64,000 nt of DNA. It comes from Bradyrhizobium arachidis (lineage in GTDB: Bacteria; Pseudomonadota; Alphaproteobacteria; Rhizobiales; Xanthobacteraceae). The stretch lies in NCBI RefSeq assembly GCF_015291705.1, contig NZ_CP030050.1, forward strand, positions 4,154,001 through 4,218,000, read 5' to 3'. A program made the translations under genes and the position numbers. How positions within the stretch are numbered: the stretch's first letter is position 1; each line of letters opens with the position of its first letter. Of the stretch, positions 1 through 64,000 are shown piece after piece. The notes under the pieces were generated by a model. That model had not been told where the DNA came from, did not search any database, and saw only the letters and a program-made list of their open reading frames with translations.

Positions 1-96
1 GAAGGCAAGGTGGTCGAGCAGGCCGCGCCGGAGGAGTTCTTCGGGAACCCAAAGTCGGAGCGGGCGCGGACGTTCCTCGACCAGATCATTCACTAG
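1..96 (+). CDS. C-terminal end of an amino acid ABC transporter ATP-binding protein (partial)
   Basis: The reading frame is open from the window edge to a TAG stop. The last 31 residues contain GKVVEQ and PEEFFGNPKSERARTF, which is the usual C-terminal tail of GlnQ/HisP-type ATPases of polar amino acid importers. The catalytic motifs lie outside the window. The next gene starts 3 bases later, so both are probably in one operon. The family call rests on the tail alone. Confidence 0.75.
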   Translation, partial: EGKVVEQAAPEEFFGNPKSERARTFLDQIIH

Positions 97-99
97 CGG

Positions 100-1041
100 A
101 TGTCGGTCAGGACGCGGACATTTGGCGATCGGCTCCGCGGCATTCATGCTGCGACGATCGTCCCGATGACGCCGGACTTTGGGATCGACGAGGCGAAGCT
201 TGCAGCCCATCTCGCCTCGGTCGCCTCCACGCCCGGCATCAACGGGCTCCTGGTCAACGGCCACGCCGGCGAGAATTTCGTGCTGTCCTTCGCTGAAAAG
301 CAACGCGTGGTGGAGCTTGCGAGAAAGCACGCTCCGAAGGACTGCCTGATCGTCTCTGGCGTCAATCATGAATCCAGCCTGGAGGCTGCGCGAGAGGCAG
401 CCACGCTGGAGCAGGCGGGTGCGGACGGGCTGCTGGTGTTTCCGCCCAACAGCTGGGCGCTCGGTCACGCCGAGGGCTGTGTTATCGAACATCACCGCCA
501 TATCCGCGACGCCACGACCGTGCCGCTGATGCTCTACGCCGCGCCAGTCGGTGCGGGTGCAATGGCCTATGCGTCGCCGCTGCTCGAGCAACTCGTCGCC
601 GACCCTCGCTTCGTCGCGATCAAAGAGGGCAGCTGGGAGGTCGCTGCCTACGAACAGAATCTGAGGCTGATCCGCAAGCTGCGGCCGGACTTCGCCGTGC
701 TCGGCTCGGGAGATGAGCACCTGCTGACGAGCTATCTCGTCGGCTCGGCCGGCAGCCAAGTCAGTCTCGCCTGTGTCGTTCCGGAACTGGTGGTCAGCCT
801 CTGGATCGCGGCGGAGGCTGGCGATTGGCCGCGGGCTCGCGCGGTGCACGACAAGCTGTATCCGCTGGCAGCTGCGATCTACCGCGATCCGCCCGGAGGA
901 CGGGCAACGGTGCGGCTCAAGGCCTGCCTGAAGCTGCTCGGACGCCTGTCGTGCGACGCGGTGCGGCCGCCGCAGCCGCCGGCGACACCGGATGAGTTGC
1001 GGGCACTCGACCTTGCCTTGCGGATCGCCGGACAGGGATGA
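100..1041 (+). CDS. Dihydrodipicolinate synthase (DapA/NanA) family protein
   Basis: A 313-residue (beta/alpha)8-barrel lyase of the class I aldolase DHDPS/N-acetylneuraminate lyase family. The Schiff-base lysine is Lys175 in VAIKEGSW, and the catalytic tyrosine is Tyr146 in LMLYAAP. The substrate loop reads GLLVNGHAGE at 50-58 in place of the usual GTTGE, so this is unlikely to be the housekeeping lysine-pathway DapA. Family members of this kind cleave or form pyruvate-linked 2-oxo acids. It directly follows an amino acid ABC ATPase gene and probably acts on the imported compound. The substrate cannot be told from sequence. Confidence 0.8.
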   Translation: MSVRTRTFGDRLRGIHAATIVPMTPDFGIDEAKLAAHLASVASTPGINGLLVNGHAGENFVLSFAEKQRVVELARKHAPKDCLIVSGVNHESSLEAAREAATLEQAGADGLLVFPPNSWALGHAEGCVIEHHRHIRDATTVPLMLYAAPVGAGAMAYASPLLEQLVADPRFVAIKEGSWEVAAYEQNLRLIRKLRPDFAVLGSGDEHLLTSYLVGSAGSQVSLACVVPELVVSLWIAAEAGDWPRARAVHDKLYPLAAAIYRDPPGGRATVRLKACLKLLGRLSCDAVRPPQPPATPDELRALDLALRIAGQG

Positions 1042-1128
1042 TGGCGGCACGTCAGAACGATTTCGCGCGTGGTCGGGCGGCCTGACTAGGTACGACGTCG
1101 GCTTGTGCAGTCAGAGTAAATGCGCCCA

Positions 1129-2016
1129 TCATTCAAGCTGTCGGCTTGCTCGGCGGACTTCATCGAGGAACACTCTTGCAAGACGCGAGAGCGGCTCGGC
1201 CTCCGACCACAGCATGTATGCCAGAGCAGGTGTCTTGGGAAGGAAGGGGCGTATGACCAGCCCTTGATTGCCAGCCTGGTGCGGCGAGAATGGATCCACC
1301 ACCGCCGCGCCGACGCCTGCCGCGGCGAGCACGCAGGCGGTGTTGCAGTATCGCACCTCGACGGTCGGCTGGAATGGAGCGCCGGCCGAAGCAAAACTCG
1401 CGCGCACGGCCTCACCCAACTGTGTTCCACGCTCGAGCCCGATGAAGGGGAGATCGACGAGATCGGACGCGGTGATCACCGCGCGGTCTGCCAGCGGATG
1501 CTGCGGCGGCATGACGCAGACCATCTCGCCGGTGTGGACCACTTCATGCGCGATGCCCGGATGATGCGAGAAGCCGAGCACGAAGCCGAGCTCGGCGACC
1601 CGGCTCAGCAATCCGTCGATAATACCCTCATAGCGGCGTACGTCGAAGAACATCCGCGTCTGCGGCCGCCGACGCAGGAAGACCGACAATGCGGGCGGGA
1701 TGATGCTGTAGGCCAGCGGCGGCGTTGCGACGATCGACAGATGCCCAGTGCGACATTCCCTGAGGTCACGGACGCGGTTTTCCAGCTTGGCATGCAGCGC
1801 AAAAATCGTCTCGCTTTCCTTGTAGAGCGCCATCGCCTCCGCGGTCGGAAACAGGCGGTTGTTGACGCGCTCGAACAAGGCGAAGCCCGCCTGCGTCTCC
1901 ATCGCCTTCAGCGCGTTGCTGATCGCCGGCTGTGACAGTGACAGCTCCTCGGCTGCTGCGACAGTCGTCCGGTGTCGAACGACCGCACGCAAAATTTCGA
2001 GTTGGCGCAGGTTCAT
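1129..2016 (-). CDS. LysR family transcriptional regulator
   Basis: A 295-residue protein with an N-terminal winged helix-turn-helix (residues 1-60, MNLRQLEILRAVV then LSLSQPAISNALKAME) and a LysR substrate-binding domain (about 90-290). The ATG start gives the canonical LysR N-terminus. It is divergent from the N-carbamoyl amino acid hydrolase gene at 2173, with 156 bp between them, the usual arrangement for a LysR protein controlling its neighbour and itself. The likely target is the 2173-6435 operon or beyond. The co-inducer is unknown, probably a ureide or amino acid. Confidence 0.88.
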   Translation of the reverse strand: MNLRQLEILRAVVRHRTTVAAAEELSLSQPAISNALKAMETQAGFALFERVNNRLFPTAEAMALYKESETIFALHAKLENRVRDLRECRTGHLSIVATPPLAYSIIPPALSVFLRRRPQTRMFFDVRRYEGIIDGLLSRVAELGFVLGFSHHPGIAHEVVHTGEMVCVMPPQHPLADRAVITASDLVDLPFIGLERGTQLGEAVRASFASAGAPFQPTVEVRYCNTACVLAAAGVGAAVVDPFSPHQAGNQGLVIRPFLPKTPALAYMLWSEAEPLSRLARVFLDEVRRASRQLE

Positions 2017-2172
2017 CTATTCGTGCCCGTTATAGTCCGGCCGAAAATATCATAGCACGAGTGATTGCCAACGCTGTCCAGCTTTCTTGTAATGCACTGC
2101 GGAAAGTGCGCTGCCGAAGGGAAAATCGGTTCGCCTAACGAGGCAGCAGTCCGCTTGGTTTGGAGGCAATGT

Positions 2173-3129
2173 TTGACCCGCGTCCTTCGTGCTGCCGCCG
2201 CCCAGATGGGGCCGACGCAAAGAGCAGACACCCGCGCGCATACGCTCGATCGCATGTTGAAACTTTTGGATGCGGCGGCTGAACAAGGCGCGCGCCTCGT
2301 GGTGTTTCCCGAACTGGCCTTCACGACGTTCTTTCCGCGCTGGCTGCTCGAAGGCGATGGGCTCGATCAGTATTTCGAGCGCGGCATGCCGAACCCGGCT
2401 GTCCAAGCCCTGTTCGACCGCGCCCGCGCGCTCGGCGTCGGCTTCTATGTCGGCTATGCCGAGCTGACAGCAGATGGCCGGCGCTACAATTGCGCGATCC
2501 TGGTCGACGACGTCGGCGAGATCATCGGCCGCTATCGCAAGGTGCATCTGCCGGGCTCGGTCGAGCCGCGGGCGGGCGCGCGCTATCAGCAACTCGAGAA
2601 ACGCTATTTCGAGTATGGCGATCTCGGCTTTCCGGCCTTCCGCACCGGTTCGGCGTGGGGACAAGCGATCATGGGCATGATGATCTGCAACGATCGCCGT
2701 TGGCCGGAATCCTGGCGGGTGCTCGGCCTGCAGGGCGTTGAGCTCGTGTGCATCGGCTACAACTCCGCGGCCTACGATCCGAACGGCGGGACCGGCGAGG
2801 ATGCCGCGCTGCGCACCTTCCATTCGACGCTGGTCGCACAGGCCAACGCCTACATGAACGCGACCTGGGCGATTGCGGTGGCGAAGGCGGGCGACGAGGA
2901 TGGCTCCGGCCTGATCGGCGGCTCCTGCATCGTCGATCCGAATGGCAGGATCGTTGCACAGGCGAAGACCCTCGCCGACGAAGTCATCGTCGCCGACATC
3001 GATCTCGATCTCTGCCGTCAGGGCAAGGACAAGATGTTCAATTTTGCGGCCCACCGGCGGCCCGAGCAATACCGGGCGATCACCGAACGCGCCGGTGTCA
3101 TCGAGCCGGCGCTTCTCGACATGGATTGA
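2173..3129 (+). CDS. Carbon-nitrogen hydrolase, N-carbamoyl-D-amino acid hydrolase-like (copy 1)
   Basis: A 318-residue nitrilase-superfamily amidohydrolase that should hydrolyse an N-carbamoyl amino acid to amino acid, CO2 and ammonia. The catalytic triad is visible: Glu47 (VVFPELAF), Lys123 (YRKVHLPG) and Cys172 (MICNDRRWPE). The TTG start is chosen because GGAGG at 2162-2166 lies 6 bases upstream and because the paralogue at 10309 begins at the same point (MRTINVAAAQMGP against MTRVLRAAAAQMGP). A longer in-frame start at 2065 would add 36 unrelated residues. It is followed by an amino acid importer operon, consistent with ureide or hydantoin use. D- or L-specificity is not determinable. 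Confidence 0.85.
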   Translation: MTRVLRAAAAQMGPTQRADTRAHTLDRMLKLLDAAAEQGARLVVFPELAFTTFFPRWLLEGDGLDQYFERGMPNPAVQALFDRARALGVGFYVGYAELTADGRRYNCAILVDDVGEIIGRYRKVHLPGSVEPRAGARYQQLEKRYFEYGDLGFPAFRTGSAWGQAIMGMMICNDRRWPESWRVLGLQGVELVCIGYNSAAYDPNGGTGEDAALRTFHSTLVAQANAYMNATWAIAVAKAGDEDGSGLIGGSCIVDPNGRIVAQAKTLADEVIVADIDLDLCRQGKDKMFNFAAHRRPEQYRAITERAGVIEPALLDMD

Positions 3130-3165
3130 CACGCGGCCGGTTGCAGCGTTGGCAAAGGAGCTGAC

Positions 3166-3990
3166 ATGACACGCCTCTCGCTTTTGCTTGGCCTTGCCGT
3201 GCTCGTCGCAGCCACTTCGGTGCGGGCAGCTGAACTGCCTGCGGAGATCAAGCAAGCCGGTACGCTGAAGCTGACGGTAAACTCGACCTATGCACCGATG
3301 GAATATCGCGATCCCGCGACCAACGAACTGGTCGGGCTCGACATCGATCTCGCGAACGAGCTTGCCAAGCGGCTTGGTGTGAAGATCGTCTGGAGCGAGA
3401 CGCCGTTCGCCGAGCTTATTCCATCGCTGCAGACAAAGCGCGCCGATTTCATCATCAGCGGCATTCAGGATCGCAGCTCGCGGCGCGAGACGGCGGATTT
3501 CATTGATTACCTGACGACGGGACCGCAATTCTTTGTCATGGCCGAGAGTGTGGCGAAGATCGCCACCGATCTTTGCGGCAAGAAGGTCGGTACCACGCGC
3601 AGCACCGCTTTCCCGCTCGAGATCGAGAAGTGGAGCAAGCAGAATTGCGAGGCCGCAGGCAAGCCAGCGATCCAGTATGTTCCGGGCGAGAACTCGATCG
3701 ATGTACGGAATCAGCTCAAGCAGGGCCGCATCGATGCCGCCGTGCAGGGCAGCGAGACCTTGCCTTATGCACAGCAGCAGGAGGCCGGCAGATATCGCGT
3801 CATCGGCGAGCAGTTGTCCACGGGTTATCAGGGCATCATGTTCCGCAAGGACGATGCCGCACTGCGCGAAGTAGTGACAGAACATCTCGCGGTGATGATC
3901 GCCGACGGCTCCTACAAGAGGATCCTCGACAAATTTGGGCTGGGTGCGAATGCGGTCGAGAAGCCCATGATGAACGCAGCGCCGCAATGA
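3166..3990 (+). CDS. Polar amino acid-type ABC transporter substrate-binding protein (copy 1)
   Basis: A 274-residue periplasmic binding protein of SBP family 3 with a signal peptide (residues 1-22, ending SVRA). Typical features are GTLKLTVNSTYAPMEY, LVGLDIDLANELAKRLG and a C-terminal lobe ending DGSYKRILDKFGL. A good Shine-Dalgarno sequence (AAAGGAG) precedes the ATG. The gene overlaps the permease gene by 4 bases (ATGA). A second, clearly related binding protein lies at 5620 after the ATPase, so the importer may serve two ligands. The ligand is probably an amino acid or carbamoyl derivative, given the upstream hydrolase. Confidence 0.88.
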   Translation: MTRLSLLLGLAVLVAATSVRAAELPAEIKQAGTLKLTVNSTYAPMEYRDPATNELVGLDIDLANELAKRLGVKIVWSETPFAELIPSLQTKRADFIISGIQDRSSRRETADFIDYLTTGPQFFVMAESVAKIATDLCGKKVGTTRSTAFPLEIEKWSKQNCEAAGKPAIQYVPGENSIDVRNQLKQGRIDAAVQGSETLPYAQQQEAGRYRVIGEQLSTGYQGIMFRKDDAALREVVTEHLAVMIADGSYKRILDKFGLGANAVEKPMMNAAPQ

Positions 3991-4840
3991 GGGCATCCCC
4001 GACCCTCGCAGACGGATTTCCTGATCTCTCGCAGATGCAGATCGCGCGGGAGATCCACTGGCGGCGGTGGCTGGCAGCGGCCGCGATCGTCGTGGTGCTT
4101 GCGGCGATCGCTCGCGCCTTTGCCAATGGCCAGATCGAATGGTCCTATGTCAGCCGCTTCCTGACCGCGAAGGTGATCCTCCAGGGCATCGTCAACACCA
4201 TGGTGATGGCGGTGCTCGCGATGGCACTCGGCATCGTCCTCGGCGTGGTCGCGGCAATCATGCGGCTGTCACCCAATCCGGTGCTGAAGTCGGTTGCCGC
4301 AGGTTACACTTGGCTGTTCCGCGGCACGCCGCTGATCCTGCAACTCCTCCTGTGGTTCAACCTCGCGCTGGTGTTTCCGACCATCGGTATTCCCGGCCTG
4401 TGGACGGCGCGGGCCGTTGACGTCATGACGCCGTTCCTCGCAGCGCTGCTCGGGCTCGGCATCAACCAGGGTGCCTATACGTCGGAAGTGATGCGCGCCG
4501 GCATGCTGTCGGTCGACGCCGGGCAGTATGAGGCGGCGCAGGCGATCGGCATGGGGCGGCTGCGGGCGCTGCGGCGGATCATCCTGCCTCAGGCGATGCG
4601 GGTGGTGATCCCACCGCTCGGCAACGAGTTCATCGGCATGGTGAAGGCGACCTCGCTCGCCAGCGTGATCCAGTATCCCGAGGTGCTGCACAACGCCGAG
4701 AATATCTACTACGCGAATTCGCGCGTCATCGAGCTTCTGATCGTCGCCGGTTGCTGGTATCTGCTGGTGGTATCGATCCTGACGCCGCTGCAGATGTTGC
4801 TCGAGCGCCATTTTGCGCGTGGAACGGCACGGATCATCCG

Positions 4841-4844
<4 letters not shown>
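3987..4844 (+). CDS. Polar amino acid-type ABC transporter permease
   Basis: A 285-residue inner membrane protein. It has hydrophobic segments at about 27-47 and 65-95 and an EAA-type loop near [21 protein letters not shown], which docks the ATPase. The ATG at 3987 overlaps the stop of the binding-protein gene (ATGA), indicating translational coupling; longer in-frame extensions lie inside the upstream gene. Only one permease is encoded, so the channel is probably a homodimer. The [10 protein letters not shown] stretch before the first helix is cytoplasmic. Confidence 0.88.
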
Positions 4845-5605
<761 letters not shown>

Positions 5606-5619
5606 TGGGGGGAGAGTTG

Positions 5620-6435
5620 ATGATCAGGCTGGTTATTGCGGGCGCACTGGGGATGATTGTGGCCGGTCCGGCCTTCGCGGTCGAGCTGCCTGCGGAGATT
5701 GCGAAGCGCGGCAGCATCAAAGTCGCCATCGTGCCGAACTACCCGCCGATGGAGTTCCGCGATCCCGCCACCAATGCGCTGACTGGATTCGATATCGATC
5801 TCGGCGAGGCGCTCGGTCGCAAGCTCGGCGTCAAACTGGAGTGGGAAGAGACAAGCTTCGCGCAGTTCATGCCGTCGATTGCGTCGGGGCGGGTGGATGC
5901 GATCCTGTCCGGCTTCACCGACTATGCGACGCGGCATGAGGCGGCAACCTTCGTCGATTATCTGCGCAGCGGTCCGCAGTTCTTTGTGCAGCAGTCGCGT
6001 GCCGCGGAATTCAAGGACATGGCGGCGCTGTGCGGTAGGAAAGTCGGAGCGAGCCGCCGCACCATGTTCCCGGATCAGATCGCGGCGTGGAGCGCGGCCC
6101 ATTGTGGCAGCAATCCCATTGTGTTCGTCGGCACCGAAGGCTCGGCAGACGCGCGGACGCAGCTGAAGCAGGGCCGGATCGACGCGGCCGTCCAGGGCAA
6201 CGAGACGCTGCCCTACATCATGAATCAGGAGCCCGGCGTTTACGCACCGCTCGGCCAGGCCATTGCGGCGCAGTTCACCGGCATCGCGCTGCCTGTGAAG
6301 GAGAAAGCCCTGCATCAGGCCTTCGTGGAGGCGCTCGACGCGTTGATCGCCGACGGCACCTACCGCGCCCTGCTGGCGAAGTGGAAATTGAACGACAACG
6401 GCGTGGAGAAGGCGACCATCAATGCTGGACAGTAA
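5620..6435 (+). CDS. Polar amino acid-type ABC transporter substrate-binding protein (copy 2)
   Basis: A 271-residue SBP family 3 protein with a 20-residue signal peptide (MIRLVIAGALGMIVAGPAFA). It parallels the 3166 protein throughout: VELPAEIAKRG, TGFDIDLGEALGRKLGVKL and LKQGRIDAAVQGNETLPY. The ATG at 5620 is preferred over the one at 5605 because GGGGGAG lies just upstream and it gives a clean signal peptide. It sits immediately after the ATPase gene and before a deacetylase gene that it overlaps by 14 bases. It is probably a second receptor for the same permease. Confidence 0.87.
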   Translation: MIRLVIAGALGMIVAGPAFAVELPAEIAKRGSIKVAIVPNYPPMEFRDPATNALTGFDIDLGEALGRKLGVKLEWEETSFAQFMPSIASGRVDAILSGFTDYATRHEAATFVDYLRSGPQFFVQQSRAAEFKDMAALCGRKVGASRRTMFPDQIAAWSAAHCGSNPIVFVGTEGSADARTQLKQGRIDAAVQGNETLPYIMNQEPGVYAPLGQAIAAQFTGIALPVKEKALHQAFVEALDALIADGTYRALLAKWKLNDNGVEKATINAGQ

Positions 6436-7312
6436 GGCACTCCAGAGCATCCCGCTCGTCCCGGCGAACACCGCGGATCCGGCACCGAATTATCCCTGGC
6501 CGAAGCCTTGGAGGTCGGCGATGTTCCTGTCGTTCGATGTCGACGCTGAGAGCGCCTGGACCAGCAAGGACGCCGTGCACGCCCAGCGCCTGATCACCAT
6601 GAGCTATGGCGGCTATGAGGCGCGGGTCGGCACACCGAAGTTGCTGGAGCTGCTCGATCAGCTCGACCTGAAGGCGACGTTCTTCGTCACCGGCTGGTCG
6701 GTCGATGCGCATCCGGCAATGGCCGAATCCATCCTCAAGGCCGGTCATGAGATCGGCCATCACGGTTATCATCATCTGCTGCCCGATCCCGGCGATCCCT
6801 GGATCGAGGAGGAGCTGGAGCGTGGTTTCGAGGCGTTGAAGCGGCGGCTGGGCGTCAAGCCGATCGGTTATCGTGCGCCCTATGGCGAATTTACCGAGGA
6901 GCTGCGCCGGGCGCTGGTCCGGCACGGCATCGTCTACACATCATCGTTCCGCGATGACGTGCGGCCTTACCGTCATCGCCTGGCCGACGGCAAACCCGGC
7001 ACGATCGAGCTGCCGGTCACCGCGAGCTATGACGATTGGATGCACGGCCTCTCGGCGCGCTTCAGCCCGCGCTCGATCTTTCCCAAGGAGCATGTGCTCT
7101 CGATCTGGAAGGACGAGTTGGATGAGGTCCGTGACTGGGGCGCGATGGTGACCACCGTGCTGCATCCGCAATGCAGCGGCCGTCCGATGCGGCTCCGTCT
7201 GCTGCGCGAGTTCCTGACCTACGCCAAATCCTGTCCGGACCTGTGGATCACGACCGGGGAGGCGATCGCCGCGAATTTCCAGAAGCATGAAGCCGCCGGT
7301 CAGTCGCGCTGA
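6422..7312 (+). CDS. Polysaccharide deacetylase (NodB-fold) family protein, allantoinase PuuE-like
   Basis: A 296-residue metal-dependent NodB-homology hydrolase. The motifs are SFDVDAES near 37-44 (metal/catalytic aspartates), GHHGYHH at 112-118 (H-x3-H zinc ligands) and GYRAPYGEF. No signal peptide is seen, so it should be cytoplasmic, unlike true polysaccharide deacetylases. Cytoplasmic members of this family in purine and ureide clusters, such as PuuE, hydrolyse cyclic amides like allantoin. The surrounding hydantoinase and carbamoylase genes favour a C-N bond hydrolase acting on a cyclic ureide. The substrate is an inference. Confidence 0.75.
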   Translation: MLDSKALQSIPLVPANTADPAPNYPWPKPWRSAMFLSFDVDAESAWTSKDAVHAQRLITMSYGGYEARVGTPKLLELLDQLDLKATFFVTGWSVDAHPAMAESILKAGHEIGHHGYHHLLPDPGDPWIEEELERGFEALKRRLGVKPIGYRAPYGEFTEELRRALVRHGIVYTSSFRDDVRPYRHRLADGKPGTIELPVTASYDDWMHGLSARFSPRSIFPKEHVLSIWKDELDEVRDWGAMVTTVLHPQCSGRPMRLRLLREFLTYAKSCPDLWITTGEAIAANFQKHEAAGQSR

Positions 7313-8916
7313 TGAGCATGGGCAAGTCTTCGATGCAGTTCTCCCGCCGGTCATTGCTTCGTGCGGCCGCTATGGCGCCTGCCTTTTCCTTGCCGGGCAT
7401 CGTGCGCGCGCAATCGCAGACCACGCTGCGCTTCATCCCGGTGATCGATCTGGCTTTCCTCGATCCGGTCTATTCCACCGCGCAGGTGTCGCGCAACCAC
7501 GGCTTCATGGTCTACGACACGCTCTACGGCATGAATGCGGCGCTGGAAGTCTCGCCGCAGATGGTGTCGGGCCATGTCGTCTCCAATGACGCCAAGCAGT
7601 GGGACCTGACGCTGCGCGACGGGCTTTTCTGGCATGACGGCGAGCGGGTGCTGGCGCGTGACTGCGTCGCGAGCATCCGCCGCTGGGCCTCGCGCGACGG
7701 GTTCGGCGGCGAATTGATGGCGGCGACCGAAGAGTTGTCTGCGCCGGATGACCGTACCATCCGCTTCCGCTTGCGGCGGCTGTTCCCGCTGCTGCCGCAG
7801 GCGCTCGGCAAGGCCGCAGTGCATGCCGCTTTCATGATGCCCGAGCGGTTTGCGAGCCAGGATCCGCTCAAGCCGGTCACCGAAGTGATCGGCAGCGGGC
7901 CATTCCGCTTCATCGCGGATGAGCGCGTGCCCGGCGTACGCAACGCCTATGCCCGGTTCGAGCGCTATCAGCCTCGCCAGGACGGCAAGCCGGATTGGAC
8001 CGCCGGTCCCAAGATCGTGCACTACGACCGCGTTGTGTGGACCACGACGCCGGACCCGGGGACAGCCGTGGCGGCCCTCCAGACCGGCGAGCAGGATTGG
8101 CAGGAAACCACGCCGCACGACTTGCTGCCCGTGCTGAAGCAGTCCGACGAGGTCGAAACGCGTGTGCTCGACCCCCGCGGCTATGCGTGCATGCTCCGCG
8201 TCAATCACCTGCAGCCGCCGTTCGACAATCCGGCGATCCGCCGTGCGCTGCTCGGTGCAATCGATCAAGCCGACTTCATGACCGCAGTCGCGGGTGGAGA
8301 TCCGGCGTACCAGCTCTCGCCGATCGGCTATTTCGCGCCGGGAACGCCGATGGCCAATGACGTCGGGCTCGACGTCTTCCGCGGCCCGCGCGATATGGCT
8401 AAGGTGAAGGCCGACCTGGCGGCGGCTGGCTACAGTGGTGAGAAGGTCGTGCTGCTGTCGCCGGGCAATTCGGCCGCGCAAAAGCCGCTCGGCCAGGTTG
8501 CGGCCGACATGCTGCGGAGGGCCGGGATGAACGTCGATCATCAGACACTCGACTTCGCAGTCGTGCTGCAGCGTCAGCTCAAGAAGGATCCAATCGACAA
8601 GGGCGGCTGGAGCGCTGCCGTCGGCAATTGGCAAGGCATCGACTGGCTCAACCCGGCCGGCAACACCAACCTGCGCGGCGAAGGGAAGGTCGCCGGATGG
8701 TACAGCAGCGAGAGAATGGGCGGCCTGCGCGGTCAGTGGCTCACGGCGTCGTCGCTCGAAGAGCAGCAGCGGATCTGCCGCGAAATCCAGGCGTTGGCGT
8801 TTGACGAGATCCCGTATTTTCCGATCGGCCTGTACAAGCAACCGACCGCCTACCGCAAGAGCATCACCGGCATCCTCGACGGCACCGCGGTCTTCTGGAA
8901 TGTGCGTCCATCATGA
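7312..8916 (+). CDS. Peptide/opine-type ABC transporter substrate-binding protein, Tat-exported, without its own permeases
   Basis: A 534-residue SBP family 5 protein. The N-terminus has a twin-arginine signal (FSRRSLLRAAAM, then SLPGIVRAQ), so it is probably exported folded. Family features include the early MVYDTLYGMN segment, DGLFWHDGERV and the C-terminal IPYFPIGLYKQ. The start codon overlaps the preceding stop (TGATG). No permease or ATPase genes adjoin it; it may use the complete peptide-type transporter at 19136-22682, which has its own binding protein. The 4-base overlap with the next amidohydrolase gene ties it to that enzyme's substrate. Confidence 0.85.
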   Translation: MSMGKSSMQFSRRSLLRAAAMAPAFSLPGIVRAQSQTTLRFIPVIDLAFLDPVYSTAQVSRNHGFMVYDTLYGMNAALEVSPQMVSGHVVSNDAKQWDLTLRDGLFWHDGERVLARDCVASIRRWASRDGFGGELMAATEELSAPDDRTIRFRLRRLFPLLPQALGKAAVHAAFMMPERFASQDPLKPVTEVIGSGPFRFIADERVPGVRNAYARFERYQPRQDGKPDWTAGPKIVHYDRVVWTTTPDPGTAVAALQTGEQDWQETTPHDLLPVLKQSDEVETRVLDPRGYACMLRVNHLQPPFDNPAIRRALLGAIDQADFMTAVAGGDPAYQLSPIGYFAPGTPMANDVGLDVFRGPRDMAKVKADLAAAGYSGEKVVLLSPGNSAAQKPLGQVAADMLRRAGMNVDHQTLDFAVVLQRQLKKDPIDKGGWSAAVGNWQGIDWLNPAGNTNLRGEGKVAGWYSSERMGGLRGQWLTASSLEEQQRICREIQALAFDEIPYFPIGLYKQPTAYRKSITGILDGTAVFWNVRPS

Positions 8917-10286
8917 GCAGCATCGCGATCTTCGGCAGCTATGTACTATCTCGCCGCGACGGCGCGCAGGATGTGCTGCGCGATCACTGGGTGCTGATCG
9001 AAGGCAAGACGATCGCGGCGGTCACCAAGGACAGGCCGTTCGCCGCTGAGGTTCATGATCGTCCCGGCCGCTTCATCCTGCCGGGCCTGATGAACCTGCA
9101 TAATCACTGCTTCAGCGAGGCGGTGGCCCGCAGCCACACCGAGGACGGCAATGGTCGGCGCAACAATCAGAGCATCGTGTATACGGTGCTGCTACCGCTG
9201 ACCAAGCGTGGCGCTGATCTGCTTTCGGCCGAGGAGCGCCTTGCAGTCGCGCGGCTCGGTATTCTGCAGTTACTCAAGGGCGGGGCGACCACGGTGATGG
9301 AGCCGTTCCGCAACACCATCCCTGAAATGTTCGACGCCGCCGAGGAGATGGGCATCCGCTTCTATGGCGCGCCCTATCTGTTCTCGACCTCGGACGCCAA
9401 GGCTGGCCCGGACGGCGTGGTCAGATATGCCGGCGACGACGGCGCGGCAGACTTGGCCGCCTGGAACGCGCTCTATCAGCGCTGGAATGGTTGCGGCGAC
9501 GGCCGGATCGGCCTTGCGATGAGCCCGCATGCGACCGACACCTGCGGACCTGACCTGCTCAAGGCGTGCGCGGCGCGCGCCCGCGAGCTCGGCGTGCCCA
9601 TCACCACCCATCTGGCGCAGAGCCGGGCCGAGGTGGAGACGATTGGCAAGCGTTATGACGGCCGCACGCCGGCTGAATATCTCGATTGGCTGGGCCTGCT
9701 GGCTCCCGATCTCCTCGCAGCGCATTGCATCGCGAGCTCCGACAGCGATCTGAAGCTGATGGCGGCGCGCGGCGCCGCGGTGCTGAATTGCCCGCGGGTG
9801 TTCGCCCGATCCGGCGTCACGGCGGCATTCGGCCGGTTTGCCGAACATGGCGTGCGCACCGTGGTCGGCACCGACGGTTACAACATGGACCTGCTCGGCG
9901 AGCTCAACGCGGCCTCGATGATCTCGAAACTTGCGCTGCAACGCGCCGAGGTCGCGAGCGCCCCTGACTTGATCGAGGCGGTGACCGCGACCACTGCCTC
10001 GCTGGTGAAGCGTCCGGATCTCGGGGCGATTGCGCCCGGCGCAACGGCCGATCTGACCATCATTGACATGACCCATCCGCACCTGCAGCCGCTGTTTGAT
10101 CCGCGCCGTGCGCTGGTCGCGCTCGGCAACCGCGCAAATGTCGATCAGGTCATCGTCGATGGGCGGGTGCTGATCGATGCCGGCCGTTACGTTCATGGCG
10201 ATGAAGCTGCCATCACCTCGGCGGGGGCCGCTGCGATCGGCAAGATCTGGGATCTGCCGGAAGCGCAGGCGGCGTTTGCCGGCTGA
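8913..10286 (+). CDS. Amidohydrolase of the TRZ/ATZ (cytosine/guanine deaminase-like) family
   Basis: A 457-residue metal-dependent hydrolase or deaminase with a TIM barrel. Metal ligands are His63 and His65 (NLHNHCF), a barrel histidine in TTHLAQSRAE, another in AAHCIASSD, and the catalytic aspartate in VVGTDGYNMD. Family members deaminate or hydrolyse N-heterocycles such as 8-oxoguanine, hydroxyatrazine or S-adenosylhomocysteine. The gene overlaps the orphan binding protein by 4 bases and is followed by an N-carbamoyl hydrolase. A ring-opening or deaminating role on an imported heterocycle is the best inference. Confidence 0.83.
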   Translation: MSSIAIFGSYVLSRRDGAQDVLRDHWVLIEGKTIAAVTKDRPFAAEVHDRPGRFILPGLMNLHNHCFSEAVARSHTEDGNGRRNNQSIVYTVLLPLTKRGADLLSAEERLAVARLGILQLLKGGATTVMEPFRNTIPEMFDAAEEMGIRFYGAPYLFSTSDAKAGPDGVVRYAGDDGAADLAAWNALYQRWNGCGDGRIGLAMSPHATDTCGPDLLKACAARARELGVPITTHLAQSRAEVETIGKRYDGRTPAEYLDWLGLLAPDLLAAHCIASSDSDLKLMAARGAAVLNCPRVFARSGVTAAFGRFAEHGVRTVVGTDGYNMDLLGELNAASMISKLALQRAEVASAPDLIEAVTATTASLVKRPDLGAIAPGATADLTIIDMTHPHLQPLFDPRRALVALGNRANVDQVIVDGRVLIDAGRYVHGDEAAITSAGAAAIGKIWDLPEAQAAFAG

Positions 10287-10308
10287 GTCTGCAAGGAGAG
10301 CAACGACT

Positions 10309-11235
10309 ATGCGCACGATCAACGTCGCCGCAGCCCAGATGGGCCCGATCCAGCGCGCGGAGGGACGCGATGTCGTGGTCAGGCGCATGCTCGCGCTGAT
10401 GGACGAAGCCAAGGCGAAAGGTGCCGACCTGATCGTCTATCCCGAGCTCGCGCTGACCACCTTCTTCCCGCGCTGGTACATGGAGAACCGCGCCGATGCC
10501 GATGGCTGGTTCGAGCGCGAGATGCCCAATGACGCCGTGCGGCCGCTGTTCGAGCGCGCGGCCCGCCACGAGATGGCGATGAGCTTTGGCTATGCCGAAC
10601 TGACGCCGGATGGCCATCATTTCAACACCGCGATCCTCACCGACCGCAGCGGCAATATCGCTGGTAAGTACCGCAAGATCCATTTGCCCGGCCATGCCGA
10701 GTTCGATCCGGAACGTACGCACCAGCATCTGGAGAAACGCTATTTCGAGCCGGGCGATCTCGGCTTTCCGGTATGGCGCAATCTCGGCGGCATCATGGGC
10801 ATGGCCGTCTGCAACGACCGCCGCTGGCCGGAAACCTACCGCGTGATGGGGCTGCAGGGCGTCGAGATGGTGCTGATCGGATACAATACGCCATCGGTCA
10901 ACGCGCAGAAGGGCGACGAAGGGCCGGAGAAGCGGCTGTTCCACAACCGCCTCTCGGCGCAGGCCGGTGCCTACCAGAATTCCTGCTGGGTCGTCGCGGT
11001 CGCCAAGGCCGGTGACGAGGACGGCCATCCCCTGATCGGCGGTAGCCTCATCGTCAATCCCGACGGCGAGATCGTCGCCGAAGCCAAGACCGAGGATGAC
11101 GAGCTGCTGGTGCATCCTTGCGATCTCGACGCCACCGCGTTCGGCAAGCAGACCATCTTCAATTTCGCCGCCCACCGTCGCACCGAGCATTATGGCCTGA
11201 TCACCAGCCGTACCGGCGCAATCCCGCCGCCGTGA
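10309..11235 (+). CDS. Carbon-nitrogen hydrolase, N-carbamoyl-D-amino acid hydrolase-like (copy 2)
   Basis: A 308-residue nitrilase-superfamily enzyme with Glu46 (VYPELALT), Lys123 (YRKIHLPG) and Cys168 (AVCNDRRWPE). It is strongly similar to the 2173 protein across its length but lacks about four residues before the catalytic cysteine. The ATG start has AAGGAGAG about 9 bases upstream. It should remove the carbamoyl group from an N-carbamoyl amino acid, the second step after hydantoinase. It lies between an amidohydrolase and a flavin reductase-like gene. Confidence 0.87.
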   Translation: MRTINVAAAQMGPIQRAEGRDVVVRRMLALMDEAKAKGADLIVYPELALTTFFPRWYMENRADADGWFEREMPNDAVRPLFERAARHEMAMSFGYAELTPDGHHFNTAILTDRSGNIAGKYRKIHLPGHAEFDPERTHQHLEKRYFEPGDLGFPVWRNLGGIMGMAVCNDRRWPETYRVMGLQGVEMVLIGYNTPSVNAQKGDEGPEKRLFHNRLSAQAGAYQNSCWVVAVAKAGDEDGHPLIGGSLIVNPDGEIVAEAKTEDDELLVHPCDLDATAFGKQTIFNFAAHRRTEHYGLITSRTGAIPPP

Positions 11236-11248
11236 AGGACGTGGTGTG

Positions 11249-11893
11249 ATGACGAGCCTTTCCTTTCGCGACCTTGCGCCTCGGGACCGCTACAAGCTGC
11301 TGTGCGGCGTGGTGGTGCCGCGGCCGATCGCCTTCGTCACGACCATGGACGAGAACGGCGCGCTGAACGCGGCGCCGTTCAGCTTCTTCAACGTGTTCTC
11401 CGAGGACCCGCCGTTGATCGTGCTCGGCCTTCAGCATCATCCTGACGGCCGGTTCAAGGACACCACGCGCAACATCCACCGCACCGGTGAATTCGTCGTG
11501 CATATGGTGGACGAGGCGCTGGCGAAAGTGATGAACGACTGCGCGGTGGACTTCCCCTCCGGCGAGAGCGAGGTTGCGGCGGTGGGTCTGACGGCTGAGG
11601 CCAGCGCCGAGGTCAAGGTGCCGCGGCTGGCCGCAGCGCCCTTCGCGCTGGAATGCCGGCGTCAGGTCTCGCTCGCATTTGGTCCAGGCCGCGAGTTGCT
11701 GGTTGGCGAAGTGCTTCATCTGCATGCGCGCGAAGGGCTGCTTGATCCGGCGCGCATGTATGTCGACATGGCGACCTATCAGCCGATCGGACGGCTGTTC
11801 GGCAATCTCTATTCGACCCAGCGCGACATGTTCGCGATGGATCGCGAGAGCTATGACGATTGGCAGGCGAGGCGGGCGCGTGAAGCACGCTAG
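11249..11893 (+). CDS. Flavin reductase-like (FMN-binding split-barrel) protein
   Basis: A 214-residue flavoprotein of the DIM6/NTAB family. Typical features are VVVPRPIAFVTTMDENG and NAAPFSFFNVFSEDPP in the first 55 residues, which form the FMN pocket. A GTG three bases earlier is an alternative start. Members reduce flavin for partner monooxygenases or bind FMN in other redox roles. A flavin monooxygenase-like gene at 15936 could be a partner, but this is speculative. It converges with the racemase gene at 11910. Confidence 0.82.
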   Translation: MTSLSFRDLAPRDRYKLLCGVVVPRPIAFVTTMDENGALNAAPFSFFNVFSEDPPLIVLGLQHHPDGRFKDTTRNIHRTGEFVVHMVDEALAKVMNDCAVDFPSGESEVAAVGLTAEASAEVKVPRLAAAPFALECRRQVSLAFGPGRELLVGEVLHLHAREGLLDPARMYVDMATYQPIGRLFGNLYSTQRDMFAMDRESYDDWQARRAREAR

Positions 11894-11909
11894 CCTGCCA
11901 ACCACCGCG

Positions 11910-12572
11910 TCACGACGCGCCGAATTGCACGGCGCCCAGCGCCATGGTCACGGCGGCCTGGGTCGGATCGATCACGGGAATGCCGAGCGCGTCCTCCAGC
12001 GGCTTGCGATGACGCGCCATGCCCGCGCAGCCCATCACGACGGCGCCGGCACCATCTTCTTCTTTCAGGGCGCGGCCGACTGTGATCATCTTGGCGAGCG
12101 TGCCTTCGCCCGATGCGGTTTCCGCCACGCTCATGTCGAGCGGCCGCTCGCCGGCCAGCCGATCCATCAGGCCCATCTGGCGCAGATAGCGCATGTGCCG
12201 GCGGATCGAGCGCTGCGCGATCGCGATCACGCCAAAGGTCTCGGCGCGGGTCAGCGCGGTCAGCACGCCGCATTCGGCAATGCCCAGCACCGGCCGCGTG
12301 GTGGCTTCGCGGCAGACATGCAGGCCGGGATCGCTGTAGCAGGCGATCACGAAGGCCGCCGACTCGTTGTCGCCGGCGACGGTGCGCCGCAGCGGCATCA
12401 CCACGCTTTCGGCGTCGGCCTGGCTTTCGATGCCGTAGGGTCCCTCAGTCAGGGTCTCGCACACGATCTCCGGACCGTCGGCAAAGGACAGCCGCTTCAA
12501 CGCCTCGGCAAGGCCGGCGGTGACCACGTGGTTGGAGTTCGGGTTGATGACCATGATGCGCGGTCGGGGCAT
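11910..12572 (-). CDS. Asp/Glu/hydantoin racemase family protein
   Basis: A 220-residue cofactor-independent racemase. Both catalytic cysteines are present: Cys78 (VIACYSDPG) and Cys182 (VVMGCAGMA), as in two-base hydantoin racemases. The N-terminus MPRPRIMVINPNSN is typical of the family, which fixes the start; AGGA lies upstream. It is transcribed toward the flavoprotein gene and divergently from the hydantoinase gene at 12717. It would interconvert D- and L-hydantoins so that both enantiomers feed the hydantoinase. Confidence 0.85.
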   Translation of the reverse strand: MPRPRIMVINPNSNHVVTAGLAEALKRLSFADGPEIVCETLTEGPYGIESQADAESVVMPLRRTVAGDNESAAFVIACYSDPGLHVCREATTRPVLGIAECGVLTALTRAETFGVIAIAQRSIRRHMRYLRQMGLMDRLAGERPLDMSVAETASGEGTLAKMITVGRALKEEDGAGAVVMGCAGMARHRKPLEDALGIPVIDPTQAAVTMALGAVQFGAS

Positions 12573-12716
12573 GGGAGGTTCCTGTTTGGGCAGTGTTGAC
12601 GGTGCGAAACAGAGGCAATCACTATGCCATGGACAGCATGAAGCGGTCATGCGCAGGGCGCAAGGGCGCGCCGCAAAGGTGCGCGCCGGACGACAACAAT
12701 TAAAGGAGACATCGTC

Positions 12717-14186
12717 ATGACCGAACCCGCCTATGACCTGATCATCCGTGGCGGGCGCGTCGCCACGACCACCGACGTGTTCGAGGCCGACGTGGCGATC
12801 GCAGGTGAGGTCATCGTTGCGATGGGGCGCGTGCTCGGTCCGGCCAAGCGCGAGATCGATGCGCGTGGCAAGCTCGTGCTGCCCGGTGGCGTCGACAGCC
12901 ATTGTCACATCGAACAGCTGTCCGCTGCCGGCATCATGAATGCCGACACCTTCGAGAGTGCCACGACGTCGGCGGCCTTCGGCGGCACGACCTCGGTCAT
13001 CTCCTTTGCCGCGCAGCATGTCGGCATGCAATTGGGGCAGGTTCTGGAGGATTATCACGCACTCGCGCGAAATGGCGCGGTGATCGACTACGCCTTCCAC
13101 ATGATCATCGCCGATCCGACCAAGGAAGCGCTTGAGCGCGACCTTCCGGCGCTGATCCGCCAGGGCCATGGCTCGATCAAGATCTTCATGACCTATGACC
13201 GGCTGAAGATCGATGACGAGCCGCTGCTTGATATCCTCATCGCCGCGCGCGAGGGCGGCGCGATGCTGTGCGCCCATGCGGAAAATCACGGCATCATCTC
13301 CTGGATGGTGAAGCGCCTGCTCGCGCGCGGCTACACTCATCCGAAATATCACGCGATCAGCCATGCGCGCTTTTCGGAAGCAGAGGCGTTCAACCGCCTG
13401 ATCGGCATGGCGGCCCTGGTCGACCAGCCGATCATGATCTTCCACGTCTCGACCGCCGAAGGCGCGCGGACGATCCGCGATGCCCGCGGGGAGGGGTTGA
13501 AAGTGTTTGCCGAAACCTGCCCGCAATACCTGTTCCTCACCGCCGACGATCTCGACAAGCCGGGCGCGGAAGGCGCCAAATGGATGTGTAGCCCGCCACC
13601 ACGCCGCAAGGACGACCAGGAGGCGCTGTGGAAGGCGTTATCGCTCGGCGATCTGCAAACCATCTCCTCCGACCATGCGCCGTATCGCTTCGACGAGACC
13701 GGCAAGCTTCGCGCCGGGCCGAACCCGAACTTCAAGCAGGTGGCCAACGGCCTGCCGGGCCTCGAGATGCGGCTGCCGCTGCTGTTCGATGCGATGGTCT
13801 CCAAGGGACGGCTCGGCCTCGAGAAGTTCGTCGAGCTGACCGCGACCGCGCCGGCCAAGATCTACAATCTGCATCCGCGCAAGGGCTCGATCGCCGTCGG
13901 CGCTGACGCCGATATCGCGATCTGGGATCCCGATCGCCGCGTGACCGTCACCGACGCGATGATGCATGATCTGGCCGGCTACACGCCGTTCGCCGGCCGT
14001 TCGCTGCAGGGCTGGCCGGTGACAGTGCTCTCCCGCGGCCGCGTCATCGTCGAAAGCGGCAAGCTGAACGCCTCGCCGGGCTCCGGCCGCTTCCTGGCGC
14101 GCAGCGGCGGCGAGGCGGCGAAACCGACCGGTCGATTGGTCTCGGACATGAACCCGGAGCAGAATTTTGGCGCCAAGCTATTGTGA
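12717..14186 (+). CDS. hydA: D-hydantoinase/dihydropyrimidinase (copy 1)
   Basis: A 489-residue cyclic amidohydrolase that opens hydantoin or dihydropyrimidine rings to N-carbamoyl amino acids. The binuclear zinc site is complete: His62 and His64 (GVDSHCHIE), carbamylated Lys155 (SIKIFMTYD), His187 (CAHAENHG), His243 (IFHVSTAEGA) and Asp319 (ISSDHAPYRF). AAAGGAGA precedes the ATG. It diverges from the racemase gene, and a carbamoylase is encoded nearby at 10309, so racemase, hydantoinase and carbamoylase are all present. The second hydantoinase at 23439 is clearly different in sequence. Confidence 0.92.
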   Translation: MTEPAYDLIIRGGRVATTTDVFEADVAIAGEVIVAMGRVLGPAKREIDARGKLVLPGGVDSHCHIEQLSAAGIMNADTFESATTSAAFGGTTSVISFAAQHVGMQLGQVLEDYHALARNGAVIDYAFHMIIADPTKEALERDLPALIRQGHGSIKIFMTYDRLKIDDEPLLDILIAAREGGAMLCAHAENHGIISWMVKRLLARGYTHPKYHAISHARFSEAEAFNRLIGMAALVDQPIMIFHVSTAEGARTIRDARGEGLKVFAETCPQYLFLTADDLDKPGAEGAKWMCSPPPRRKDDQEALWKALSLGDLQTISSDHAPYRFDETGKLRAGPNPNFKQVANGLPGLEMRLPLLFDAMVSKGRLGLEKFVELTATAPAKIYNLHPRKGSIAVGADADIAIWDPDRRVTVTDAMMHDLAGYTPFAGRSLQGWPVTVLSRGRVIVESGKLNASPGSGRFLARSGGEAAKPTGRLVSDMNPEQNFGAKLL

Positions 14187-14198
14187 GCGGACCGCGAG

Positions 14199-15176
14199 AT
14201 GAGCGTCGTGATCTTCGGCGGCGCAGGCTTTGTCGGGCTCAATATCGCGGAGCTGCTGCTTGCCCGCGGCCATGCGGTCACGCTGTTCGATCAGGCCGAG
14301 TTGCCGCTGGAGCCGCGCTGCGCCTTTGCGCCTTACGGTGAACGCTTGCGGGTGCTGCGAGGGGACGTGACCGAGCGCAGCGCGGTTGAGGCAGCAGTCG
14401 GGCCGGGATGCGATGCCGTGGTGCTTGGCGCCGCGATCACGGCAGGCGCAGCGCGCGATGCCGCCGAGCCGGAGCGCATCCTGGCCGTCAATCTGCTGGC
14501 GCAGGTGCCGATCCTGACCGCTGCGCGCAAGGCAAAGGTGCGGCGTGTGATCAACCTCTCGTCCGCTGCAAGCTATGGCGCGAGCGGCCTGCATTATCCG
14601 CTGCTCGAAGAGACGACGCCCTGTGATCCGCAATCGCTGTATGCGATCACGAAATTCGCCTCTGAGCGTGTGGTGGCGCGGCTCTCCGACCTCTGGCAGG
14701 CCGATGTGATCAGCGTCCGGCTCTCGGGCGTGTTCGGCCCGTACGAGCGGGCAGGCGGTGTCCGCGACACGCCATCGCCGCAGGCGCTGATTGTGGATTG
14801 CGCGCGGCGGGGCGCGCCGGCGTTGCTCAGCGAGCCCGGTGCACGGGACTGGGTCTATGCCGCCGACGTCGCCGCCGCCGTCGGCGTGCTGCTCGATGCC
14901 GCCCGGCCCCGTCACATGCTTTACAATATCTCGAGCGGTGTGACGTTCACCGCCGAGGCCTGGGGCAAGGCTTTTGCCGACCCGGACAGCGGTTTCGTTT
15001 GCCGCGTGGCTGTCTCCGGCGAGACACCAACCGTGACGGTGCACGGCCCGACCCGGGCGCCGCTGTCGGTACAGCGCATGGCCGACGAATTCGGATGGCG
15101 TGCCAAATTTGGCTGCGAGGAGTCAGCGGAGCATATGCGGCGCTGGTTGCATGATCATGATCGAGGGGGCGCCTGA
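14199..15176 (+). CDS. NAD-dependent epimerase/dehydratase family protein
   Basis: A 325-residue extended short-chain dehydrogenase. The Rossmann motif is GGAGFVG at residues 7-13, a serine-rich strand NLSSAASYG precedes the active site, and the catalytic YxxxK is YAITK. It begins 12 bases after the hydantoinase stop and is followed by an SDR gene one base after its stop. The role in the pathway is unknown. UDP-sugar epimerases share the fold, but the context suggests a catabolic oxidoreductase. Confidence 0.8.
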   Translation: MSVVIFGGAGFVGLNIAELLLARGHAVTLFDQAELPLEPRCAFAPYGERLRVLRGDVTERSAVEAAVGPGCDAVVLGAAITAGAARDAAEPERILAVNLLAQVPILTAARKAKVRRVINLSSAASYGASGLHYPLLEETTPCDPQSLYAITKFASERVVARLSDLWQADVISVRLSGVFGPYERAGGVRDTPSPQALIVDCARRGAPALLSEPGARDWVYAADVAAAVGVLLDAARPRHMLYNISSGVTFTAEAWGKAFADPDSGFVCRVAVSGETPTVTVHGPTRAPLSVQRMADEFGWRAKFGCEESAEHMRRWLHDHDRGGA

Positions 15177-15177
15177 G

Positions 15178-15939
15178 ATGAAGCTGGCGGGCAGGGTGGC
15201 CATCATCACGGGCGGCGGCTCCGGGATCGGCCGGGCCAGCGCCGTTCTGTTCGCCCGCGAAGGCGCCTTCGTTGCGCTGGTCGATCGCGATGCTGACAGC
15301 GCAGCCGAAACGCTGGCGATGCTTCGCGAACAGGGTGGCAGCGGCAGCGTCCATGTTGGCGATGTCGGCGACGCCGATTTTGCAAGCGCCACCGTCGAAA
15401 GTGTCGCAACAAGCGGCGGCAGGCTGGACGTGCTGATGACGTCTGCCGGCTTCTCCTGCGGCGGTACCGTGATCACGACCGCGCTGGCGGATTGGGAGGC
15501 GGTATTCCGTGCCAATGTCGGCGGCACCTGGTTGTGGGCGCGCGCGGCGGTGCCGATCATGCAGCGGCAAGGCAAGGGCGCCATCATCACGCTGGCGTCG
15601 CAGCTGGCGATCGCTGGCGGCAAGGGCAACAGCGCCTATATTGCTGCCAAGGGCGCCATCGTCAGCCTGACCCGCACCATGGCCATCGATTTCGCGACCG
15701 ATGGCATCCGTGTCAACGCGTTGGCGCCCGGCGCGATCGACACGCCGCTGCTGCGCCGCAGTTTTGCGCGCCATGCCGATCCCGAGCCGGTGCGCGAGGC
15801 CTCGCGGCAGCGTCATGCCATGAAGCGATTCGGCCGCGCCGACGAGGTGGCGGCGGCCGCGCTCTATCTCGCCAGTGACGATTCCTCCTTCGTCACCGGC
15901 ACGGTGCTTCCAGTCGATGGCGGGTGGCTTGCGGCATGA
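15178..15939 (+). CDS. SDR family oxidoreductase
   Basis: A 253-residue classical short-chain dehydrogenase. The cofactor motif is TGGGSGIG at about 12-19, the active-site YxxxK is YIAAK, and the C-terminus has FVTGTVLPVDGG. The start is set at the ATG with GAGGGGG 8 bases upstream; an earlier ATG would lie within the epimerase gene. It overlaps the flavoprotein gene at 15936 by 4 bases. Substrate unknown; it probably oxidises an alcohol or reduces a ketone made in the same operon. Confidence 0.87.
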   Translation: MKLAGRVAIITGGGSGIGRASAVLFAREGAFVALVDRDADSAAETLAMLREQGGSGSVHVGDVGDADFASATVESVATSGGRLDVLMTSAGFSCGGTVITTALADWEAVFRANVGGTWLWARAAVPIMQRQGKGAIITLASQLAIAGGKGNSAYIAAKGAIVSLTRTMAIDFATDGIRVNALAPGAIDTPLLRRSFARHADPEPVREASRQRHAMKRFGRADEVAAAALYLASDDSSFVTGTVLPVDGGWLAA

Positions 15940-17372
15940 GTGATGGCCTTGCAGCACTTGCAGTTCAGGTCCGCGCCGATCTTGCCAAGACGGCGCATCC
16001 AGGCATGCCCTGGCTGACGCCGATGACGGCTCCCGATGGCAGCCGCGCTCTGGACGTGCTCATTGTTGGGGCTGGTCAATCCGGACTTGCGACGGCTTTC
16101 GGCCTGCAGCGCTCGCAGGTCACCAACATCCGCGTGCTCGACAAGGCGGATGAGGATTGCGAAGGCCCATGGCTGACCTATGCGCGGATGCCGACCCTGC
16201 GCAGTCCGAAGGACTACACCGGCCCTGATCTCGACCTGCCGAGCCTGACCTATCAGGCCTGGCACGAGGCCAAATTCGGAACGGAGAGCTGGCGCGATCT
16301 TGGTCTGATCCCGCGCGAATATTGGGCGGCCTATCTGTCGTGGTATCGCAAGGTGCTCGGTCTACCGGTGCACAATGGCTGCGAGGTGACCGATATTGCA
16401 CCTGAGGCTAACGGCCTATTGCAGGCAACAGTGAGCACTGCTCATGGCGAGGAGGTGCTTTACGCCCGCAAGATCGTGCTCGCGACGGGACAGGAAGGCA
16501 TGGGCGATTGGAGCATTCCCGAACCATTGCGGCATCTGCCGGCGTCGCGATGCGTTACCTGCGCGGCGCCGATCGATTTTACCGCGCTACGCGGCAAGCG
16601 CGTCGCGGTGATTGGCGCGGGCGCCTCGGCCTTCGATAACGCAGCGATGGCACTCGAGGCTGGTGCGGGCGCCGTGCATTTGCTGTGCCGGCGCGCTGCG
16701 ATCCAGCTGGTGCAGCCCTATCGATGGCTGACCTTCCGCGGCTTCCTCAGGCATTTTTCCGAGCTCGACGATTCCTGGCGCTGGCGCTTCATGCGCGCGG
16801 TGCTCGAGCTGCGCGAGGGATTTCCGCAAGCCACCTATGATCGCTGCGCCCGGCACGCGACGTTCCATCTGCGCGAGGGCGCACCTGTCGATGGAGCGCG
16901 GGAGACTGTTGACGGCGTGCTGCTGCGCACGCCACGTGGCGAGATCGCGGTCGATTTCGTCATCTGCGCCACCGGCGTCATGATGGACTTTGCCGGTCGC
17001 CCCGAGCTGAAGCGATGCGCCGATAACATCGCGCGCTGGGCCGACTGCTACACGCCGCCGGCGCAGGAACAGAGCCCGCGCCTTGGCGCCTTTCCTTATT
17101 TGTCGGACGACTATGCCTTCTGCGAGCGCGCGGTTGGACGAACACCGTGGATCTCCGGCATTCACCTGTTCGCCATCGCCTCGACCATGAGCTTTGGTCC
17201 GTCCGGCTCCTCGATCAATGCGATGACGACGGCAGTGCCGAAGCTGGTCCACGGCCTCACGCGCGACCTGTTCCGCGCCGATATCGACAAGCACTGGGCG
17301 GCATTCCAGGCCTATGATGTCCCTCAAGCTGTAATCCGGCGCGCGCCCGCGGCGGCGGAGGGGAGCGCGTGA
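15936..17372 (+). CDS. FAD/NAD(P)-binding monooxygenase-like protein
   Basis: A 478-residue flavoprotein. It has an FAD motif VGAGQSGLATA near residue 43 and a second nucleotide-binding motif VIGAGASAFDNAA near residue 225, as in flavin-containing and Baeyer-Villiger-like monooxygenases. The segment ATGVMMDF resembles the ATG motif that links the two domains. The ATG start overlaps the SDR stop. The two dehydrogenases upstream may supply or process its substrate. The reaction is not known. Confidence 0.8.
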   Translation: MSDGLAALAVQVRADLAKTAHPGMPWLTPMTAPDGSRALDVLIVGAGQSGLATAFGLQRSQVTNIRVLDKADEDCEGPWLTYARMPTLRSPKDYTGPDLDLPSLTYQAWHEAKFGTESWRDLGLIPREYWAAYLSWYRKVLGLPVHNGCEVTDIAPEANGLLQATVSTAHGEEVLYARKIVLATGQEGMGDWSIPEPLRHLPASRCVTCAAPIDFTALRGKRVAVIGAGASAFDNAAMALEAGAGAVHLLCRRAAIQLVQPYRWLTFRGFLRHFSELDDSWRWRFMRAVLELREGFPQATYDRCARHATFHLREGAPVDGARETVDGVLLRTPRGEIAVDFVICATGVMMDFAGRPELKRCADNIARWADCYTPPAQEQSPRLGAFPYLSDDYAFCERAVGRTPWISGIHLFAIASTMSFGPSGSSINAMTTAVPKLVHGLTRDLFRADIDKHWAAFQAYDVPQAVIRRAPAAAEGSA

Positions 17373-17431
17373 TGCCGGCGAGCGCATATGCATTCCACTG
17401 CGACGAAGAAGCATGCCAAACTGCCTGTTTC

Positions 17432-17447
17432 TGGCACATGATTTGCT
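17432..17447 (+). promoter_or_regulatory. Sigma-54 (RpoN) promoter of the peptide-type ABC operon
   Basis: The sequence TGGCACATGATTTGCT has TGGCAC, four spacer bases after the next A, then TTGCT. It matches the -24/-12 consensus with the required GG-N10-GC spacing. It lies 41 bases upstream of the ATG of the 17488 gene, in the 115-bp gap after 17372. This predicts activation by an NtrC-type enhancer-binding protein, fitting nitrogen limitation. Confidence 0.75.
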
Positions 17448-17487
17448 GCCATTTCGGGCGTGCGCGGCCTAACAAAGGACAGAGGCG

Positions 17488-19107
17488 ATGTACTCCGTGA
17501 TTTCCAGGCATCTGATTTCGGCGTCCGCCGTTCTTCTTTCGGCGACATTGATTGCGCCCGCGGCCCGTGCGCAGAGCCGCGCTGAGACCTTGCGCTACGT
17601 GACGGCGGCAACGGTCAACACGCTCGATCCCAACATTCCCGGCTCGACCCGCGAAGCCTTCGCGCTCAGCATGAGCAGCTATGACCGGCTGGTGTCGTTC
17701 GGCCGCAAACAGCTCAACGGCAAATGGGTGTTCGATCTCGATACCATCAATGGCGAGCTCGCGGAGTCCTTCAGCGTCAGCTCCGATGGCCTGAAGATCA
17801 CCTTCAAGCTTCGTCCCGACGCCAAGTTCCACGACGGCTCGCCGGTTACTGCAGAAGACGTGAAGTGGTCGCTCGACCGCTGCGTCACCGCGCCGGTACT
17901 CGGCAAGGCGCAATTGCTGACGGGATCGTTGACCAGTGCCGACCAGTTCAAGGTGATCGATCCGCTGACCCTTGAAGTGACATTGCCGCGGCCCGACAAG
18001 CTGGCGCTGCCGAACCTTGCGACCGTCTATCCCATCATCATCAATTCCAAGCTCGCCAAATCGCATGCGACTCCTGAGGATCCTTGGGCGCTGAGCTGGC
18101 TGAAGGAGAACGAGGCGGGCAGCGGCGCCTATATCGTCGAAACCTTCAAGCCGGGCGAGCAGGCGATCGCCAAGCGCAACGAGGCCTGGAATCGCGGCTC
18201 GCCGGACAAGCCGGCGTCCTTCAAGCGGCTGATCATCCAGTCGGTACCGGAGCCGGCGACGCGCGCCAATCTGGTCGAGCGCGGCGACGCGGACCTCGTG
18301 ATCGACCTGCAGGCCAGCGACGTCCAGGCGCTGGAGGCCAAAGGCAAGCTGAAGGTGATTTCGACGCCGCAATACAATGCGGTGACCTTCATCTCGATGA
18401 ACAACAAGATCCCGCCGTTCGACAACGTCAACGTCCGCCGGGCGGTCGCCGCGGCGCTACCCTATGATGACATGTTCAAGGCGGCGCTGTTCGGCCGCGG
18501 CACGCCGCTGTTCGGTGCCAGCTGGGCCGACGGTACGCCGCCGAGCGGCGGCTATCCGATCCCGCAACCGGTCAAGCTCGATCTGGAGAAGGCGCGGGCC
18601 TATCTGAAGGAGGCCGGCGTGCCCGAAGGTTTCGCCACGACCTTCAGCTTCAACGTCGGTCAGGCCGCGACTGCCGAACCGATGGCCGCCCTGGTCAAGG
18701 AATCGCTGGAGAAGATCGGCATCAAGGTCGACATCCAGAAGCTGCCGGATGCGCAGATGTCGACCTCGATCAATGAGAAGAAGCTGCCATTCTTCACCGA
18801 AGGCATTGTCGCCTGGCTGCCGTCGACCGATTATTTCTACCGCAACTTCTATACCGGCAATCAGCGCTGGAACTATTCCTCCACGGACAATGCCGAGCTG
18901 GAGAAGATCGCGCAGGCAGCGCGCTTCGAGGCGGACAAGGCGAAGTACGAGGCGGAGGGCAAGGAGCTCAACGCCATCCATTTCGAGCAGATGTTCCAGG
19001 TCCCGCTCTGGCAGCCGGCGCAGGACGCAGTGATGGTCGCCAATCTTGACGGCTATGTCTATCAATTCACCCGCCAGGTGGATTATCGTAACCTGAGCCG
19101 CAAATAG
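17488..19107 (+). CDS. Peptide/opine-type ABC transporter substrate-binding protein
   Basis: A 539-residue SBP family 5 protein with a signal peptide (residues 1-28, ending APAARAQ). Family features include TVNTLDPNIPG, LRPDAKFHDGSPVTAEDVKW and a C-terminal FEQMFQVPLWQP. It is the first gene after the sigma-54 promoter, and AAAGGACAG serves as ribosome binding site. The operon continues with two permeases and a fused ATPase, giving a complete importer. The ligand could be a peptide, opine or heterocycle conjugate; neighbouring hydantoinase genes favour a nitrogen-rich compound. Confidence 0.9.
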   Translation: MYSVISRHLISASAVLLSATLIAPAARAQSRAETLRYVTAATVNTLDPNIPGSTREAFALSMSSYDRLVSFGRKQLNGKWVFDLDTINGELAESFSVSSDGLKITFKLRPDAKFHDGSPVTAEDVKWSLDRCVTAPVLGKAQLLTGSLTSADQFKVIDPLTLEVTLPRPDKLALPNLATVYPIIINSKLAKSHATPEDPWALSWLKENEAGSGAYIVETFKPGEQAIAKRNEAWNRGSPDKPASFKRLIIQSVPEPATRANLVERGDADLVIDLQASDVQALEAKGKLKVISTPQYNAVTFISMNNKIPPFDNVNVRRAVAAALPYDDMFKAALFGRGTPLFGASWADGTPPSGGYPIPQPVKLDLEKARAYLKEAGVPEGFATTFSFNVGQAATAEPMAALVKESLEKIGIKVDIQKLPDAQMSTSINEKKLPFFTEGIVAWLPSTDYFYRNFYTGNQRWNYSSTDNAELEKIAQAARFEADKAKYEAEGKELNAIHFEQMFQVPLWQPAQDAVMVANLDGYVYQFTRQVDYRNLSRK

Positions 19108-19135
19108 CAGCGGAGCAGGGAGCACGGCGAAGAGC

Positions 19136-20167
19136 ATGGGCACGATCGGTGCAACTTTGATCCGGGCTGGGCGGCGGTTTCTCTCGTCACTGCCGGCGCT
19201 GTTCGGCGTGCTGGTCTTCACTTTCCTCCTGATGCGGGTGTTGCCAGGCGATCCCGCCGTGTTCTTTGCCTCCGGTCCCAGTGCCGGCAAGGAGGAGATC
19301 GAGGTCGTCCGCAAGCAACTCGGGCTGGACCGGTCGCTGCCGGAGCAGCTCGGCATCTATCTCTACGATGTCGGCCGCGGCAATCTCGGCCGTTCCATGA
19401 TGACGGGGCAGCCGGTCGCCAAGGACCTGCAGCAGCGCCTGCCGGCCTCGCTCGAGCTGACGCTGACCGCGCTCGTGATCGCGCTGATCGCGGCGGTGCC
19501 GCTCGGCGTGCTGGCCGCGCTGCGGCCGAACTCGCTGATCGATCACGGCGTACGGCTGTTCTGCTCGCTCGGCGTCTGCGTGCCGACCTTCGTCTCCGGA
19601 CTGCTGCTGATCTACGTGTTCTACTATCTGCTGGGTCTTGCCCCCGATCCGACCGGACGGATCGACGTCTTCGCCTCGGTGCCGCCGGCACGCACCGGCT
19701 TCCTGATGGTGGATTTCCTGCTCGCGGGTGACGTCGAGGGTTGGTGGGCCGCGGCGCGTCAGTTGATGCTGCCTGCCTTCACGATGGCGCTGTTCGTGAT
19801 CGCGCCGCTCGCCCGCATCACCCGTGCCTCGATGCTAGTGTCGCTCGGCAGCGATTTCGTGCGTACCGCGCGCTCGATCGGCCTGTCGCGCTGGCAGATC
19901 GTGGTGACCTATGCGCTGCGGAATGCAATCCTGCCCGTGATCACCATCGCCGGCATTGTGTTCTCGACCATGCTCGGTGCCAATGTGCTGGTCGAGAAAG
20001 TGTTCTCCTGGCCGGGCGTTGCGTCCTACGCGCTCGATGCGCTGCTGGTCTCCGACTATGCGCCGGTGCAGGGCTTCGTGCTGCTGATGGCCAGCATCTT
20101 CGTCGCGGTCAATCTCCTGGTCGATGTGCTCTACGGCATCGCCGATCCCAGGGCGACGGTCGCATGA
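19136..20167 (+). CDS. Peptide-type ABC transporter permease (DppB-like)
   Basis: A 343-residue inner membrane permease. The N-terminal helix is followed by the family segment LMRVLPGDPAVFFA. The ATPase-docking loop is near RTARSIGLSRWQIVVTYALR, and the C-terminus has LLVDVLYGIADPR, typical of DppB/OppB. It overlaps the second permease by 4 bases. With the 20164 protein it forms the heterodimeric channel. Confidence 0.92.
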   Translation: MGTIGATLIRAGRRFLSSLPALFGVLVFTFLLMRVLPGDPAVFFASGPSAGKEEIEVVRKQLGLDRSLPEQLGIYLYDVGRGNLGRSMMTGQPVAKDLQQRLPASLELTLTALVIALIAAVPLGVLAALRPNSLIDHGVRLFCSLGVCVPTFVSGLLLIYVFYYLLGLAPDPTGRIDVFASVPPARTGFLMVDFLLAGDVEGWWAAARQLMLPAFTMALFVIAPLARITRASMLVSLGSDFVRTARSIGLSRWQIVVTYALRNAILPVITIAGIVFSTMLGANVLVEKVFSWPGVASYALDALLVSDYAPVQGFVLLMASIFVAVNLLVDVLYGIADPRATVA

Positions 20168-21024
20168 GCCTTACAGCAACATCGTCGGGGCTGCGTCACA
20201 CCGTGTGGGTGCTGCGCGGTAACCTCGTTACCGCGATTGCCGCCGCGGCGGCGATATTGCTGGCGCTGGTCGCGATCTTCGGCCCCATGCTGGTGCCTTA
20301 TGATCCCGTCGCTTCGGACGTGCCGCGTGCGCTGCAGCCGCCGAGCGCACTCCACTGGGCCGGCACCGACCAGCTCGGCCGCGATGTCTTCAGCCGATTG
20401 ATCGTCGCCACGCGGCTCGATCTCGCCATCGCCGTGACGGCCGTCAGCGTGTCCTTCGTGATCGGCGCGGTGATCGGCTCGCTCTGCGGCTATGTCGGCG
20501 GCAAGCTCGATCGCGCGGTCGGCCGGTTCGTCGACGTGCTGATGGCCTTTCCGCTGTTCGTGCTCGCCATGGCCATGGTCGCGGCGCTCGGCAACCGGGT
20601 CGAGAATATCGTCATCGCGACCGCGATCATCAATCTGCCGTTCTACATCCGCTTCGCGCGCGCGGAGGTCAACATCCGCCGCAATCTCGGTTGGGTGGAG
20701 GCGGCGCGCGCCTGCGGCGATGGGCATGTCTCCGTCGTGCTGCGCTTCCTGCTACCCAACGTGCTGCCGGCGATGGCGGTGCAGATGTCGCTCAATCTCG
20801 GCTGGGCGATCCTGAATGCCGCGGGCCTCTCCTTCATCGGCCTGGGCGTCAAGCCGCCGACCCCGGAATGGGGCATCATGGTCGCCGAGGGCGCGCGCTT
20901 CATCTCGACGGGCAGGTGGTGGCTGGTGTCGTTTCCGGGGCTGGCCCTGATGCTGGCCGTGCTCTGCTTCAACCTGCTCGGCGACGGGTTGCGCGATATC
21001 CTCGATCCGCGCATGCGCACATGA
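20164..21024 (+). CDS. Peptide-type ABC transporter permease (DppC-like)
   Basis: A 286-residue permease of the DppC/OppC type. Family features are HWAGTDQLGRDVFSRLI at about 62-78, the docking loop ARACGDGHVSVVLRFLLPN and a C-terminal LGDGLRDILDPRMR. The ATG overlaps the 19136 stop, and its own stop overlaps the ATPase start (ATGA), so translation of the three genes is coupled. Longer in-frame extensions fall inside the upstream gene. Confidence 0.92.
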   Translation: MSLTATSSGLRHTVWVLRGNLVTAIAAAAAILLALVAIFGPMLVPYDPVASDVPRALQPPSALHWAGTDQLGRDVFSRLIVATRLDLAIAVTAVSVSFVIGAVIGSLCGYVGGKLDRAVGRFVDVLMAFPLFVLAMAMVAALGNRVENIVIATAIINLPFYIRFARAEVNIRRNLGWVEAARACGDGHVSVVLRFLLPNVLPAMAVQMSLNLGWAILNAAGLSFIGLGVKPPTPEWGIMVAEGARFISTGRWWLVSFPGLALMLAVLCFNLLGDGLRDILDPRMRT

Positions 21025-22682
21025 TGTCGCCACTGCTCGAAATCGACAATCTCGGCGTGACGTTCTCGACCCGGCGCGGGCTCGTCGAGGCGCTGCGGGG
21101 CGTCTCGCTGTCGCTCCAGCCGGGTGAAATGCTGGGCCTCGTCGGTGAGAGCGGGTCCGGCAAATCAGTCACCGGCTTCGCGGTCACGGGCCTGCTCGAC
21201 AAAGCGGGTCGCATCACGGCCGGTCGTGTCAAGTTCAGAGGCCAGGACATTACGCGCGCGTCGGGGGCGGAGCTGCGCAACCTGCACGGCGCCAACATGG
21301 CGATGATCTTCCAGAATCCGCGCGCCGCGCTCAATCCGATCCGCACCGTCGGTGCCCAGATCGCCGATGCCGTCCTTTCGCATCGGCGGCTCTCGAAGCA
21401 GGAGGCGCGGGCCGAGGCGCTGAAGTTGCTGCGCGCGGTGCAGATCCGCGATCCCGACCGGCGGCTGGATGCCTATCCGCACGAGCTCTCCGGCGGCATG
21501 TGCCAGCGCGTGATGATCGCGATCGCGATCTCCTGTAATCCATCACTTCTGATTGCCGACGAGCCGACCACCGGCCTCGATGTGACGACACAAAAGGTGG
21601 TCATGGACCTCCTGGCGCGCATCGTCGCCGAACGGGGCATGACGACAATCCTCATCACCCACGATCTTGGTCTTGCGGCACATTATTGTCGGCGCGTGGT
21701 GGTGATGGAGCAGGGGCGGCTCGTTGAAGAAGGCGCGCCGCAGACATTGTTTCGGGCGCCGCAGCACGCCTATACCAAGCGACTGGTGGCATCGTCGCCG
21801 ACCGCGACATCGCGTGTCGGCGACCTCGTGCCGGCCGACGAAGCTCTGCCGGTTGTCGAGGTGAAGGAGCGGCCGACGCCCGCGCCGGGCACGCCGCCGC
21901 TGCTCGACGTCCAGCACGTCGTCAAGCGTTTTGACGATGGCGCCGCTGCGGTGGCGGATTTCTCGATGACCATGGCGGCGGGCGAGAGCGTCGGCCTGGT
22001 CGGGGAGTCCGGCTCCGGCAAGAGCACCACCGCCCGCATGATCTGCCGGCTGATCGATCCGAGCGCAGGCGACATCCTGTTCGACGGCTATTCGATCGCA
22101 AAGCTGCCGGCGCGTGATTTTCATCGCTCGCCGCTACGCAGGGAAATCCAGATCGTCTTTCAGGATCCGCACGAGAGCCTCAATCCGCGCTTTACCGCGT
22201 TCGACTGCATTGCTCATCCGCTGCTGAGGCTCACCGGCCTGCGCCCCGGCGACGCGCTGCGTTCCCGGGTCGAGGAGTGCGCCGACCGCGTCGGCCTGCC
22301 GCGTGAATTGTTGTCACGCTTCCCGCATCAATTGTCGGGTGGCCAGAAGGCGCGCATCGGCATCGCCCGCGCCATTGCATGTCGGCCGCGTTTGCTGGTG
22401 CTTGACGAGCCCACTGCGGCGCTCGATGTCTCGGTGCAGGCCGTAGTGCTGCAGCTGCTCGACCGGCTTCGGCGCGAGGACAATCTCGCTTTCCTGTTCG
22501 TCAGCCACGACCTCAACGTGGTACGCATGATGTGCAGCCGGACCATCGTGCTGCGCGCCGGTGGCATCGTCGAGCAGGGCGAGAGCCTCGCTCTGTTTGC
22601 CAATCCGCAGACGGATTACACGCGCGAGCTGGTCGAAGCTATCCCACACATTGGTTCGCCTGTTTCGCTTCTGCCCGCCTGA
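21021..22682 (+). CDS. Fused double ATP-binding protein of the peptide-type ABC transporter (DppD-DppF-like)
   Basis: A 553-residue protein with two complete ABC domains in one chain. The first has Walker A GESGSGKSV, signature LSGGMCQR and Walker B LLIADEPTTGLD. The second has GESGSGKST, LSGGQKAR and LLVLDEPTAALD. The second signature carries Lys-Ala after Gln (GQKAR), unlike the usual GQRQR. The start is ATG 21021, overlapping the permease stop. It energises the 19136/20164 channel. Confidence 0.92.
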   Translation: MMSPLLEIDNLGVTFSTRRGLVEALRGVSLSLQPGEMLGLVGESGSGKSVTGFAVTGLLDKAGRITAGRVKFRGQDITRASGAELRNLHGANMAMIFQNPRAALNPIRTVGAQIADAVLSHRRLSKQEARAEALKLLRAVQIRDPDRRLDAYPHELSGGMCQRVMIAIAISCNPSLLIADEPTTGLDVTTQKVVMDLLARIVAERGMTTILITHDLGLAAHYCRRVVVMEQGRLVEEGAPQTLFRAPQHAYTKRLVASSPTATSRVGDLVPADEALPVVEVKERPTPAPGTPPLLDVQHVVKRFDDGAAAVADFSMTMAAGESVGLVGESGSGKSTTARMICRLIDPSAGDILFDGYSIAKLPARDFHRSPLRREIQIVFQDPHESLNPRFTAFDCIAHPLLRLTGLRPGDALRSRVEECADRVGLPRELLSRFPHQLSGGQKARIGIARAIACRPRLLVLDEPTAALDVSVQAVVLQLLDRLRREDNLAFLFVSHDLNVVRMMCSRTIVLRAGGIVEQGESLALFANPQTDYTRELVEAIPHIGSPVSLLPA

Positions 22683-22713
22683 TTTCCACTTCCAATTCAT
22701 GGCTATATGGCCC
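22681..22713. repeat. 33-bp repeated motif, copy 1
   Basis: This 33-bp stretch straddles the end of the ABC ATPase gene. It is 30/33 identical to 61758-61790, almost 40 kb away in unrelated context. It contains TTCATGGCTATATGGCCC. No function is known to me. Its presence argues that the ATG at 22699 inside it is not the start of the next gene. Confidence 0.55.
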
Positions 22714-22716
22714 TAC

Positions 22717-23442
22717 ATGCGTCTCGGTATGATCACCCCGTCCTCCAATTCGGTACTGGAGCCCGTCACCAGTGCCATGCTGCATGGTGTGGCGGACGTC
22801 ACCGCGCATTTCTCGCGCTTTCGCGTCACCGAGATCGCGCTCGATGCCGCGGCACTGAGCCAGTTCGACGCCTCGGCGATGCTGCCGGCGGCGGATCTGC
22901 TGGCCGACGCCAAGGTCGATGCCATCGCCTGGAACGGCACGTCGGCGAGCTGGCTCGGCATCGACCGCGACCGGAGCCTTTGCGAGGCGATCACCGCGCG
23001 CACCGGCAAGCCCGCGACGACGTCGACGCTGGCCTGCATCGATGCCGCCCGCGCGCTCGGCAGCAAGCGCGTCGGCCTCGTATCGCCCTACACGGACGAT
23101 GTGCAGCGGCGGATCGCCGACGTCTGGGCGACGGAAGGCATCGCGCCGCATGCTGAGCGGCATCTCGGTCTGCGTGACAATTTTTCCTTCGGTCAGGTCA
23201 CGCCCGCGGCGATAGCGGACATGATCCGCGCCGTCGCGGCGGAGGGGGCCGATGCCGCAATCGTCCTCTGCACCAATCTCGATGGCGCGGCGCTTGCGGC
23301 CTCGCTCGAGCGGGAATTGAACGTTGCCGTGCTCGATTCGGTGGCGGTCACGCTGTGGCGAACGCTGGAGCTGGCCGGCGGCGACATCGCAGCCCTCGCG
23401 CAGTGGGGACGCATTTTCCAGACATCGGCGATCATCAAATGA
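22717..23442 (+). CDS. Asp/Glu racemase-superfamily protein, arylmalonate decarboxylase-like (single cysteine)
   Basis: A 241-residue member of the maleate isomerase/arylmalonate decarboxylase branch. It begins MRLGMITPSSNSVLEP, typical of that branch. At the first catalytic position it has Gly74-Thr75-Ser76 (WNGTSAS) instead of cysteine. The second position keeps Cys185 (IVLCTNLDG). Arylmalonate decarboxylase has the same Gly74/Cys188 pattern, whereas racemases and maleate isomerase carry two cysteines. It may therefore be a decarboxylase or other one-base enzyme. The start is chosen by homology, as an ATG 18 bases earlier lies in a repeat and lacks a ribosome binding site. It overlaps the hydantoinase start by 4 bases. 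Confidence 0.78.
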   Translation: MRLGMITPSSNSVLEPVTSAMLHGVADVTAHFSRFRVTEIALDAAALSQFDASAMLPAADLLADAKVDAIAWNGTSASWLGIDRDRSLCEAITARTGKPATTSTLACIDAARALGSKRVGLVSPYTDDVQRRIADVWATEGIAPHAERHLGLRDNFSFGQVTPAAIADMIRAVAAEGADAAIVLCTNLDGAALAASLERELNVAVLDSVAVTLWRTLELAGGDIAALAQWGRIFQTSAIIK

Positions 23443-24863
23443 CGGAGAGCCCTGTGACGCAGCTCGATCTCGCCATTCGCGGCGGTACCATCGTGACGGC
23501 CAGCGACGAGTTTCGCGCCGATATCGGAATTCGCGGCGGCCGCATCGTCAGCATCGCCGACCGCATCGAGGGCGCGGCCCGTGAGATCGACGCGACGGGT
23601 CTGCTGGCGCTGCCGGGCGGCATCGACAGCCACGTCCACATCTCCCAGCCCTCGGGCCCCGACGTGGTGATGGCCGACGATTTTGCCTCGGCGACGCGCG
23701 CGGCAGCGGCCGGCGGCAACACCATGGTGCTGCCCTTCGCGCTGCAGGAGAAAGGCACCTCGCTGCGCACTTGTGTCGAGGACTATCGCAAGCTCGCCGA
23801 GGGTGAGTGCTACATCGACACCGCCTTCCACCTCATCATCTCCGATCCGACCGCAGTGGTGCTCGGGCAGGAGCTGCCGGCCCTCGTCAAGGACGGCTAC
23901 ACCTCGTTCAAGGTGTTCATGACCTATGACGACCTCGTGCTCAGCGACAAGCAGCTGCTCGAGGTGTTCGAGGTCGCGCGCCGCGAGGAGGCACTGGTCA
24001 TGGTTCATTGCGAAGGCTACGACGCCATTCGCTTCCTCACCAGCAAGCTCGAACGCGAGGGCCACATCGCGCCCTACTATCACGGCACTTCGCGGCCCCA
24101 AGCGGTCGAGCGCGAGGCGACACATCGCGCCATCAGCCATGCTGAGGTGATCGGCGTTCCCATCATGATCGTGCACGTCTCTGGGCGCGAGGCGATGGAG
24201 CAGGTGCGCTGGGCCCAGCAGCGCGGCTTGCCTGTGCATGCCGAGACCTGCCCGCAATACATCACGCTCACGGCCGACGACATGAAGGGCCTGAACATGG
24301 ACATCACGGGCGCGAAATATGTCTGCTCGCCGCCGCCGCGTGATGTCGAGAGCCAGCAGGCGATCTGGGAGGGCATCACGTCAGGCGTGTTCCAGACCTT
24401 CTCGTCCGATCACTGCCCATTCCGCTACGATGATCCCAAGGGTAAGCTGACGCCGAACGCCCGCACCTCGTTCCGCTGGGTGCCGAACGGCATTCCCGGC
24501 GTCGAGACGCGGCTGCCGATCCTGTTCTCAGAAGGCGTCTCGAAGGGACGCATCACCCTGCAAAGGTTCGTCGAGCTAACGGCGACCAACCACGCGAGGA
24601 TCTACGGTCTCTATCCGCGCAAGGGCTCGATCGGCGTCGGCTTCGATGCCGATATCGTGCTGTGGGATCCCAAGCTGAAGAAGAAGATTCAGCAGGCCGA
24701 TCTTCACCACGGCGCGGACTATACGCCCTGGGAAGGCTTTGATGTCACCGGTTGGCCCGTCACCACCATTGCCCGCGGCCGGGTCGTGTACGACCAGGGC
24801 GAGATCGTCGGCGACAAAGGCGCGGGTGAGGTGCTGAGCCGCGGCAAGTCGAGCCTGATCTGA
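23439..24863 (+). CDS. hydA: D-hydantoinase/dihydropyrimidinase (copy 2)
   Basis: A 474-residue cyclic amidohydrolase with the full metal site: His65 and His67 (GIDSHVHIS), Lys158 (SFKVFMTYD), His190 (MVHCEGYD), His246 (IVHVSGREAM) and Asp324 (FSSDHCPFRY). It shares architecture with the 12717 enzyme, but the substrate loops differ (SQPSGPDVVM after the HxH motif). The ATG overlaps the upstream racemase-like stop. It is the last gene of the run beginning at the sigma-54 promoter, so it may be induced by nitrogen limitation. Confidence 0.92.
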   Translation: MTESPVTQLDLAIRGGTIVTASDEFRADIGIRGGRIVSIADRIEGAAREIDATGLLALPGGIDSHVHISQPSGPDVVMADDFASATRAAAAGGNTMVLPFALQEKGTSLRTCVEDYRKLAEGECYIDTAFHLIISDPTAVVLGQELPALVKDGYTSFKVFMTYDDLVLSDKQLLEVFEVARREEALVMVHCEGYDAIRFLTSKLEREGHIAPYYHGTSRPQAVEREATHRAISHAEVIGVPIMIVHVSGREAMEQVRWAQQRGLPVHAETCPQYITLTADDMKGLNMDITGAKYVCSPPPRDVESQQAIWEGITSGVFQTFSSDHCPFRYDDPKGKLTPNARTSFRWVPNGIPGVETRLPILFSEGVSKGRITLQRFVELTATNHARIYGLYPRKGSIGVGFDADIVLWDPKLKKKIQQADLHHGADYTPWEGFDVTGWPVTTIARGRVVYDQGEIVGDKGAGEVLSRGKSSLI

Positions 24864-24891
24864 CCAGGCGCAGCTCGCGCGGCGCCTGGTC
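24862..24891. terminator. Bidirectional hairpin between convergent genes
   Basis: A perfect 10-bp stem (GACCAGGCGC / GCGCCTGGTC) with a 10-base loop lies exactly between the hydantoinase stop and the acetamidase stop. No T-run follows, so termination may depend on other factors. The position favours a shared terminator. Confidence 0.6.
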
Positions 24892-24906
24892 CAGCGAAGA
24901 ACGCAG

Positions 24907-25845
24907 TCAGGGCATGCGGGATTTTGCCAGGACGCAGTGGACGCCCTTGTTGCCGTCGACCATCTGCGTAATCCTGAGGTCGGCGGCGATCGAGCACAGC
25001 GTATAGGCGTCCTGCGCGCTGAGGCCGCTCCTCTCGCGGATCAGCGCGATCATGTCGCGCAGCGCCGCCTTGGCCGCATCGTCGAGGTCTTCATCGAATC
25101 CCATCGTGATCCAGTCGACCGCGGTTTCCGCGCGTGGGGAGGCGAGGCGAAGATCGCGCCGGACGTGGAATTCGAAGGTGCCGGTGAGCGCAGCCTCGAT
25201 CGCCGTAAGGCAGACCTCGCCATCGCCCTGCAGCGCATGGCCGTCGCCGGCGGAGAACAGCGCGCCCGGCACGAAGACGGGAAAATAAAGCGTGCTGCCA
25301 GCGCCGAGCTCCTTGTTGTCCATATTGCCGCCGAACGCCCGCGGCTCCTTCGAGGACAGCCGGCCCCAGCCCGGCGGCGGCGCGACGCCGAAATTGCCGA
25401 AGAAGGGGGACAGCGGCAGCTCCTGTCCCCAGGGCAGGCGTGCCACGTTACGCGCGCGGTCAAGCGGAATGTGGATGCGACGGAATTCGGGAAAATCCTC
25501 GGGCAGCGTGCCGAGCATCGGCACCTGGAGGTTCCAGCCCCAATTGCAGCGTAGTTCGATACTCAGCAGGCGCACTTCCAGCACGTCGCCGGGCTCGGCG
25601 CCCTCGATGTGGATCGGCCCGGTGAGCAGGTGCGGCCCCGGACCGCGAAACGTGCTTGCCAGCACCTCCGCATGCCCGGGAACGATGTCAAAGCCGAGCG
25701 ACGGATCAGGCAGATCGTCCGGCTCGCCCGAAAGCGTTTCGATGGTCACCCGGTCTCCGGATGCGATCCGGAGCACCGGCTTCAATCGTCCGTCCCAGAG
25801 TCCCCACTGGACGTTTCCGGGAATGGATCGCAGAACGTGGTCCAT
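24907..25845 (-). CDS. Acetamidase/formamidase family protein
   Basis: A 312-residue metal-dependent amidase of the FmdA_AmdA family. It begins MDHVLRSIPGNVQWG, the usual N-terminus, which sets the start 39 bases inside the longest frame. Family features include GPHLLTGPIHIEGAEPGDVLEV, GWNLQVPMLG and AGDGHALQGDGEV. It hydrolyses small amides such as formamide to ammonia and the acid. It lies 22 bases downstream of the NCS1 transporter start-to-stop unit on the same strand, so the two form an operon under the operator at 27301. Confidence 0.87.
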   Translation of the reverse strand: MDHVLRSIPGNVQWGLWDGRLKPVLRIASGDRVTIETLSGEPDDLPDPSLGFDIVPGHAEVLASTFRGPGPHLLTGPIHIEGAEPGDVLEVRLLSIELRCNWGWNLQVPMLGTLPEDFPEFRRIHIPLDRARNVARLPWGQELPLSPFFGNFGVAPPPGWGRLSSKEPRAFGGNMDNKELGAGSTLYFPVFVPGALFSAGDGHALQGDGEVCLTAIEAALTGTFEFHVRRDLRLASPRAETAVDWITMGFDEDLDDAAKAALRDMIALIRERSGLSAQDAYTLCSIAADLRITQMVDGNKGVHCVLAKSRMP

Positions 25846-25867
25846 CACTCTACCGTCACTGCCGCTG

Positions 25868-27286
25868 CTATCTGCCTGCGCCACTCGCTACGATGGAGGA
25901 GGGTGAGGTCGAGAGCTTGCCGAGCCCGAGATAGACGAGGCCCGCAACCCCGATGCCGAACAGCCAGCTCAAGTCGGCACCGCCGAGCAGGTTGGTCGAG
26001 ATCGGCCCCTGCAGCGCGCCGACGAGGCCGTCCTCGACCAGCCATCCGGCAACGAGGCCCGCAAGGAAGGCGATCATGCCGGCCCAGTTGATGTCGCCAT
26101 AGGCGCTGGTCTCCGGCGAGCGATAGAGCTCGGCGATGTCGATCTTGCCCTTCCGCTTGATGAAGAAGTCGGCCAGCACCACCCCGGCCCATGGGCTCAT
26201 CCACAAGAGCAGGCTGATCATCCAGTTGTCGAACGCTTTCGCGAAAGACGGCGCGAAGATGAAGTACAGCGTGACCAGATAGCCGGCGACGCCGACGATG
26301 ACGGTGAGCCAGAAGCGCGAGAATTTCAGCCCCGCGCTCAGCGCTGCCAATGTCGCCGAATAGACGTTGAGGATGTTGGTGGCGATCGGGCCGTGCAACA
26401 CCATCAGGAGGACCAGGATGCTGACGGGCCCCCCAAATACCGCGCTCACCATCTTGGCGGGATCGGTATCCAGCGTCGTCGAGGCGATCGTCGCGCCGAG
26501 AATGCCGAGCCAGACCGTGGGTACGAACATGCCGACATAGCTGTACCAGAAGACGGATTTCGACGGCACGCTTCTCGGCACGAAGCGCGAATAGTCGGAG
26601 GCCCAGGTCACCCAGGAAATGCCCCAGCCGACCCCGATCGCGGTCGTCAGCAGCGTCAGCATCGCCAGATGTGCGCCCGGAGCCAGCGAGCTCGTCAGGC
26701 TCCAGTTGACGACACCCGGGCGCGTCCATGCCAAGACGCTCATCAGCACCATAATGGCGATGGTCGGCGGCACCGTGTACTTCTCGAAGGTGCGTATCGC
26801 GTAGAAGCCGTAGATTCCGATCAGCACCTGCACGGCCATCACCAGCGTGATGACGACGATCTCGATCGGCCATGTGTCGGGCACGCCGAACTGCCCGAGG
26901 ATGCCCATCGAGACCTTGACCGGGAAGTAGGTGTTGACCCCGATCCAGCCCAGCGTCATCAGGAACATCAGGATGCTCGGCAGGTAGGCGCCGCGGACCC
27001 CGAACGCGGAGCGGCTCAGCACCATCTGGTTGACGCCGGTCTTGTGTCCCATCACCGTGAAGGTCGCGAAGATCGCGCAGCCGACGATATTGCCGAGCAC
27101 GATGACTGCGATCGTCTCCATCAGGCCTAGCTTGAGGATGATGCCGAGCGCGCCGAGCGCCCAGTTCACTGGCGCGATGTTGGCGCCGGCCCAGATCCAC
27201 ATCTGCTGCGGCCCGGTTGAGTCCCGGTCCGCATCCGGAATTGGCTCGATGCTGTGAAGATCAGCGCGAAGTTCGGAATCCGTCAT
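25868..27286 (-). CDS. NCS1 family transporter (cytosine/purine/hydantoin/allantoin permease type)
   Basis: A 472-residue inner membrane symporter with about 12 hydrophobic segments. Family hallmarks are MWIWAGANIAPVNWALGALG near the N-terminus and SRSAFGVRGAYLPS. NCS1 members import cytosine, allantoin, hydantoins or related bases, matching the amide and hydantoin genes around it. The ATG at 27286 has GGGGGA upstream. It is first in a two-gene operon with the acetamidase, and its promoter region contains a palindromic site shared with the MarR gene's other flank. Confidence 0.88.
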   Translation of the reverse strand: MTDSELRADLHSIEPIPDADRDSTGPQQMWIWAGANIAPVNWALGALGIILKLGLMETIAVIVLGNIVGCAIFATFTVMGHKTGVNQMVLSRSAFGVRGAYLPSILMFLMTLGWIGVNTYFPVKVSMGILGQFGVPDTWPIEIVVITLVMAVQVLIGIYGFYAIRTFEKYTVPPTIAIMVLMSVLAWTRPGVVNWSLTSSLAPGAHLAMLTLLTTAIGVGWGISWVTWASDYSRFVPRSVPSKSVFWYSYVGMFVPTVWLGILGATIASTTLDTDPAKMVSAVFGGPVSILVLLMVLHGPIATNILNVYSATLAALSAGLKFSRFWLTVIVGVAGYLVTLYFIFAPSFAKAFDNWMISLLLWMSPWAGVVLADFFIKRKGKIDIAELYRSPETSAYGDINWAGMIAFLAGLVAGWLVEDGLVGALQGPISTNLLGGADLSWLFGIGVAGLVYLGLGKLSTSPSSIVASGAGR

Positions 27287-27300
27287 GACATCCCCCAATA

Positions 27301-27314
27301 CGAAGCACGCTTCG
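27301..27314. promoter_or_regulatory. Candidate MarR operator in the NCS1 transporter promoter
   Basis: The sequence CGAAGCACGCTTCG lies 14 bases upstream of the transporter start. It is one base different from CGAAGCATGCTTCG at 28167. Reading the minus strand, the palindrome is followed by CGTATT, a -10-like hexamer in the same relative place as CGTAAT at the other site. A matched pair flanking a MarR gene makes repression by that protein likely. Confidence 0.65.
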
Positions 27315-27574
27315 CATCATCGCAGCATAAATCGTGCCATCGGTTGTGGCCGGCCGGAGCAGGGCCCGCATCCATGCCTGATGCAGTCTCGCTTGCGTCG
27401 GATTGCTGTTGGATTCTCAAGGTCGCTTCGACCTCGGGTGTGAACTGGCTGCCGCAACGACGAGGTGGCGATCCCGCGCGCGAGCCAGTGGGCGAGAGGC
27501 AAGGGACGTTGCATGGCTGAGCAGCGGTACGATGATAAATTGAGCAGCCCAATCCAAAAGCGCGGCAGCTGCGT

Positions 27575-28069
27575 CTAGTCGAATAGGGCAGTGGCACTGT
27601 CGCGACTGGGGTGGCCAGCCACGATGCGCTGCATCATTTCGATGAACTGCGCCTGCTCCCGCTCGCTGAGATCTCCCAGCGTTGCGCGATGCGCCCGTCG
27701 CGCCGCGCCCTCGATCTTGACCAGCAAGGCGGCGCCTGCCGGCGTCAACCGGCACAGGCGCGCCCGGCGATCGTCCTTGTTGACCGCGCGCTCGACCAGG
27801 TTTCGTGCCGCCAGACGCTTCAATGCGCCGGTCGTGGTGGTGCGATCGAGGGCGATATCGGCCGCCAAAGTGGTCTGATCGGCGGTTTCGCGCACCGCCA
27901 ATGCCGAGAGGAGACTGTATTGCAGCGGCGTGACCTCGAACGCGCCGCAGGCTTCCTGAAACAGTGCGACGTGAATCTGGTGCAGCCGGCGGATCAGATA
28001 TCCGGGTCGTTGCGACAAGGGCCAGGGGCGGTGCCTACTCCCGCCGCGACGTGTCTTCGCCTGCCGCAA
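27575..28069 (-). CDS. MarR family transcriptional regulator
   Basis: A 164-residue winged helix-turn-helix protein. Recognition features are LQYSLLSALAV, QTTLAADIALDRTTTTGALKRL and the wing NKDDRRARLCRLTPAG. The TTG at 28069 is chosen because GGAGAG lies 6 bases upstream; a TTG at 28084 lacks a ribosome binding site. It sits alone between the transporter operon and the amidohydrolase gene. Palindromes at 27301, 28144 and 28167 probably bind it, so it likely represses both flanking operons and itself until a ligand is present. Confidence 0.88.
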   Translation of the reverse strand: MRQAKTRRGGSRHRPWPLSQRPGYLIRRLHQIHVALFQEACGAFEVTPLQYSLLSALAVRETADQTTLAADIALDRTTTTGALKRLAARNLVERAVNKDDRRARLCRLTPAGAALLVKIEGAARRAHRATLGDLSEREQAQFIEMMQRIVAGHPSRDSATALFD

Positions 28070-28143
28070 TGCACACTCTCCCAATCCAAACCCTGCCGCG
28101 CTTAGCTCGATTCGAGTGCGCCTGCCACCGCCGGATCATGGCA

Positions 28144-28157
28144 CGAAGCTTGCTTTT
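28144..28157. promoter_or_regulatory. Degenerate second MarR-type operator
   Basis: CGAAGCTTGCTTTT matches CGAAGCATGCTTCG in 11 of 14 positions. It lies 23 bp upstream of the strong copy, about two helical turns, so two dimers could bind the same face. It overlaps the -35 element at 28156. Confidence 0.45.
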
Positions 28158-28184
28158 GTCAAAATGCGAAGCATGCTTCGTAAT
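28156..28184 (+). promoter_or_regulatory. Sigma-70-type promoter with a MarR operator in the spacer
   Basis: TTGTCA at 28156-28161 and CGTAAT at 28179-28184 are separated by 17 bp. The perfect palindrome CGAAGCATGCTTCG (28167-28180) fills most of the spacer and touches the -10 element. Bound regulator would block RNA polymerase. Transcription would lead into the 28226 amidohydrolase and the Mo hydroxylase genes. Confidence 0.65.
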
Positions 28185-28225
28185 TCGGGCGATGCCGTCG
28201 CTCGTTCAGGGAGAGGAGAGCGCCC

Positions 28226-29503
28226 ATGTCCGTTACTGCCAGCTTCGACCTTCTGCTGCGAGGCGGTCGCGTGATCTGTCCCGCCTCCGGCGTTGATGGC
28301 ATCAAGGACGTCGCCATCCGCAACGGCAGGATTGCAGCCGTCGCGTCGGACATTCTGCCGACCAGCGCCAAGGAGGTCGTCGACGTCAGCGGCAAGCTGG
28401 TGCTGCCCGGGCTGATCGATACCCATGCGCATGTCTATCAATATGTCTCCGGCCGCTTCGGCATGAATCCGGACATGGTCGGCGTGCAGTCGGGCGTGAC
28501 GACGCTGGTCGACCAGGGCGGCCCGTCCTGCATGACGCTGCCCGGCTTTCGTCACTTCATCGCGGAGCCTTCGGCGTCGCGCGTCTACGCCTTCCTGTCC
28601 GCCTACCTCGTCGGCGGCCTCGAAGGGCACTTCTATCCGCAACTCTACAGTCCCGATGGCGTCGACATCGACGCCACGGTCAAGGCGGCGACGGCCAATC
28701 TCGACATTGTACGCGGCATCAAGGCGCATGCCGAGATCGGTGGTTTCGCGCGCTGGGGCATTCGCGTCATCGAGATGGCGGCGGAGATCGGCAAGCGCGC
28801 CGATCTTCCGGTCTACGTGCATTTCGGCCAGCTCTGGGGCCTGCCCGAGAGCGGCGCCAATGGCGAGGATGCTGACACGATTCTTACGCGCGTGATCCCG
28901 CTCTTGCGTGAAGGCGATGTTCTCGCTCATCCGTTCACGCGTCATCCCGGCGGCTTCGTCAACCGCGAGGGGGAGGTGCATCCGGTGATCCAGGCCGCGC
29001 TCGACCGCGGCCTGAAGGTCGATGTCGGTCACGGTAGCCACTTCTCTTACCGGCTCGCCAAGAAGGCAATTGCCGCAGGGATCATTCCGAGCACGCTCGG
29101 CGCCGATATTCACGGCTACAACACGCATGTGCCCGCGCCGGCCGGAACGCCCGACCAGCACGAGGACGAGGAGAACCATCCGTTTGCAGGACAGGCCAAG
29201 TTCAGCCTGGTGCAGGCGATGAGCTCGATGATGGCGCTCGGTCTGTCGCTGGAGCAGGTGGTGCCGATGGTCACCTCCAATCCCGCAAAGATGCTCGGCC
29301 GCAGCGAGGAGATCGGCGCGCTCAAGGTCGGCATGGGTGCCGACGTCTCCGTGCTCACGGAGAAGAACGGCCGGTTCGTCCTGAAGGACAACGAGAAGAA
29401 CGAGGTCATCGCCGAGCGCCTGCTGCAGCCGGCCTTCTGCCTGCGCGCCGGCACGCGCTTCGACGCGGTCGCACCGATCCTGCCGCAGGCCGTCGCGGCA
29501 TAA
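28226..29503 (+). CDS. Amidohydrolase/deacetylase family metallohydrolase (dihydroorotase-like)
   Basis: A 425-residue TIM-barrel hydrolase. Metal-site residues are in GLIDTHAHVYQ (HxH), a likely carbamylated lysine in VRGIKAHAE, histidines in VYVHFGQLWG and VGHGSHFSY, and the aspartate in LGADIHGYN. GGAGAG precedes the ATG by 5 bases. Family members hydrolyse cyclic amides or N-acetyl groups. It lies under the MarR-type operators and leads a probable operon with the molybdenum hydroxylase, suggesting that the oxidised heterocycle is then ring-opened. Confidence 0.84.
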   Translation: MSVTASFDLLLRGGRVICPASGVDGIKDVAIRNGRIAAVASDILPTSAKEVVDVSGKLVLPGLIDTHAHVYQYVSGRFGMNPDMVGVQSGVTTLVDQGGPSCMTLPGFRHFIAEPSASRVYAFLSAYLVGGLEGHFYPQLYSPDGVDIDATVKAATANLDIVRGIKAHAEIGGFARWGIRVIEMAAEIGKRADLPVYVHFGQLWGLPESGANGEDADTILTRVIPLLREGDVLAHPFTRHPGGFVNREGEVHPVIQAALDRGLKVDVGHGSHFSYRLAKKAIAAGIIPSTLGADIHGYNTHVPAPAGTPDQHEDEENHPFAGQAKFSLVQAMSSMMALGLSLEQVVPMVTSNPAKMLGRSEEIGALKVGMGADVSVLTEKNGRFVLKDNEKNEVIAERLLQPAFCLRAGTRFDAVAPILPQAVAA

Positions 29504-29530
29504 GTCCGCGCGGTGAGGGAGAACGCCGGC

Positions 29531-31906
29531 GTGCGCAACGAACGAGAGTTTCCTTCTGGCAAGTCCGGGCAGGGCGTTGGCGCACGGCTGCCGCGGAAGG
29601 AGGATGACCGCCTGATGCGCGGCCGCGGCCAATACGTCGCCGACATCAGGCTCGCAGGCCTTCAGGACGTCGCCTTCGTGCGCAGCCCGATGGCGCATGC
29701 ACGCATCTGCGGCATCCACGTGCCCGAGCGTTATCGCGGCAGCGTGTTCACGGCGGCCGATCTCGTCGGGATCAAGCCGATCCGGGCGGTATCGGGGCTG
29801 CCGGGCTTCAAGATATCCGAACAACCGGTGCTCGCCACCGGCAAGGTGCGCCAGGTCGGCGAGCTCGTTGCGATGTGCCTGGCGCCGACGCGCGCCGAGG
29901 CCGAGGACATCGCGGCCTCCGTGACGCTCGATCTGGAGGAGCTGCCCGCAGTCTACGACATGCTGAAGGCGCGCGAGCCCGGCTCGGCGCTGGTGCATGA
30001 GCATTGGGGCGACAACGTCTTCCTCGAGACCAATTACGAGGTCGATATCTCCGCCGCGCTGGATGCGCCGATCAAGGTGACGCGCGAGATCTCGACGGCA
30101 CGGCAATGCATGTCGCCGCTGGAGGGCCGCGGCGTGGTTGCGACCTTCGACCGGCGGCTCGATCAGCTCACGCTGCATTCCGCGGCACAGATGCCACACA
30201 TCACCCGCAGCGGCCTTGCCGAATGCCTCGGCATGGAGGAGGGCCAGATCCGCGTCATCTCGCCCGATGTCGGTGGCGGCTTTGGCCACAAGGGCATTCT
30301 GCTGCCGGAAGAGGTCTGCCTATCCTGGCTGACCATGCGTAACGGCCATCCCGTGCGCTGGTTGGAAGATCGCCGCGAGCATCTCGTCGCCAGCTCCAAT
30401 TGCCGCGAGCATCATTACAAGATCACGGTCTATGCGGACCGTGACGGCACGCTGCGCGGCATCGATTGCGAGGCGACCGTGGATTCCGGGGCCTACTCGT
30501 CTTATCCGTTCTCGGCCTGTCTCGAGGCCGCGCAGGTCGCGAGCATTTTGCCCGGCCCTTACAAGATGCCGGCCTATCGCTGCCGCACCTTCTCGGTTGC
30601 TACCAACAAATGCCCGATCCTGCCGTATCGCGGCGTTGCGCGCACCGGTGTCTGCTTCGCGCTGGAGCTGATGCTTGATCTCGTCGCGGCCGAAGCCGGG
30701 CTTGAGCCCGGCGAGGTGCGGCTGCGCAACCTGGTGCTGCCGGAGCAGATGCCGTTCGACAACATCACCAGGAAGCACTTTGACAGCGGCGATTACCCGG
30801 AAGCGATGCGGCGCGCGCTCGCCGCCATCGACGTCAACTCCGTTCGTACCAAACAGAGGCTGGGCGAGGTTGACGGTCGCCGCATCGGCGTCGGCGTCTC
30901 CATCTATTGCGAGCAGGCGGCGCACGGCACCTCGGTCTATTCCGGCTGGGGCATCCCCATGGTGCCGGGTCACGAGCAGGCCTCGGCGCGCTTGACGCCG
31001 GACGGCGGCCTCGAATTGCGCGTCGGCGTGCATTCGCACGGGCAGGGCATGGAAACGACGCTTGCCCAGGTCGCGCACGAGATCCTCGGCGTCGACGTCG
31101 CAAAGATCCGCATCATCCTCGGCGACACCGCGATGACGCCCTATTCGACGGGAACCTGGGGCTCGCGCTCGATGGTGATGGCCGGCGGCGCGGTGGCGAC
31201 GGCTTGCCGCGAGCTCGGCGAACGCGCAAGGCGCATCGGCGCCAAGCTGTTGCAGCACGATCCGGCCGCCGTGGTGTTGCAGAATGGCGAAGTGCGCGGC
31301 GTCAATGGCCATGTCAGCCTGAGGGCGATCGCCCACACCTGGTATCGTCGCCCGCAGGATCTCCCGGCCGATGTCGATCCCGGCGGGCTCGAGGTGACGC
31401 AAGGCTACAAGCCTGTCCGCGACAGCGGGACCTTCAGCTATGCCGCGCATGCGGCCGTGGTCGCGGTCGATCCTGATCTCGGCGAAGTCGAAATTCTGGA
31501 TTACGTGATCGTCGAGGACGGCGGCGTGCTGGTCAATCCGCTCGTCGTTGACGGCCAGATATATGGCGGTCTGGCGCAGGGCATCGGCACTGCGCTCTAC
31601 GAGGAGATGCCGTTCGATGCCTCCGGCCAGCCGCTGGCGACGACGCTCGCCGACTATTTGCTGCCGGGCCCGACCGAGGTTCCGGCCGCGCGCCTCGATC
31701 ACATGGAAACGCCGTCGCCCTATACGCAGTTCGGCGTGAAGGGCATCGGCGAGGGCGGTGCGATTGCGCCGCCGGCGGCCATCGCCAACGCCGTCAACGA
31801 CGCGCTGCGTCCGCTCGGCGTCGAGCTGATGCAGTCGCCAATCACGCCGCATCGCGTCGTCGAAGCCGTGCTGGCTGCACGCGCCGCCGAAAGGAGCGCG
31901 GCATGA
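29531..31906 (+). CDS. Xanthine dehydrogenase-family molybdopterin-binding subunit (CoxL-like)
   Basis: A 791-residue large subunit of a molybdenum hydroxylase that inserts oxygen from water into a carbon of its substrate. Mo-cofactor motifs include VGGGFGHKG and YRGVARTG, and the catalytic glutamate lies in GVKGIGEGGAIAPPAA near the C-terminus. The active-site loop AYxCSFR of form I CO dehydrogenase is not seen, so CO oxidation is unlikely. The GTG at 29531 is preferred because AGGGAG lies 9 bases upstream; a GTG at 29513 lacks one. It overlaps the FAD subunit gene by 4 bases. An N-heterocycle or aldehyde substrate is likely. Confidence 0.88.
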   Translation: MRNEREFPSGKSGQGVGARLPRKEDDRLMRGRGQYVADIRLAGLQDVAFVRSPMAHARICGIHVPERYRGSVFTAADLVGIKPIRAVSGLPGFKISEQPVLATGKVRQVGELVAMCLAPTRAEAEDIAASVTLDLEELPAVYDMLKAREPGSALVHEHWGDNVFLETNYEVDISAALDAPIKVTREISTARQCMSPLEGRGVVATFDRRLDQLTLHSAAQMPHITRSGLAECLGMEEGQIRVISPDVGGGFGHKGILLPEEVCLSWLTMRNGHPVRWLEDRREHLVASSNCREHHYKITVYADRDGTLRGIDCEATVDSGAYSSYPFSACLEAAQVASILPGPYKMPAYRCRTFSVATNKCPILPYRGVARTGVCFALELMLDLVAAEAGLEPGEVRLRNLVLPEQMPFDNITRKHFDSGDYPEAMRRALAAIDVNSVRTKQRLGEVDGRRIGVGVSIYCEQAAHGTSVYSGWGIPMVPGHEQASARLTPDGGLELRVGVHSHGQGMETTLAQVAHEILGVDVAKIRIILGDTAMTPYSTGTWGSRSMVMAGGAVATACRELGERARRIGAKLLQHDPAAVVLQNGEVRGVNGHVSLRAIAHTWYRRPQDLPADVDPGGLEVTQGYKPVRDSGTFSYAAHAAVVAVDPDLGEVEILDYVIVEDGGVLVNPLVVDGQIYGGLAQGIGTALYEEMPFDASGQPLATTLADYLLPGPTEVPAARLDHMETPSPYTQFGVKGIGEGGAIAPPAAIANAVNDALRPLGVELMQSPITPHRVVEAVLAARAAERSAA

Positions 31907-32739
31907 AACCGGCGCCCTTCAGTTATGAGCGTCCACGCGATCTCGACGCCGCGCTGTCGATGCTGGCCGCAAGCGGCGGTTCGGCAAAGATCATCGCCGG
32001 CGGGCAGTCGCTCGGACCGATGCTCAATCTGCGGCTGGTGCAGCCGGAGCTGATCGTGGACATCTCCGGCCTGGCCGAGCTCAAGCGGGCCGAGGTTTCT
32101 CGTGGCGAACTCGTGCTCGGCGCCTTGGTCACCCATGCCGACATCGAGGATGGGCGCACGGCCGACGTGACCCGCGGCGCCATGCGCGGCGTCGCCGCCA
32201 ACATCGCATACCGCGCGGTGCGCAACCGCGGCACGATCGGTGGCTCCCTCAGTCATGCCGATCCCGCCGCTGACTGGATCTCGTCGCTCGCCGCCCTGGG
32301 TGCGCGCGTGACGCTGCGCAGCCTTGGCGGCGCTCGCACCATGGCGATCGAGGCCTTCGTCGTCGGCGCGCTGGAATCGGCGCTGCATGCGGGCGAAATC
32401 GTCGAGGCGATTCACGTCCCGTCACGCGCGGCCTCGGCCCATTGGGGCTATGCCAAGAGCTGCCGCAAGACCGGCGAGTTTGCCCACGCCATCGGCGCTG
32501 TCCTGATCGATCCAGTTGCTGCCTCGGCGCGTGTCGTGATCGGTGCGATTGACACGACGCCGATCGTTGTCACCGATGCCGCCGAGCTGTTCGGCGGGCG
32601 GATCGCGGCCGACTACAAGCAGCGCTTCGACGCTCGCGTCGCGGATGGCCTTCTGACCAAAGCCGGCATCAACGACGTCGCGCAGCGTCACATCCATGTC
32701 AGCGTGTTGAAGCGCGCCGTCCTGGAGGCCACCGCATGA
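31903..32739 (+). CDS. Molybdenum hydroxylase FAD-binding subunit (CoxM-like)
   Basis: A 278-residue medium subunit. FAD motifs are AGGQSLGPMLNLRL near residue 30 and RGTIGGSLSHADPAADW near residue 108. It passes electrons from the 2Fe-2S subunit to the acceptor. Both ends overlap neighbours by 4 bases (ATGA), so the three subunits are translated in register as L-M-S. Confidence 0.92.
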   Translation: MKPAPFSYERPRDLDAALSMLAASGGSAKIIAGGQSLGPMLNLRLVQPELIVDISGLAELKRAEVSRGELVLGALVTHADIEDGRTADVTRGAMRGVAANIAYRAVRNRGTIGGSLSHADPAADWISSLAALGARVTLRSLGGARTMAIEAFVVGALESALHAGEIVEAIHVPSRAASAHWGYAKSCRKTGEFAHAIGAVLIDPVAASARVVIGAIDTTPIVVTDAAELFGGRIAADYKQRFDARVADGLLTKAGINDVAQRHIHVSVLKRAVLEATA

Positions 32740-33935
32740 CCACGATCGCGCTTCAGGTCAATCGCCGTGCGGTCGAAGTTTCGGCCGAGCCGCGGACCAG
32801 CTTGGCCGATTTCGTCCGCGATGAGCTGGACTTGACCGGCACCCATCTCGGTTGCGAGCACGGCGTCTGCGGCGCCTGCACCGTGCTGCTCGACGGCGTG
32901 CCGGCGCGCTCCTGTATCACCTATGCGGTGGCCTGTGCGGGCGCCGACATCACCACCATCGAAGGGCTCGATGAGGACGAGGTCACGACCGAGTTGCGCG
33001 CAGCCTTCACCCGCGAGCATGCCCTTCAGTGCGGCTATTGCACCCCGGGGATGCTGGTCTCGGCGCGCGATCTGGTGTTGCGTCTGCCCGATGCCGATGA
33101 GCGGCGCATCCGTGTCGGCCTCAGCGGCAATCTCTGCCGCTGTACCGGCTATGTCGGGATTGTGCGGGCCGTCCAGTCCGTCATCGAGGCGAGGCGTGCG
33201 CGCAACATCGCGCCGCTTGCCGACGGCGGCCGGATCAGTCTAGGCCCCGCCGGATCGGGGCGAGCCACGTTCAGCGGCGACGAGCCGAGGCCTGCGCGGC
33301 AGGTCTCAGCGCCGGCATCAGACGGCGCTGCACTGGTCCGAATTTCCGATTTCATTCCGGCGACCGTTCTCGATCAGCGCTTCACGCTGCCGCATGCACC
33401 GACAAGGGTGTTCGCGATGTTCGATGACATCGCCGGTATTGCATCCTGCCTGCCCGGCGTATCGCTCACGGCGCCGCCAACGCCGGAGCGCGTGGAGGGC
33501 ATGATCAGCGTCAGGCTCGGGCCGATCGCGGCGTCCTTCGAGGGCGCCGCGCGCGTCGAACGCGATCCCGCAGCGCTATCGGGACGCATCGTCGGCGTTG
33601 GCGCCGACCAGCGGAGCCATTCGGCGACGCAAGGAGAGATCCGATATCGCCTGCTTCCGCTCGAAGGCGGCGCGGCGACCGCCGTCGAAGTCTCGATCGG
33701 GTACACGCTCACGGGAATGCTGGCGCAGGTCGGCCGGCCCGGCCTGGTGCGGGGTCTTGCCAAGCGCCTCGTTGCGGAGTTCGCGGGCAATCTCGACCGC
33801 CACATGTCCGGCGCGCCGTCCGGGCAGGTGGCCGCGGCAGAGCTCAGTGGCTGGTCGATTGCCTCGGACGTTTTGCGCGCCCGGCTGGCGCGCATGTTTG
33901 GCCGCGTCTTCACTGGAAAAGGTGGCGCGGGATGA
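32736..33935 (+). CDS. Fused 2Fe-2S subunit and CoxG-like SRPBCC domain
   Basis: A 399-residue protein in two parts. Residues 1-155 are a CoxS-type small subunit with one plant-type cluster (CEHGVCGACTVLLDG) and one alpha-helical cluster (CGYCTPGM, CRCTGY). After a 50-residue linker, residues about 210-360 form a CoxG/SRPBCC domain (TLPHAPTRVFAMFDDIAGIA, CLPGVSL). CoxG is normally a separate membrane-anchoring or maturation protein. The fusion ties it to the electron-transfer subunit. No in-frame stop or obvious frameshift is visible at the junction. The C-terminal 40 residues are variable. Confidence 0.87.
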   Translation: MTTIALQVNRRAVEVSAEPRTSLADFVRDELDLTGTHLGCEHGVCGACTVLLDGVPARSCITYAVACAGADITTIEGLDEDEVTTELRAAFTREHALQCGYCTPGMLVSARDLVLRLPDADERRIRVGLSGNLCRCTGYVGIVRAVQSVIEARRARNIAPLADGGRISLGPAGSGRATFSGDEPRPARQVSAPASDGAALVRISDFIPATVLDQRFTLPHAPTRVFAMFDDIAGIASCLPGVSLTAPPTPERVEGMISVRLGPIAASFEGAARVERDPAALSGRIVGVGADQRSHSATQGEIRYRLLPLEGGAATAVEVSIGYTLTGMLAQVGRPGLVRGLAKRLVAEFAGNLDRHMSGAPSGQVAAAELSGWSIASDVLRARLARMFGRVFTGKGGAG

Positions 33936-34027
33936 TCGGCGTGCCGGCGCCGTGGAGTGACGAAGCCTTGAACGACCTTGGATTGGACGACCCTGGATAT
34001 CAACAGCGTGGGATTTGGAGAGACAAC

Positions 34028-35182
34028 ATGACACGAGCACTCGGACTGGTTCCGGCCATCGCGCTGGCGACGGCCTTGTTCGGCGGCACGGCAGGGGCGC
34101 AGACCATCAAGATCGGCGTCAATGAGCCGCTCACCGGCGCGTTCGCGGCCTCCGGCACCTACGTGGTCAACGGCGCCAAGATCGCCGCCGACGAGATCAA
34201 CGCCAAGGGCGGAATTCTCGGCAAGAAGATCGAGCTCGTCATCGAGGACAACAAGAGCAATCCGACGGAAGCTGCCGCCGTCGCCGAAAAACTCATCACC
34301 AGCGACAAGGTGCCGGTGCTGATGGGCGCCTGGGGCTCGAGCCTGACGCTCGCGGTGATGCCCAAGCTGATGGAATACGAGACCCCGATGGTCGTCGAAA
34401 CCTCGTCCTCCGGCAAGATCACGACGACGGGCAATCCCTTCATCTTCCGGATCTCGCCGCCCTCGGCGGTCGAGGCCGCCGCGTTCAAGGGCATTGTCGA
34501 CAAGCTCGCGCTGAAGAAGGTGGACTTCCTCGTCATCAACAACGACTGGGGCCGGGGCACTGCCGAGGACTTCAGCAAGATGATGAAGGACAAGGGCATC
34601 AGCATCGGCCTCGTCGAGACCATGGACCAGGGCGCGCAGGACATGAGCGCGCAGCTCTCCAAGATCAAGAGCTCGGATTCCGAGACGGTGATCGTCACGA
34701 CGGCGGTCGATCAGCTGACGCTGATCTTCAAGCAGGCGGCCGCGCTCGGCCTGAAGAAGCGCATCATCACCACCGGCGGCTCGCAGAACCCGGACCAGAT
34801 CATCGCCCAGGCCGGTGCCGCCGCCAACGGCACCATGCATCTGACCACCTTCCTGCCGTGGTTCCCGGACAAGACGCCGAATCCGGAAGCCACCAACTAT
34901 TTCATCACGGAATGGAAGAAGCGCGGTTTCGAGTTCGCCGGCTGCACCGAGAGTTTTCGCGGCTATGACGGCATCCGCACTGCGGCGGCGGCGATCGAGA
35001 AGGCCGGCAAGGCCGAGCCAGCCGCAATCAAGGCGGCGCTCTGGGACATCAATATCAAGGGACTGAACGGCGATATCGTTTTCCGCAAGTCCGGTCCGGA
35101 AGGCAAGGAGAGTGGGCAGAGCCAGCCGAACGTCTATCTCATCGAGATCAACGACGGCAAGGTCGAGCTGAAGACGCTCTAG
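34028..35182 (+). CDS. livK: Branched-chain amino acid-type ABC transporter substrate-binding protein
   Basis: A 384-residue periplasmic binding protein of the Leu/Ile/Val family with a signal peptide (residues 1-25, ending GGTAGAQ). Typical features are IKIGVNEPLTGAFAASG, AADEINAKGGILGKKIEL and ITTGGSQNPDQ. GGAGAG precedes the ATG; longer in-frame starts fall at the end of the CoxS-CoxG gene. A palindromic repeat separates it from the permease genes. In catabolic islands such systems often carry urea, amides or aromatic acids rather than leucine. Confidence 0.9.
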   Translation: MTRALGLVPAIALATALFGGTAGAQTIKIGVNEPLTGAFAASGTYVVNGAKIAADEINAKGGILGKKIELVIEDNKSNPTEAAAVAEKLITSDKVPVLMGAWGSSLTLAVMPKLMEYETPMVVETSSSGKITTTGNPFIFRISPPSAVEAAAFKGIVDKLALKKVDFLVINNDWGRGTAEDFSKMMKDKGISIGLVETMDQGAQDMSAQLSKIKSSDSETVIVTTAVDQLTLIFKQAAALGLKKRIITTGGSQNPDQIIAQAGAAANGTMHLTTFLPWFPDKTPNPEATNYFITEWKKRGFEFAGCTESFRGYDGIRTAAAAIEKAGKAEPAAIKAALWDINIKGLNGDIVFRKSGPEGKESGQSQPNVYLIEINDGKVELKTL

Positions 35183-35230
35183 AGCATGATCCGGAAAAGT
35201 GTGAAGCGGTTTTCCGGCAAGATCATGCTC
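35182..35230. repeat. Rhizobial-type intergenic palindrome
   Basis: The arms GAGCATGAT-CCGGAAAA and TTTTCCGG-CAAG-ATCATGCTC can pair over 17 bp with a small bulge. It begins at the stop codon of the binding-protein gene. I recall closely similar palindromes as dispersed repeats in Bradyrhizobium genomes. Here it could protect the binding-protein mRNA or reduce readthrough to the membrane genes. Confidence 0.65.
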
Positions 35231-35307
35231 AAACAATAACGCGCTTCGTCGACGGCGAGGGCGGTACATCACTGCCCTCGTCATGTGCGATTTATTCGGG
35301 AACGGCT

Positions 35308-36180
35308 TTGAGCGAATTCCTTCAGCATCTGGTCAATATGCTCGTGCTCGGCGGCACCTATGCGCTGCTGGGCATCGGGTTGACCTTGATCTTCGGCATC
35401 ATGAACGTTGTGAACTTCACGCACGGCGTGCTCTACACGTTCGGCGCCTACATCATGTTCATCGTGGTGCAGCAGCTCGGGCTGAATTTCTTCCTGGCAT
35501 TGCCCGTCGCGGTGCTTGCCGGGTGGCTGCTCGGAGCAGCCATCGAGCTGACATTACTGCGACCGCTGCGCGGCTCCGACATCGACACCACGATGCTGGT
35601 CATGATCGGCGCCTGGATCGCGATGCAGTCCGGCACGCTATGGATCTGGGGCGGTGTCGCCAAATCGGTGGCGACGCCGTTTCCCGAAGCGCCGCTGGTG
35701 CTCGGACCGGTGTCGGTATCCTGGCTTCGCCTGTTTGTGCTCGCCGCAGCGGCAATGTTGATCCTGGTGACGTACTTCCTGATCAACAAGACCAGCCTGG
35801 GACGTGCAATGCGGGCGACGTTCCAGGACCACGACACGGCCTCGCTGATGGGTGTCAACGTGGACATGATCTACACCTCGACCTTCGCGATCGGCTCCAG
35901 CCTTGCCGCCGCCGCCGGCGCTCTGCTCGGGCCTGTCTACGTGATCTTCCCGCAAATGGGCGATCTCGCCGCCGTCAAGGCCTTCGCCATCGTCATCCTC
36001 GGGGGCCTCGGCAACATCACGGGCGCTGTGATCGGTGGCTTCATCCTGGCGCTGGCCGAGGAATTGGGGGCGGGCTACGTCTCGTCGGGTTACCGCGATG
36101 CCATGGGCTTCGTGATCATCATCGCGGTCCTGATCTTCCGGCCGACCGGCCTGTTTGCGCGCGCGGAGCGGGTTGGATGA
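35308..36180 (+). CDS. livH: Branched-chain amino acid-type ABC transporter permease LivH
   Basis: A 290-residue permease with about eight membrane segments. Hallmarks are GGTYALLGIGLTLIFGIMN, VNFTHGVLYTFGAY and the LGGLGNITGAVIGGF loop. It starts with TTG, with GGGAACGG upstream; this places the canonical SEFLQHLVNMLVLGG at the N-terminus. It overlaps LivM by 4 bases. Confidence 0.9.
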   Translation: MSEFLQHLVNMLVLGGTYALLGIGLTLIFGIMNVVNFTHGVLYTFGAYIMFIVVQQLGLNFFLALPVAVLAGWLLGAAIELTLLRPLRGSDIDTTMLVMIGAWIAMQSGTLWIWGGVAKSVATPFPEAPLVLGPVSVSWLRLFVLAAAAMLILVTYFLINKTSLGRAMRATFQDHDTASLMGVNVDMIYTSTFAIGSSLAAAAGALLGPVYVIFPQMGDLAAVKAFAIVILGGLGNITGAVIGGFILALAEELGAGYVSSGYRDAMGFVIIIAVLIFRPTGLFARAERVG

Positions 36181-37223
36181 GAGCCGCCGTCACCATTCTC
36201 GCCGTCGCGGCCCTGGCCTCGGTGCCGCTCTGGTTGCGCGATCCCTATCTCCTGAACGCGCTGATCACGACCGGCATCTTCGTCATCGGCGCGATGAGCC
36301 TCAATCTGCTGCTAGGCTTCACCGGCCAGCTCAGCCTCGGCCACATCGCTTTCTTCGGCATCGGCGCCTATGTCAGCGCGCTGACATCGCTCGGCTTCGA
36401 CGTCGGTCTGCCCGGAGACGTCCGCCTGGTTCACGCACCTTGGCCGCCGATTGCAGGCTTCTTGCTGGCCATCCTGGTCGCCGGAATGTGCGGCTATTTC
36501 GTCGGGTTGCTCTCCTTCCGCGTCCGCGGCGCCTATTTCGTCATCGTGACCATCTCCTTTGCCGAGGTCGTCCGGCTGGTCGCGTTGAACTGGGTCGAGC
36601 TGACGCAGGGTCCGCTGGCACTGACCAACATTCCATCCATCGCGCTGCCCTTGCCCGGCCTTGGTGAGCTGACGCTGCGCACCAAGATGCAGAACTACTA
36701 TCTCGTGCTGGTCGTGGCGCTGGTCGCCTATCTCCTGATCGCCCGCCTCGTTCATTCCCATTTCGGCCGTGCGATGCGGGGGCTGATGGAGAACGAGACG
36801 CTCGCCGTCTCTGTCGGCATCGACGTCACCAGGACGCTGACGGTGGCAGCCGTGATCTCGGCCGCGATCGCGGGCGCGGCCGGCAGCCTCTATGCGCACT
36901 ACATCCGGATCATCGACCCCGAAGTGTTCGCCTTCATCAACACCGTCACCATGGTCATCATGGTGATCAGCGGCGGCAAGGGCTCGCTGGCCGGGCCCGT
37001 GGTCGGCGGCCTGATCTTCGGGCTGCTGCCGGTCGCGTTGCGGCCGGTCATGGCGCCGGAGGCGCAGTGGATCGCCTATGGCGGCGTGCTGATCGCCATC
37101 CTGTTCGTGCTGCCCCGTGGCATCGTGCCCTCGCTCGCACAGCGCTTCATCCGACGGCGCAGCGGCGCGCCGGCGTTGGCATCGGTCGCGCTCACCGAAA
37201 CCGGTGCCAAGGAGCCGGCGTGA
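36177..37223 (+). CDS. livM: Branched-chain amino acid-type ABC transporter permease LivM
   Basis: A 348-residue permease. Family features include AMSLNLLLGFTGQLSLGHIAFFGIGAY, VSFRVRGAYFVIVT-like segment LSFRVRGAYFVI, and GGKGSLAGPVVGG. The ATG overlaps the LivH stop. It forms the channel with LivH and is energised by the two ATPases that follow. Confidence 0.92.
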   Translation: MRAAVTILAVAALASVPLWLRDPYLLNALITTGIFVIGAMSLNLLLGFTGQLSLGHIAFFGIGAYVSALTSLGFDVGLPGDVRLVHAPWPPIAGFLLAILVAGMCGYFVGLLSFRVRGAYFVIVTISFAEVVRLVALNWVELTQGPLALTNIPSIALPLPGLGELTLRTKMQNYYLVLVVALVAYLLIARLVHSHFGRAMRGLMENETLAVSVGIDVTRTLTVAAVISAAIAGAAGSLYAHYIRIIDPEVFAFINTVTMVIMVISGGKGSLAGPVVGGLIFGLLPVALRPVMAPEAQWIAYGGVLIAILFVLPRGIVPSLAQRFIRRRSGAPALASVALTETGAKEPA

Positions 37224-37985
37224 TGACCGCGCGCAGCATTGCCATGACCATCGAGCAGGTCGCCGTTCGCTTCGGCGGCCTAGTCGCGATCTCCGACATG
37301 AGTTTTACGGTCGGTGAGGGCGAGATCGTCAGCCTGATCGGGCCGAATGGCGCCGGCAAGACCACCGCCTTCAACGTCATGACTGGTTTCCTGACGCCGA
37401 GCGCAGGCCAGGTCACCTATCAGGGTACGACGCTGACCGGGTTGAAGCCGCACCAGATCGCCGATCTCGGCCTGATACGCACCTTTCAGCGCACCAGCGT
37501 GTTTCCCAACGACACCGTCTACGACAATCTCCTGATCGGCCTGCATCGTCAGGGTCGGGTCAGGCTGCTCGATGCCATCCTCGGGCTGCCGGGCGCGCGC
37601 GCCTCGGAACGGAGGCTCCGGCAGCGCGCGAGCGAGTTGATCGAATGGGTCGGCCTCGAACGCCGCGCCCATGATGCGGCCGGCTCGCTGTCCTACGGTG
37701 AGCAGCGCCTTGTCGGTGTCGCGCTGGCGCTGGCGGCGGAGCCCTCGATGCTGCTGCTCGACGAGCCCGTCTCGGGCATGAACGCCTCGGAAACCCACCG
37801 CTTCGTCGAGCTGATCCGCAGCGTCCGCGACCGTGGCATCACCATCCTGCTGGTCGAGCACGACATGCCGATGGTGATGACCGTCTCGGACCGCATCGTG
37901 GTGCTGAACTATGGCCGCATCATTGCCGAGGGGACACCGGATGTGATCCGCAACGATCCGGCCGTGATCGAGGCCTATCTCGGAC

Positions 37986-38005
<20 letters not shown>
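37223..38005 (+). CDS. livG: Branched-chain amino acid-type ABC transporter ATP-binding protein LivG
   Basis: A 260-residue ATPase. Walker A is GPNGAGKTT, followed by RTFQRTSVFPNDTV and Walker B LLLDEPVSGMN. The signature region reads LSYGEQRLVGVALAL, as usual in LivG. The C-terminus LNYGRIIAEGTPD is typical. Its start shares one base with the LivM stop (TGATG). It overlaps LivF by 20 bases. Confidence 0.92.
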
Positions 38006-38694
<689 letters not shown>

Positions 38695-38702
<8 letters not shown>

Positions 38703-39081
38703 CGATGCCGCCGGCTCGGCTGGCTTCGGCTGGACGCCGGTCTGCGATCTCGACCGCCTGAGAGCGGAGACGATCGTTCACGTACATGTTGCAGGCCTCG
38801 ACCTGCTGGTGATCTGGAACGACGGCGATGCCGTCGCATGCGACCGCGCGTGTCCGCATGAACAGGCGGACCTGGCTCTCGGACAGGTGAGGGCCGGCCG
38901 GCTGTTCTGTCCGCGTCACGCGGCATCGTTCGATTTGCGGGACGGGGCGATCAATCCGGGATGGCCGAGCCCGCCGTTGCGGCTTTACCCGATACGGATC
39001 ACGGGAGCACAAATCTGCGTGGAAGTGCGAGAGCGGCAAGCGCGACGTCATGCCCCTGTTTTGCCCGACGAGTCAGAATAA
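38695..39081 (+). CDS. Rieske [2Fe-2S] ferredoxin-like protein
   Basis: A 128-residue protein with the cluster motif CPH in CDRACPHEQADL and CPRH in RLFCPRHAASF. This is the C-x-H...C-x2-H set of Rieske ferredoxins. The GTG start has GGAAGG 9 bases upstream and overlaps the LivF stop by 8 bases; an ATG at 38674 is the alternative. It could donate electrons to an oxygenase, but none is adjacent. A hairpin follows at 39116. Confidence 0.85.
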
Positions 39082-39115
39082 TCGATGGTGTCGCCTTGCC
39101 TGCAAAATTCGTCTT

Positions 39116-39155
39116 TGAAAACAACGGCATTCTACTGTGCATGGGGTTGTTTTCA
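39116..39155. terminator. Hairpin between convergent genes
   Basis: The arms TGAAAACAAC and GTTGTTTTCA pair perfectly over 10 bp, with a 20-base loop. It lies between the Rieske stop and the hydrolase stop. The arms supply an A-run on one strand and a T-run on the other, so it could act in both directions. Confidence 0.5.
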
Positions 39156-39159
39156 CGTT

Positions 39160-40020
39160 TCAGTCCAGCAACCGGCGAACGGCGTCGACGAGGACCCCCT
39201 CTGGCCGCCGCAGGGCCTCGAGAATGGTGAAATGGTCGGCGCCGTCGACCGGAATGAGCTTGCCGGGCGCCTTCGCCGCCGTGCGCTTGTCGTGGAGGTT
39301 GATGGAATCGCACACGAGCGCCGGCAGCTCGTTGCTGCCATAGGCGATGTCGAGCCGCTTCGGCGTGACGGGCAGGCGCAGCGGCGACAGCGCGGCGATT
39401 TCCTCATCCGTCAGCTTCAGCGCGTTGTTGAGGCCGGTATCGCGGATTGGCGCGAGCTCGTACACGCCTGAGATCGCCAGTCCCGCATGGACACTCGGAT
39501 GGTTCAGCGCCATCGCTGCGAGATGGGCTCCGGCGGACCAACCCGACAAGACGACCGGTCCGGCAACGCCATAGGACGCGCCATTTGCGGCAAGCCAGTC
39601 GAGCGCGCGCGGCACTTCGGCGACGATGTCGGTGAGGGATACCTCCGGCGCCAGCGAATAGCCGGGAATGGCAACCGACCAGCCATGGGCGGCGATGCCT
39701 TCGACGAGCATCGCGAACAATTCGCGCGAATTGCGCTGCCAATAGCCGCCATGCAGGAATACCAAGCAGGGCGCCTCAGGCCTGCCGGCCGGGTAGAGAT
39801 CGATCTTGTTGTTCGGCCGCTGACCGTAAGCCAGATCGAGATGGGATTTCAGCGTGCTTCGCAGCCGGCCAGAGGCTTCGTTCCGTTCGGCAATCAGGGC
39901 CGTGCTGTTCTTGACGGCCGCGTTGTTGTCATAGGCGGCGTCACGTTCTGCCTGGGACAGCCCGGACCATGCGGAACGGGGGTCGACTGGTCGACCTCTC
40001 GAATGAGCATTCTCAATCAT
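39160..40020 (-). CDS. Alpha/beta hydrolase, arylformamidase-like
   Basis: A 286-residue serine hydrolase. The oxyanion-hole motif is FLHGGYW, as in kynurenine formamidase-type enzymes, the nucleophile lies in LSGWSAGAH, and the histidine in DGADHF. No signal peptide is present. The ATG at 40020 has GGAG 5 bases upstream; a GTG at 40026 is possible. A formamidase or related amide/ester hydrolase activity would fit the amide-rich island. Confidence 0.83.
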   Translation of the reverse strand: MIENAHSRGRPVDPRSAWSGLSQAERDAAYDNNAAVKNSTALIAERNEASGRLRSTLKSHLDLAYGQRPNNKIDLYPAGRPEAPCLVFLHGGYWQRNSRELFAMLVEGIAAHGWSVAIPGYSLAPEVSLTDIVAEVPRALDWLAANGASYGVAGPVVLSGWSAGAHLAAMALNHPSVHAGLAISGVYELAPIRDTGLNNALKLTDEEIAALSPLRLPVTPKRLDIAYGSNELPALVCDSINLHDKRTAAKAPGKLIPVDGADHFTILEALRRPEGVLVDAVRRLLD

Positions 40021-40540
40021 AATCACTCCGATGCGGCCCGGATGGCACCCTTATCCAATTTGGGCCGGCTATTCACCGACAATTGAGGTGTTAGACCAGC
40101 CGTGTCCAGATTGGACAAGGCTGCCTCGGATTATGCCATGCGGGATCATTGTTGCTTTCTCTTGTCCGCACCACTTTACTGTTGCGGTTGCATCAGACGC
40201 CCATTCAGGCGAAGGGTATGCTCCACGCCACGCAAAATGCTGGTTCGGGTGCATGCGCACCTCCGTGCTGTCGGTTCGATGAAAGAATAGCATTTGAAAT
40301 CGCAAGACTATCGCTTTTCCGTCGCCCCCATGATGGATTGGAGCGGGTGTATAGGTTTTTCAACCGGTTAGAAGGCGGCGTGTGCGCGACGTGTGCACCG
40401 GGAGATCAAGATAAATCCTGCGCAGGCCAACGTGAGCAGGCGTTTTGAAGCAGGCAGATTGGTCGCGGAAAGCGCAGCTTCTTTGCACTCGCGCAGCTAC
40501 TTGCAAGCTATTTTATCAATGACGCGACGGGTGGGACCGA
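40021..40540. other. 520 bp without a recognisable gene
   Basis: Both strands were read. Short open frames here have no ribosome binding site or family resemblance. The stretch contains GTCCA-GAT-TGGAC and is the transition from the catabolic island to the decayed zone. Confidence 0.5.
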
Positions 40541-40588
40541 CCAGCTCTTAATCAGCGGGTCTCAGGTTCGGGCCCTTGTGCGCCGGCA
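40541..40588 (+). pseudogene. Degenerate 3' half of a tRNA-Lys (CTT)
   Basis: The segment CTCTTAATCAGCGGGTCTCAG followed by GTTCGGGCCC and TGCGCC resembles the anticodon loop with anticodon CTT, variable loop, T arm and acceptor strand of a lysine tRNA. The 5' half is not present upstream and the CCA end is degraded. Partial tRNA 3' ends are typical scars of integration at tRNA genes. The call depends on my recall of the tRNA pattern. Confidence 0.4.
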
Positions 40589-40594
40589 ATCCTC

Positions 40595-40980
40595 GAGTTG
40601 GCCACCTCGCACGGTCGCGCCGCGGCCGAACTTGGTGGTGTCGGTAACGAGCACGGTCATCCGTGAATTCGCGCCGATGGACTGGCGCGCCTGGACTTCG
40701 CCGACGTGAAAGTCCAGGAGTGAGCCATCCTGATCGACGCCGACGATGCCATAGTCGGCCTGCAAGCCCGCGAAAATGTTTACGGCCGCCTCGCCGACGA
40801 TGTCCCGGTCGAGCGGGCGGAGCGTGCCGCCGGCGATCGATATCGCCGCACCAGGATTCTGCGCGAACGCGGCGGCATTCTTGTCGGTCCCGAGACGGAC
40901 GTGGCGCTGGCGGCTGCGGACAGTCTGGCCGAGCTTCGCGACCCGGCGGCCAGTGCGTACGTGAAAACCCGGCAGTGAGG
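40595..40980 (-). pseudogene. DeoR/GlpR family regulator remnant
   Basis: The minus strand encodes a DeoR-type effector domain: IAGGTLRPLDRDIVGEAAVN, DYGIVGVDQDGSLLDFHVGE and TDTTKFGRGA. Further upstream the similarity moves to another frame (FTYALAA followed by RLSAAASATSV), showing at least one frameshift near 40880. The N-terminal helix-turn-helix is missing. It is a decayed regulator of sugar or nucleoside metabolism, truncated beside the tRNA fragment. Confidence 0.7.
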
Positions 40981-40982
40981 AT

Positions 40983-41183
40983 TCAACCAAGCGAGATTGC
41001 CTGCGCCACCATGAGGCCAGCACCCAGGACGCAGATTAGTCCGGTAAAGAGTTCAAAGATCGACGGCCCAGGGCGGCCTACCGCTAACAGCGCAAGGATG
41101 GCCGCAATGCCGAACCGAATGCCCTGTGGCGTGAGGTTATTCCACCCAATAATATCCCAGCCGATAACCGAAAGAAGACTCAT
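40983..41183 (-). CDS. Small membrane protein of unknown function
   Basis: A 66-residue protein, MSLLSVIGWDIIGWNN at the N-terminus. Two hydrophobic stretches lie at about 24-36 and 44-63. AGGAGG lies exactly 6 bases before the ATG, a near-ideal ribosome binding site, which supports a real gene. A much longer in-frame extension lacks such a signal. No family is recognised. Confidence 0.6.
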   Translation of the reverse strand: MSLLSVIGWDIIGWNNLTPQGIRFGIAAILALLAVGRPGPSIFELFTGLICVLGAGLMVAQAISLG

Positions 41184-41411
41184 TTCCTGCCTCCTGTATT
41201 TGAAACCTTTCGTCGCCCGAATTTCCGCGCACGCGAGGCGGGTGACGGGGGTCGAAGTCGCGTCTGGCGGAGACGACCGAGGCGGAAGGCGTCGAAATGA
41301 AAACTTGCAGCCGCCCGTGTAGGGGCTTCGCCAGCAAGGCTCGTTGATGATGCTCGGTGGTGAATAGTTGGCATGGCTCTGGCGACACGCCGCCGACGGT
41401 TGATGCAAACT

Positions 41412-41443
41412 GAAACAAAAGAGGCCGCCGACCAAGGCGGCCT
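41412..41443 (-). terminator. Rho-independent terminator of the 41476 gene
   Basis: On the minus strand AGGCCGCC, a 6-base loop and GGCGGCCT form a perfect 8-bp stem followed by CTTTTGTTT. It starts 33 bases after the 41476 stop. This is a classic intrinsic terminator. Confidence 0.75.
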
Positions 41444-41475
41444 AACTGCCCTCGTCACCCGCTGAAGGATGGCGA

Positions 41476-41658
41476 TCACGATGATGGCGATACTTTCACC
41501 CTTATGGTGGCCCCTTCGTCGCCATAAGTGGCCATTCCCTGACGTGCCGATTGGAGAATGCTTGAGCCCGACTTGACCGCAACCTTACGCCGGTGAACGA
41601 TACGGATATGCGCACCCCGAATGGTCCGCCAGCTATGGGAAATTCTAATCCGAGTCAT
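41476..41658 (-). CDS. Small basic protein of unknown function
   Basis: A 60-residue, arginine- and lysine-rich protein (MTRIRISHSWRTIRG, RRKVAVKSGS). GGAGG lies 4 bases before the ATG, and an intrinsic terminator follows, so a transcript is likely. No cysteine or transmembrane stretch is seen. No family recognised. A nucleic acid-binding role is possible only on charge. Confidence 0.55.
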   Translation of the reverse strand: MTRIRISHSWRTIRGAHIRIVHRRKVAVKSGSSILQSARQGMATYGDEGATIRVKVSPSS

Positions 41659-41895
41659 TTAACCTCCAGGTTCAATGAATGGTAACGGTTGTCTCAGCAA
41701 ACTTGCTTTGCAACACACGCCCGAGATAGCCGATCCCAACGTCAACGACCGTGATGCGCGTCACTGGAACTTCGACCACATGTTCGGATTGTGTCCCGCC
41801 GTCGTAGGTTCGGTGTCATCATAGCGCGTATCCCTATCCGCTGTCGTAGCGCGTACCCCCGACGGTTCTTGATACCGGCCAGATGCGCCGTTCCG

Positions 41896-42096
41896 CACAA
41901 ATTCTCGGGCGGCCAGCGTCAACGCATCGCGGTCGCGCGCGCATTGATGTTGCGGCCGAAGCTGCTGGTTGTCGACGAGCCGGTCTCCGCGCCCGACATG
42001 TCGGGCAGGCACGGATTCTCAACCTTCTGGTCGATCTACAGCGCGAGCTGAGGCTCGCCTACCTCTTCATCTCGCGCGATCTCGGGATGGTGCGTC
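41896..42096 (+). pseudogene. Remnant of a peptide-type ABC transporter ATPase
   Basis: [29 protein letters not shown] and PDMS are encoded in one frame, covering the signature and Walker B. Near 42005 the similarity jumps frame and continues as [28 protein letters not shown]. Walker A and the N-terminal part are absent. This is a frameshifted fragment of a DppF/OppF-like ATPase. Confidence 0.8.
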
Positions 42097-42450
42097 GATC
42101 CTGGACACAGGCTGCTAGGCACCAACCTGCAGTGACAACGGCAAGTAGGCGCGGTCTTGCTGCAATGGTGATTGCATGAAGCACTAGACCGGTAAGGCAT
42201 CGGATGCGATCGGCGCTCTCGGTCCCGCACTCTCTCAGCTCGTCCATGCTGCACACGGCGACGCGTACAGGCTTCATCTTCGAAGTGATGCTTGAAGCTT
42301 GGATGAGTACATCGCAGGCGCTCCAACGGTGATCGAAGCATGCCCCATCGAGTTGTGCTCTCCAATATGTGATGAGGATCACGGCGCTAACGCGTGACCT
42401 GCAAGATTGTCGTGTCGATCAGTTGCTTGCTGTTCTTCGAGGAGCACACC

Positions 42451-42606
42451 ATGAACATCGTGATTAAAAGACTTAATGGCCTGTGGCACCTTGTCGTCGG
42501 GGCGTGCCAGCTCCGAACTCCCTTCCTGGAGACTCAGGACCGGGAGCTGGTCGTTACGTACGCCCGGCGAGCTTACCCTGGTGCCAAAATCTTCGAACGC
42601 GACTGA
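42451..42606 (+). CDS. Small protein of unknown function
   Basis: A 51-residue protein beginning MNIVIKRLNGLWHLVVGACQ. GAGGAG at 42439-42444 lies 6 bases before the ATG, the main support. It is positively charged with one short hydrophobic run. No homologue is recognised. It converges with the caspase-like gene. Confidence 0.45.
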   Translation: MNIVIKRLNGLWHLVVGACQLRTPFLETQDRELVVTYARRAYPGAKIFERD

Positions 42607-42703
42607 TCTTAACAGCGACGCGTCGGTCGACTGCTCCCGGCTGTGGGGGCGCAAATTTCAATCAAGAAATGTCATGGACATATCACGCTGTGTCCTGACA
42701 AGA

Positions 42704-44008
42704 TCAAGGACCGAGGCTCTCGCGCAATCGCCGGAGCTGGGACCGGAGCCGCTCGCAGCCCAATTCCCTCTCGAACTTGGTGATCGCCTCAAGCGTTGGT
42801 TCAGCGCGCAGGGTCTGCAACCGCGCCATGTCGCGGGTGCAGGTATCTTCGGAACGGACAGACTCATTCTGTGCCTGCTGCTTCGGAGCCGCTTGCGGCG
42901 CCGCATTTCCGCCGGAAGGTAGAGCGGCATTGCTGCCAACACTCTCAAATAGACGCTGTACTTGCGAACGCAGCCGCTTGCAGGCGACCTCGCGTTGGAA
43001 GTTGGTGATCTCGTCCGGCGCTGGGTTGGCGCGCAGACGCGCCAGCCTCGCTTCCTCGCGGATACAGGGATCCGTGATTTCGGGGGCCGGCTCCGCCGGA
43101 AGCGGCGGCTTGGGGAGTTCCGCCTTCACCGCCGGCGGCACGCTTGGCGGCGTCGGATTGACTACGGCCGGCTTCGGCAGGGCCGGCGCCGAAACTGGCG
43201 GAGGGGGCGGTACCGGCGCGACATTGGTTGCACCGAGCTGCGGCACTAAGGAGATGGTCGCGCCGCCGAGTGAGCCATAGATGAAAGGCTCCTGCCGTCC
43301 ACCGGTCATGGCGATGACCTCATCGCGCACGCGGCCAAGCGCGATCCGAATGTCGATACCGGGCTCGGCAAGGTGTCGGAGCAGAGCGGCTGCATAAGGA
43401 CTATTCACGCCGTCGCCGTCATAGGAAATCGAGCCGGCCTTCGCCGCGAAAGCCACCAGCGTATCGGCACTGATTTCATCAAGCTTCGCAAGCCCGCCTC
43501 TGGTCGGCGAGCGGCTCGCGGACCGCAGCTTGGCCGCAAACGGGTTGTCGCGGCAGGCGTCGAGCAGTATCAACCGCAGGCGGCGTACCGGTTGCAGCGC
43601 CCAGATGATGCGATCGAGCGCGATAGCCTCATCGTCGATGTCGTAGTCGTGGCTCAGCTTGGCATCCATCGGTATCAGATAATTCATGCCGCCGATCTCG
43701 ATGCCGTGACCGGCGTAATAGACCACCGCCACATCGGCGTTCTCTGCAGTAATGAGGAACTCGCGCACAGCGCGCTTGAGGTCGACGACGCCGAGATCGT
43801 TGCGCGAAATGACGACGTCGAAACCGATAGATTTGAACAGCGCGGCGATTGCTTTGGAGTCGTTGGCAGTATTGGTCAGCTTCGGTGCGTTCGTATAGGA
43901 GGAGATTCCGACCACCAGCGCGACCCGTCGTTCTGCTGCAGCCGCATCGGCGAACAACGCGCTGACGATGAGGCAGAGGACGTAGATTATATGCCGGCGC
44001 GGTTTCAT
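42704..44008 (-). CDS. Exported caspase-like (peptidase C14) protein with C-terminal Cys-repeat pair
   Basis: A 434-residue protein with a signal peptide (1-25, ending ADAAAAE). Residues 28-250 are a caspase-fold domain with catalytic His101 (VVYYAGHGIE) and Cys152 (LLDACRDNPF). A proline-rich linker follows at about 272-315. The C-terminus has two copies of a 45-residue unit: C, ARLxxLRAxP, ITxFxRE, C, RLRSQ, near 317-361 and 388-432. Bacterial members cleave after basic or acidic residues, and their roles vary. It starts 7 bases after the DUF4399 gene on the same strand, so the two form an operon. Confidence 0.85.
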   Translation of the reverse strand: MKPRRHIIYVLCLIVSALFADAAAAERRVALVVGISSYTNAPKLTNTANDSKAIAALFKSIGFDVVISRNDLGVVDLKRAVREFLITAENADVAVVYYAGHGIEIGGMNYLIPMDAKLSHDYDIDDEAIALDRIIWALQPVRRLRLILLDACRDNPFAAKLRSASRSPTRGGLAKLDEISADTLVAFAAKAGSISYDGDGVNSPYAAALLRHLAEPGIDIRIALGRVRDEVIAMTGGRQEPFIYGSLGGATISLVPQLGATNVAPVPPPPPVSAPALPKPAVVNPTPPSVPPAVKAELPKPPLPAEPAPEITDPCIREEARLARLRANPAPDEITNFQREVACKRLRSQVQRLFESVGSNAALPSGGNAAPQAAPKQQAQNESVRSEDTCTRDMARLQTLRAEPTLEAITKFERELGCERLRSQLRRLRESLGP

Positions 44009-44015
44009 CGCTGCA

Positions 44016-44924
44016 TCAATATCCGTAACTCCGCCAGGTGCGTTGGCGGTACTTGCGTTTTCTCGGCGGCTGGCCGCTCTCCGTCACTGTTACGTTGATG
44101 ACTTCGGAGAACACAGCTGGATCGTGCGGCACGTGGGCAAAATCGGCGAACAGCAGGCGCAGCTTGTGCTGGCCGAGCGGGAGTGTGATTTTCGCCTCGG
44201 TCTGGCCCGCGCCGAAGTGCAGGTGGTTGAAGTCGTTCGGGATCGGTTGGTTGAGCGGAGGCAACTCGGCATCGACAAGCAAATGATGATGGCCGGTGTT
44301 GGGTTTGTCGTAGCCCGCCGGCGCCACGCCCATGTTCAACAAACCAAAGCGGATAACCGGGGTCTGAGAAATATAGGAACCGTTCTTCGGATAGATGAAA
44401 TAGACCTTGGCATCCTTCGGCGCGGGACGACGTCCGCTCGCCGCAGGAGCGGCTTGAGCTACCGCGGGGCCAGTTTGGTCAGCGACCTTGACCCTGATCC
44501 GCTCGGAGATCACCGGCGGCGAATGCGGAACGTGATTCTTGTCAGCGAACACCAGCTGCAACGTGTGCTCGCCGGGCGTCAGCGAAACCTCTGCCTCGGT
44601 CTGCCCCGCGCCGAAATGGAGGTGCTGGAAATCGTTCGGAATTTCAGCGTTCAGTGCTGGGGGTGGCGAGTCGACGATCAAATGATGGTGACCGCTGTTG
44701 GCGCGGTCCGAACCTGCCGGCGCAACGCCCATGCCATGGAGACCGAAATGTAAAGTGGTCTTGGTTGGCAGTGTGTCGCCATCCTTCAAGCCGATGAAAT
44801 AGACGGCCGCCCCGGGCGGCGAAGGCGTCGGTCCGCCCGTCTGGGCTTGGGCCTGTGCGGCGTGGCAGTGCATCAAACCGCCGACAAATGGAACTAGAAT
44901 GGATATCAGCAATCGTTGCATCAT
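44016..44924 (-). CDS. Exported protein with two DUF4399 domains
   Basis: A 302-residue protein with a signal peptide (about 1-27, ending AAQAQAQ). Two tandem domains follow, at about 37-145 and 172-280. Each contains a VYFI strand, GVAPAG, a GHHHL motif, IPNDFxHLHFGAGQTEA and LxFADxxHVPH. The histidine clusters suggest metal binding. The C-terminus is basic (RKRKYRQRTWRSYGY). GGGAAG precedes the ATG; a far longer frame upstream lacks one. Function unknown. Confidence 0.82.
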   Translation of the reverse strand: MMQRLLISILVPFVGGLMHCHAAQAQAQTGGPTPSPPGAAVYFIGLKDGDTLPTKTTLHFGLHGMGVAPAGSDRANSGHHHLIVDSPPPALNAEIPNDFQHLHFGAGQTEAEVSLTPGEHTLQLVFADKNHVPHSPPVISERIRVKVADQTGPAVAQAAPAASGRRPAPKDAKVYFIYPKNGSYISQTPVIRFGLLNMGVAPAGYDKPNTGHHHLLVDAELPPLNQPIPNDFNHLHFGAGQTEAKITLPLGQHKLRLLFADFAHVPHDPAVFSEVINVTVTESGQPPRKRKYRQRTWRSYGY

Positions 44925-45004
44925 CGCAATCTTCCCAATGCACAGAGCACAACTTGGACCGAGGGCCCGGGGGAATCTGATTAATTGCAAGCATCGATAA
45001 TATG

Positions 45005-45022
45005 CCCGTCCAAACGGACGGG
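45005..45022. repeat. Hairpin in the divergent promoter region
   Basis: CCCGTCC-AAAC-GGACGGG is a perfect 7-bp stem-loop in the 257-bp gap between the DUF4399 gene and the SUMF1-fold gene. It may be an operator or a transcript-end hairpin; neither can be shown. Confidence 0.4.
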
Positions 45023-45181
45023 ATGAAACGATTAAAACGATATTCCTTTGCCGCCCAATGTAAACCAAAATCCCGCGGCGCGACTGCACCTTGCCGGTCG
45101 CGGTCGAATGAAGCATGCTATGCGGCATTGAATGTGACGTGTGCATACTCCCGATCGTTCGAGCCGACCGGAGATCACAAT

Positions 45182-46054
45182 ATGAATTTCGCCGTTCTGA
45201 CTGTGATTTGTCTCACAGCGCTTTTTGCAAGTGCTGCGGCAAGCGCGCAGCGAGGGCTGAGCAGCGGCCCGTCTGTCGACCAGCCGTCCGCGCCATCCGA
45301 CACCAGAATGGCTCAACAACAGGGCGCCAGTCTGGATCCGGGAGAACTGTTTCGCGACTGCGATAACTGCGCTGAGCTCGTGGTTGTGCCGCCGGGAGAC
45401 TTCGTGATGGGATCCAATGACACGCCCTATGAGAAACCCGAGCACCTGATCAGCATTCGCAAGCCCTTCGCCATCGGGCGCCGCGAGGTGACGTTCGCGG
45501 AGTGGGATCCGTGCGCCGATGCCGGCGCGTGCAAAGTGCGGCCCGAGGATCACGGGTGGGGGCGCGGCGACCGCCCAGTGATCAATATCAGCTGGGAAGA
45601 CGCCAAGCTGTACGTCGCCTGGCTGTCGCAGAAGACCGGGCAGAAATACCGTCTCCCCAGCGAAGCGGAATGGGAATATGCCGCGCGCGCGGGAACCAGA
45701 ACGCCGTTCTGGTGGGGCAGAGAGGCAGGCGCGGGTCATGCGCAGTGCGACGGCTGTGGCAGTCCGATCAAGCAGCAGGTCGTGCCAACGGGCTCGTTCC
45801 GGCCAAATGGCTTCGGGCTCTACGATACTTCTGGCAATGCTGCGGAATGGGTCGAGGATTGCTGGAACGATTCCTATCGGAATGCGCCAAAGGACGCGTC
45901 GCCTTGGACGTCGGGCGACTGCCGTCTGCGAGTGCTGCGCGGGGGCAACTTCCTCAGCAAGGCCAACGACGTCAGATCTTCGGCGAGGTTTCGCTACGAC
46001 GTAGACGTGCGTTACTACGCCAACGGCTTTCGCGTCGTGCGGGAGTTGCCGTAA
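45182..46054 (+). CDS. Exported SUMF1/FGE-fold protein without the catalytic cysteines
   Basis: A 290-residue protein with a signal peptide (MNFAVLTVICLTALFASAAASAQ). The formylglycine-generating enzyme fold spans about 60-288: VVVPPGDFVMGSND, RREVTFAEWDPCADAG, YRLPSEAEWEYAARAG, GLYDTSGNAAEWVEDCW and LRGGNF. The active-site cysteine pair of true FGE should follow LRGGNF but here reads LSKANDVRSSARFRYD. It is therefore unlikely to oxidise cysteine; it probably acts as a binding module. GGAG precedes the ATG by 8 bases. The next gene starts 2 bases after its stop. Confidence 0.83.
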   Translation: MNFAVLTVICLTALFASAAASAQRGLSSGPSVDQPSAPSDTRMAQQQGASLDPGELFRDCDNCAELVVVPPGDFVMGSNDTPYEKPEHLISIRKPFAIGRREVTFAEWDPCADAGACKVRPEDHGWGRGDRPVINISWEDAKLYVAWLSQKTGQKYRLPSEAEWEYAARAGTRTPFWWGREAGAGHAQCDGCGSPIKQQVVPTGSFRPNGFGLYDTSGNAAEWVEDCWNDSYRNAPKDASPWTSGDCRLRVLRGGNFLSKANDVRSSARFRYDVDVRYYANGFRVVRELP

Positions 46055-46056
46055 TC

Positions 46057-46488
46057 ATGCCGCGGGCGGAAACAATGCGCGCGATCGTCGTGGCGACACT
46101 TGCGTTGCTTGCTGCAGCCCCTGCCGCTCGGGCGCAATCCTACTCCGCCAGCGGGCAAATCGGCTATCTGCACGAATGGGAAATAACGGGAAATCTCGGG
46201 AAAACGGCTAAGCGTCCAGGTGCGGAATATTCGGGGACGATCACGCTGCGCCACGTCGGTCTGTGCAGCGTCAATGGCGTAGAGCAAAAGCAGGCGCGAT
46301 TGCAGCTGAAAGTGTTCCCCGGGCGGCTGGAAGGTGTATTGATCATGGACGAGGATCAATGCCGGATCGTCGCATCCGGATCATCAGGTTCGGGGCAGCT
46401 GACCTGCGGCAGCGGACAAGACGTTCCGATCACTCTCCTGATCGGCAAGGCGGTGGAGACCGAAGCGGCTGATCGCGCGCGACTTTAG
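46057..46488 (+). CDS. Small exported protein of unknown function
   Basis: A 143-residue protein with a signal peptide ending APAARAQS. The mature part is beta-rich with three cysteines (GLCSVNG, DQCRIVA, LTCGSG). An ATG at 46075 is an equally possible start. Its tight spacing to the SUMF1-fold gene suggests co-expression. No family recognised. Confidence 0.65.
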   Translation: MPRAETMRAIVVATLALLAAAPAARAQSYSASGQIGYLHEWEITGNLGKTAKRPGAEYSGTITLRHVGLCSVNGVEQKQARLQLKVFPGRLEGVLIMDEDQCRIVASGSSGSGQLTCGSGQDVPITLLIGKAVETEAADRARL

Positions 46489-46689
46489 AGCGCTGCGGTT
46501 CCGAAGTGCTGCTTGTTCGCCGCCCGACTGTCCGTGACGACTATGATTCCGGCGCCCGCGCCAACACACGTTGCTGCGGCCGCGACTGGCTTGGCCCCTC
46601 CGCGAACGCCGGATGATTGCTGTCGTGAGCGCATTCACCCCCTGACGAAGAAGTATGAACGATGGTAGCTCTGACAGCATGGCATCCTC

Positions 46690-46923
46690 TCAGTGCGGAT
46701 TGCCGAGCACGAATGCGAACGGCAGAACGAAAATCTCGTCGCCGGCCTCATCGCTGACATGCAGGGCCCACTGACGCCAATCTTCCAGGTTGGCGGTTGC
46801 GACGAGAGATCGCACCCTGCGGGTGGCCTCCTCACACGCTTCGATCAGGTCGGATACGAATGTACCGCGACGATCCATCAGTACTCCCTTGGTGTTCGAG
46901 CAATGGAAATAGACCTGAGTCAT
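46690..46923 (-). CDS. DUF6894-like small protein
   Basis: A 77-residue protein beginning MTQVYFHCSNTKGVLMDRRG, with DLIEACEEATRRVRSLVA in the middle and ALHVSDEAGDEIFVLPF toward the end. This matches the small DUF6894 proteins that are common in Bradyrhizobium. AGGGAGG lies 5 bases before the ATG. Function unknown. Confidence 0.75.
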   Translation of the reverse strand: MTQVYFHCSNTKGVLMDRRGTFVSDLIEACEEATRRVRSLVATANLEDWRQWALHVSDEAGDEIFVLPFAFVLGNPH

Positions 46924-47080
46924 GTACGCCTCCCTGCAATATTCGGGTCAGCAAGCCCGACCCTGCATGTCGGAGTCATACTAGGCCGCAAAGCGGATTG
47001 TCCGTGATCACTCGCACATTGCGCGGTTTGGTGGCCCCGCGGGGCCGTGATCGTGCACGCCACACATCCACGGACAAGGT

Positions 47081-47296
47081 ATGGATCCAACGTCTGCGTT
47101 AGGCCAATGGCTGGCGTCAGCCGTGCCTGCTCTGTCAGCAGCCGAAACCTCCGCGGCTGCTGTCGATCGTACCTGCGTCCCGTCGGGTTCGGCTGGTCCG
47201 GCGCCGCTGGAAGCGGGCGCATTGCCGGCAGAGATTGCAACAGAGCGCGGCATCATCTTGCAGTGCTTGCAAACGCGATGCAGGGGAGAAGGCTAG
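47081..47296 (+). CDS. Possible small protein of unknown function
   Basis: An open frame of 71 residues, alanine-rich with two cysteines near the end (LQCLQTRC). A hairpin formed by CAATGG-GGCGGG and CCCGCCATTG follows the stop within about 15 bases. There is no convincing ribosome binding site and no family match. Listed as tentative. Confidence 0.25.
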   Translation: MDPTSALGQWLASAVPALSAAETSAAAVDRTCVPSGSAGPAPLEAGALPAEIATERGIILQCLQTRCRGEG

Positions 47297-47386
47297 GAGG
47301 TCTGTCTATCAATGGTGGCGGGACCGAATTGCCCCGCCATTGACCCACAGAGGTCCGTACAAGCATTTCTATATTTATCGGCTAGT

Positions 47387-47530
47387 CTAGGTCGTTACCC
47401 CGCGGCCATAAATAGAACCCACCGCCAACTCTGTGTGATAAAGCGGTGGCTTTAGGGTGGTCATGAATGCCACAAAGCACAGCACTCCGATCGCGAAGAT
47501 GAGAAGACTAAAAAAGTGGTTCAGGTTCAT
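47387..47530 (-). CDS. Small single-span membrane protein
   Basis: A 47-residue protein, MNLNHFFSLLIFAIGVLCFV at the N-terminus with one transmembrane helix (about 6-25) and a short polar tail. GAGGAA lies 5 bases before the ATG. It is divergent from the first precursor gene and its CRP-like site. It could be a small regulatory or immunity-type peptide; nothing in the sequence proves this. Confidence 0.5.
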   Translation of the reverse strand: MNLNHFFSLLIFAIGVLCFVAFMTTLKPPLYHTELAVGSIYGRGVTT

Positions 47531-47716
47531 CTGTGTTCCTCGCCGCCTTTCGTTTGGGGCCGAATCATACAGCCATGAACCGGAGGATGAAGAGATCGAC
47601 CCGAATCTTCTGTGACGGCGCTCACATCTAGAGAATTGCCTCCTCTGCCTGCCCTGAGTCACGCAACGGTCATTTGCTTGGCTATCTTCGCGATGGCCGT
47701 GATGCCATGGCCGCCC

Positions 47717-47730
47717 GTGATTTTCGTCAC
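47717..47730. promoter_or_regulatory. CRP-like site upstream of precursor 1
   Basis: GTGA-TTTTCG-TCAC, a symmetrical CRP/FNR-type palindrome, 71 bases before the precursor start. The flank AGATGGAAAAGTC...CCTCCAGTAT is conserved with the sites at 48830, 50383 and 52748. Exactly 20 bases separate the palindrome from the -10-like AGTATG in all cases. Confidence 0.55.
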
Positions 47731-47800
47731 AGATGGAAAAGTCACCCTCCAGTATGGTTCGAGCCACATGTTGTTCATTGCAACCCCTGAGGAGGGAGTT

Positions 47801-48043
47801 ATGAGTGAAATGCGTGAGCTGATCGATACGGAACTCGACGCCGTGAGTGGAGGACATCACGGGCATCATCATGGGCATCACGGGCATCACGGGCTCTTCA
47901 GCTTCGGCAACATCGGCAATATCGGCCATTTCGGCAATATCGTCATAGAGCAGAACATTGCCGTGCAGATTGGTGTGGCTATCGGCAATAACGCCAGCGT
48001 CACTCAGCAGCTCGGTCAGCTGAACTTCAGCTCTATCCACTAA
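47801..48043 (+). CDS. Double-glycine leader peptide precursor 1 (His-rich core)
   Basis: An 80-residue precursor. The leader MSEMRELIDTELDAVSGG (1-18) ends in a double-glycine cleavage site for a C39 peptidase. The core opens with HHGHHHGHHGHHG, a likely metal-binding run, then FSFGNIGNIGHFGNIVIEQN and VQIGVAIGNNASVTQQLGQ, ending FSSIH. The last 45 residues align with the other five precursors. GGAGGGAG precedes the ATG; an in-frame extension upstream crosses the promoter and is rejected. It should be exported by the 53281-59664 operon. Confidence 0.8.
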   Translation: MSEMRELIDTELDAVSGGHHGHHHGHHGHHGLFSFGNIGNIGHFGNIVIEQNIAVQIGVAIGNNASVTQQLGQLNFSSIH

Positions 48044-48053
48044 ATCGCGGATG

Positions 48054-48090
48054 CCCGAACACTCCTTACCCGCTGCCGAGGGTGTTCGGG
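48054..48090 (+). terminator. Conserved hairpin after precursor 1
   Basis: CCCGAACAC pairs with GTGTTCGGG over 9 bp, with a 19-base loop. It is the same element as at 49167, 51190 and 53077, but one base pair is changed from C-G to A-T on both arms (compensatory). It starts 11 bases after the stop. No T-run follows. Confidence 0.65.
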
Positions 48091-48326
48091 TACGAATTCA
48101 ATCGAGAATTCTCATGGACACGGGCACCGTCGCTCAAGACTCTCGACACGGTGTCGATGCTCAACGAGCGTACCTGTTGCTCATCCTGCCGCGCGCAAGT
48201 TCGTGTCCATTCCGATCGCTTGACCGCCCAAGCCAGCGACCACTTCTGCAACCGCTTCGTTCGCTGGCGGTAGGCCAGCGTGCGGAGCCATGTCATGGAC
48301 GCGCTTGCCGCCGCCAATGATGCCGC

Positions 48327-48580
48327 TGTCCAGGCGATCGACACCTTTATTGTCGGCATCCATCAGCATCGAGCGTGCATCACCCGGAGCGGGTTCAGTC
48401 GATGGGACGCTCCACGGGTGGGGTGGCGCGCAGGATTCTTGCGGTCGTTGATACCAACGGCCTGCCGATCCGGCTCGCGGCAACGCCTTGTCGGGAAAGG
48501 TCCTGTCTCGCCTCAGGGCTCAACATTGCTTGTCGACCGCGGCTGCGACGCCGATTGGGATCAAAGAACTCGCAATGTCG
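48327..48580 (+). mobile_element. Remnant of an IS5-family transposase
   Basis: Fragments of an IS5/IS427-type transposase appear in alternating frames: VQAIDTFIVGIHQHRACI, then GRSTGGVARRILAVVDTNGL and PIRLAATP, then TLLVDRGCDADWDQRT. At least two frameshifts separate them. The DDE catalytic core is incomplete, so it is inactive. It lies between precursors 1 and 2 and may have aided their spread. Confidence 0.7.
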
Positions 48581-48829
48581 TGGAACGCGTCGCCCTGCGG
48601 CGAGCCTGCGGCCACCTCACTCGCGTTCGATCCGTTTGTTGCGCTGAATGGGCGTTGCGTCGCGCTCAATTCTTACACGTGGTGCCTGAGACAGCCAGAT
48701 CCGTTCGAGACATGCGAGAGTCCATGCCACACGAATCAGAACAGAAGCGCCGTGGGAGCAAATGTCGCACACGGCATTTATCCAACGGGCCATATCGTCG
48801 CTAAAGCTGATTGCCACGCCGGGCCCCCC

Positions 48830-48843
48830 GTGATTTCTGTCAC
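48830..48843. promoter_or_regulatory. CRP-like site upstream of precursor 2
   Basis: GTGA-TTTCTG-TCAC with the same downstream flank (AGATAGAAAAACCGTCCTCC, then AGTATC) as the other precursor promoters. It lies 96 bases before the start codon. The spacing suits an activator centred about 41 bases upstream of transcription start. Confidence 0.55.
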
Positions 48844-48939
48844 AGATAGAAAAACCGTCCTCCAGTATCAACACGCGTAGTGAGGCACTGGCTTGCTTTG
48901 AGCTGGATGTTGTTCACCCGCAAACCTGAGGATGGAATC

Positions 48940-49155
48940 ATGAATGAAGTGCGTGAACTGATCGATATGGAACTCGACGCGGTGTCTGGTGGGGGACTCT
49001 TCGACGTGAGCAACTTGTCCGGCAATATCGTCGTACAGCCGCAGATTGCTACGCAGGTCGGTGTTGCCGTCGGCGGCTTCAGCGTCTTCGGCAATGGAGG
49101 CAACGCAAACCTCACACAGCTGCTCGCTCAGGCGAACGTCAGCTCGATCGGCTAA
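48940..49155 (+). CDS. Double-glycine leader peptide precursor 2
   Basis: A 71-residue precursor. The leader MNEVRELIDMELDAVSGG is followed by a 53-residue core: GLFDVSNLSGNIVVQPQ, ATQVGVAVGGFSVFGNGG and LTQLLAQANVSSIG. The core lacks cysteine, so lanthionine or disulfide formation is excluded. It resembles the tandem copies at 50489 but has diverged, indicating an older duplication. GAGGA precedes the ATG. Confidence 0.8.
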   Translation: MNEVRELIDMELDAVSGGGLFDVSNLSGNIVVQPQIATQVGVAVGGFSVFGNGGNANLTQLLAQANVSSIG

Positions 49156-49166
49156 GTCCAGGATGC

Positions 49167-49201
49167 CCCGCACACTCCCGGCCGCTCCCGGGGGGTGCGG
49201 G
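49167..49201 (+). terminator. Conserved hairpin after precursor 2
   Basis: CCCGCAC pairs with GTGCGGG; the loop contains CTCCCGGCCGCTCCCGG. Same position relative to the stop as in the other units, with a shorter stem. Confidence 0.55.
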
Positions 49202-50148
49202 TACAACTCGCTCACTGTAAGGTGCCCGTTACCAAGGTGTTCCGCCATCGGCTAAACGCCTTCGGGCCACCAAGGCTGATAAATCCCGCAACGTAATCGG
49301 ACACATCCCGCTGTCAGATCTTATGACCCGCCGATCCGGGAGTGGCGTCAGCCTGCATCCGAGCTCCTCTCTCCATTCCCCACGGTTAGCCTCCAAGAGC
49401 CGACCATCCATGAATCATTGAGAAATCGGTTCGGGAATCGCTTTTGTGATCGCCGACCAACAGCCTGCATAAAGTAGCGTTAGGCCATGAATTCATAAAG
49501 CCGGTGGCTTGGCGCACCGAAATTGATGGCCGTCTTGCTGTCCTAAAGCGACGCGGTTGCTGCGCGGCAGCGAAATGAAGCGGTGGTCCGTGACCGGCAT
49601 CCGCATGGCATTTGATCGGATCGGCGTGCTGTCGTCGTACAGTCTCCTTCAATAAAAGGTCTTCCCGTTGGTGAAAGGACCAAGGAATCGGTTGTCAGCA
49701 GCTTGATTGAACCGTCTATTGGCCGCGGCGCCGGACGAGCAAGACGGCCGGCGATACAGCGGAGAGCGGGCCGAATGCTACGGCCAAAACCCTCCCTGGT
49801 AGATCTCAGTGAGTATCGGATCCGCCCAACGCGTTCGCGGAATTGAGTGCTGGCACACCGTGCGGCCGGACTTCCAATCCGTCGCCGCGGGCAGGTTCGT
49901 ATCAATTCCGATCGCCTGACCGCTGAAGCTAGCGGCGGCGATAGCAATGTACGATACGACATCAATCGTTCCATCCGATAGGTTCGCAGAAATTGTTGCG
50001 TCGGTTTGAGAGGATCACGATCTTCATAGGCCGATGTCCTGCGCCTGCTGTCACAACCAAGCAAGTGCTGCTGCGGTGGCCACGACATCGAGTCGGAGAA
50101 CTCGCCATCAGGAACGGCGCCTGGCCAGCATCCCTGCGGAAAGCAGTC
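49202..50148. other. 947 bp with no supportable gene
   Basis: Both strands hold only short open frames without ribosome binding sites or recognisable families. The composition is less GC-rich than the catabolic island. It may be decayed mobile or duplicated DNA. Confidence 0.5.
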
Positions 50149-50382
50149 CATGCGTCTACCGAGCCCGCAATATCGATGAACGCGTCTTCAACAGGATCGA
50201 GCAATGTCGTCGGATCGCAACGCGCTTCGACAGCCTTGCGGTCAACTGCCTCGCATACGTTCAGCTCGCGTCAGAGTTCTCGCTCTGCGCTATGAGACCA
50301 GGCCCCCGGGTTATGAAGGTGTCTGAGACAGTCAGGTTCGTTCGAGCGATATCGCAGCCAAGGCTGCCACTGTGGAGCGTGC

Positions 50383-50396
50383 GTGATTCTTCTCAC
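50383..50396. promoter_or_regulatory. CRP-like site upstream of the tandem precursors
   Basis: GTGA-TTCTTC-TCAC followed by AGATAGAAAGGCAACCATCC and GGTAAG, the same layout as at 48830. It probably drives precursors 3, 4 and 5 as one transcript, since no further site lies between them. Confidence 0.55.
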
Positions 50397-50488
50397 AGAT
50401 AGAAAGGCAACCATCCGGTAAGAACACGGGCAGTGAGGCGCTGGTTTGCTTTGAGCCAGATGTCGATCACAGCAACAAGAGGGAAGAC

Positions 50489-50701
50489 ATGATTGAAGCG
50501 TGTGAATTGATCGATATGGAACTCGACGCCGTGTCTGGCGGGTTCTTCGACCTGAGCAATCTGTCCAACAACATCGTCGCGCAGGCGAACTCTGCCACGC
50601 AGGTCGGTGTGGCTCAGGGCGGCTCCAGCGTCTTCGGTGCCGGTGGTGCCGCTGCCGTCACGCAGCTGCTCGCGCAGTCGAACACCAGCTCGATCGGCTA
50701 A
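50489..50701 (+). CDS. Double-glycine leader peptide precursor 3 (first tandem copy)
   Basis: A 70-residue precursor. The leader MIEACELIDMELDAVSGG is followed by a 52-residue core: FFDLSNLSNNIVAQAN, ATQVGVAQGGSSVFGAGG, VTQLLAQSNTSSIG. The only cysteine (Cys5) is in the leader. AGAGGGAAGAC precedes the ATG. The protein is identical to precursors 4 and 6. It is the first of three genes spaced exactly 239 bp apart and lies within the 555-bp duplication. Confidence 0.85.
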   Translation: MIEACELIDMELDAVSGGFFDLSNLSNNIVAQANSATQVGVAQGGSSVFGAGGAAAVTQLLAQSNTSSIG

Positions 50702-50727
50702 GTCACAGAGACCAGAGGAGAGAAATC

Positions 50728-50940
50728 ATGATTGAAGCGTGTGAACTGATCGACATGGAACTCGACGCCGTGTCTGGCGGGTTCTTCGACCTGAGCAATC
50801 TGTCCAACAACATCGTCGCGCAGGCGAACTCTGCCACGCAGGTCGGTGTGGCTCAGGGCGGCTCCAGCGTCTTCGGTGCCGGTGGTGCCGCTGCCGTCAC
50901 GCAGCTGCTCGCGCAGTCGAACACCAGCTCGATCGGCTAA
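50728..50940 (+). CDS. Double-glycine leader peptide precursor 4 (second tandem copy)
   Basis: A 70-residue precursor with the same protein sequence as precursor 3, although the DNA has synonymous changes in the leader (GAACTGATCGACATGG against GAATTGATCGATATGG). Synonymous-only change points to selection on the peptide or to recent homogenisation. AGAGGAGAG precedes the ATG. Confidence 0.85.
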   Translation: MIEACELIDMELDAVSGGFFDLSNLSNNIVAQANSATQVGVAQGGSSVFGAGGAAAVTQLLAQSNTSSIG

Positions 50941-50966
50941 GTCACAGATACCAGAGGAGGGAAGTC

Positions 50967-51179
50967 ATGATTGAAGCGTGTGAACTAATCGACATGGAAC
51001 TCGACGCCGTGGCTGGAGGGTTCTTCGACCTGAGCAATCTGTCCAACAACATCGTCGCGCAGGCGAACAATGCCACGCAGGTCGGTGTGGCTCAGGGCGG
51101 CTCCAGCGTCTTCGGTGCCGGTGGTGCCGCTGCCGTCACGCAGCTGCTCGCGCAGTCGAACACCAGCTCGATCGGCTAA
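50967..51179 (+). CDS. Double-glycine leader peptide precursor 5 (third tandem copy)
   Basis: A 70-residue precursor with two changes from precursors 3 and 4. Ser16 is Ala, making the cleavage motif LDAVAGG, and the core reads AQANNATQ instead of AQANSATQ. AGAGGAGGGAA precedes the ATG. It is the last of the array; the conserved hairpin follows at 51190. Confidence 0.85.
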   Translation: MIEACELIDMELDAVAGGFFDLSNLSNNIVAQANNATQVGVAQGGSSVFGAGGAAAVTQLLAQSNTSSIG

Positions 51180-51189
51180 GTCAGCGATG

Positions 51190-51225
51190 CCCGCACACTC
51201 CTTGGCTGCCCTCGGGGTGTGCGGG
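51190..51225 (+). terminator. Conserved hairpin after the tandem array
   Basis: CCCGCACAC pairs with GTGTGCGGG over 9 bp. It follows the array stop by 10 bases and occurs only after the third copy, not between copies, supporting one polycistronic unit ending here. Confidence 0.65.
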
Positions 51226-51249
51226 TACTCATTTCAATCGAGAACTCTC

Positions 51250-51474
51250 ATGGACACAAGCACCCCTGGTAACGAGAGCGCTGGATCTGGCAAAGCCACA
51301 CGATGCGCAGTTTGTGATCGCAAGTTTGGACTCGTCCGGCACTACTCGTGGCGAACCCCTCTCTGCTCCAAGAAGTGCGTCAATCGCTTCAGAGCTCGTC
51401 GGGCGAGTGATGGCAATTGGCTATCCTGGCTTCTCGCTTTAGACCAGGCGCCAGAGAACCGAGCGAGGGCTTGA
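51250..51474 (+). CDS. Small zinc-ribbon-like protein
   Basis: A 74-residue protein beginning MDTSTPGNESAGSGKATRC. Cysteines in TRCAVCDRKFG and TPLCSKKCVNRF form a Cys4 set likely to bind zinc, followed by a basic helix (RFRARRA). Its first bases (ATGGACACAAGC) recur after the hairpins at 48090 and 53113, where the rest of the gene is lost. It shares the TGATG junction with the next gene. Role unknown; similar small proteins occur in Bradyrhizobium, from memory. Confidence 0.6.
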   Translation: MDTSTPGNESAGSGKATRCAVCDRKFGLVRHYSWRTPLCSKKCVNRFRARRASDGNWLSWLLALDQAPENRARA

Positions 51475-51689
51475 TGACTTCCCAGATTTCACAACGAGGC
51501 AGGGAATACTTACAAATAGCACAGAGCTTGCTCCGCGCTGTCCAAACCATGACCGACCGAGCGATTGCCGCCCAGCTCAAGGCTCTCGCCGACGACTACG
51601 AGCGACGAGCCGAGAAAGCCTCGCATGCTGGTGCGGCCAGAGCAATTACGCGATCGGCCACCAGTGCTGAACGCGAGTGGCGTACATGA
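51474..51689 (+). CDS. Small helical protein of unknown function
   Basis: A 71-residue protein, MTSQISQRGREYLQIAQSLL at the start, then TMTDRAIAAQLKALADDYER. It is predicted to be mostly helical. It starts on the last base of the preceding stop (TGATG), so translation is coupled to the zinc-ribbon-like protein. I recall similar short hypothetical proteins in bradyrhizobia but know no function. Confidence 0.6.
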   Translation: MTSQISQRGREYLQIAQSLLRAVQTMTDRAIAAQLKALADDYERRAEKASHAGAARAITRSATSAEREWRT

Positions 51690-52513
51690 CCAGACGGGCA
51701 GGTTCACAGCCTCCCTGCGGAAGAAATATTGGGACCGAGGCTTCAAGTCGCGATAGTTTTCACAACCCAAGACCACTCGGGTGAGTACTTGGCCGGTCGA
51801 GCGCTTGGGTATCCGATTCTATTGCGCCCCTGGTCTAGAGGCGAGGCAGAAAAGCCAGCGGAGTCGCGCTGCAACGGCGGCGGGAAGAGCATGAAATACG
51901 CCGCGCTTATCCAGGTTGATCGCTGCTTGTAGAAAGCAGCTCCGTTCCATGCCCTACGCCTACCTCAAACGTCCTAGTGCGAGGAAACACTACGTCGCCG
52001 TCATTGGCGGGCCGGCGTGGAGCATGACGAACTCTCCGAGGCATGAACTGACGAGCCAGACCTATAGACATCGGCCTGGCGAGCGGTTCCGAGCGGGAAA
52101 CACGCCCGCGCTCGTTATCCGAGCCTTGCATTCGCTGACATACCGCCACGGAGCTGCGATGTGATCGTCCGCCCTCTGAAATGAGCGGCTCGATTCAGCA
52201 GGAAGATGCTTTTTCTCGTGGCGTTACACTTCCGCGATGTTCCCATTCGCGAATAGTCGGATGCTGGCCGGTGACCGCCCCTATGAGAGCTCTCGCCGTG
52301 CTTTGAAAGGAGAGTGCCTAAAAGCCAACAGCACCAGGCTCCGGAGGCTCGCAATCATGACTGCGTTAACGCCCGCTCCACGCTTACAGCTCAAGTAGCA
52401 CATGCGCGGCGCATCGGCGATCGCGTCCAGCGCGCCGCACGCGGCAGGAAACATCCCGACCTAGCTGACGGTTGCTTCTCGAGTGCGTATGCTCACGGTC
52501 GGGGTGCATCGCT
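51690..52513. other. 824 bp with no supportable gene
   Basis: No frame here combines a ribosome binding site with a recognisable family. It separates the tandem array from the duplicated promoter-precursor unit. It may contain decayed genes. Confidence 0.5.
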
Positions 52514-52747
52514 CATGCGTCTACCGAGCCCGCAATATCGATGAACGCGTCTTCAACAGGATCGAGCAATGTCGTCGGATCGCAACGCGCTTCGACAGCC
52601 TTGCGGTCAACTGCCTCGCATACGTTCAGCTCGCGTCAGAGTTCTCGCTCTGCGCTATGAGACCAGGCCCCCGGGTTATGAAGGTGTCTGAGACAGTCAG
52701 GTTCGTTCGAGCGATATCGCAGCCAAGGCTGCCACTGTGGAGCGTGC

Positions 52748-52761
52748 GTGATTCTTCTCAC
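52748..52761. promoter_or_regulatory. CRP-like site upstream of precursor 6
   Basis: GTGA-TTCTTC-TCAC, identical to the site at 50383 as part of the duplication. Confidence 0.55.
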
Positions 52762-52853
52762 AGATAGAAAGGCAACCATCCGGTAAGAACACGGGCAGTG
52801 AGGCGCTGGTTTGCTTTGAGCCAGATGTCGATCACAGCAACAAGAGGGAAGAC

Positions 52854-53066
52854 ATGATTGAAGCGTGTGAATTGATCGATATGGAACTCGACGCCGTGTC
52901 TGGCGGGTTCTTCGACCTGAGCAATCTGTCCAACAACATCGTCGCGCAGGCGAACTCTGCCACGCAGGTCGGTGTGGCTCAGGGCGGCTCCAGCGTCTTC
53001 GGTGCCGGTGGCGCCGCTGCCGTCACGCAGCTGCTCGCGCAGTCGAACACCAGCTCGATCGGCTAA
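52854..53066 (+). CDS. Double-glycine leader peptide precursor 6
   Basis: A 70-residue precursor identical in protein sequence to precursors 3 and 4. It has its own promoter region, CRP-like site and downstream hairpin, forming a single-gene version of the array. It converges with the exporter operon, whose last gene ends 214 bp away. Confidence 0.85.
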   Translation: MIEACELIDMELDAVSGGFFDLSNLSNNIVAQANSATQVGVAQGGSSVFGAGGAAAVTQLLAQSNTSSIG

Positions 53067-53076
53067 GTTACCAATG

Positions 53077-53113
53077 CCCGCACACTCCTTGGCTACTTCC
53101 GGGGGTGTGCGGG
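53077..53113. terminator. Conserved hairpin between precursor 6 and the exporter operon
   Basis: CCCGCACAC pairs with GTGTGCGGG over 9 bp. It sits between convergent transcripts. After it, ATGGACACAGGC begins a copy of the 51250 gene that ends after 8 codons (53138-53164). Confidence 0.65.
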
Positions 53114-53280
53114 TACTCATTTCAATCGAGAACTCTCATGGACACAGGCATCCTCGCGCAATGAACTGGGGCAGAGGTCTTGACACGGTGTCGATGCCCA
53201 ACGAGCGTACTCGTGCCCACCTGCCGAGAGATCCTCATCCACAGGGAATGGCCCGGCCTAGCGATGCGTCCGCCGTTAGG

Positions 53281-56184
53281 CTAGTGATGAGCCGATTCAA
53301 GCAGCTGCCGCTTGGCAAAATCCGCAAACGGCCCCGGCTCGTTCATGAGCTCCGCGTAGCTTCCCGCTTGCACGACCTTGCCGCGCGAGAGCATGACAAT
53401 ACGATCCGCATTGCGCACGGTGCTGAGGCGATGCGCAATCACAATCCTCGTAATGCTCAATCGTTCCAGCGAGGTGCCGACGATGCTTTGGGTTTGGTTG
53501 TCGAGTGCGCTGGTTGCCTCATCAAACAGAAGAATCCGTGGTGAGCGCGCAAGAGCGCGGGCGATCAATAGTCGCTGCCGCTGACCGCCTGACAGCGTAG
53601 TCACGCCTTCCGCAACCAGCGTATGCATGCCCATCGGCATCTGCGCGATGTCGGCATCCAGCGCCGCCAGTCGGGCGGCCTCCCAGGCCTTCTCCAGCGG
53701 CAGATCAACGCCGCCGCAAATGTTGTCGTAAAGGCTTCCGGTTGCGAGCTTGGTATCTTGCAGAACTACGCCAAGCTGCCGGCGCACGGCGCTGATGTCG
53801 AGCGTGTTGAGAGCCTTGCCGTCGTAAAACACCGTGCCAGCTTCCGCCCGCTCAAAACCGAGCAGCAAACGAAAGAGCGACGATTTCCCGCTACCTGAGG
53901 GACCGACGATCGCGACGTAGTCACCCGTCGCAATGCTCAAGCTGATATCATCCAGGACCTTCGGCCCGCCTTTCATATAGCGGAACACGATGCCGGAAAG
54001 TTCGAGCTCTCCAGATAGCTCTCCGGGTGATCGCCGTTCCTCAGAGATCTCGGCTGGAGTGGAAATCACGGGCTTCAAGCGGCTGAGGTGAGGAATCGCC
54101 ACCAGTGATTCACTGACGCTCGAGGCCCAACTGCCGATCGCGGCCGTGGCCTGTCCGAACGCTGCCAGAAAGCCGAGAAACGCGCCGAGATCGAGCAGGA
54201 CGTGACTGTTTGTGTAGGAGGCGAGCGCAAAGATGACCAATGTCGCCAGCATCGGAAAGGCGGTATCAAAGGTACTCAGCGCGTTGGCCGCTTGCTGCGA
54301 GGTAATAAAATAGCGCCTCTGTACGGCAAATTGTTGCGACCATCGCGCTAACGCGCGCGCCGTTGCGCCTGCCACGCGCAGCTTGCCGACTCCCGCAATC
54401 AATTGCAGCACAAAGCCACTGGCCTTGCCTTGCAGGTTGAACTGCTTGGTTTCGTAGTAGAGTCGCACGGCGCTCGTGCCAAGAATTGCAGCTGCTCTAA
54501 TCATGGTAAGCAGCAGTGCAATGCCGCCCAGTCGGAGGTCATAGTAGAGCATCAGTCCAATGCTGAAGAGACAAAAGAACGAGGCCGTAAAGCCGCCCAG
54601 CACACGCCCGGTGAAGATCCGGCGAGTGGCGTCGATGCCCATGGCGCGATCGACCAAATCGCCGCTTGTATATTCGCGAAATAGAGAGGTGGGCAGGCGG
54701 AGCAGTCGGTCGATCAGCGCGGCCTGCAGCTTATAGTCGAGCAGACCTTCGAGCCTTAACGTGACCCGTCCTTGCATCGCCTGCAGACCGGCCATCGCCA
54801 AAGCGGTGACCGTCAGCGCAAGCGCACAAACAAGGAGCTGATCGATCTCGGTGCGCGGGATAACCGAATTGACAAGGACATTGGTGATCAGTGGCGGCAT
54901 CAGCGACAGTAGCCCGATTGCTATAACAGCCAACGCGATGCGCGCGATGCTGCCGGAAACGCCTCGCATCGCAAAGGTAAGCAGATCGCGATATTGGAGC
55001 GGGCGGGACGGCAGCGCCGGATAGAAAGTGATGGCCTCTGATTTGAGTTCGCCAGCAACGGAGCGATCGACCGGGCGACGACTTCCACCCTTTGGGTCGA
55101 ACATCGTGTAGGTGTTCGCCCGCTCGCGCACCAGAGCCACTGGACTGCGTTGGTCTCCGTGCCAACCGAGGAGCGGTCCGGCATCGGTCTTCCACCAGAC
55201 ATCGCGCAGGAGTACACGGCGGATCCGCAACTGGGCTGTGCGAGCGATCTCCAGAATGTCGCTGAAGGCCTGTCTTGTGGGTTGAGCGCGCTGCGAAAGT
55301 GTAACCGGTATTCCCAGTTCTTCTCCGACAACCCGGCAACTGCAAAGCAGTGGGTCTGTCGGGTCCCATTCGGATTGCGCACGATCGGCTTTCTTGACCA
55401 CGACATCAGCGAGCCGCTCAAACGAGTCGAGGGTTTGCGACGCAGTGAGTTCGTCGCGGCGGACCAGGCGTTCCCGCTCTCGAATGACGCCCTCTGCCAG
55501 GCTGCGCTCAAGATGAGCGATAACTGTTACCTGGAATCGATCAATCGCGGACCACAGAACCTGGGTACCTGGCGGGTTTGGGTCGAGACGCAATTTGCAC
55601 CCGCGCTCGCCGGCTTCCACCCACACCCCAGCGGTCAAAGGGAAGGGAGGCTGCCCGGGAGCGAAGCTCGAGCCGAGGTTCATGACCTTTGCTGTCCCGG
55701 TGTCGAGGTGTGCCCACAGGAGGTCCCGCATCGGACCGCGACGTCGCTCGCCCGGGTGTAGTTCAATCTCCTCACCGCTCACCAACTCGGAAATCGCTTC
55801 GTTTGCCGCCGAGCGGACCATGAACACCGCCAATTGGGCAATCCAGCCAGACACAGGGACAAAGGACGCTGCACTGCGCGGTATCTCCAAAAGCGCATTC
55901 CCAGGCGGGCCGACAGCGATGATTTGGAGCCGGCTGCCCGAGGTTTCGCAGGCATTGTGCAGGTCCAGAATGCATCCGCCGTTTTCGACACGAAATAAAT
56001 GCTGGCGCGTGCCCGTCGGCTGAACTGCAAATAAATCGACGTGACCGGCTGCCACTTGAAGAACGTGTTCGTGGTCGCTGAGAAGCATTGGGCGACGCGC
56101 ATCGAGCGAAGTCCGGTGCGACAGACCGATCGGCGCCTCGCGTTGTTGTCCGACGAAATTCTCGCTGACAAATCGATCCGTCAT
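53281..56184 (-). CDS. NHLM-type ABC transporter, permease/ATP-binding protein without peptidase
   Basis: A 967-residue exporter subunit. Residues 1 to about 400 are a soluble N-terminal extension with no C39 catalytic motifs. A transmembrane domain lies at about 415-700 (ALAVIAIGLLSLMPPLITNV). The ATPase follows, with Walker A GPSGSGKSS, signature LSGGQRQR and Walker B ILLFDEATSALD. This matches the second ABC protein of NHLM bacteriocin systems. Its start overlaps the peptidase-transporter stop by 4 bases. Last gene of the exporter operon. Confidence 0.88.
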   Translation of the reverse strand: MTDRFVSENFVGQQREAPIGLSHRTSLDARRPMLLSDHEHVLQVAAGHVDLFAVQPTGTRQHLFRVENGGCILDLHNACETSGSRLQIIAVGPPGNALLEIPRSAASFVPVSGWIAQLAVFMVRSAANEAISELVSGEEIELHPGERRRGPMRDLLWAHLDTGTAKVMNLGSSFAPGQPPFPLTAGVWVEAGERGCKLRLDPNPPGTQVLWSAIDRFQVTVIAHLERSLAEGVIRERERLVRRDELTASQTLDSFERLADVVVKKADRAQSEWDPTDPLLCSCRVVGEELGIPVTLSQRAQPTRQAFSDILEIARTAQLRIRRVLLRDVWWKTDAGPLLGWHGDQRSPVALVRERANTYTMFDPKGGSRRPVDRSVAGELKSEAITFYPALPSRPLQYRDLLTFAMRGVSGSIARIALAVIAIGLLSLMPPLITNVLVNSVIPRTEIDQLLVCALALTVTALAMAGLQAMQGRVTLRLEGLLDYKLQAALIDRLLRLPTSLFREYTSGDLVDRAMGIDATRRIFTGRVLGGFTASFFCLFSIGLMLYYDLRLGGIALLLTMIRAAAILGTSAVRLYYETKQFNLQGKASGFVLQLIAGVGKLRVAGATARALARWSQQFAVQRRYFITSQQAANALSTFDTAFPMLATLVIFALASYTNSHVLLDLGAFLGFLAAFGQATAAIGSWASSVSESLVAIPHLSRLKPVISTPAEISEERRSPGELSGELELSGIVFRYMKGGPKVLDDISLSIATGDYVAIVGPSGSGKSSLFRLLLGFERAEAGTVFYDGKALNTLDISAVRRQLGVVLQDTKLATGSLYDNICGGVDLPLEKAWEAARLAALDADIAQMPMGMHTLVAEGVTTLSGGQRQRLLIARALARSPRILLFDEATSALDNQTQSIVGTSLERLSITRIVIAHRLSTVRNADRIVMLSRGKVVQAGSYAELMNEPGPFADFAKRQLLESAHH

Positions 56185-58403
56185 TCGCGCGCCACCAGTT
56201 TGGCATAGGAAGCCTGAAGCGCAAGAAGCTCTTCATGCGTGCCGCGTTCAACGATGCGACCGCGTTCGAGCACGATGATTTCGTCGCAATCGCGTATAGT
56301 ACTCAAGCGGTGGGCGATGATGATGCAGCTGCAGCCGCGGCGCCGCAGGTTGTCGTCGATGGATTTTTCCGTGATCGGATCAAGTGCAGCCGTCGCTTCA
56401 TCCAAGACAAGGATCGAGGGATTGCAAACCAGGGCGCGGGCGATTTCGATGCGCTGACGCTGACCACCGCTGAAGTTCGTACCGCCCTCATTGACGTGGC
56501 AGTCATAATTGCCTGGTCTAGTCGCAAGGTCTTGATGAATGAGCGCGTCCTTGGCCGCCGTCAGGAGGTGGCGCTCATCGGTTGTTGAATCCCAGAGCGT
56601 TAAATTGTCCCGCGCCGTTCCCTCGAACAGAAAGACGTCCTGGTCGACATAGGCGACGGAGTTCGCAAAAATGTCCGCAGGGACATCCGTCAGCTTACAT
56701 CCATCAAAACGAATCTCGCCGGACCAGGGTTTGTACAGTCCGCAGATCAGTTTGCCGAGGGTTGATTTTCCACTGCCCGACATGCCAACGAGTGCCACGC
56801 GCGAACCGGCAGGGATCACCAGCGAAAGATCCGCCAAAAGCGGCGGTTCGAGCACCGAATAGCCGAAGCTGATATTGTGAAGTTCGAGTCGGCCGGTAAG
56901 CTTCGGCGGCAAGGCACCCGCATGTGTCGGAGGTTGCGGCGCTAGCGGGTATCGGTAGACATCCTCGAGCCGTTCGAGCGCTCCCTTGATGGTTTGCAGG
57001 CCACCGAAATAGTTCACGAGGTTGACGAAAGGCTCGGAGAAACTCAATGCTAAGGATTGGAAGGCCACGAGGCTTCCCAGCGTCAACGAGCCCTGAATGA
57101 CCCGCAAGCCTCCGACACCAAGAATCGCTGCGATCATGAGACCCGTAAGCAAGGTCGGGACCATGTCCAATATGATGGCGGAGGCGCCGATCCTCTGTTC
57201 GGCGTTGAGGTTTTTGGCTTGAAGACCGGCCCACCGGCCAAAGGCGTCGTCTTCCAATCCACTTGCTTTGATGGTTTCGATAGTCCGCACCATGCTCACG
57301 GTCGCCCCGAGTAGCCTTCCCTGATCGAGCGCCAGCCGATAGCTCAGTTCCTGGCGGCGTGAAGCGACAAGCCGCAGGAGAAGAACATTTATCAATGAGA
57401 TTGTGACGCAAAGCGCGGTTAGGCTGACGTCGTAGACGGCCATGGCCGCGGCGAACAAGACCACCGACATCAGGCTGAGCGCATTGGCGGCAATGCCACT
57501 TGAAAGCAGCCGGGCGATCTGTTCGTTGGCTGCAATACGGCCCGCAATGTCGCCGGCGTGACGTTGGGTGAAAAATTCCATCGGCAGCGCCATGAGGCGC
57601 CACAGAAAACGGCTGGTCATCACGACGGCGAGCTTGGTCTGCAGCCGCAATAGCAGCGATTGGCGTATGGTGGTCAGAACGGCCCGGAGAGCCGCCGTCA
57701 GCGCCATGCCGATCAGGAGCGGCACAAGCCAGCTGCGCGTGTGCTGGATCAAAATCTCATCAACAAAGATTTTTGAAAATCCCGCGGCAACAATATTGGG
57801 CAGGACCGCGGCGATGCTGACAACAACTAGCAGGGCCACCGCCTGCTTTGAGTGGCGCAGCTCCCGTATGAGCAGGCCTATTCCCTTCGGTTTGCTGCCG
57901 ACCTTCTCGAACCTTTCGCCCCGTTCGAACACCAGGACAACGCCGGTGAAGGCGTGGTCAAGCTCGACCAGATCGATCTGCCGACGCCCGCTCGCGGGGT
58001 CATTTATGTAGGCCCGCTTTCTATTAATTCCTTCCAGAACCACGAAGTGGTTGAAGTTCCAGTGAATGATGCAAGGCGTTGGAATCTCGGCAAGTGCCGG
58101 AGGCTCGACGCTGTACCCCTTCGCCGTCAGTCCGTATCGGCGCGCCGCTCTGATGATGTTGCTCGCCTTGCTGCCGTCACGCGATACGCCGCATGCGACG
58201 CGAAGCTCCTCCAACGGAATCCACGCACCGTAATAACCGAGAATGATGCCAAGCGCTGCCGCACCGCATTCGACGGCTTCCATCTGCAGTATGATGGGTG
58301 TCCGCTGGCTGCGTCGCTGCGGCAACCAGCTCGCCATGCGGCTGACGTAGGATTTGGGCCGGCCGCGCCCGCTGGTTGGCTGGTTTGGAGAGCGCCTATC
58401 CAT
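56181..58403 (-). CDS. NHLM-type peptidase C39/ABC transporter (leader-cleaving exporter)
   Basis: A 740-residue protein. Residues 30-165 are a C39 cysteine protease with Gln40, Cys46 (QMEAVECGAAAL), His119 (WNFNHFVVLEG) and Asp135 (INDPASGRR), all present. A six-helix membrane domain follows (about 195-470), then the ATPase with [17 protein letters not shown] and ILVLDEATAALD. It cleaves leaders after Gly-Gly and exports the core, which fits the LDAVSGG precursors nearby. The ATG overlaps the HlyD stop by 8 bases. Confidence 0.92.
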   Translation of the reverse strand: MDRRSPNQPTSGRGRPKSYVSRMASWLPQRRSQRTPIILQMEAVECGAAALGIILGYYGAWIPLEELRVACGVSRDGSKASNIIRAARRYGLTAKGYSVEPPALAEIPTPCIIHWNFNHFVVLEGINRKRAYINDPASGRRQIDLVELDHAFTGVVLVFERGERFEKVGSKPKGIGLLIRELRHSKQAVALLVVVSIAAVLPNIVAAGFSKIFVDEILIQHTRSWLVPLLIGMALTAALRAVLTTIRQSLLLRLQTKLAVVMTSRFLWRLMALPMEFFTQRHAGDIAGRIAANEQIARLLSSGIAANALSLMSVVLFAAAMAVYDVSLTALCVTISLINVLLLRLVASRRQELSYRLALDQGRLLGATVSMVRTIETIKASGLEDDAFGRWAGLQAKNLNAEQRIGASAIILDMVPTLLTGLMIAAILGVGGLRVIQGSLTLGSLVAFQSLALSFSEPFVNLVNYFGGLQTIKGALERLEDVYRYPLAPQPPTHAGALPPKLTGRLELHNISFGYSVLEPPLLADLSLVIPAGSRVALVGMSGSGKSTLGKLICGLYKPWSGEIRFDGCKLTDVPADIFANSVAYVDQDVFLFEGTARDNLTLWDSTTDERHLLTAAKDALIHQDLATRPGNYDCHVNEGGTNFSGGQRQRIEIARALVCNPSILVLDEATAALDPITEKSIDDNLRRRGCSCIIIAHRLSTIRDCDEIIVLERGRIVERGTHEELLALQASYAKLVARE

Positions 58404-59664
58404 CAATGCCCGTGAGGTGCTTGAGCAGGGGTATCACCAGATCGAGGGGGCGCTGCCGGCGTGTTGTGATCTCGGCCCGAGCCAACGTTCCGCTCGTGAG
58501 ATGAATGTTCGGCCCCTCGCCCACGGCCCATCGATATCCGGTTGGAGTGGAGGCGTCTTCATCGAGCGCAACCATCGCGGCGTAAGGTGCACCGTCGCGC
58601 GAGAAGCGTGAAACCAGGCTTTCGTTATGCAGCAGCGCGGCCATGCCTTGCGGCGTCATCGGGAAATCAGAGATGCTGATTACGTTGCCGAGCATCATGC
58701 CGAATTCCTCGCGCTTGACCGTGCTTGGCTCGAGCTGCACCTGCATGCCAGGCTTGATCTGTTTGCCCCGTTCGGCGGGAACATAGACGAGGGCTTGGAG
58801 CTTGGCGCCTTCGCTTTCGATCGCAATCACCGGTGTGCCGATGGCCAGCACCGAACCGGGCGAAATCTTCACTTCCAAAACACGCCCGTCCATCGGGCTG
58901 ATCACTTGGGTGTTCTGGCTCAGCTGTTCGGCGGCGGCATTCATCTGCCGCCGGGCCTCGTTGAGGGAAAACTCGGATTGCTGAATTTCGCGACCACGCT
59001 CCGTTTCCAGATCCGTCTTCTGCGACCGCAGCTTCAAAATCTCGTTTTGGGCGTCAGTACGGCGCTGTTGCGCATCGGCCAGCTCCTGGCGTCGCTCTTC
59101 CAAATTGCGCCGCGTCGTGTATCCCTTGGCCAGCAAATCCTCGAGGTTTTTGACATCGACGGTGAGATATTCGATACGCTGGCTCGTTGCCTTGATTACC
59201 TGTTGCAGAGCCATTTCAAGTTTTGCAAAGTTCTGGCTCTTAGCGGCGAGTTCGCTTGCAGCTTTCGACACCCGATCGGCGTGCTCTCGCTGGCGTTCAT
59301 GAAAGACCTCGGTGGCTGCGTTGTGCTTTTGCTGGATCTCGGTTTGAACGATCTGGGCGATGGGTTGGTCCTTGTTGACGTGCTCGCCCACCGTGACTGC
59401 GACCGACTGCAGCCGTCCGGCCGCGGCGGATACGGCCTCGACGACCTTACCGCCACTGCCGATCAGGATTCCCTCACCGGAGACGCGAGTGGGCACGCGC
59501 CCGAAAATGCTCCACAGCACGGCCGCCCCAAGCGCAATGCACAGTACAAGGGTAAGAATCCAGTCAGCAGGCTTGGTGATAACAACGAGATGATCGAGCT
59601 GCTCGGGAGACGCAGCCCGGTCAAGGGCCGCGGCGCGAAACGCCCGTTGCGGCCCACCGGTCAT
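58396..59664 (-). CDS. NHLM-type HlyD family secretion adaptor
   Basis: A 422-residue periplasmic adaptor. One transmembrane helix lies at about 33-55 (WILTLVLCIALGAAVLW). A lipoyl-type hairpin half follows (GRVPTRVSGEG, GGKVVEAVSAAAGRLQSV), then a long coiled coil (about 105-245) and a beta-barrel part (VISPMDGRVLEVKISPGSV). The ATG at 59664 is preferred, with GGAG 9 bases upstream and the usual family beginning FRAAALDRAASPEQLDHL shortly after. Longer starts at 59706 or 59772 are possible. First gene of the exporter operon. Confidence 0.88.
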   Translation of the reverse strand: MTGGPQRAFRAAALDRAASPEQLDHLVVITKPADWILTLVLCIALGAAVLWSIFGRVPTRVSGEGILIGSGGKVVEAVSAAAGRLQSVAVTVGEHVNKDQPIAQIVQTEIQQKHNAATEVFHERQREHADRVSKAASELAAKSQNFAKLEMALQQVIKATSQRIEYLTVDVKNLEDLLAKGYTTRRNLEERRQELADAQQRRTDAQNEILKLRSQKTDLETERGREIQQSEFSLNEARRQMNAAAEQLSQNTQVISPMDGRVLEVKISPGSVLAIGTPVIAIESEGAKLQALVYVPAERGKQIKPGMQVQLEPSTVKREEFGMMLGNVISISDFPMTPQGMAALLHNESLVSRFSRDGAPYAAMVALDEDASTPTGYRWAVGEGPNIHLTSGTLARAEITTRRQRPLDLVIPLLKHLTGIDG

Positions 59665-59813
59665 GCTCTTATGCTCCGGGTTTGGGAGCGGTTCAGACGC
59701 CGACATGTCTGCACTCAAAAGCAAGTGTGAACTGAAGCCGACGATCCCCGATCTTTGCACAGAAGCAACCATCTAACAATCAATAAGGGGTGGCAGGGGA
59801 AGGACCAATTGGG

Positions 59814-60341
59814 ATGTACGGGCTGATCGGCACCACGAGATTTTCGTTCCCTGCGCGAACGCACCGAAAGATGCTGGCGGCAAGCTTGGGGCTTGGGCTT
59901 TTCCTACCGGGTATGTGCTGTGCGGGCGTCCTGTCCGAGGGCGATTTCAGGCAAGCGGAGAGCCTTAGGCCGCTTTTTGCCAACCTCATGAACGACCTTG
60001 TCGCAACCGCAAAGCGTCCCGATGTTTCGAGCGGGGACGCCGACTGTGTCAACTCGGCTATTCGGGAACTTCTTCAGATCTCCGACGAACTGGCAAGCTA
60101 TGAGTATTTGATTACGATGGAGAAAGATCTGATCGATTTTGGCGACAAAAATCCAATGCGTGATATCGTCAAGTTTGCCGTCGACAAGAGCAGCGCGATC
60201 CTGATGAGCGAAAGAAAGCGGTTGGTTCAAATATCCGAGCGGTGTACCAAATATCCGTTAGGGCAAGGAAAGATTGAGCAGGCCCTAACCATCATCGACA
60301 CGACGACAGGCATATTGGCTTCCATTCGAGCTCGCCTTTGA
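59814..60341 (+). CDS. Exported protein of unknown function, divergent from the exporter operon
   Basis: A 175-residue protein. Its N-terminus has a basic region and a hydrophobic run (KMLAASLGLGLFLPGMCCAG) consistent with a signal or lipoprotein-like signal. The mature part is helical with two cysteines (DADCVNS, SERCTKY). It shares a 149-bp divergent promoter region with HlyD. It may be an accessory or immunity-type protein; this is inference from position. Confidence 0.6.
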   Translation: MYGLIGTTRFSFPARTHRKMLAASLGLGLFLPGMCCAGVLSEGDFRQAESLRPLFANLMNDLVATAKRPDVSSGDADCVNSAIRELLQISDELASYEYLITMEKDLIDFGDKNPMRDIVKFAVDKSSAILMSERKRLVQISERCTKYPLGQGKIEQALTIIDTTTGILASIRARL

Positions 60342-60708
60342 CCGTGCGAAAGAAGGGCCCGCGCGGTAAGCGATCTCCACGTGCGGAGGTGACAGCCAAG
60401 GACCCCTTGCAGATCCTAATCGAGAAAAGCGCGCCCAGGTCGACCGGTGAGTAGCCGAGCACCATCGAGAACACCTTGGTGCCACTTTTTGTAAACCGGC
60501 GGCAAGCGTCCGGCGGTGTAGGCCTGACTGTCTTCGATCGGCCCCAAGTTGCTGGGCGAGGGCGGCGATCCGACAGATCTTGGCGATGCAAATCCAGGAT
60601 CATGACAAGTTCCCGAAGTTTGATCACCGCGCCCTCCCTGCTGCCTGTGGCAGCAGCGTCGACGTCTCGGCGGCTTGCCAGCGCTGGTCGCGGGAGTATA
60701 GTTTCTCG
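60342..60708. other. 367 bp with no supportable gene
   Basis: No frame with both a start signal and a family resemblance. An in-frame TTG at 60580 could extend the next protein by 43 residues, but that extension looks unrelated to its domain. Confidence 0.45.
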
Positions 60709-61185
60709 ATGGCTGTCAGCTCGCTCGATCTGAAAGCGTTTTTGCTTGCCACACCATTCTTCGGTGGTCTCTCAGACACGAGTTGCGATCTCTTGGTCTC
60801 TATGCTGGTCGAGCGCCGCTTCGACGTCGGCGACATTGTCGTGGCGGAAGGAGAGCCGGGCCGCTCAATGTTCGTTGTTCACTCCGGCCATCTCGTGGTG
60901 AGCAAGCTCGGGGGCTCGGGGCGCATAGTTCGCATGGCGAGCCTTGGGCCTGGCGACTTTTTTGGCGAAATGACGCTTATCGAGATGCAGAACCGATCAG
61001 CGACTATCGTTGCGCAGAGCCCAACCCTGCTGTACGAGCTGGCGGCTCGACAACTCTACGCGTACTACAAGGCCGACATCTACGCGTATGTGATGGTGAT
61101 GCAGAATATCAACCGCGAGCTTTGTCGGCGGCTTCGCCGTGCCGACAATCGCATTGCGGAGCTGCAGAGGCTTCATGCGAGTTAG
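60709..61185 (+). CDS. Cyclic nucleotide-binding domain protein without a DNA-binding domain
   Basis: A 158-residue protein. The CRP-type sensor domain spans about 5-120: FLLATPFFGGLSD, VEGEPGRSMFVVHSG-like VAEGEPGRSMFVVHSGHLVV, and LGPGDFFGEMTLIEMQNRSATIVA. The phosphate-binding cassette is FFGEMTLIEMQNRSA; the arginine is present. After a C-helix the protein ends at about 158 with no helix-turn-helix, so it cannot itself bind the GTGA-N6-TCAC sites in the classical way. The ATG is chosen by domain start; no strong ribosome binding site is seen. Confidence 0.75.
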   Translation: MAVSSLDLKAFLLATPFFGGLSDTSCDLLVSMLVERRFDVGDIVVAEGEPGRSMFVVHSGHLVVSKLGGSGRIVRMASLGPGDFFGEMTLIEMQNRSATIVAQSPTLLYELAARQLYAYYKADIYAYVMVMQNINRELCRRLRRADNRIAELQRLHAS

Positions 61186-62336
61186 GGACGAAGTGATGTT
61201 TATGTCCGGCGGGAGCAGTAATCAGGAGCGGCTCGTCATCATTGAGCGCCAACTATGTCGGGTCGATAAAGGCCAGCCAGGAGAGGTAGGCGCACACTAA
61301 CAGGATCTTCTGAGCGTTGGTCGAGCCGTGCTCATCTTCAACCTGTCAGGCCGCGCTGGCTGAGATTGCGGCGGTATCGATGTCGCTGCGGCTTGTAGGT
61401 CAGAGAATCTGCCGTTTCCTGCTGAGACTCGCCACAGGCAAGGCGTTGTGGCGCCAAGATGAGTCCGTGTTGGCCGGCAGCGAAGGCTGTAGGCCAACGA
61501 GGAGTTTATGCTCGGTTTGGCGAGATGCGCATAAGGCTGGGATGCCGCTTTTGAAAACGCGTTGCACGATTTTGTCGAGCAGCCCAAAGGCCTGTTGGAT
61601 GTGAGCCGACTGCTCACTTCTGTTGATGTGTTTGGATGAACTGTGGCGCGGCGGGCTGAAGCTTCTTCCAGTTGCAGCATTTCTGATCGGCATTGCTCTC
61701 TCTTGTCGCCGCGATCCTCAAGCCGATCTGGCGTGTGCACTGAGAATCCAAAGACGCGATTTCCGCTTCCAAATCATGCCTATATGGCCCAAGAAGAGCC
61801 AAGCTGCAGTGGCTTCGTCGCACCGGATTTCTCAGTCGGTCCCAATCACACGAAGGATCAGTTTAGGGCTAAATAGATAAACGGAATGAATGGCTTAAGT
61901 TGTGAATTTTCCGGGGCGCCATGATGGATCGGGCTGGCTGATCCAAGCTCGCGTTAGGCGTTGCTTGATAACGTGAGCTCGATGAACATTGAGATGGGCC
62001 GCAGATGGGCCGCGTTCTCGCGCTCGTCAGTTGCACGATCCGATGCTGAGACGTCGGAGATCTCGTTCCGACCGGACGCTACTACCGCGCAGGCCATTCA
62101 GACGGGGTCCGCTTTGTGCAGCTGTCCATGCATAGCTGCCGCAAGCCTTCACCGCCGCTTGTGACCCCAAGAGGACGTTGACCTTGGCCGAAGCTCTCTC
62201 CAGAATGTTGGGGCAGCGGAGCCTATCATTAGCAAAGGTGAACCCGTGCATCGGTTGGGTATCTTCGACGAAGTGCGAGAGCGCCTGATCCTCCGCCCGT
62301 GGTGGCGTCGCGGTGTTTGACCGTTTGAGACCGCGC
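61186..62336. other. 1,151 bp without a recognisable gene
   Basis: Several short overlapping frames occur on both strands, none with convincing start signals or families. It includes the second copy of the 33-bp repeat (61758-61790). It is probably decayed DNA. Confidence 0.5.
61758..61790. repeat. 33-bp repeated motif, copy 2
   Basis: It differs from 22681-22713 at three positions and contains ATCATGCCTATATGGCCC. It lies in apparently non-coding DNA here. Confidence 0.55.
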
Positions 62337-62396
62337 CGCACGACGCACATCGGCATCGATCTGCAAAACGGCTTCATGGCCCGGGCCGGAAACTAG
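62337..62396 (+). pseudogene. Possible fragment of an isochorismatase-family hydrolase
   Basis: The frame reads RTTHIGIDLQNGFMARAG and then a stop. The strand IGIDLQNGFM resembles the N-terminal DxQ motif of cysteine hydrolases of the isochorismatase family. Only 19 residues remain, so the assignment is tentative. Confidence 0.35.
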
Positions 62397-62516
62397 CCCG
62401 ATGAACCCAACCAACCGTGCCGACAATACGAAGACATGCCAGAACACGTCCACCATCACGATGCGCGATCAAGATCACATCACCTCGCCAAAAACATCTA
62501 TATCGCTCCCCATCAA

Positions 62517-62536
62517 GGCGAGGAATGGTCCTCGCC
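62517..62536 (+). promoter_or_regulatory. Hairpin in the leader of precursor 7
   Basis: GGCGAGGA-ATGG-TCCTCGCC is a perfect 8-bp stem with a 4-base loop. It ends 25 bases before the start codon and 14 bases before the ribosome binding site AGGAGAG. It could stabilise the transcript or modulate translation. Confidence 0.5.
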
Positions 62537-62561
62537 TGAAACACTTTCATAGGAGAGCGAC

Positions 62562-62759
62562 ATGACTACGATCAAAGAACTGACGACCGCAGAGTTCGAT
62601 GTCGCGAGAGCACTAACGGATGACGACCTCGACATCGTCACAGGCGGAAAGGACGTCGCATACATTCAAGCGGCCCCGATAGGGAATTTTCTTGTTCACA
62701 TGTCCGATAAAAGCACAACCGTCGTATACTATCCACCCGGCACATCTGGGAGACCGTAA
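62562..62759 (+). CDS. Double-glycine leader peptide precursor 7 (different type)
   Basis: A 65-residue precursor. The leader (1-29) ends ALTDDDLDIVTGG, a classic double-glycine motif. The 36-residue core starts KDVAYIQAAPIGNFLVHMSD and ends YYPPGTSGRP; it lacks cysteine and is not related to precursors 1-6. AGGAGAG precedes the ATG. A weak CRP-like half site lies at 62464-62479. It probably uses the same C39 exporter. Confidence 0.75.
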   Translation: MTTIKELTTAEFDVARALTDDDLDIVTGGKDVAYIQAAPIGNFLVHMSDKSTTVVYYPPGTSGRP

Positions 62760-62808
62760 CCCGTCCCCGACGACCTCTTTCACCACGGACACCGAGCGGA
62801 CACGGACA

Positions 62809-62826
62809 CCACACCTATAGGTGTGG
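62809..62826. repeat. Perfect 18-bp palindrome after precursor 7
   Basis: CCACACCTATAGGTGTGG is fully self-complementary. It lies 49 bases after the precursor stop. It may be an operator or part of a transcript end; there is no T-run. Confidence 0.5.
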
Positions 62827-63254
62827 CCGGCCTGTCTGGGCTTCGACCGGGTACCGCTCACGGTCTGCCCCAGACCCACATGGATGGCACTGAGCGCTAC
62901 ACCTGTCGGGAATGCGGACTGATCAGGTTCGCTAACAGCGAGGGATGGAACCATTTCGAATGGCGGCTGGACAGTCCAAAAAGGTGAACCACTGCCCGCT
63001 ACTTGCTACCGCGAAAGCAATTCTGAGCCTGATCGTGGCAAGCTGACTTCCGGTATTGGCCCGAAGCTGCCGACCCGGCATGTCAGCTGCCTGTCCGCTC
63101 ACGTGGGGTGAAGCGGGCTCGATATGCTCAAAGCGAGTTCTTCGGGCTGTGACCCAGAGCGGTCATAGCCCGGCCTGAAATCTCGCACCGGGCCGTCTCC
63201 TGCCGTATCGCCGTGTGATATCCTTTCAGTCGCAAGAAGTGGAGGGACTGCACA
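62827..63254. other. 428 bp with only a doubtful short frame
   Basis: A 35-residue frame at 62880-62987 contains YTCRECGLIRF and could be a zinc-binding fragment. It has no ribosome binding site. Nothing else is recognisable. Confidence 0.4.
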
Positions 63255-63326
63255 GTGAAACGCCGCGAGTTCATTAGGTTGCTAGGCGGCGCAGCGGTGG
63301 CGCACAGCGTGGTCGGTAAGCGCTGA
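63255..63326 (+). pseudogene. Truncated signal-peptide fragment of an ABC substrate-binding protein
   Basis: GTG begins MKRREFIRLLGGAAVAH, the characteristic N-terminus of the ABC_sub_bind family, with GGAGG upstream. A stop follows after 23 codons. The body of the gene is missing. The stop overlaps the next ATG (TGATG). Confidence 0.6.
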
Positions 63327-64000
63327 TGGGTACAGCAAGCAAGACGGTCAACCTTGCTTTACAGGGTGGCGGTGCGCATGGCGCCTTCACCTGGGGCGTT
63401 TTGGATCGCCTGCTCGAAGATGAGCGGATGTCGTTTGAGGGGATCTGCGCTACCAGCGCTGGCGCCATGAACGGCACGGTCATGGCGTACGGCCTGACGA
63501 TCGGCGGCCGCGAAGGCGCAAAACTCACTCTCGCCGAATATTGGCGCCGCATCAGCGAAGCTGCAGTCTGGGGACCGCTGCAGCCGTCCATTTTCGATCG
63601 TCTGTCGCAAAATCATTCGATCGAGAAATCGCCAGCCTTCATGTTCTTCGACATGATGACACGACTGTTGTCACCTTATCAGTTTAACCCATTGAACTAT
63701 AACCCGTTGCGTGACGTGCTCGAGAAGACCATCGATTTCGACCGACTGCGCAGGGAGAGTGTCGTCAAGCTGTTCCTTTGTGCGACAAACGTCCGCACTG
63801 GAAAGGTGAAGATCTTTGAGAACCATGAGCTCACCGTCTCCGCCGTTCTCGCTTCCGGGTGCCTTCCGCAGCTCTTTCAGGCTGTTGAAATCGATGGCGA
63901 AGCCTATTGGGATGGCGGCTACATGGGCAACCCAGCAATCTTCCCGCTGATCTATGGCTGCCAATCCACCGACATCATTGTTATTCACATCAATCCAATT
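63326..64000 (+). CDS. Patatin-like phospholipase (partial, continues past the window)
   Basis: The frame is open from ATG to the window edge (225 codons). The oxyanion motif is LQGGGAHGAFTWG near residue 13-25, the nucleophile serine is in CATSAGAMNG, and the catalytic aspartate is in YWDGGYMGNP. It should be a lipid acyl hydrolase. Its start overlaps the stop of the truncated leader fragment, which may provide its translation signal, since no other ribosome binding site is clear. Confidence 0.88.
   Translation, partial: MGTASKTVNLALQGGGAHGAFTWGVLDRLLEDERMSFEGICATSAGAMNGTVMAYGLTIGGREGAKLTLAEYWRRISEAAVWGPLQPSIFDRLSQNHSIEKSPAFMFFDMMTRLLSPYQFNPLNYNPLRDVLEKTIDFDRLRRESVVKLFLCATNVRTGKVKIFENHELTVSAVLASGCLPQLFQAVEIDGEAYWDGGYMGNPAIFPLIYGCQSTDIIVIHINPI

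Follow-up and report, generated by a model that had tools for sequence, protein, structure and literature searches.

A Gly-Gly peptide array facing an NHLM-type exporter in Bradyrhizobium arachidis, tentatively read as a source of extracellular stacking material

Here we report the computational analysis of a peptide locus in Bradyrhizobium arachidis, within a window, the whole stretch of DNA analysed, of 64,000 nucleotides (contig NZ_CP030050.1, positions 4,154,001 to 4,218,000). Its features are listed in Table 1. Six related Gly-Gly precursors were confirmed where the earlier note had placed them, all with ATG starts. They are 70-80 amino acids long, with leaders of 18 amino acids ending in VSGG or VAGG, and comprise one His-rich type A, one type B and four type C, of which three (50489, 50728 and 52854) are identical proteins and the fourth (50967) is 97% identical. 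The exact 498-nt repeat is, to judge from its letters, a recent duplication that took in the box and most of a precursor. Cys, Lys and Arg are missing from the mature A, B and C cores, each of which has a single acidic residue; the cores are rich in Gln, Asn, Gly, Ala and Ser, which bears out the Cys-free, Gln/Asn/Gly-rich composition claimed for them, and are nearly uncharged except for the His tract of A. One GxxxG (GVAxG) was read in each core. A seventh, unrelated precursor had been proposed at 62562; an open frame with a Gly-Gly leader is indeed present there, but its membership in the system is weak, since tblastn at E <= 0.01 found no counterpart in the 49 loci retrieved (some of which end short of it) and no CRP-like box lies near it.

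Table 1. Coordinates of the features of the peptide locus in the window
Feature	Position	Strand	Remarks
CRP-like palindrome GTGA-N6-TCACAGAT, unit A	47717..47734	+	exact match
Precursor A, 80 aa	47801..48043	+	His-rich core start, GG leader
Hairpin just 3' of A stop	48052..48092	+	likely terminator or mRNA 3' end
CRP-like palindrome, unit B	48830..48847	+	
Precursor B, 71 aa	48940..49155	+	
Hairpin 3' of B	49167..49201	+	
498-nt segment	50149..50646	+	exact repeat at 52514-53011
CRP-like palindrome, unit C1-C3	50383..50400	+	
Precursor C1, 70 aa	50489..50701	+	
Precursor C2, 70 aa	50728..50940	+	protein identical to C1
Precursor C3, 70 aa	50967..51179	+	
Hairpin 3' of C3	51186..51230	+	
CRP-like palindrome, unit C4	52748..52765	+	
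Precursor C4, 70 aa	52854..53066	+	protein identical to C1
Hairpin 3' of C4	53075..53115	+	
ABC2, NHLM permease/ATPase without peptidase	53281..56184	-	TIGR03797, 866 bits, cut-off 709
ABC1, NHLM C39-peptidase/permease/ATPase	56181..58406	-	TIGR03796, 1033 bits, cut-off 853; PF03412
HlyD-type adaptor	58396..59772	-	TIGR03794, 312 bits, cut-off 156
Predicted-secreted protein, divergent from HlyD, likely accessory	59790..60341	+	true start maybe further in
Cyclic-nucleotide-binding domain protein	60580..61185	+	PF00027; TIGR03896, 33 bits, cut-off 161

The exporter genes face the precursors from the minus strand. Adjacent matches to TIGR03796, TIGR03797 and TIGR03794 all pass their curated cut-offs, and the translation of ABC1 contains LQMEAVECG, IHWNFNH and YINDP, the full residue set expected of a C39 peptidase, so that the C39 exporter with its catalytic set, the second ABC protein and the HlyD of the earlier description all hold. 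We take the catalytic residues of this predicted activity to be the Gln and Cys of LQMEAVECG, the His of IHWNFNH and the Asp of YINDP. The leader end ELIDxELDAVSGG fits the NHLP/N11P cleavage motif except for the Ser/Thr preference at position 3, which is Ile here; the leader-end logo, in the part of the source drawn on, has acidic residues at positions 1, 4 and 6, Leu at 2 and 7, Ser/Thr at 3, Val/Leu at 10 and GG at 12-13 (PMC2887384). Neither a nitrile hydratase-like (TIGR03793) leader, whose absence had been claimed, nor a Nif11 (TIGR03798, PF07862) leader was matched at E <= 1 in the four precursors scanned, and the Pfam matches of 60 family members did not include Nif11. The locus thus resembles the NHLM cassette, as far as the cited part of its description goes (PMC2887384), in three exporter proteins over cut-off and a leader end largely of NHLP/N11P type; it differs in that its precursors lack an NHLP/Nif11 leader domain, that the proteins scanned include no modification enzyme, and that its cores are nearly uncharged and conserved.

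Near-full-length relatives of the precursors occur in 7 of 242 Bradyrhizobium genomes, and a search of 377 genomes of the order gave precursor-family matches in the same genus only. The carriers are exactly those genomes whose exporter is 87-100% identical (the next exporter in the 242 genomes has 66%), in agreement with the proposed co-occurrence of cores and exporter, and no near-full-length member was found in the 242 genomes without that exporter. The arrays adjoin the exporter in six of the seven carriers, the seventh being split over contigs. The locus is more than a chance arrangement, since related genomes keep both precursors and exporter in syntenic order. Type A is not constant, however: that of B. 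jicamae and of G113 is only 53% identical to A of this window.

In nine genomes, counted with one locus set each, 29 of 30 first precursors are preceded at 83-114 nt by a GTGA-N6-TCAC palindrome, and none of the 10 downstream copies is; the sole first precursor without it neighbours a truncated copy at the end of a contig. An earlier count, with identical peptides merged, listed two first genes without a box, and the merging is taken as the cause. Within the genus, the same box also stands before 18 of 21 clusters that encode other Gly-Gly peptides (control, 81/1059). Its position before first precursors and before these other clusters therefore makes a shared regulon of box-bearing Gly-Gly peptide genes likely. 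Between HlyD and the 59790 protein no box was found at any of 19 loci with both located (L009 and L088 being one locus). A match between the DUF4399 gene and the FGE-like gene was rejected as an operator; it falls inside the FGE-like signal-peptide codons here. The box and the hairpins at the unit ends were absent from the earlier note, as were the strand alternation and the tandem-unit relatives.

Conservation within the core unit alternates with period 2 in a 60-row alignment (T = 2.45, p = 5e-5, with strand limits picked after the pattern had been seen), and does so in the A-type rows (p = 0.004) and the B/C rows (p = 0.003). The alternation loses strength over the whole core (A, p = 0.02 and C, p = 0.06; 0.012 and 0.017 in other computations), and plain period-2 power gave p = 0.86, the two stretches being out of phase there; no 3.6 period was found in core conservation. 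A strand profile from regex-extracted units was dropped for regex bias and replaced by the alignment test. In relatives P0039-P0047 the two-stretch unit is present twice per peptide, and units can therefore succeed one another in cis, as the copies do in trans. Constraint is stronger on the B and C cores than on their leaders. Alternation, tandem units and core constraint are less what one would expect of arms-race toxins than of stackable beta-strand subunits. AlphaFold2 gave low-confidence predictions and no usable model for type C and a two-unit type A relative (pLDDT 54.1 and 43.7). The family profile had 48 weak PDB matches (best E 0.004), most of them starting in the His-rich part, which were taken as His-tag artefacts.

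No known bacteriocin or structural family, homology to which was named earlier as counting against a new class, exceeded its cut-off for the precursors scanned. The view that the locus matches no described class stands to that extent, but the exporter class and Gly-Gly precursors outside NHLP/Nif11 are described in the cited parts of two sources (PMC2887384, PMC3140520). The cores look curlin-like by eye; the curlin repeat PF07012, however, had no match among 60 family members, and alignments to the genome's own curlins were no better than composition shuffles (33/500 shuffles equally good for C, 27/500 for A, 217/500 for B), with an unrelated control peptide outdoing the cores (4/500). Because the similarity did not rise above shuffles, curlin membership was dropped and the strand pattern alone kept. 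True curlin repeats are encoded elsewhere in the same genome.

We tentatively favour the reading that the locus exports unmodified Gly-Gly peptides whose cores may stack into extracellular amyloid-like material. A CRP-family regulator would bind the upstream palindrome; the NHLM trio likely removes the leaders, its C39 domain presumably cutting after GG, and would secrete the cores unmodified through a TolC-like channel encoded elsewhere. This export step is very probable. Two conserved beta-strand-like stretches would then let the cores stack outside the cell, a self-assembly step that is conceivable but somewhat doubtful. Type C, being in most copies, would be the main subunit, and A, with its His-rich, possibly metal-binding tail, and B the minor or starter subunits; the product would remain on the cell surface, forming a coat or fibre. 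Against this reading, we recognised no gene that would encode a dedicated outer-membrane pore, chaperone or nucleator. Pseudomonas Fap amyloid, in the cited part of its description, has N/Q-rich repeats, a need for a C39 peptidase, and major and minor subunits (PMC5557850). The locus resembles it in N/Q-rich cores, a predicted need for a C39 peptidase and proposed major and minor subunits, a likeness that need not mean homologous repeats, whereas Fap uses Sec, periplasmic FapD and the FapF pore in place of a Gly-Gly leader and ABC export (PMC5557850). Curli (PF07012) share strand-turn-strand style units with alternating Q/N/A/G but carry a Sec signal instead of the Gly-Gly leader. The fullest form of the proposal, a functional amyloid of tiny peptides secreted by a peptidase-containing ABC exporter, by a route that is neither that of curli (type VIII) nor that of Fap, with three subunit types of which one is multi-copy, and under a cyclic-nucleotide-type operator common to unrelated Gly-Gly peptides across the genus, we consider unlikely as a whole.

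New here are the CRP-like box and, with it, the core alternation, the tandem units and the core constraint; in the literature library searched, neither the peptide family nor the box was met. Stacking material outside the cell is not a cargo one would expect of this exporter family, which is filed under bacteriocins and RiPPs and would then also, in root-nodule bacteria, build protein material outside the cell; surface coats could affect attachment and competition there. Whatever becomes of the amyloid reading, the shared box would serve as a marker by which further Gly-Gly peptides can be found, and it would make many unassigned ones across Bradyrhizobium testable via one regulator.

A serious, if by itself not probable, alternative is a set of unmodified class II bacteriocins or microcins against competing rhizobia, their cores being either free or, as in Cdz, aggregated on the surface. 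Bacteriocin loci classically combine a Gly-Gly leader with a C39 exporter, and weak matches below cut-off were obtained to Bacteriocin_IIc (PF10439; 17.6 vs 27.1 bits; 5 of 60 family members at E <= 1, best 9.5e-5), to the microcin V profile (4 of 60, best 0.013) and to the CTB bacteriocin family (NF038167; 20.7 vs 32 bits, E 3.4e-4). Glycine-zipper, bacteriocin-like peptides of other genomes in the genus also carry the upstream box, as fits a bacteriocin regulon, and bacteriocin-like activity is reported for a Bradyrhizobium strain in the cited part of PMC4520892. Cyanobacterial bacteriocin clusters, from what the cited part of PMC3140520 describes, likewise join C39 exporters to many Gly-Gly precursors (150/290 classed 'Other'), in some groups with the three-gene cassette; unlike these and the CTB systems, the locus has cores found only in Bradyrhizobium here, a CRP-like box and no SurA-type gene among the locus proteins scanned. 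Caulobacter Cdz is also alphaproteobacterial and, in the cited part of its description, consists of two small peptides with extended glycine zippers, secreted by a type I system, with CdzC reportedly forming surface aggregates and with an immunity gene, CdzI (PMC5380434). The cores of the locus, however, have no Lys or Arg and a single GxxxG each, with no GxxxGxxxG run; no immunity gene varying with the precursors was recognised in syntenic loci (small unannotated genes could escape), the predicted-secreted 59790 protein following the exporter and not the precursor; conservation is period-2 and non-helical; and the constraint on the B and C cores is unlike arms-race toxins.

An improbable alternative is that the cores are messages between cells or to the legume host. 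Near-identical copies suggest dosage, secretion is predicted, and nodA occurs in 7/7 carrier genomes against 130/242 in the sample, a count that ignores kinship; nodA lies ~2 Mb from the locus in G000, however, so any link to a symbiosis island is weak, and three subunit types with tandem units would be odd for signals, for which no receptor gene was recognised.

The claim that no modification enzyme accompanies the precursors was upheld for the proteins scanned: lanthionine, YcaO and radical-SAM families were absent from the 17 proteins scanned between 39 and 64 kb (Pfam; nine also NCBIfam). The nearest potentially modifying enzyme is a predicted secreted FGE/SUMF1-like protein (45002-46054, PF03781); known relatives act on Cys. 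Its gene is syntenic with the precursors, as are the caspase-like and DUF4399 genes, but the block was not counted as part of the system because it also occurs without a recognisable Gly-Gly precursor, in 7/7 other 20-kb stretches (two of these genomes, G149 and G201, hold partial precursor-family relatives elsewhere). A modified RiPP, tailored by an enzyme elsewhere or by the FGE-like protein, is very improbable, even though that block is syntenic and the NHLM trio is described with modified peptides in the cited part of PMC2887384, given that the window's cores lack Cys, that secretion is predicted for the FGE-like protein and that the block occurs without recognisable precursors.

For the favoured export of unmodified cores, two further neighbours may matter. 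The cyclic-nucleotide-binding protein, in which no DNA-binding domain was found, is a possible regulator of export. The 59790 protein, with no Pfam match over cut-off and 608 homologues at E <= 1e-5, recurs at 11 of the 12 other NHLM loci inspected and at precursor-family loci that extend past HlyD; it travels with the exporter type whatever the precursor.

The six Gly-Gly-leader precursors announced in the earlier note were recovered as members of one family, which comprises types A, B and C (the last in copies C1 to C4) and is apparently transcribed as four units (A, B, C1-C2-C3 and C4). The convergent exporter, consisting of a C39-peptidase ABC protein (C39-ABC1), a second ABC protein (ABC2) and HlyD, was likewise confirmed, each protein scoring above the curated cut-off of its own NHLM model (TIGR03796, TIGR03797 and TIGR03794, respectively). 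C1 or C4 is, on sequence grounds, a recent copy, because an exact repeat carries the upstream region, the regulatory box and most of the precursor gene. The GC content in 2-kb windows was 0.62-0.68 across 1-40 kb versus 0.56-0.61 across 40-64 kb, so that the locus sits in a lower-GC segment.

Features of the locus, with positions in the window
Feature	Position	Strand	Remarks
Precursors of one family (six)	47801-53066	+
Type A precursor		+	80 aa; core begins His-rich
Type B precursor		+	71 aa
Type C precursors (four)		+	70 aa each; three of four identical
Exact repeat	50149-50646 and 52514-53011		498 nt
Boxes, GTGA-N6-TCACAGAT	47717, 48830, 50383, 52748		zero mismatches; one before each of the four units
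ABC2, C39-ABC1, HlyD		-	facing the precursors
59790 protein	starts at 59790		divergent from HlyD
60580 protein	starts at 60580		cyclic-nucleotide-binding domain (domain scan)
Seventh Gly-Gly open frame	62562-62759
Caspase-like, tandem-DUF4399 and FGE-like genes	42704-46054		FGE-like protein predicted secreted
Patatin-like phospholipase	63326-64000		continues beyond window end

The family leaders match the cleavage logo of NHLP and N11P precursors, as given in PMC2887384, except at position 3, and differ from the precursors described there in being without the large leader domain. By this match, handling of the precursors by the NHLM trio is well supported. The exporter type is already known, as are Gly-Gly precursors outside NHLP/Nif11 in cyanobacteria (PMC3140520). 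A literature search, covering parts of the sources, returned no report of the core family, of its exact association with a single exporter clade, of the common box or of the beta pattern.

The family was searched for in 242 Bradyrhizobium genomes. The first alignment (A1) gave named matches at 9 loci in five Bradyrhizobium genomes; at E <= 0.01 it matched 23 of the 242, many through the leader alone; it also recovered short partial relatives in G149 (E 3e-7) and G201 (E 9e-12). A profile of 60 rows, built from the three types together (E <= 0.001), matched 17 genomes, seven of them strongly and into the core (best E <= 2e-22: G000, the present genome, G001, G082, G103, G105, G113 and G140) and the remaining ten weakly (7.7e-7 to 8.1e-4), mostly in the leader only. 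At the level of the order, 2 of 377 genomes matched, both Bradyrhizobium (the present genome, G000, and another with a weak match confined to the leader). The co-occurrence of cores and exporter, proposed earlier as a check, was borne out: ABC2 had 60 matches in the same 242 genomes, with 87-100% identity in exactly the seven precursor carriers and a fall to 66% below them. TIGR03797 exceeded its cut-off in 62 of the 242, all seven carriers included (chance about 6e-5 by simple counting, relatedness uncorrected). The precursors sit next to the exporter in G000, G103, G105, G113, G140 and G082, and on a different contig from it in the fragmented assembly of G001. G001, G103 and G140 probably coincide with three of the five named genomes, and would therefore not count as independent of the named loci. 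The copy number of type C differs among carriers, while most have one A and one B.

The cores had been described as cysteine-free and rich in Gln, Asn and Gly, which agrees with their composition: the cores of A, B and C are free of Lys, Arg and Cys and have a single acidic residue apiece, Gln+Asn make up 19-21% and Gly+Ala+Ser 29-46%, and the A core has 11 His. Conservation falls on every second residue across NxVxQxNxAxQxGxAxG and again across AxVxQxLxxQxNxSxI. Over a 36-residue unit, whose limits were chosen after the pattern was seen, autocorrelation in 60 aligned proteins changes sign with each lag up to 8, being negative at the odd lags and positive at the even ones (permutation p = 5e-5; 47 A-type rows, p = 0.0038; 13 B/C rows, p = 0.0032). 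Over the entire core, alternation gave p = 0.021 for A and 0.060 for C, and nothing in the cores pointed to a helical period of 3.6. For simple period-2 power the values were p = 0.0007 and 0.0001 inside the two stretches and p = 0.86 across the whole C core, where they are out of phase; the segment between them varies in length among relatives, in the manner expected of a loop. In several A-type relatives (peptides P0039-P0047 and others) a single peptide carries two unit copies in tandem.

Two main readings of the product were weighed, of which stackable subunits, as in Fap, stand slightly ahead of bacteriocins. Pooled pairwise dN/dS, covering B and C with non-independent pairs and possible gene conversion among C copies, was 0.10 in the core versus 0.51 in the leader for B (7 sequences) and 0.23 versus 0.33 for C (7 sequences, two from one genome). 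RiPP and bacteriocin families usually show the opposite, constant leaders and looser cores, which argues against bacteriocins. The A cores are more variable: the precursor in the window is 53% identical to that of B. jicamae or G113, with differences mostly in the His/Gly-rich start. That the cores would be stackable subunits is favoured by the strand alternation, the tandem units, the unequal copy numbers of the three types, the absence of Lys and Arg and the constrained B and C cores; in Fap, N/Q-rich repeats occur together with a C39 peptidase (PMC5557850). Bacteriocins, perhaps surface-bound as in Cdz (PMC5380434), are favoured by the GG/C39 layout, by weak scores against bacteriocin profiles and by the occurrence of the box at glycine-zipper peptides. 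AlphaFold2, the curlin comparison and Pfam favoured neither.

GTGA-N6-TCACAGAT has no further exact site within the 64-kb window; 6 sites with at most one mismatch compare with 0.15 expected from shuffles, and the whole genome holds 9 exact sites, 4 of them in the window, versus 0 for the reversed-pattern control. Such palindromes are not confined to the locus, since the shorter GTGA-N6-TCACAG has 31 genome matches versus 6 for its control. Across nine genomes (one locus set each, 3 contig-edge genes excluded), GTGA-N6-TCAC lies within 230 nt upstream of 29 of 30 first family genes, the nearest at 83-114 nt, and of 0 of 10 downstream copies; the sole boxless first gene (locus L011) is preceded by a truncated copy that sits at the end of a contig. 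The fetched loci also hold 41 other Gly-Gly peptides in 23 clusters, 21 of them with a first gene; the box is shared by 18 of these 21 clusters versus 81 of 1059 control starts (binomial tail 8.5e-18), the loci, chosen via leader or exporter searches, being a sample and not a census. The nearest box stands at 83-105 nt in 17 of the 18 (loci sharing the box: L017, L029-L034, L036-L038, L047, L052, L071, L075, L094, L095, L136, L137, L140 and L149); one of the 18, the VSDLGK peptide of L094, may be a decayed family relative. A genus-wide regulon of Gly-Gly peptides is thus likely, judging from the shared motif. The motif is similar to the E. coli CRP site, and a CRP-family regulator may bind it. 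In the gap between HlyD and the 59790 gene, the box was found at none of the 19 loci in which both genes could be placed. The unrelated seventh precursor claimed in the earlier note persists as an open frame with Gly-Gly; it had no match among 49 fetched loci and no box nearby, and may be isolated or spurious.

At the other end of the units, a hairpin immediately 3' of the stop codons of A, B, C3 and C4 folds with -23 to -31 kcal/mol (C3 arms: GCCCGCACACTCC ... GGGGTGTGCGGG), and the unit-internal C1 and C2 are without one. It is conserved in many relatives, not all; in A the stem is preserved via a paired change, GAACAC/GTGTTC in place of GCACAC/GTGTGC.

The 59790 protein (608 homologues at E <= 1e-5, no Pfam domain above cut-off) recurs, whatever the precursor there, at 11 of the 12 further NHLM loci of Bradyrhizobium that were examined (L096, L097 and L115-L123), which makes a role in export more likely for it than one in specific immunity. 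The twelfth, L098 (G000:C1:6128000-6147000), is a second NHLM-type trio of the same genome with proteins 31-42% identical to those of the window; it is without the 59790 protein, and a pattern search found no Gly-Gly peptide there. The 60580 protein, with its cyclic-nucleotide-binding domain, showed no DNA-binding domain in the scan. The caspase/DUF4399/FGE block is syntenic at family loci that extend far enough, and is placed between precursors in G113, G082 and B. jicamae. It was rejected as a part of the system because it also occurs in 7 of 7 further stretches (L108-L114), none with a recognisable Gly-Gly precursor. A relative of the patatin-like phospholipase lies near this block in G082, G200, G046 and G065. 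Elsewhere in the genome, G000:C1:6202585-6203830 encodes several curlin-repeat proteins (PF07012 above cut-off), and B. arachidis may therefore also have a curli-type system.
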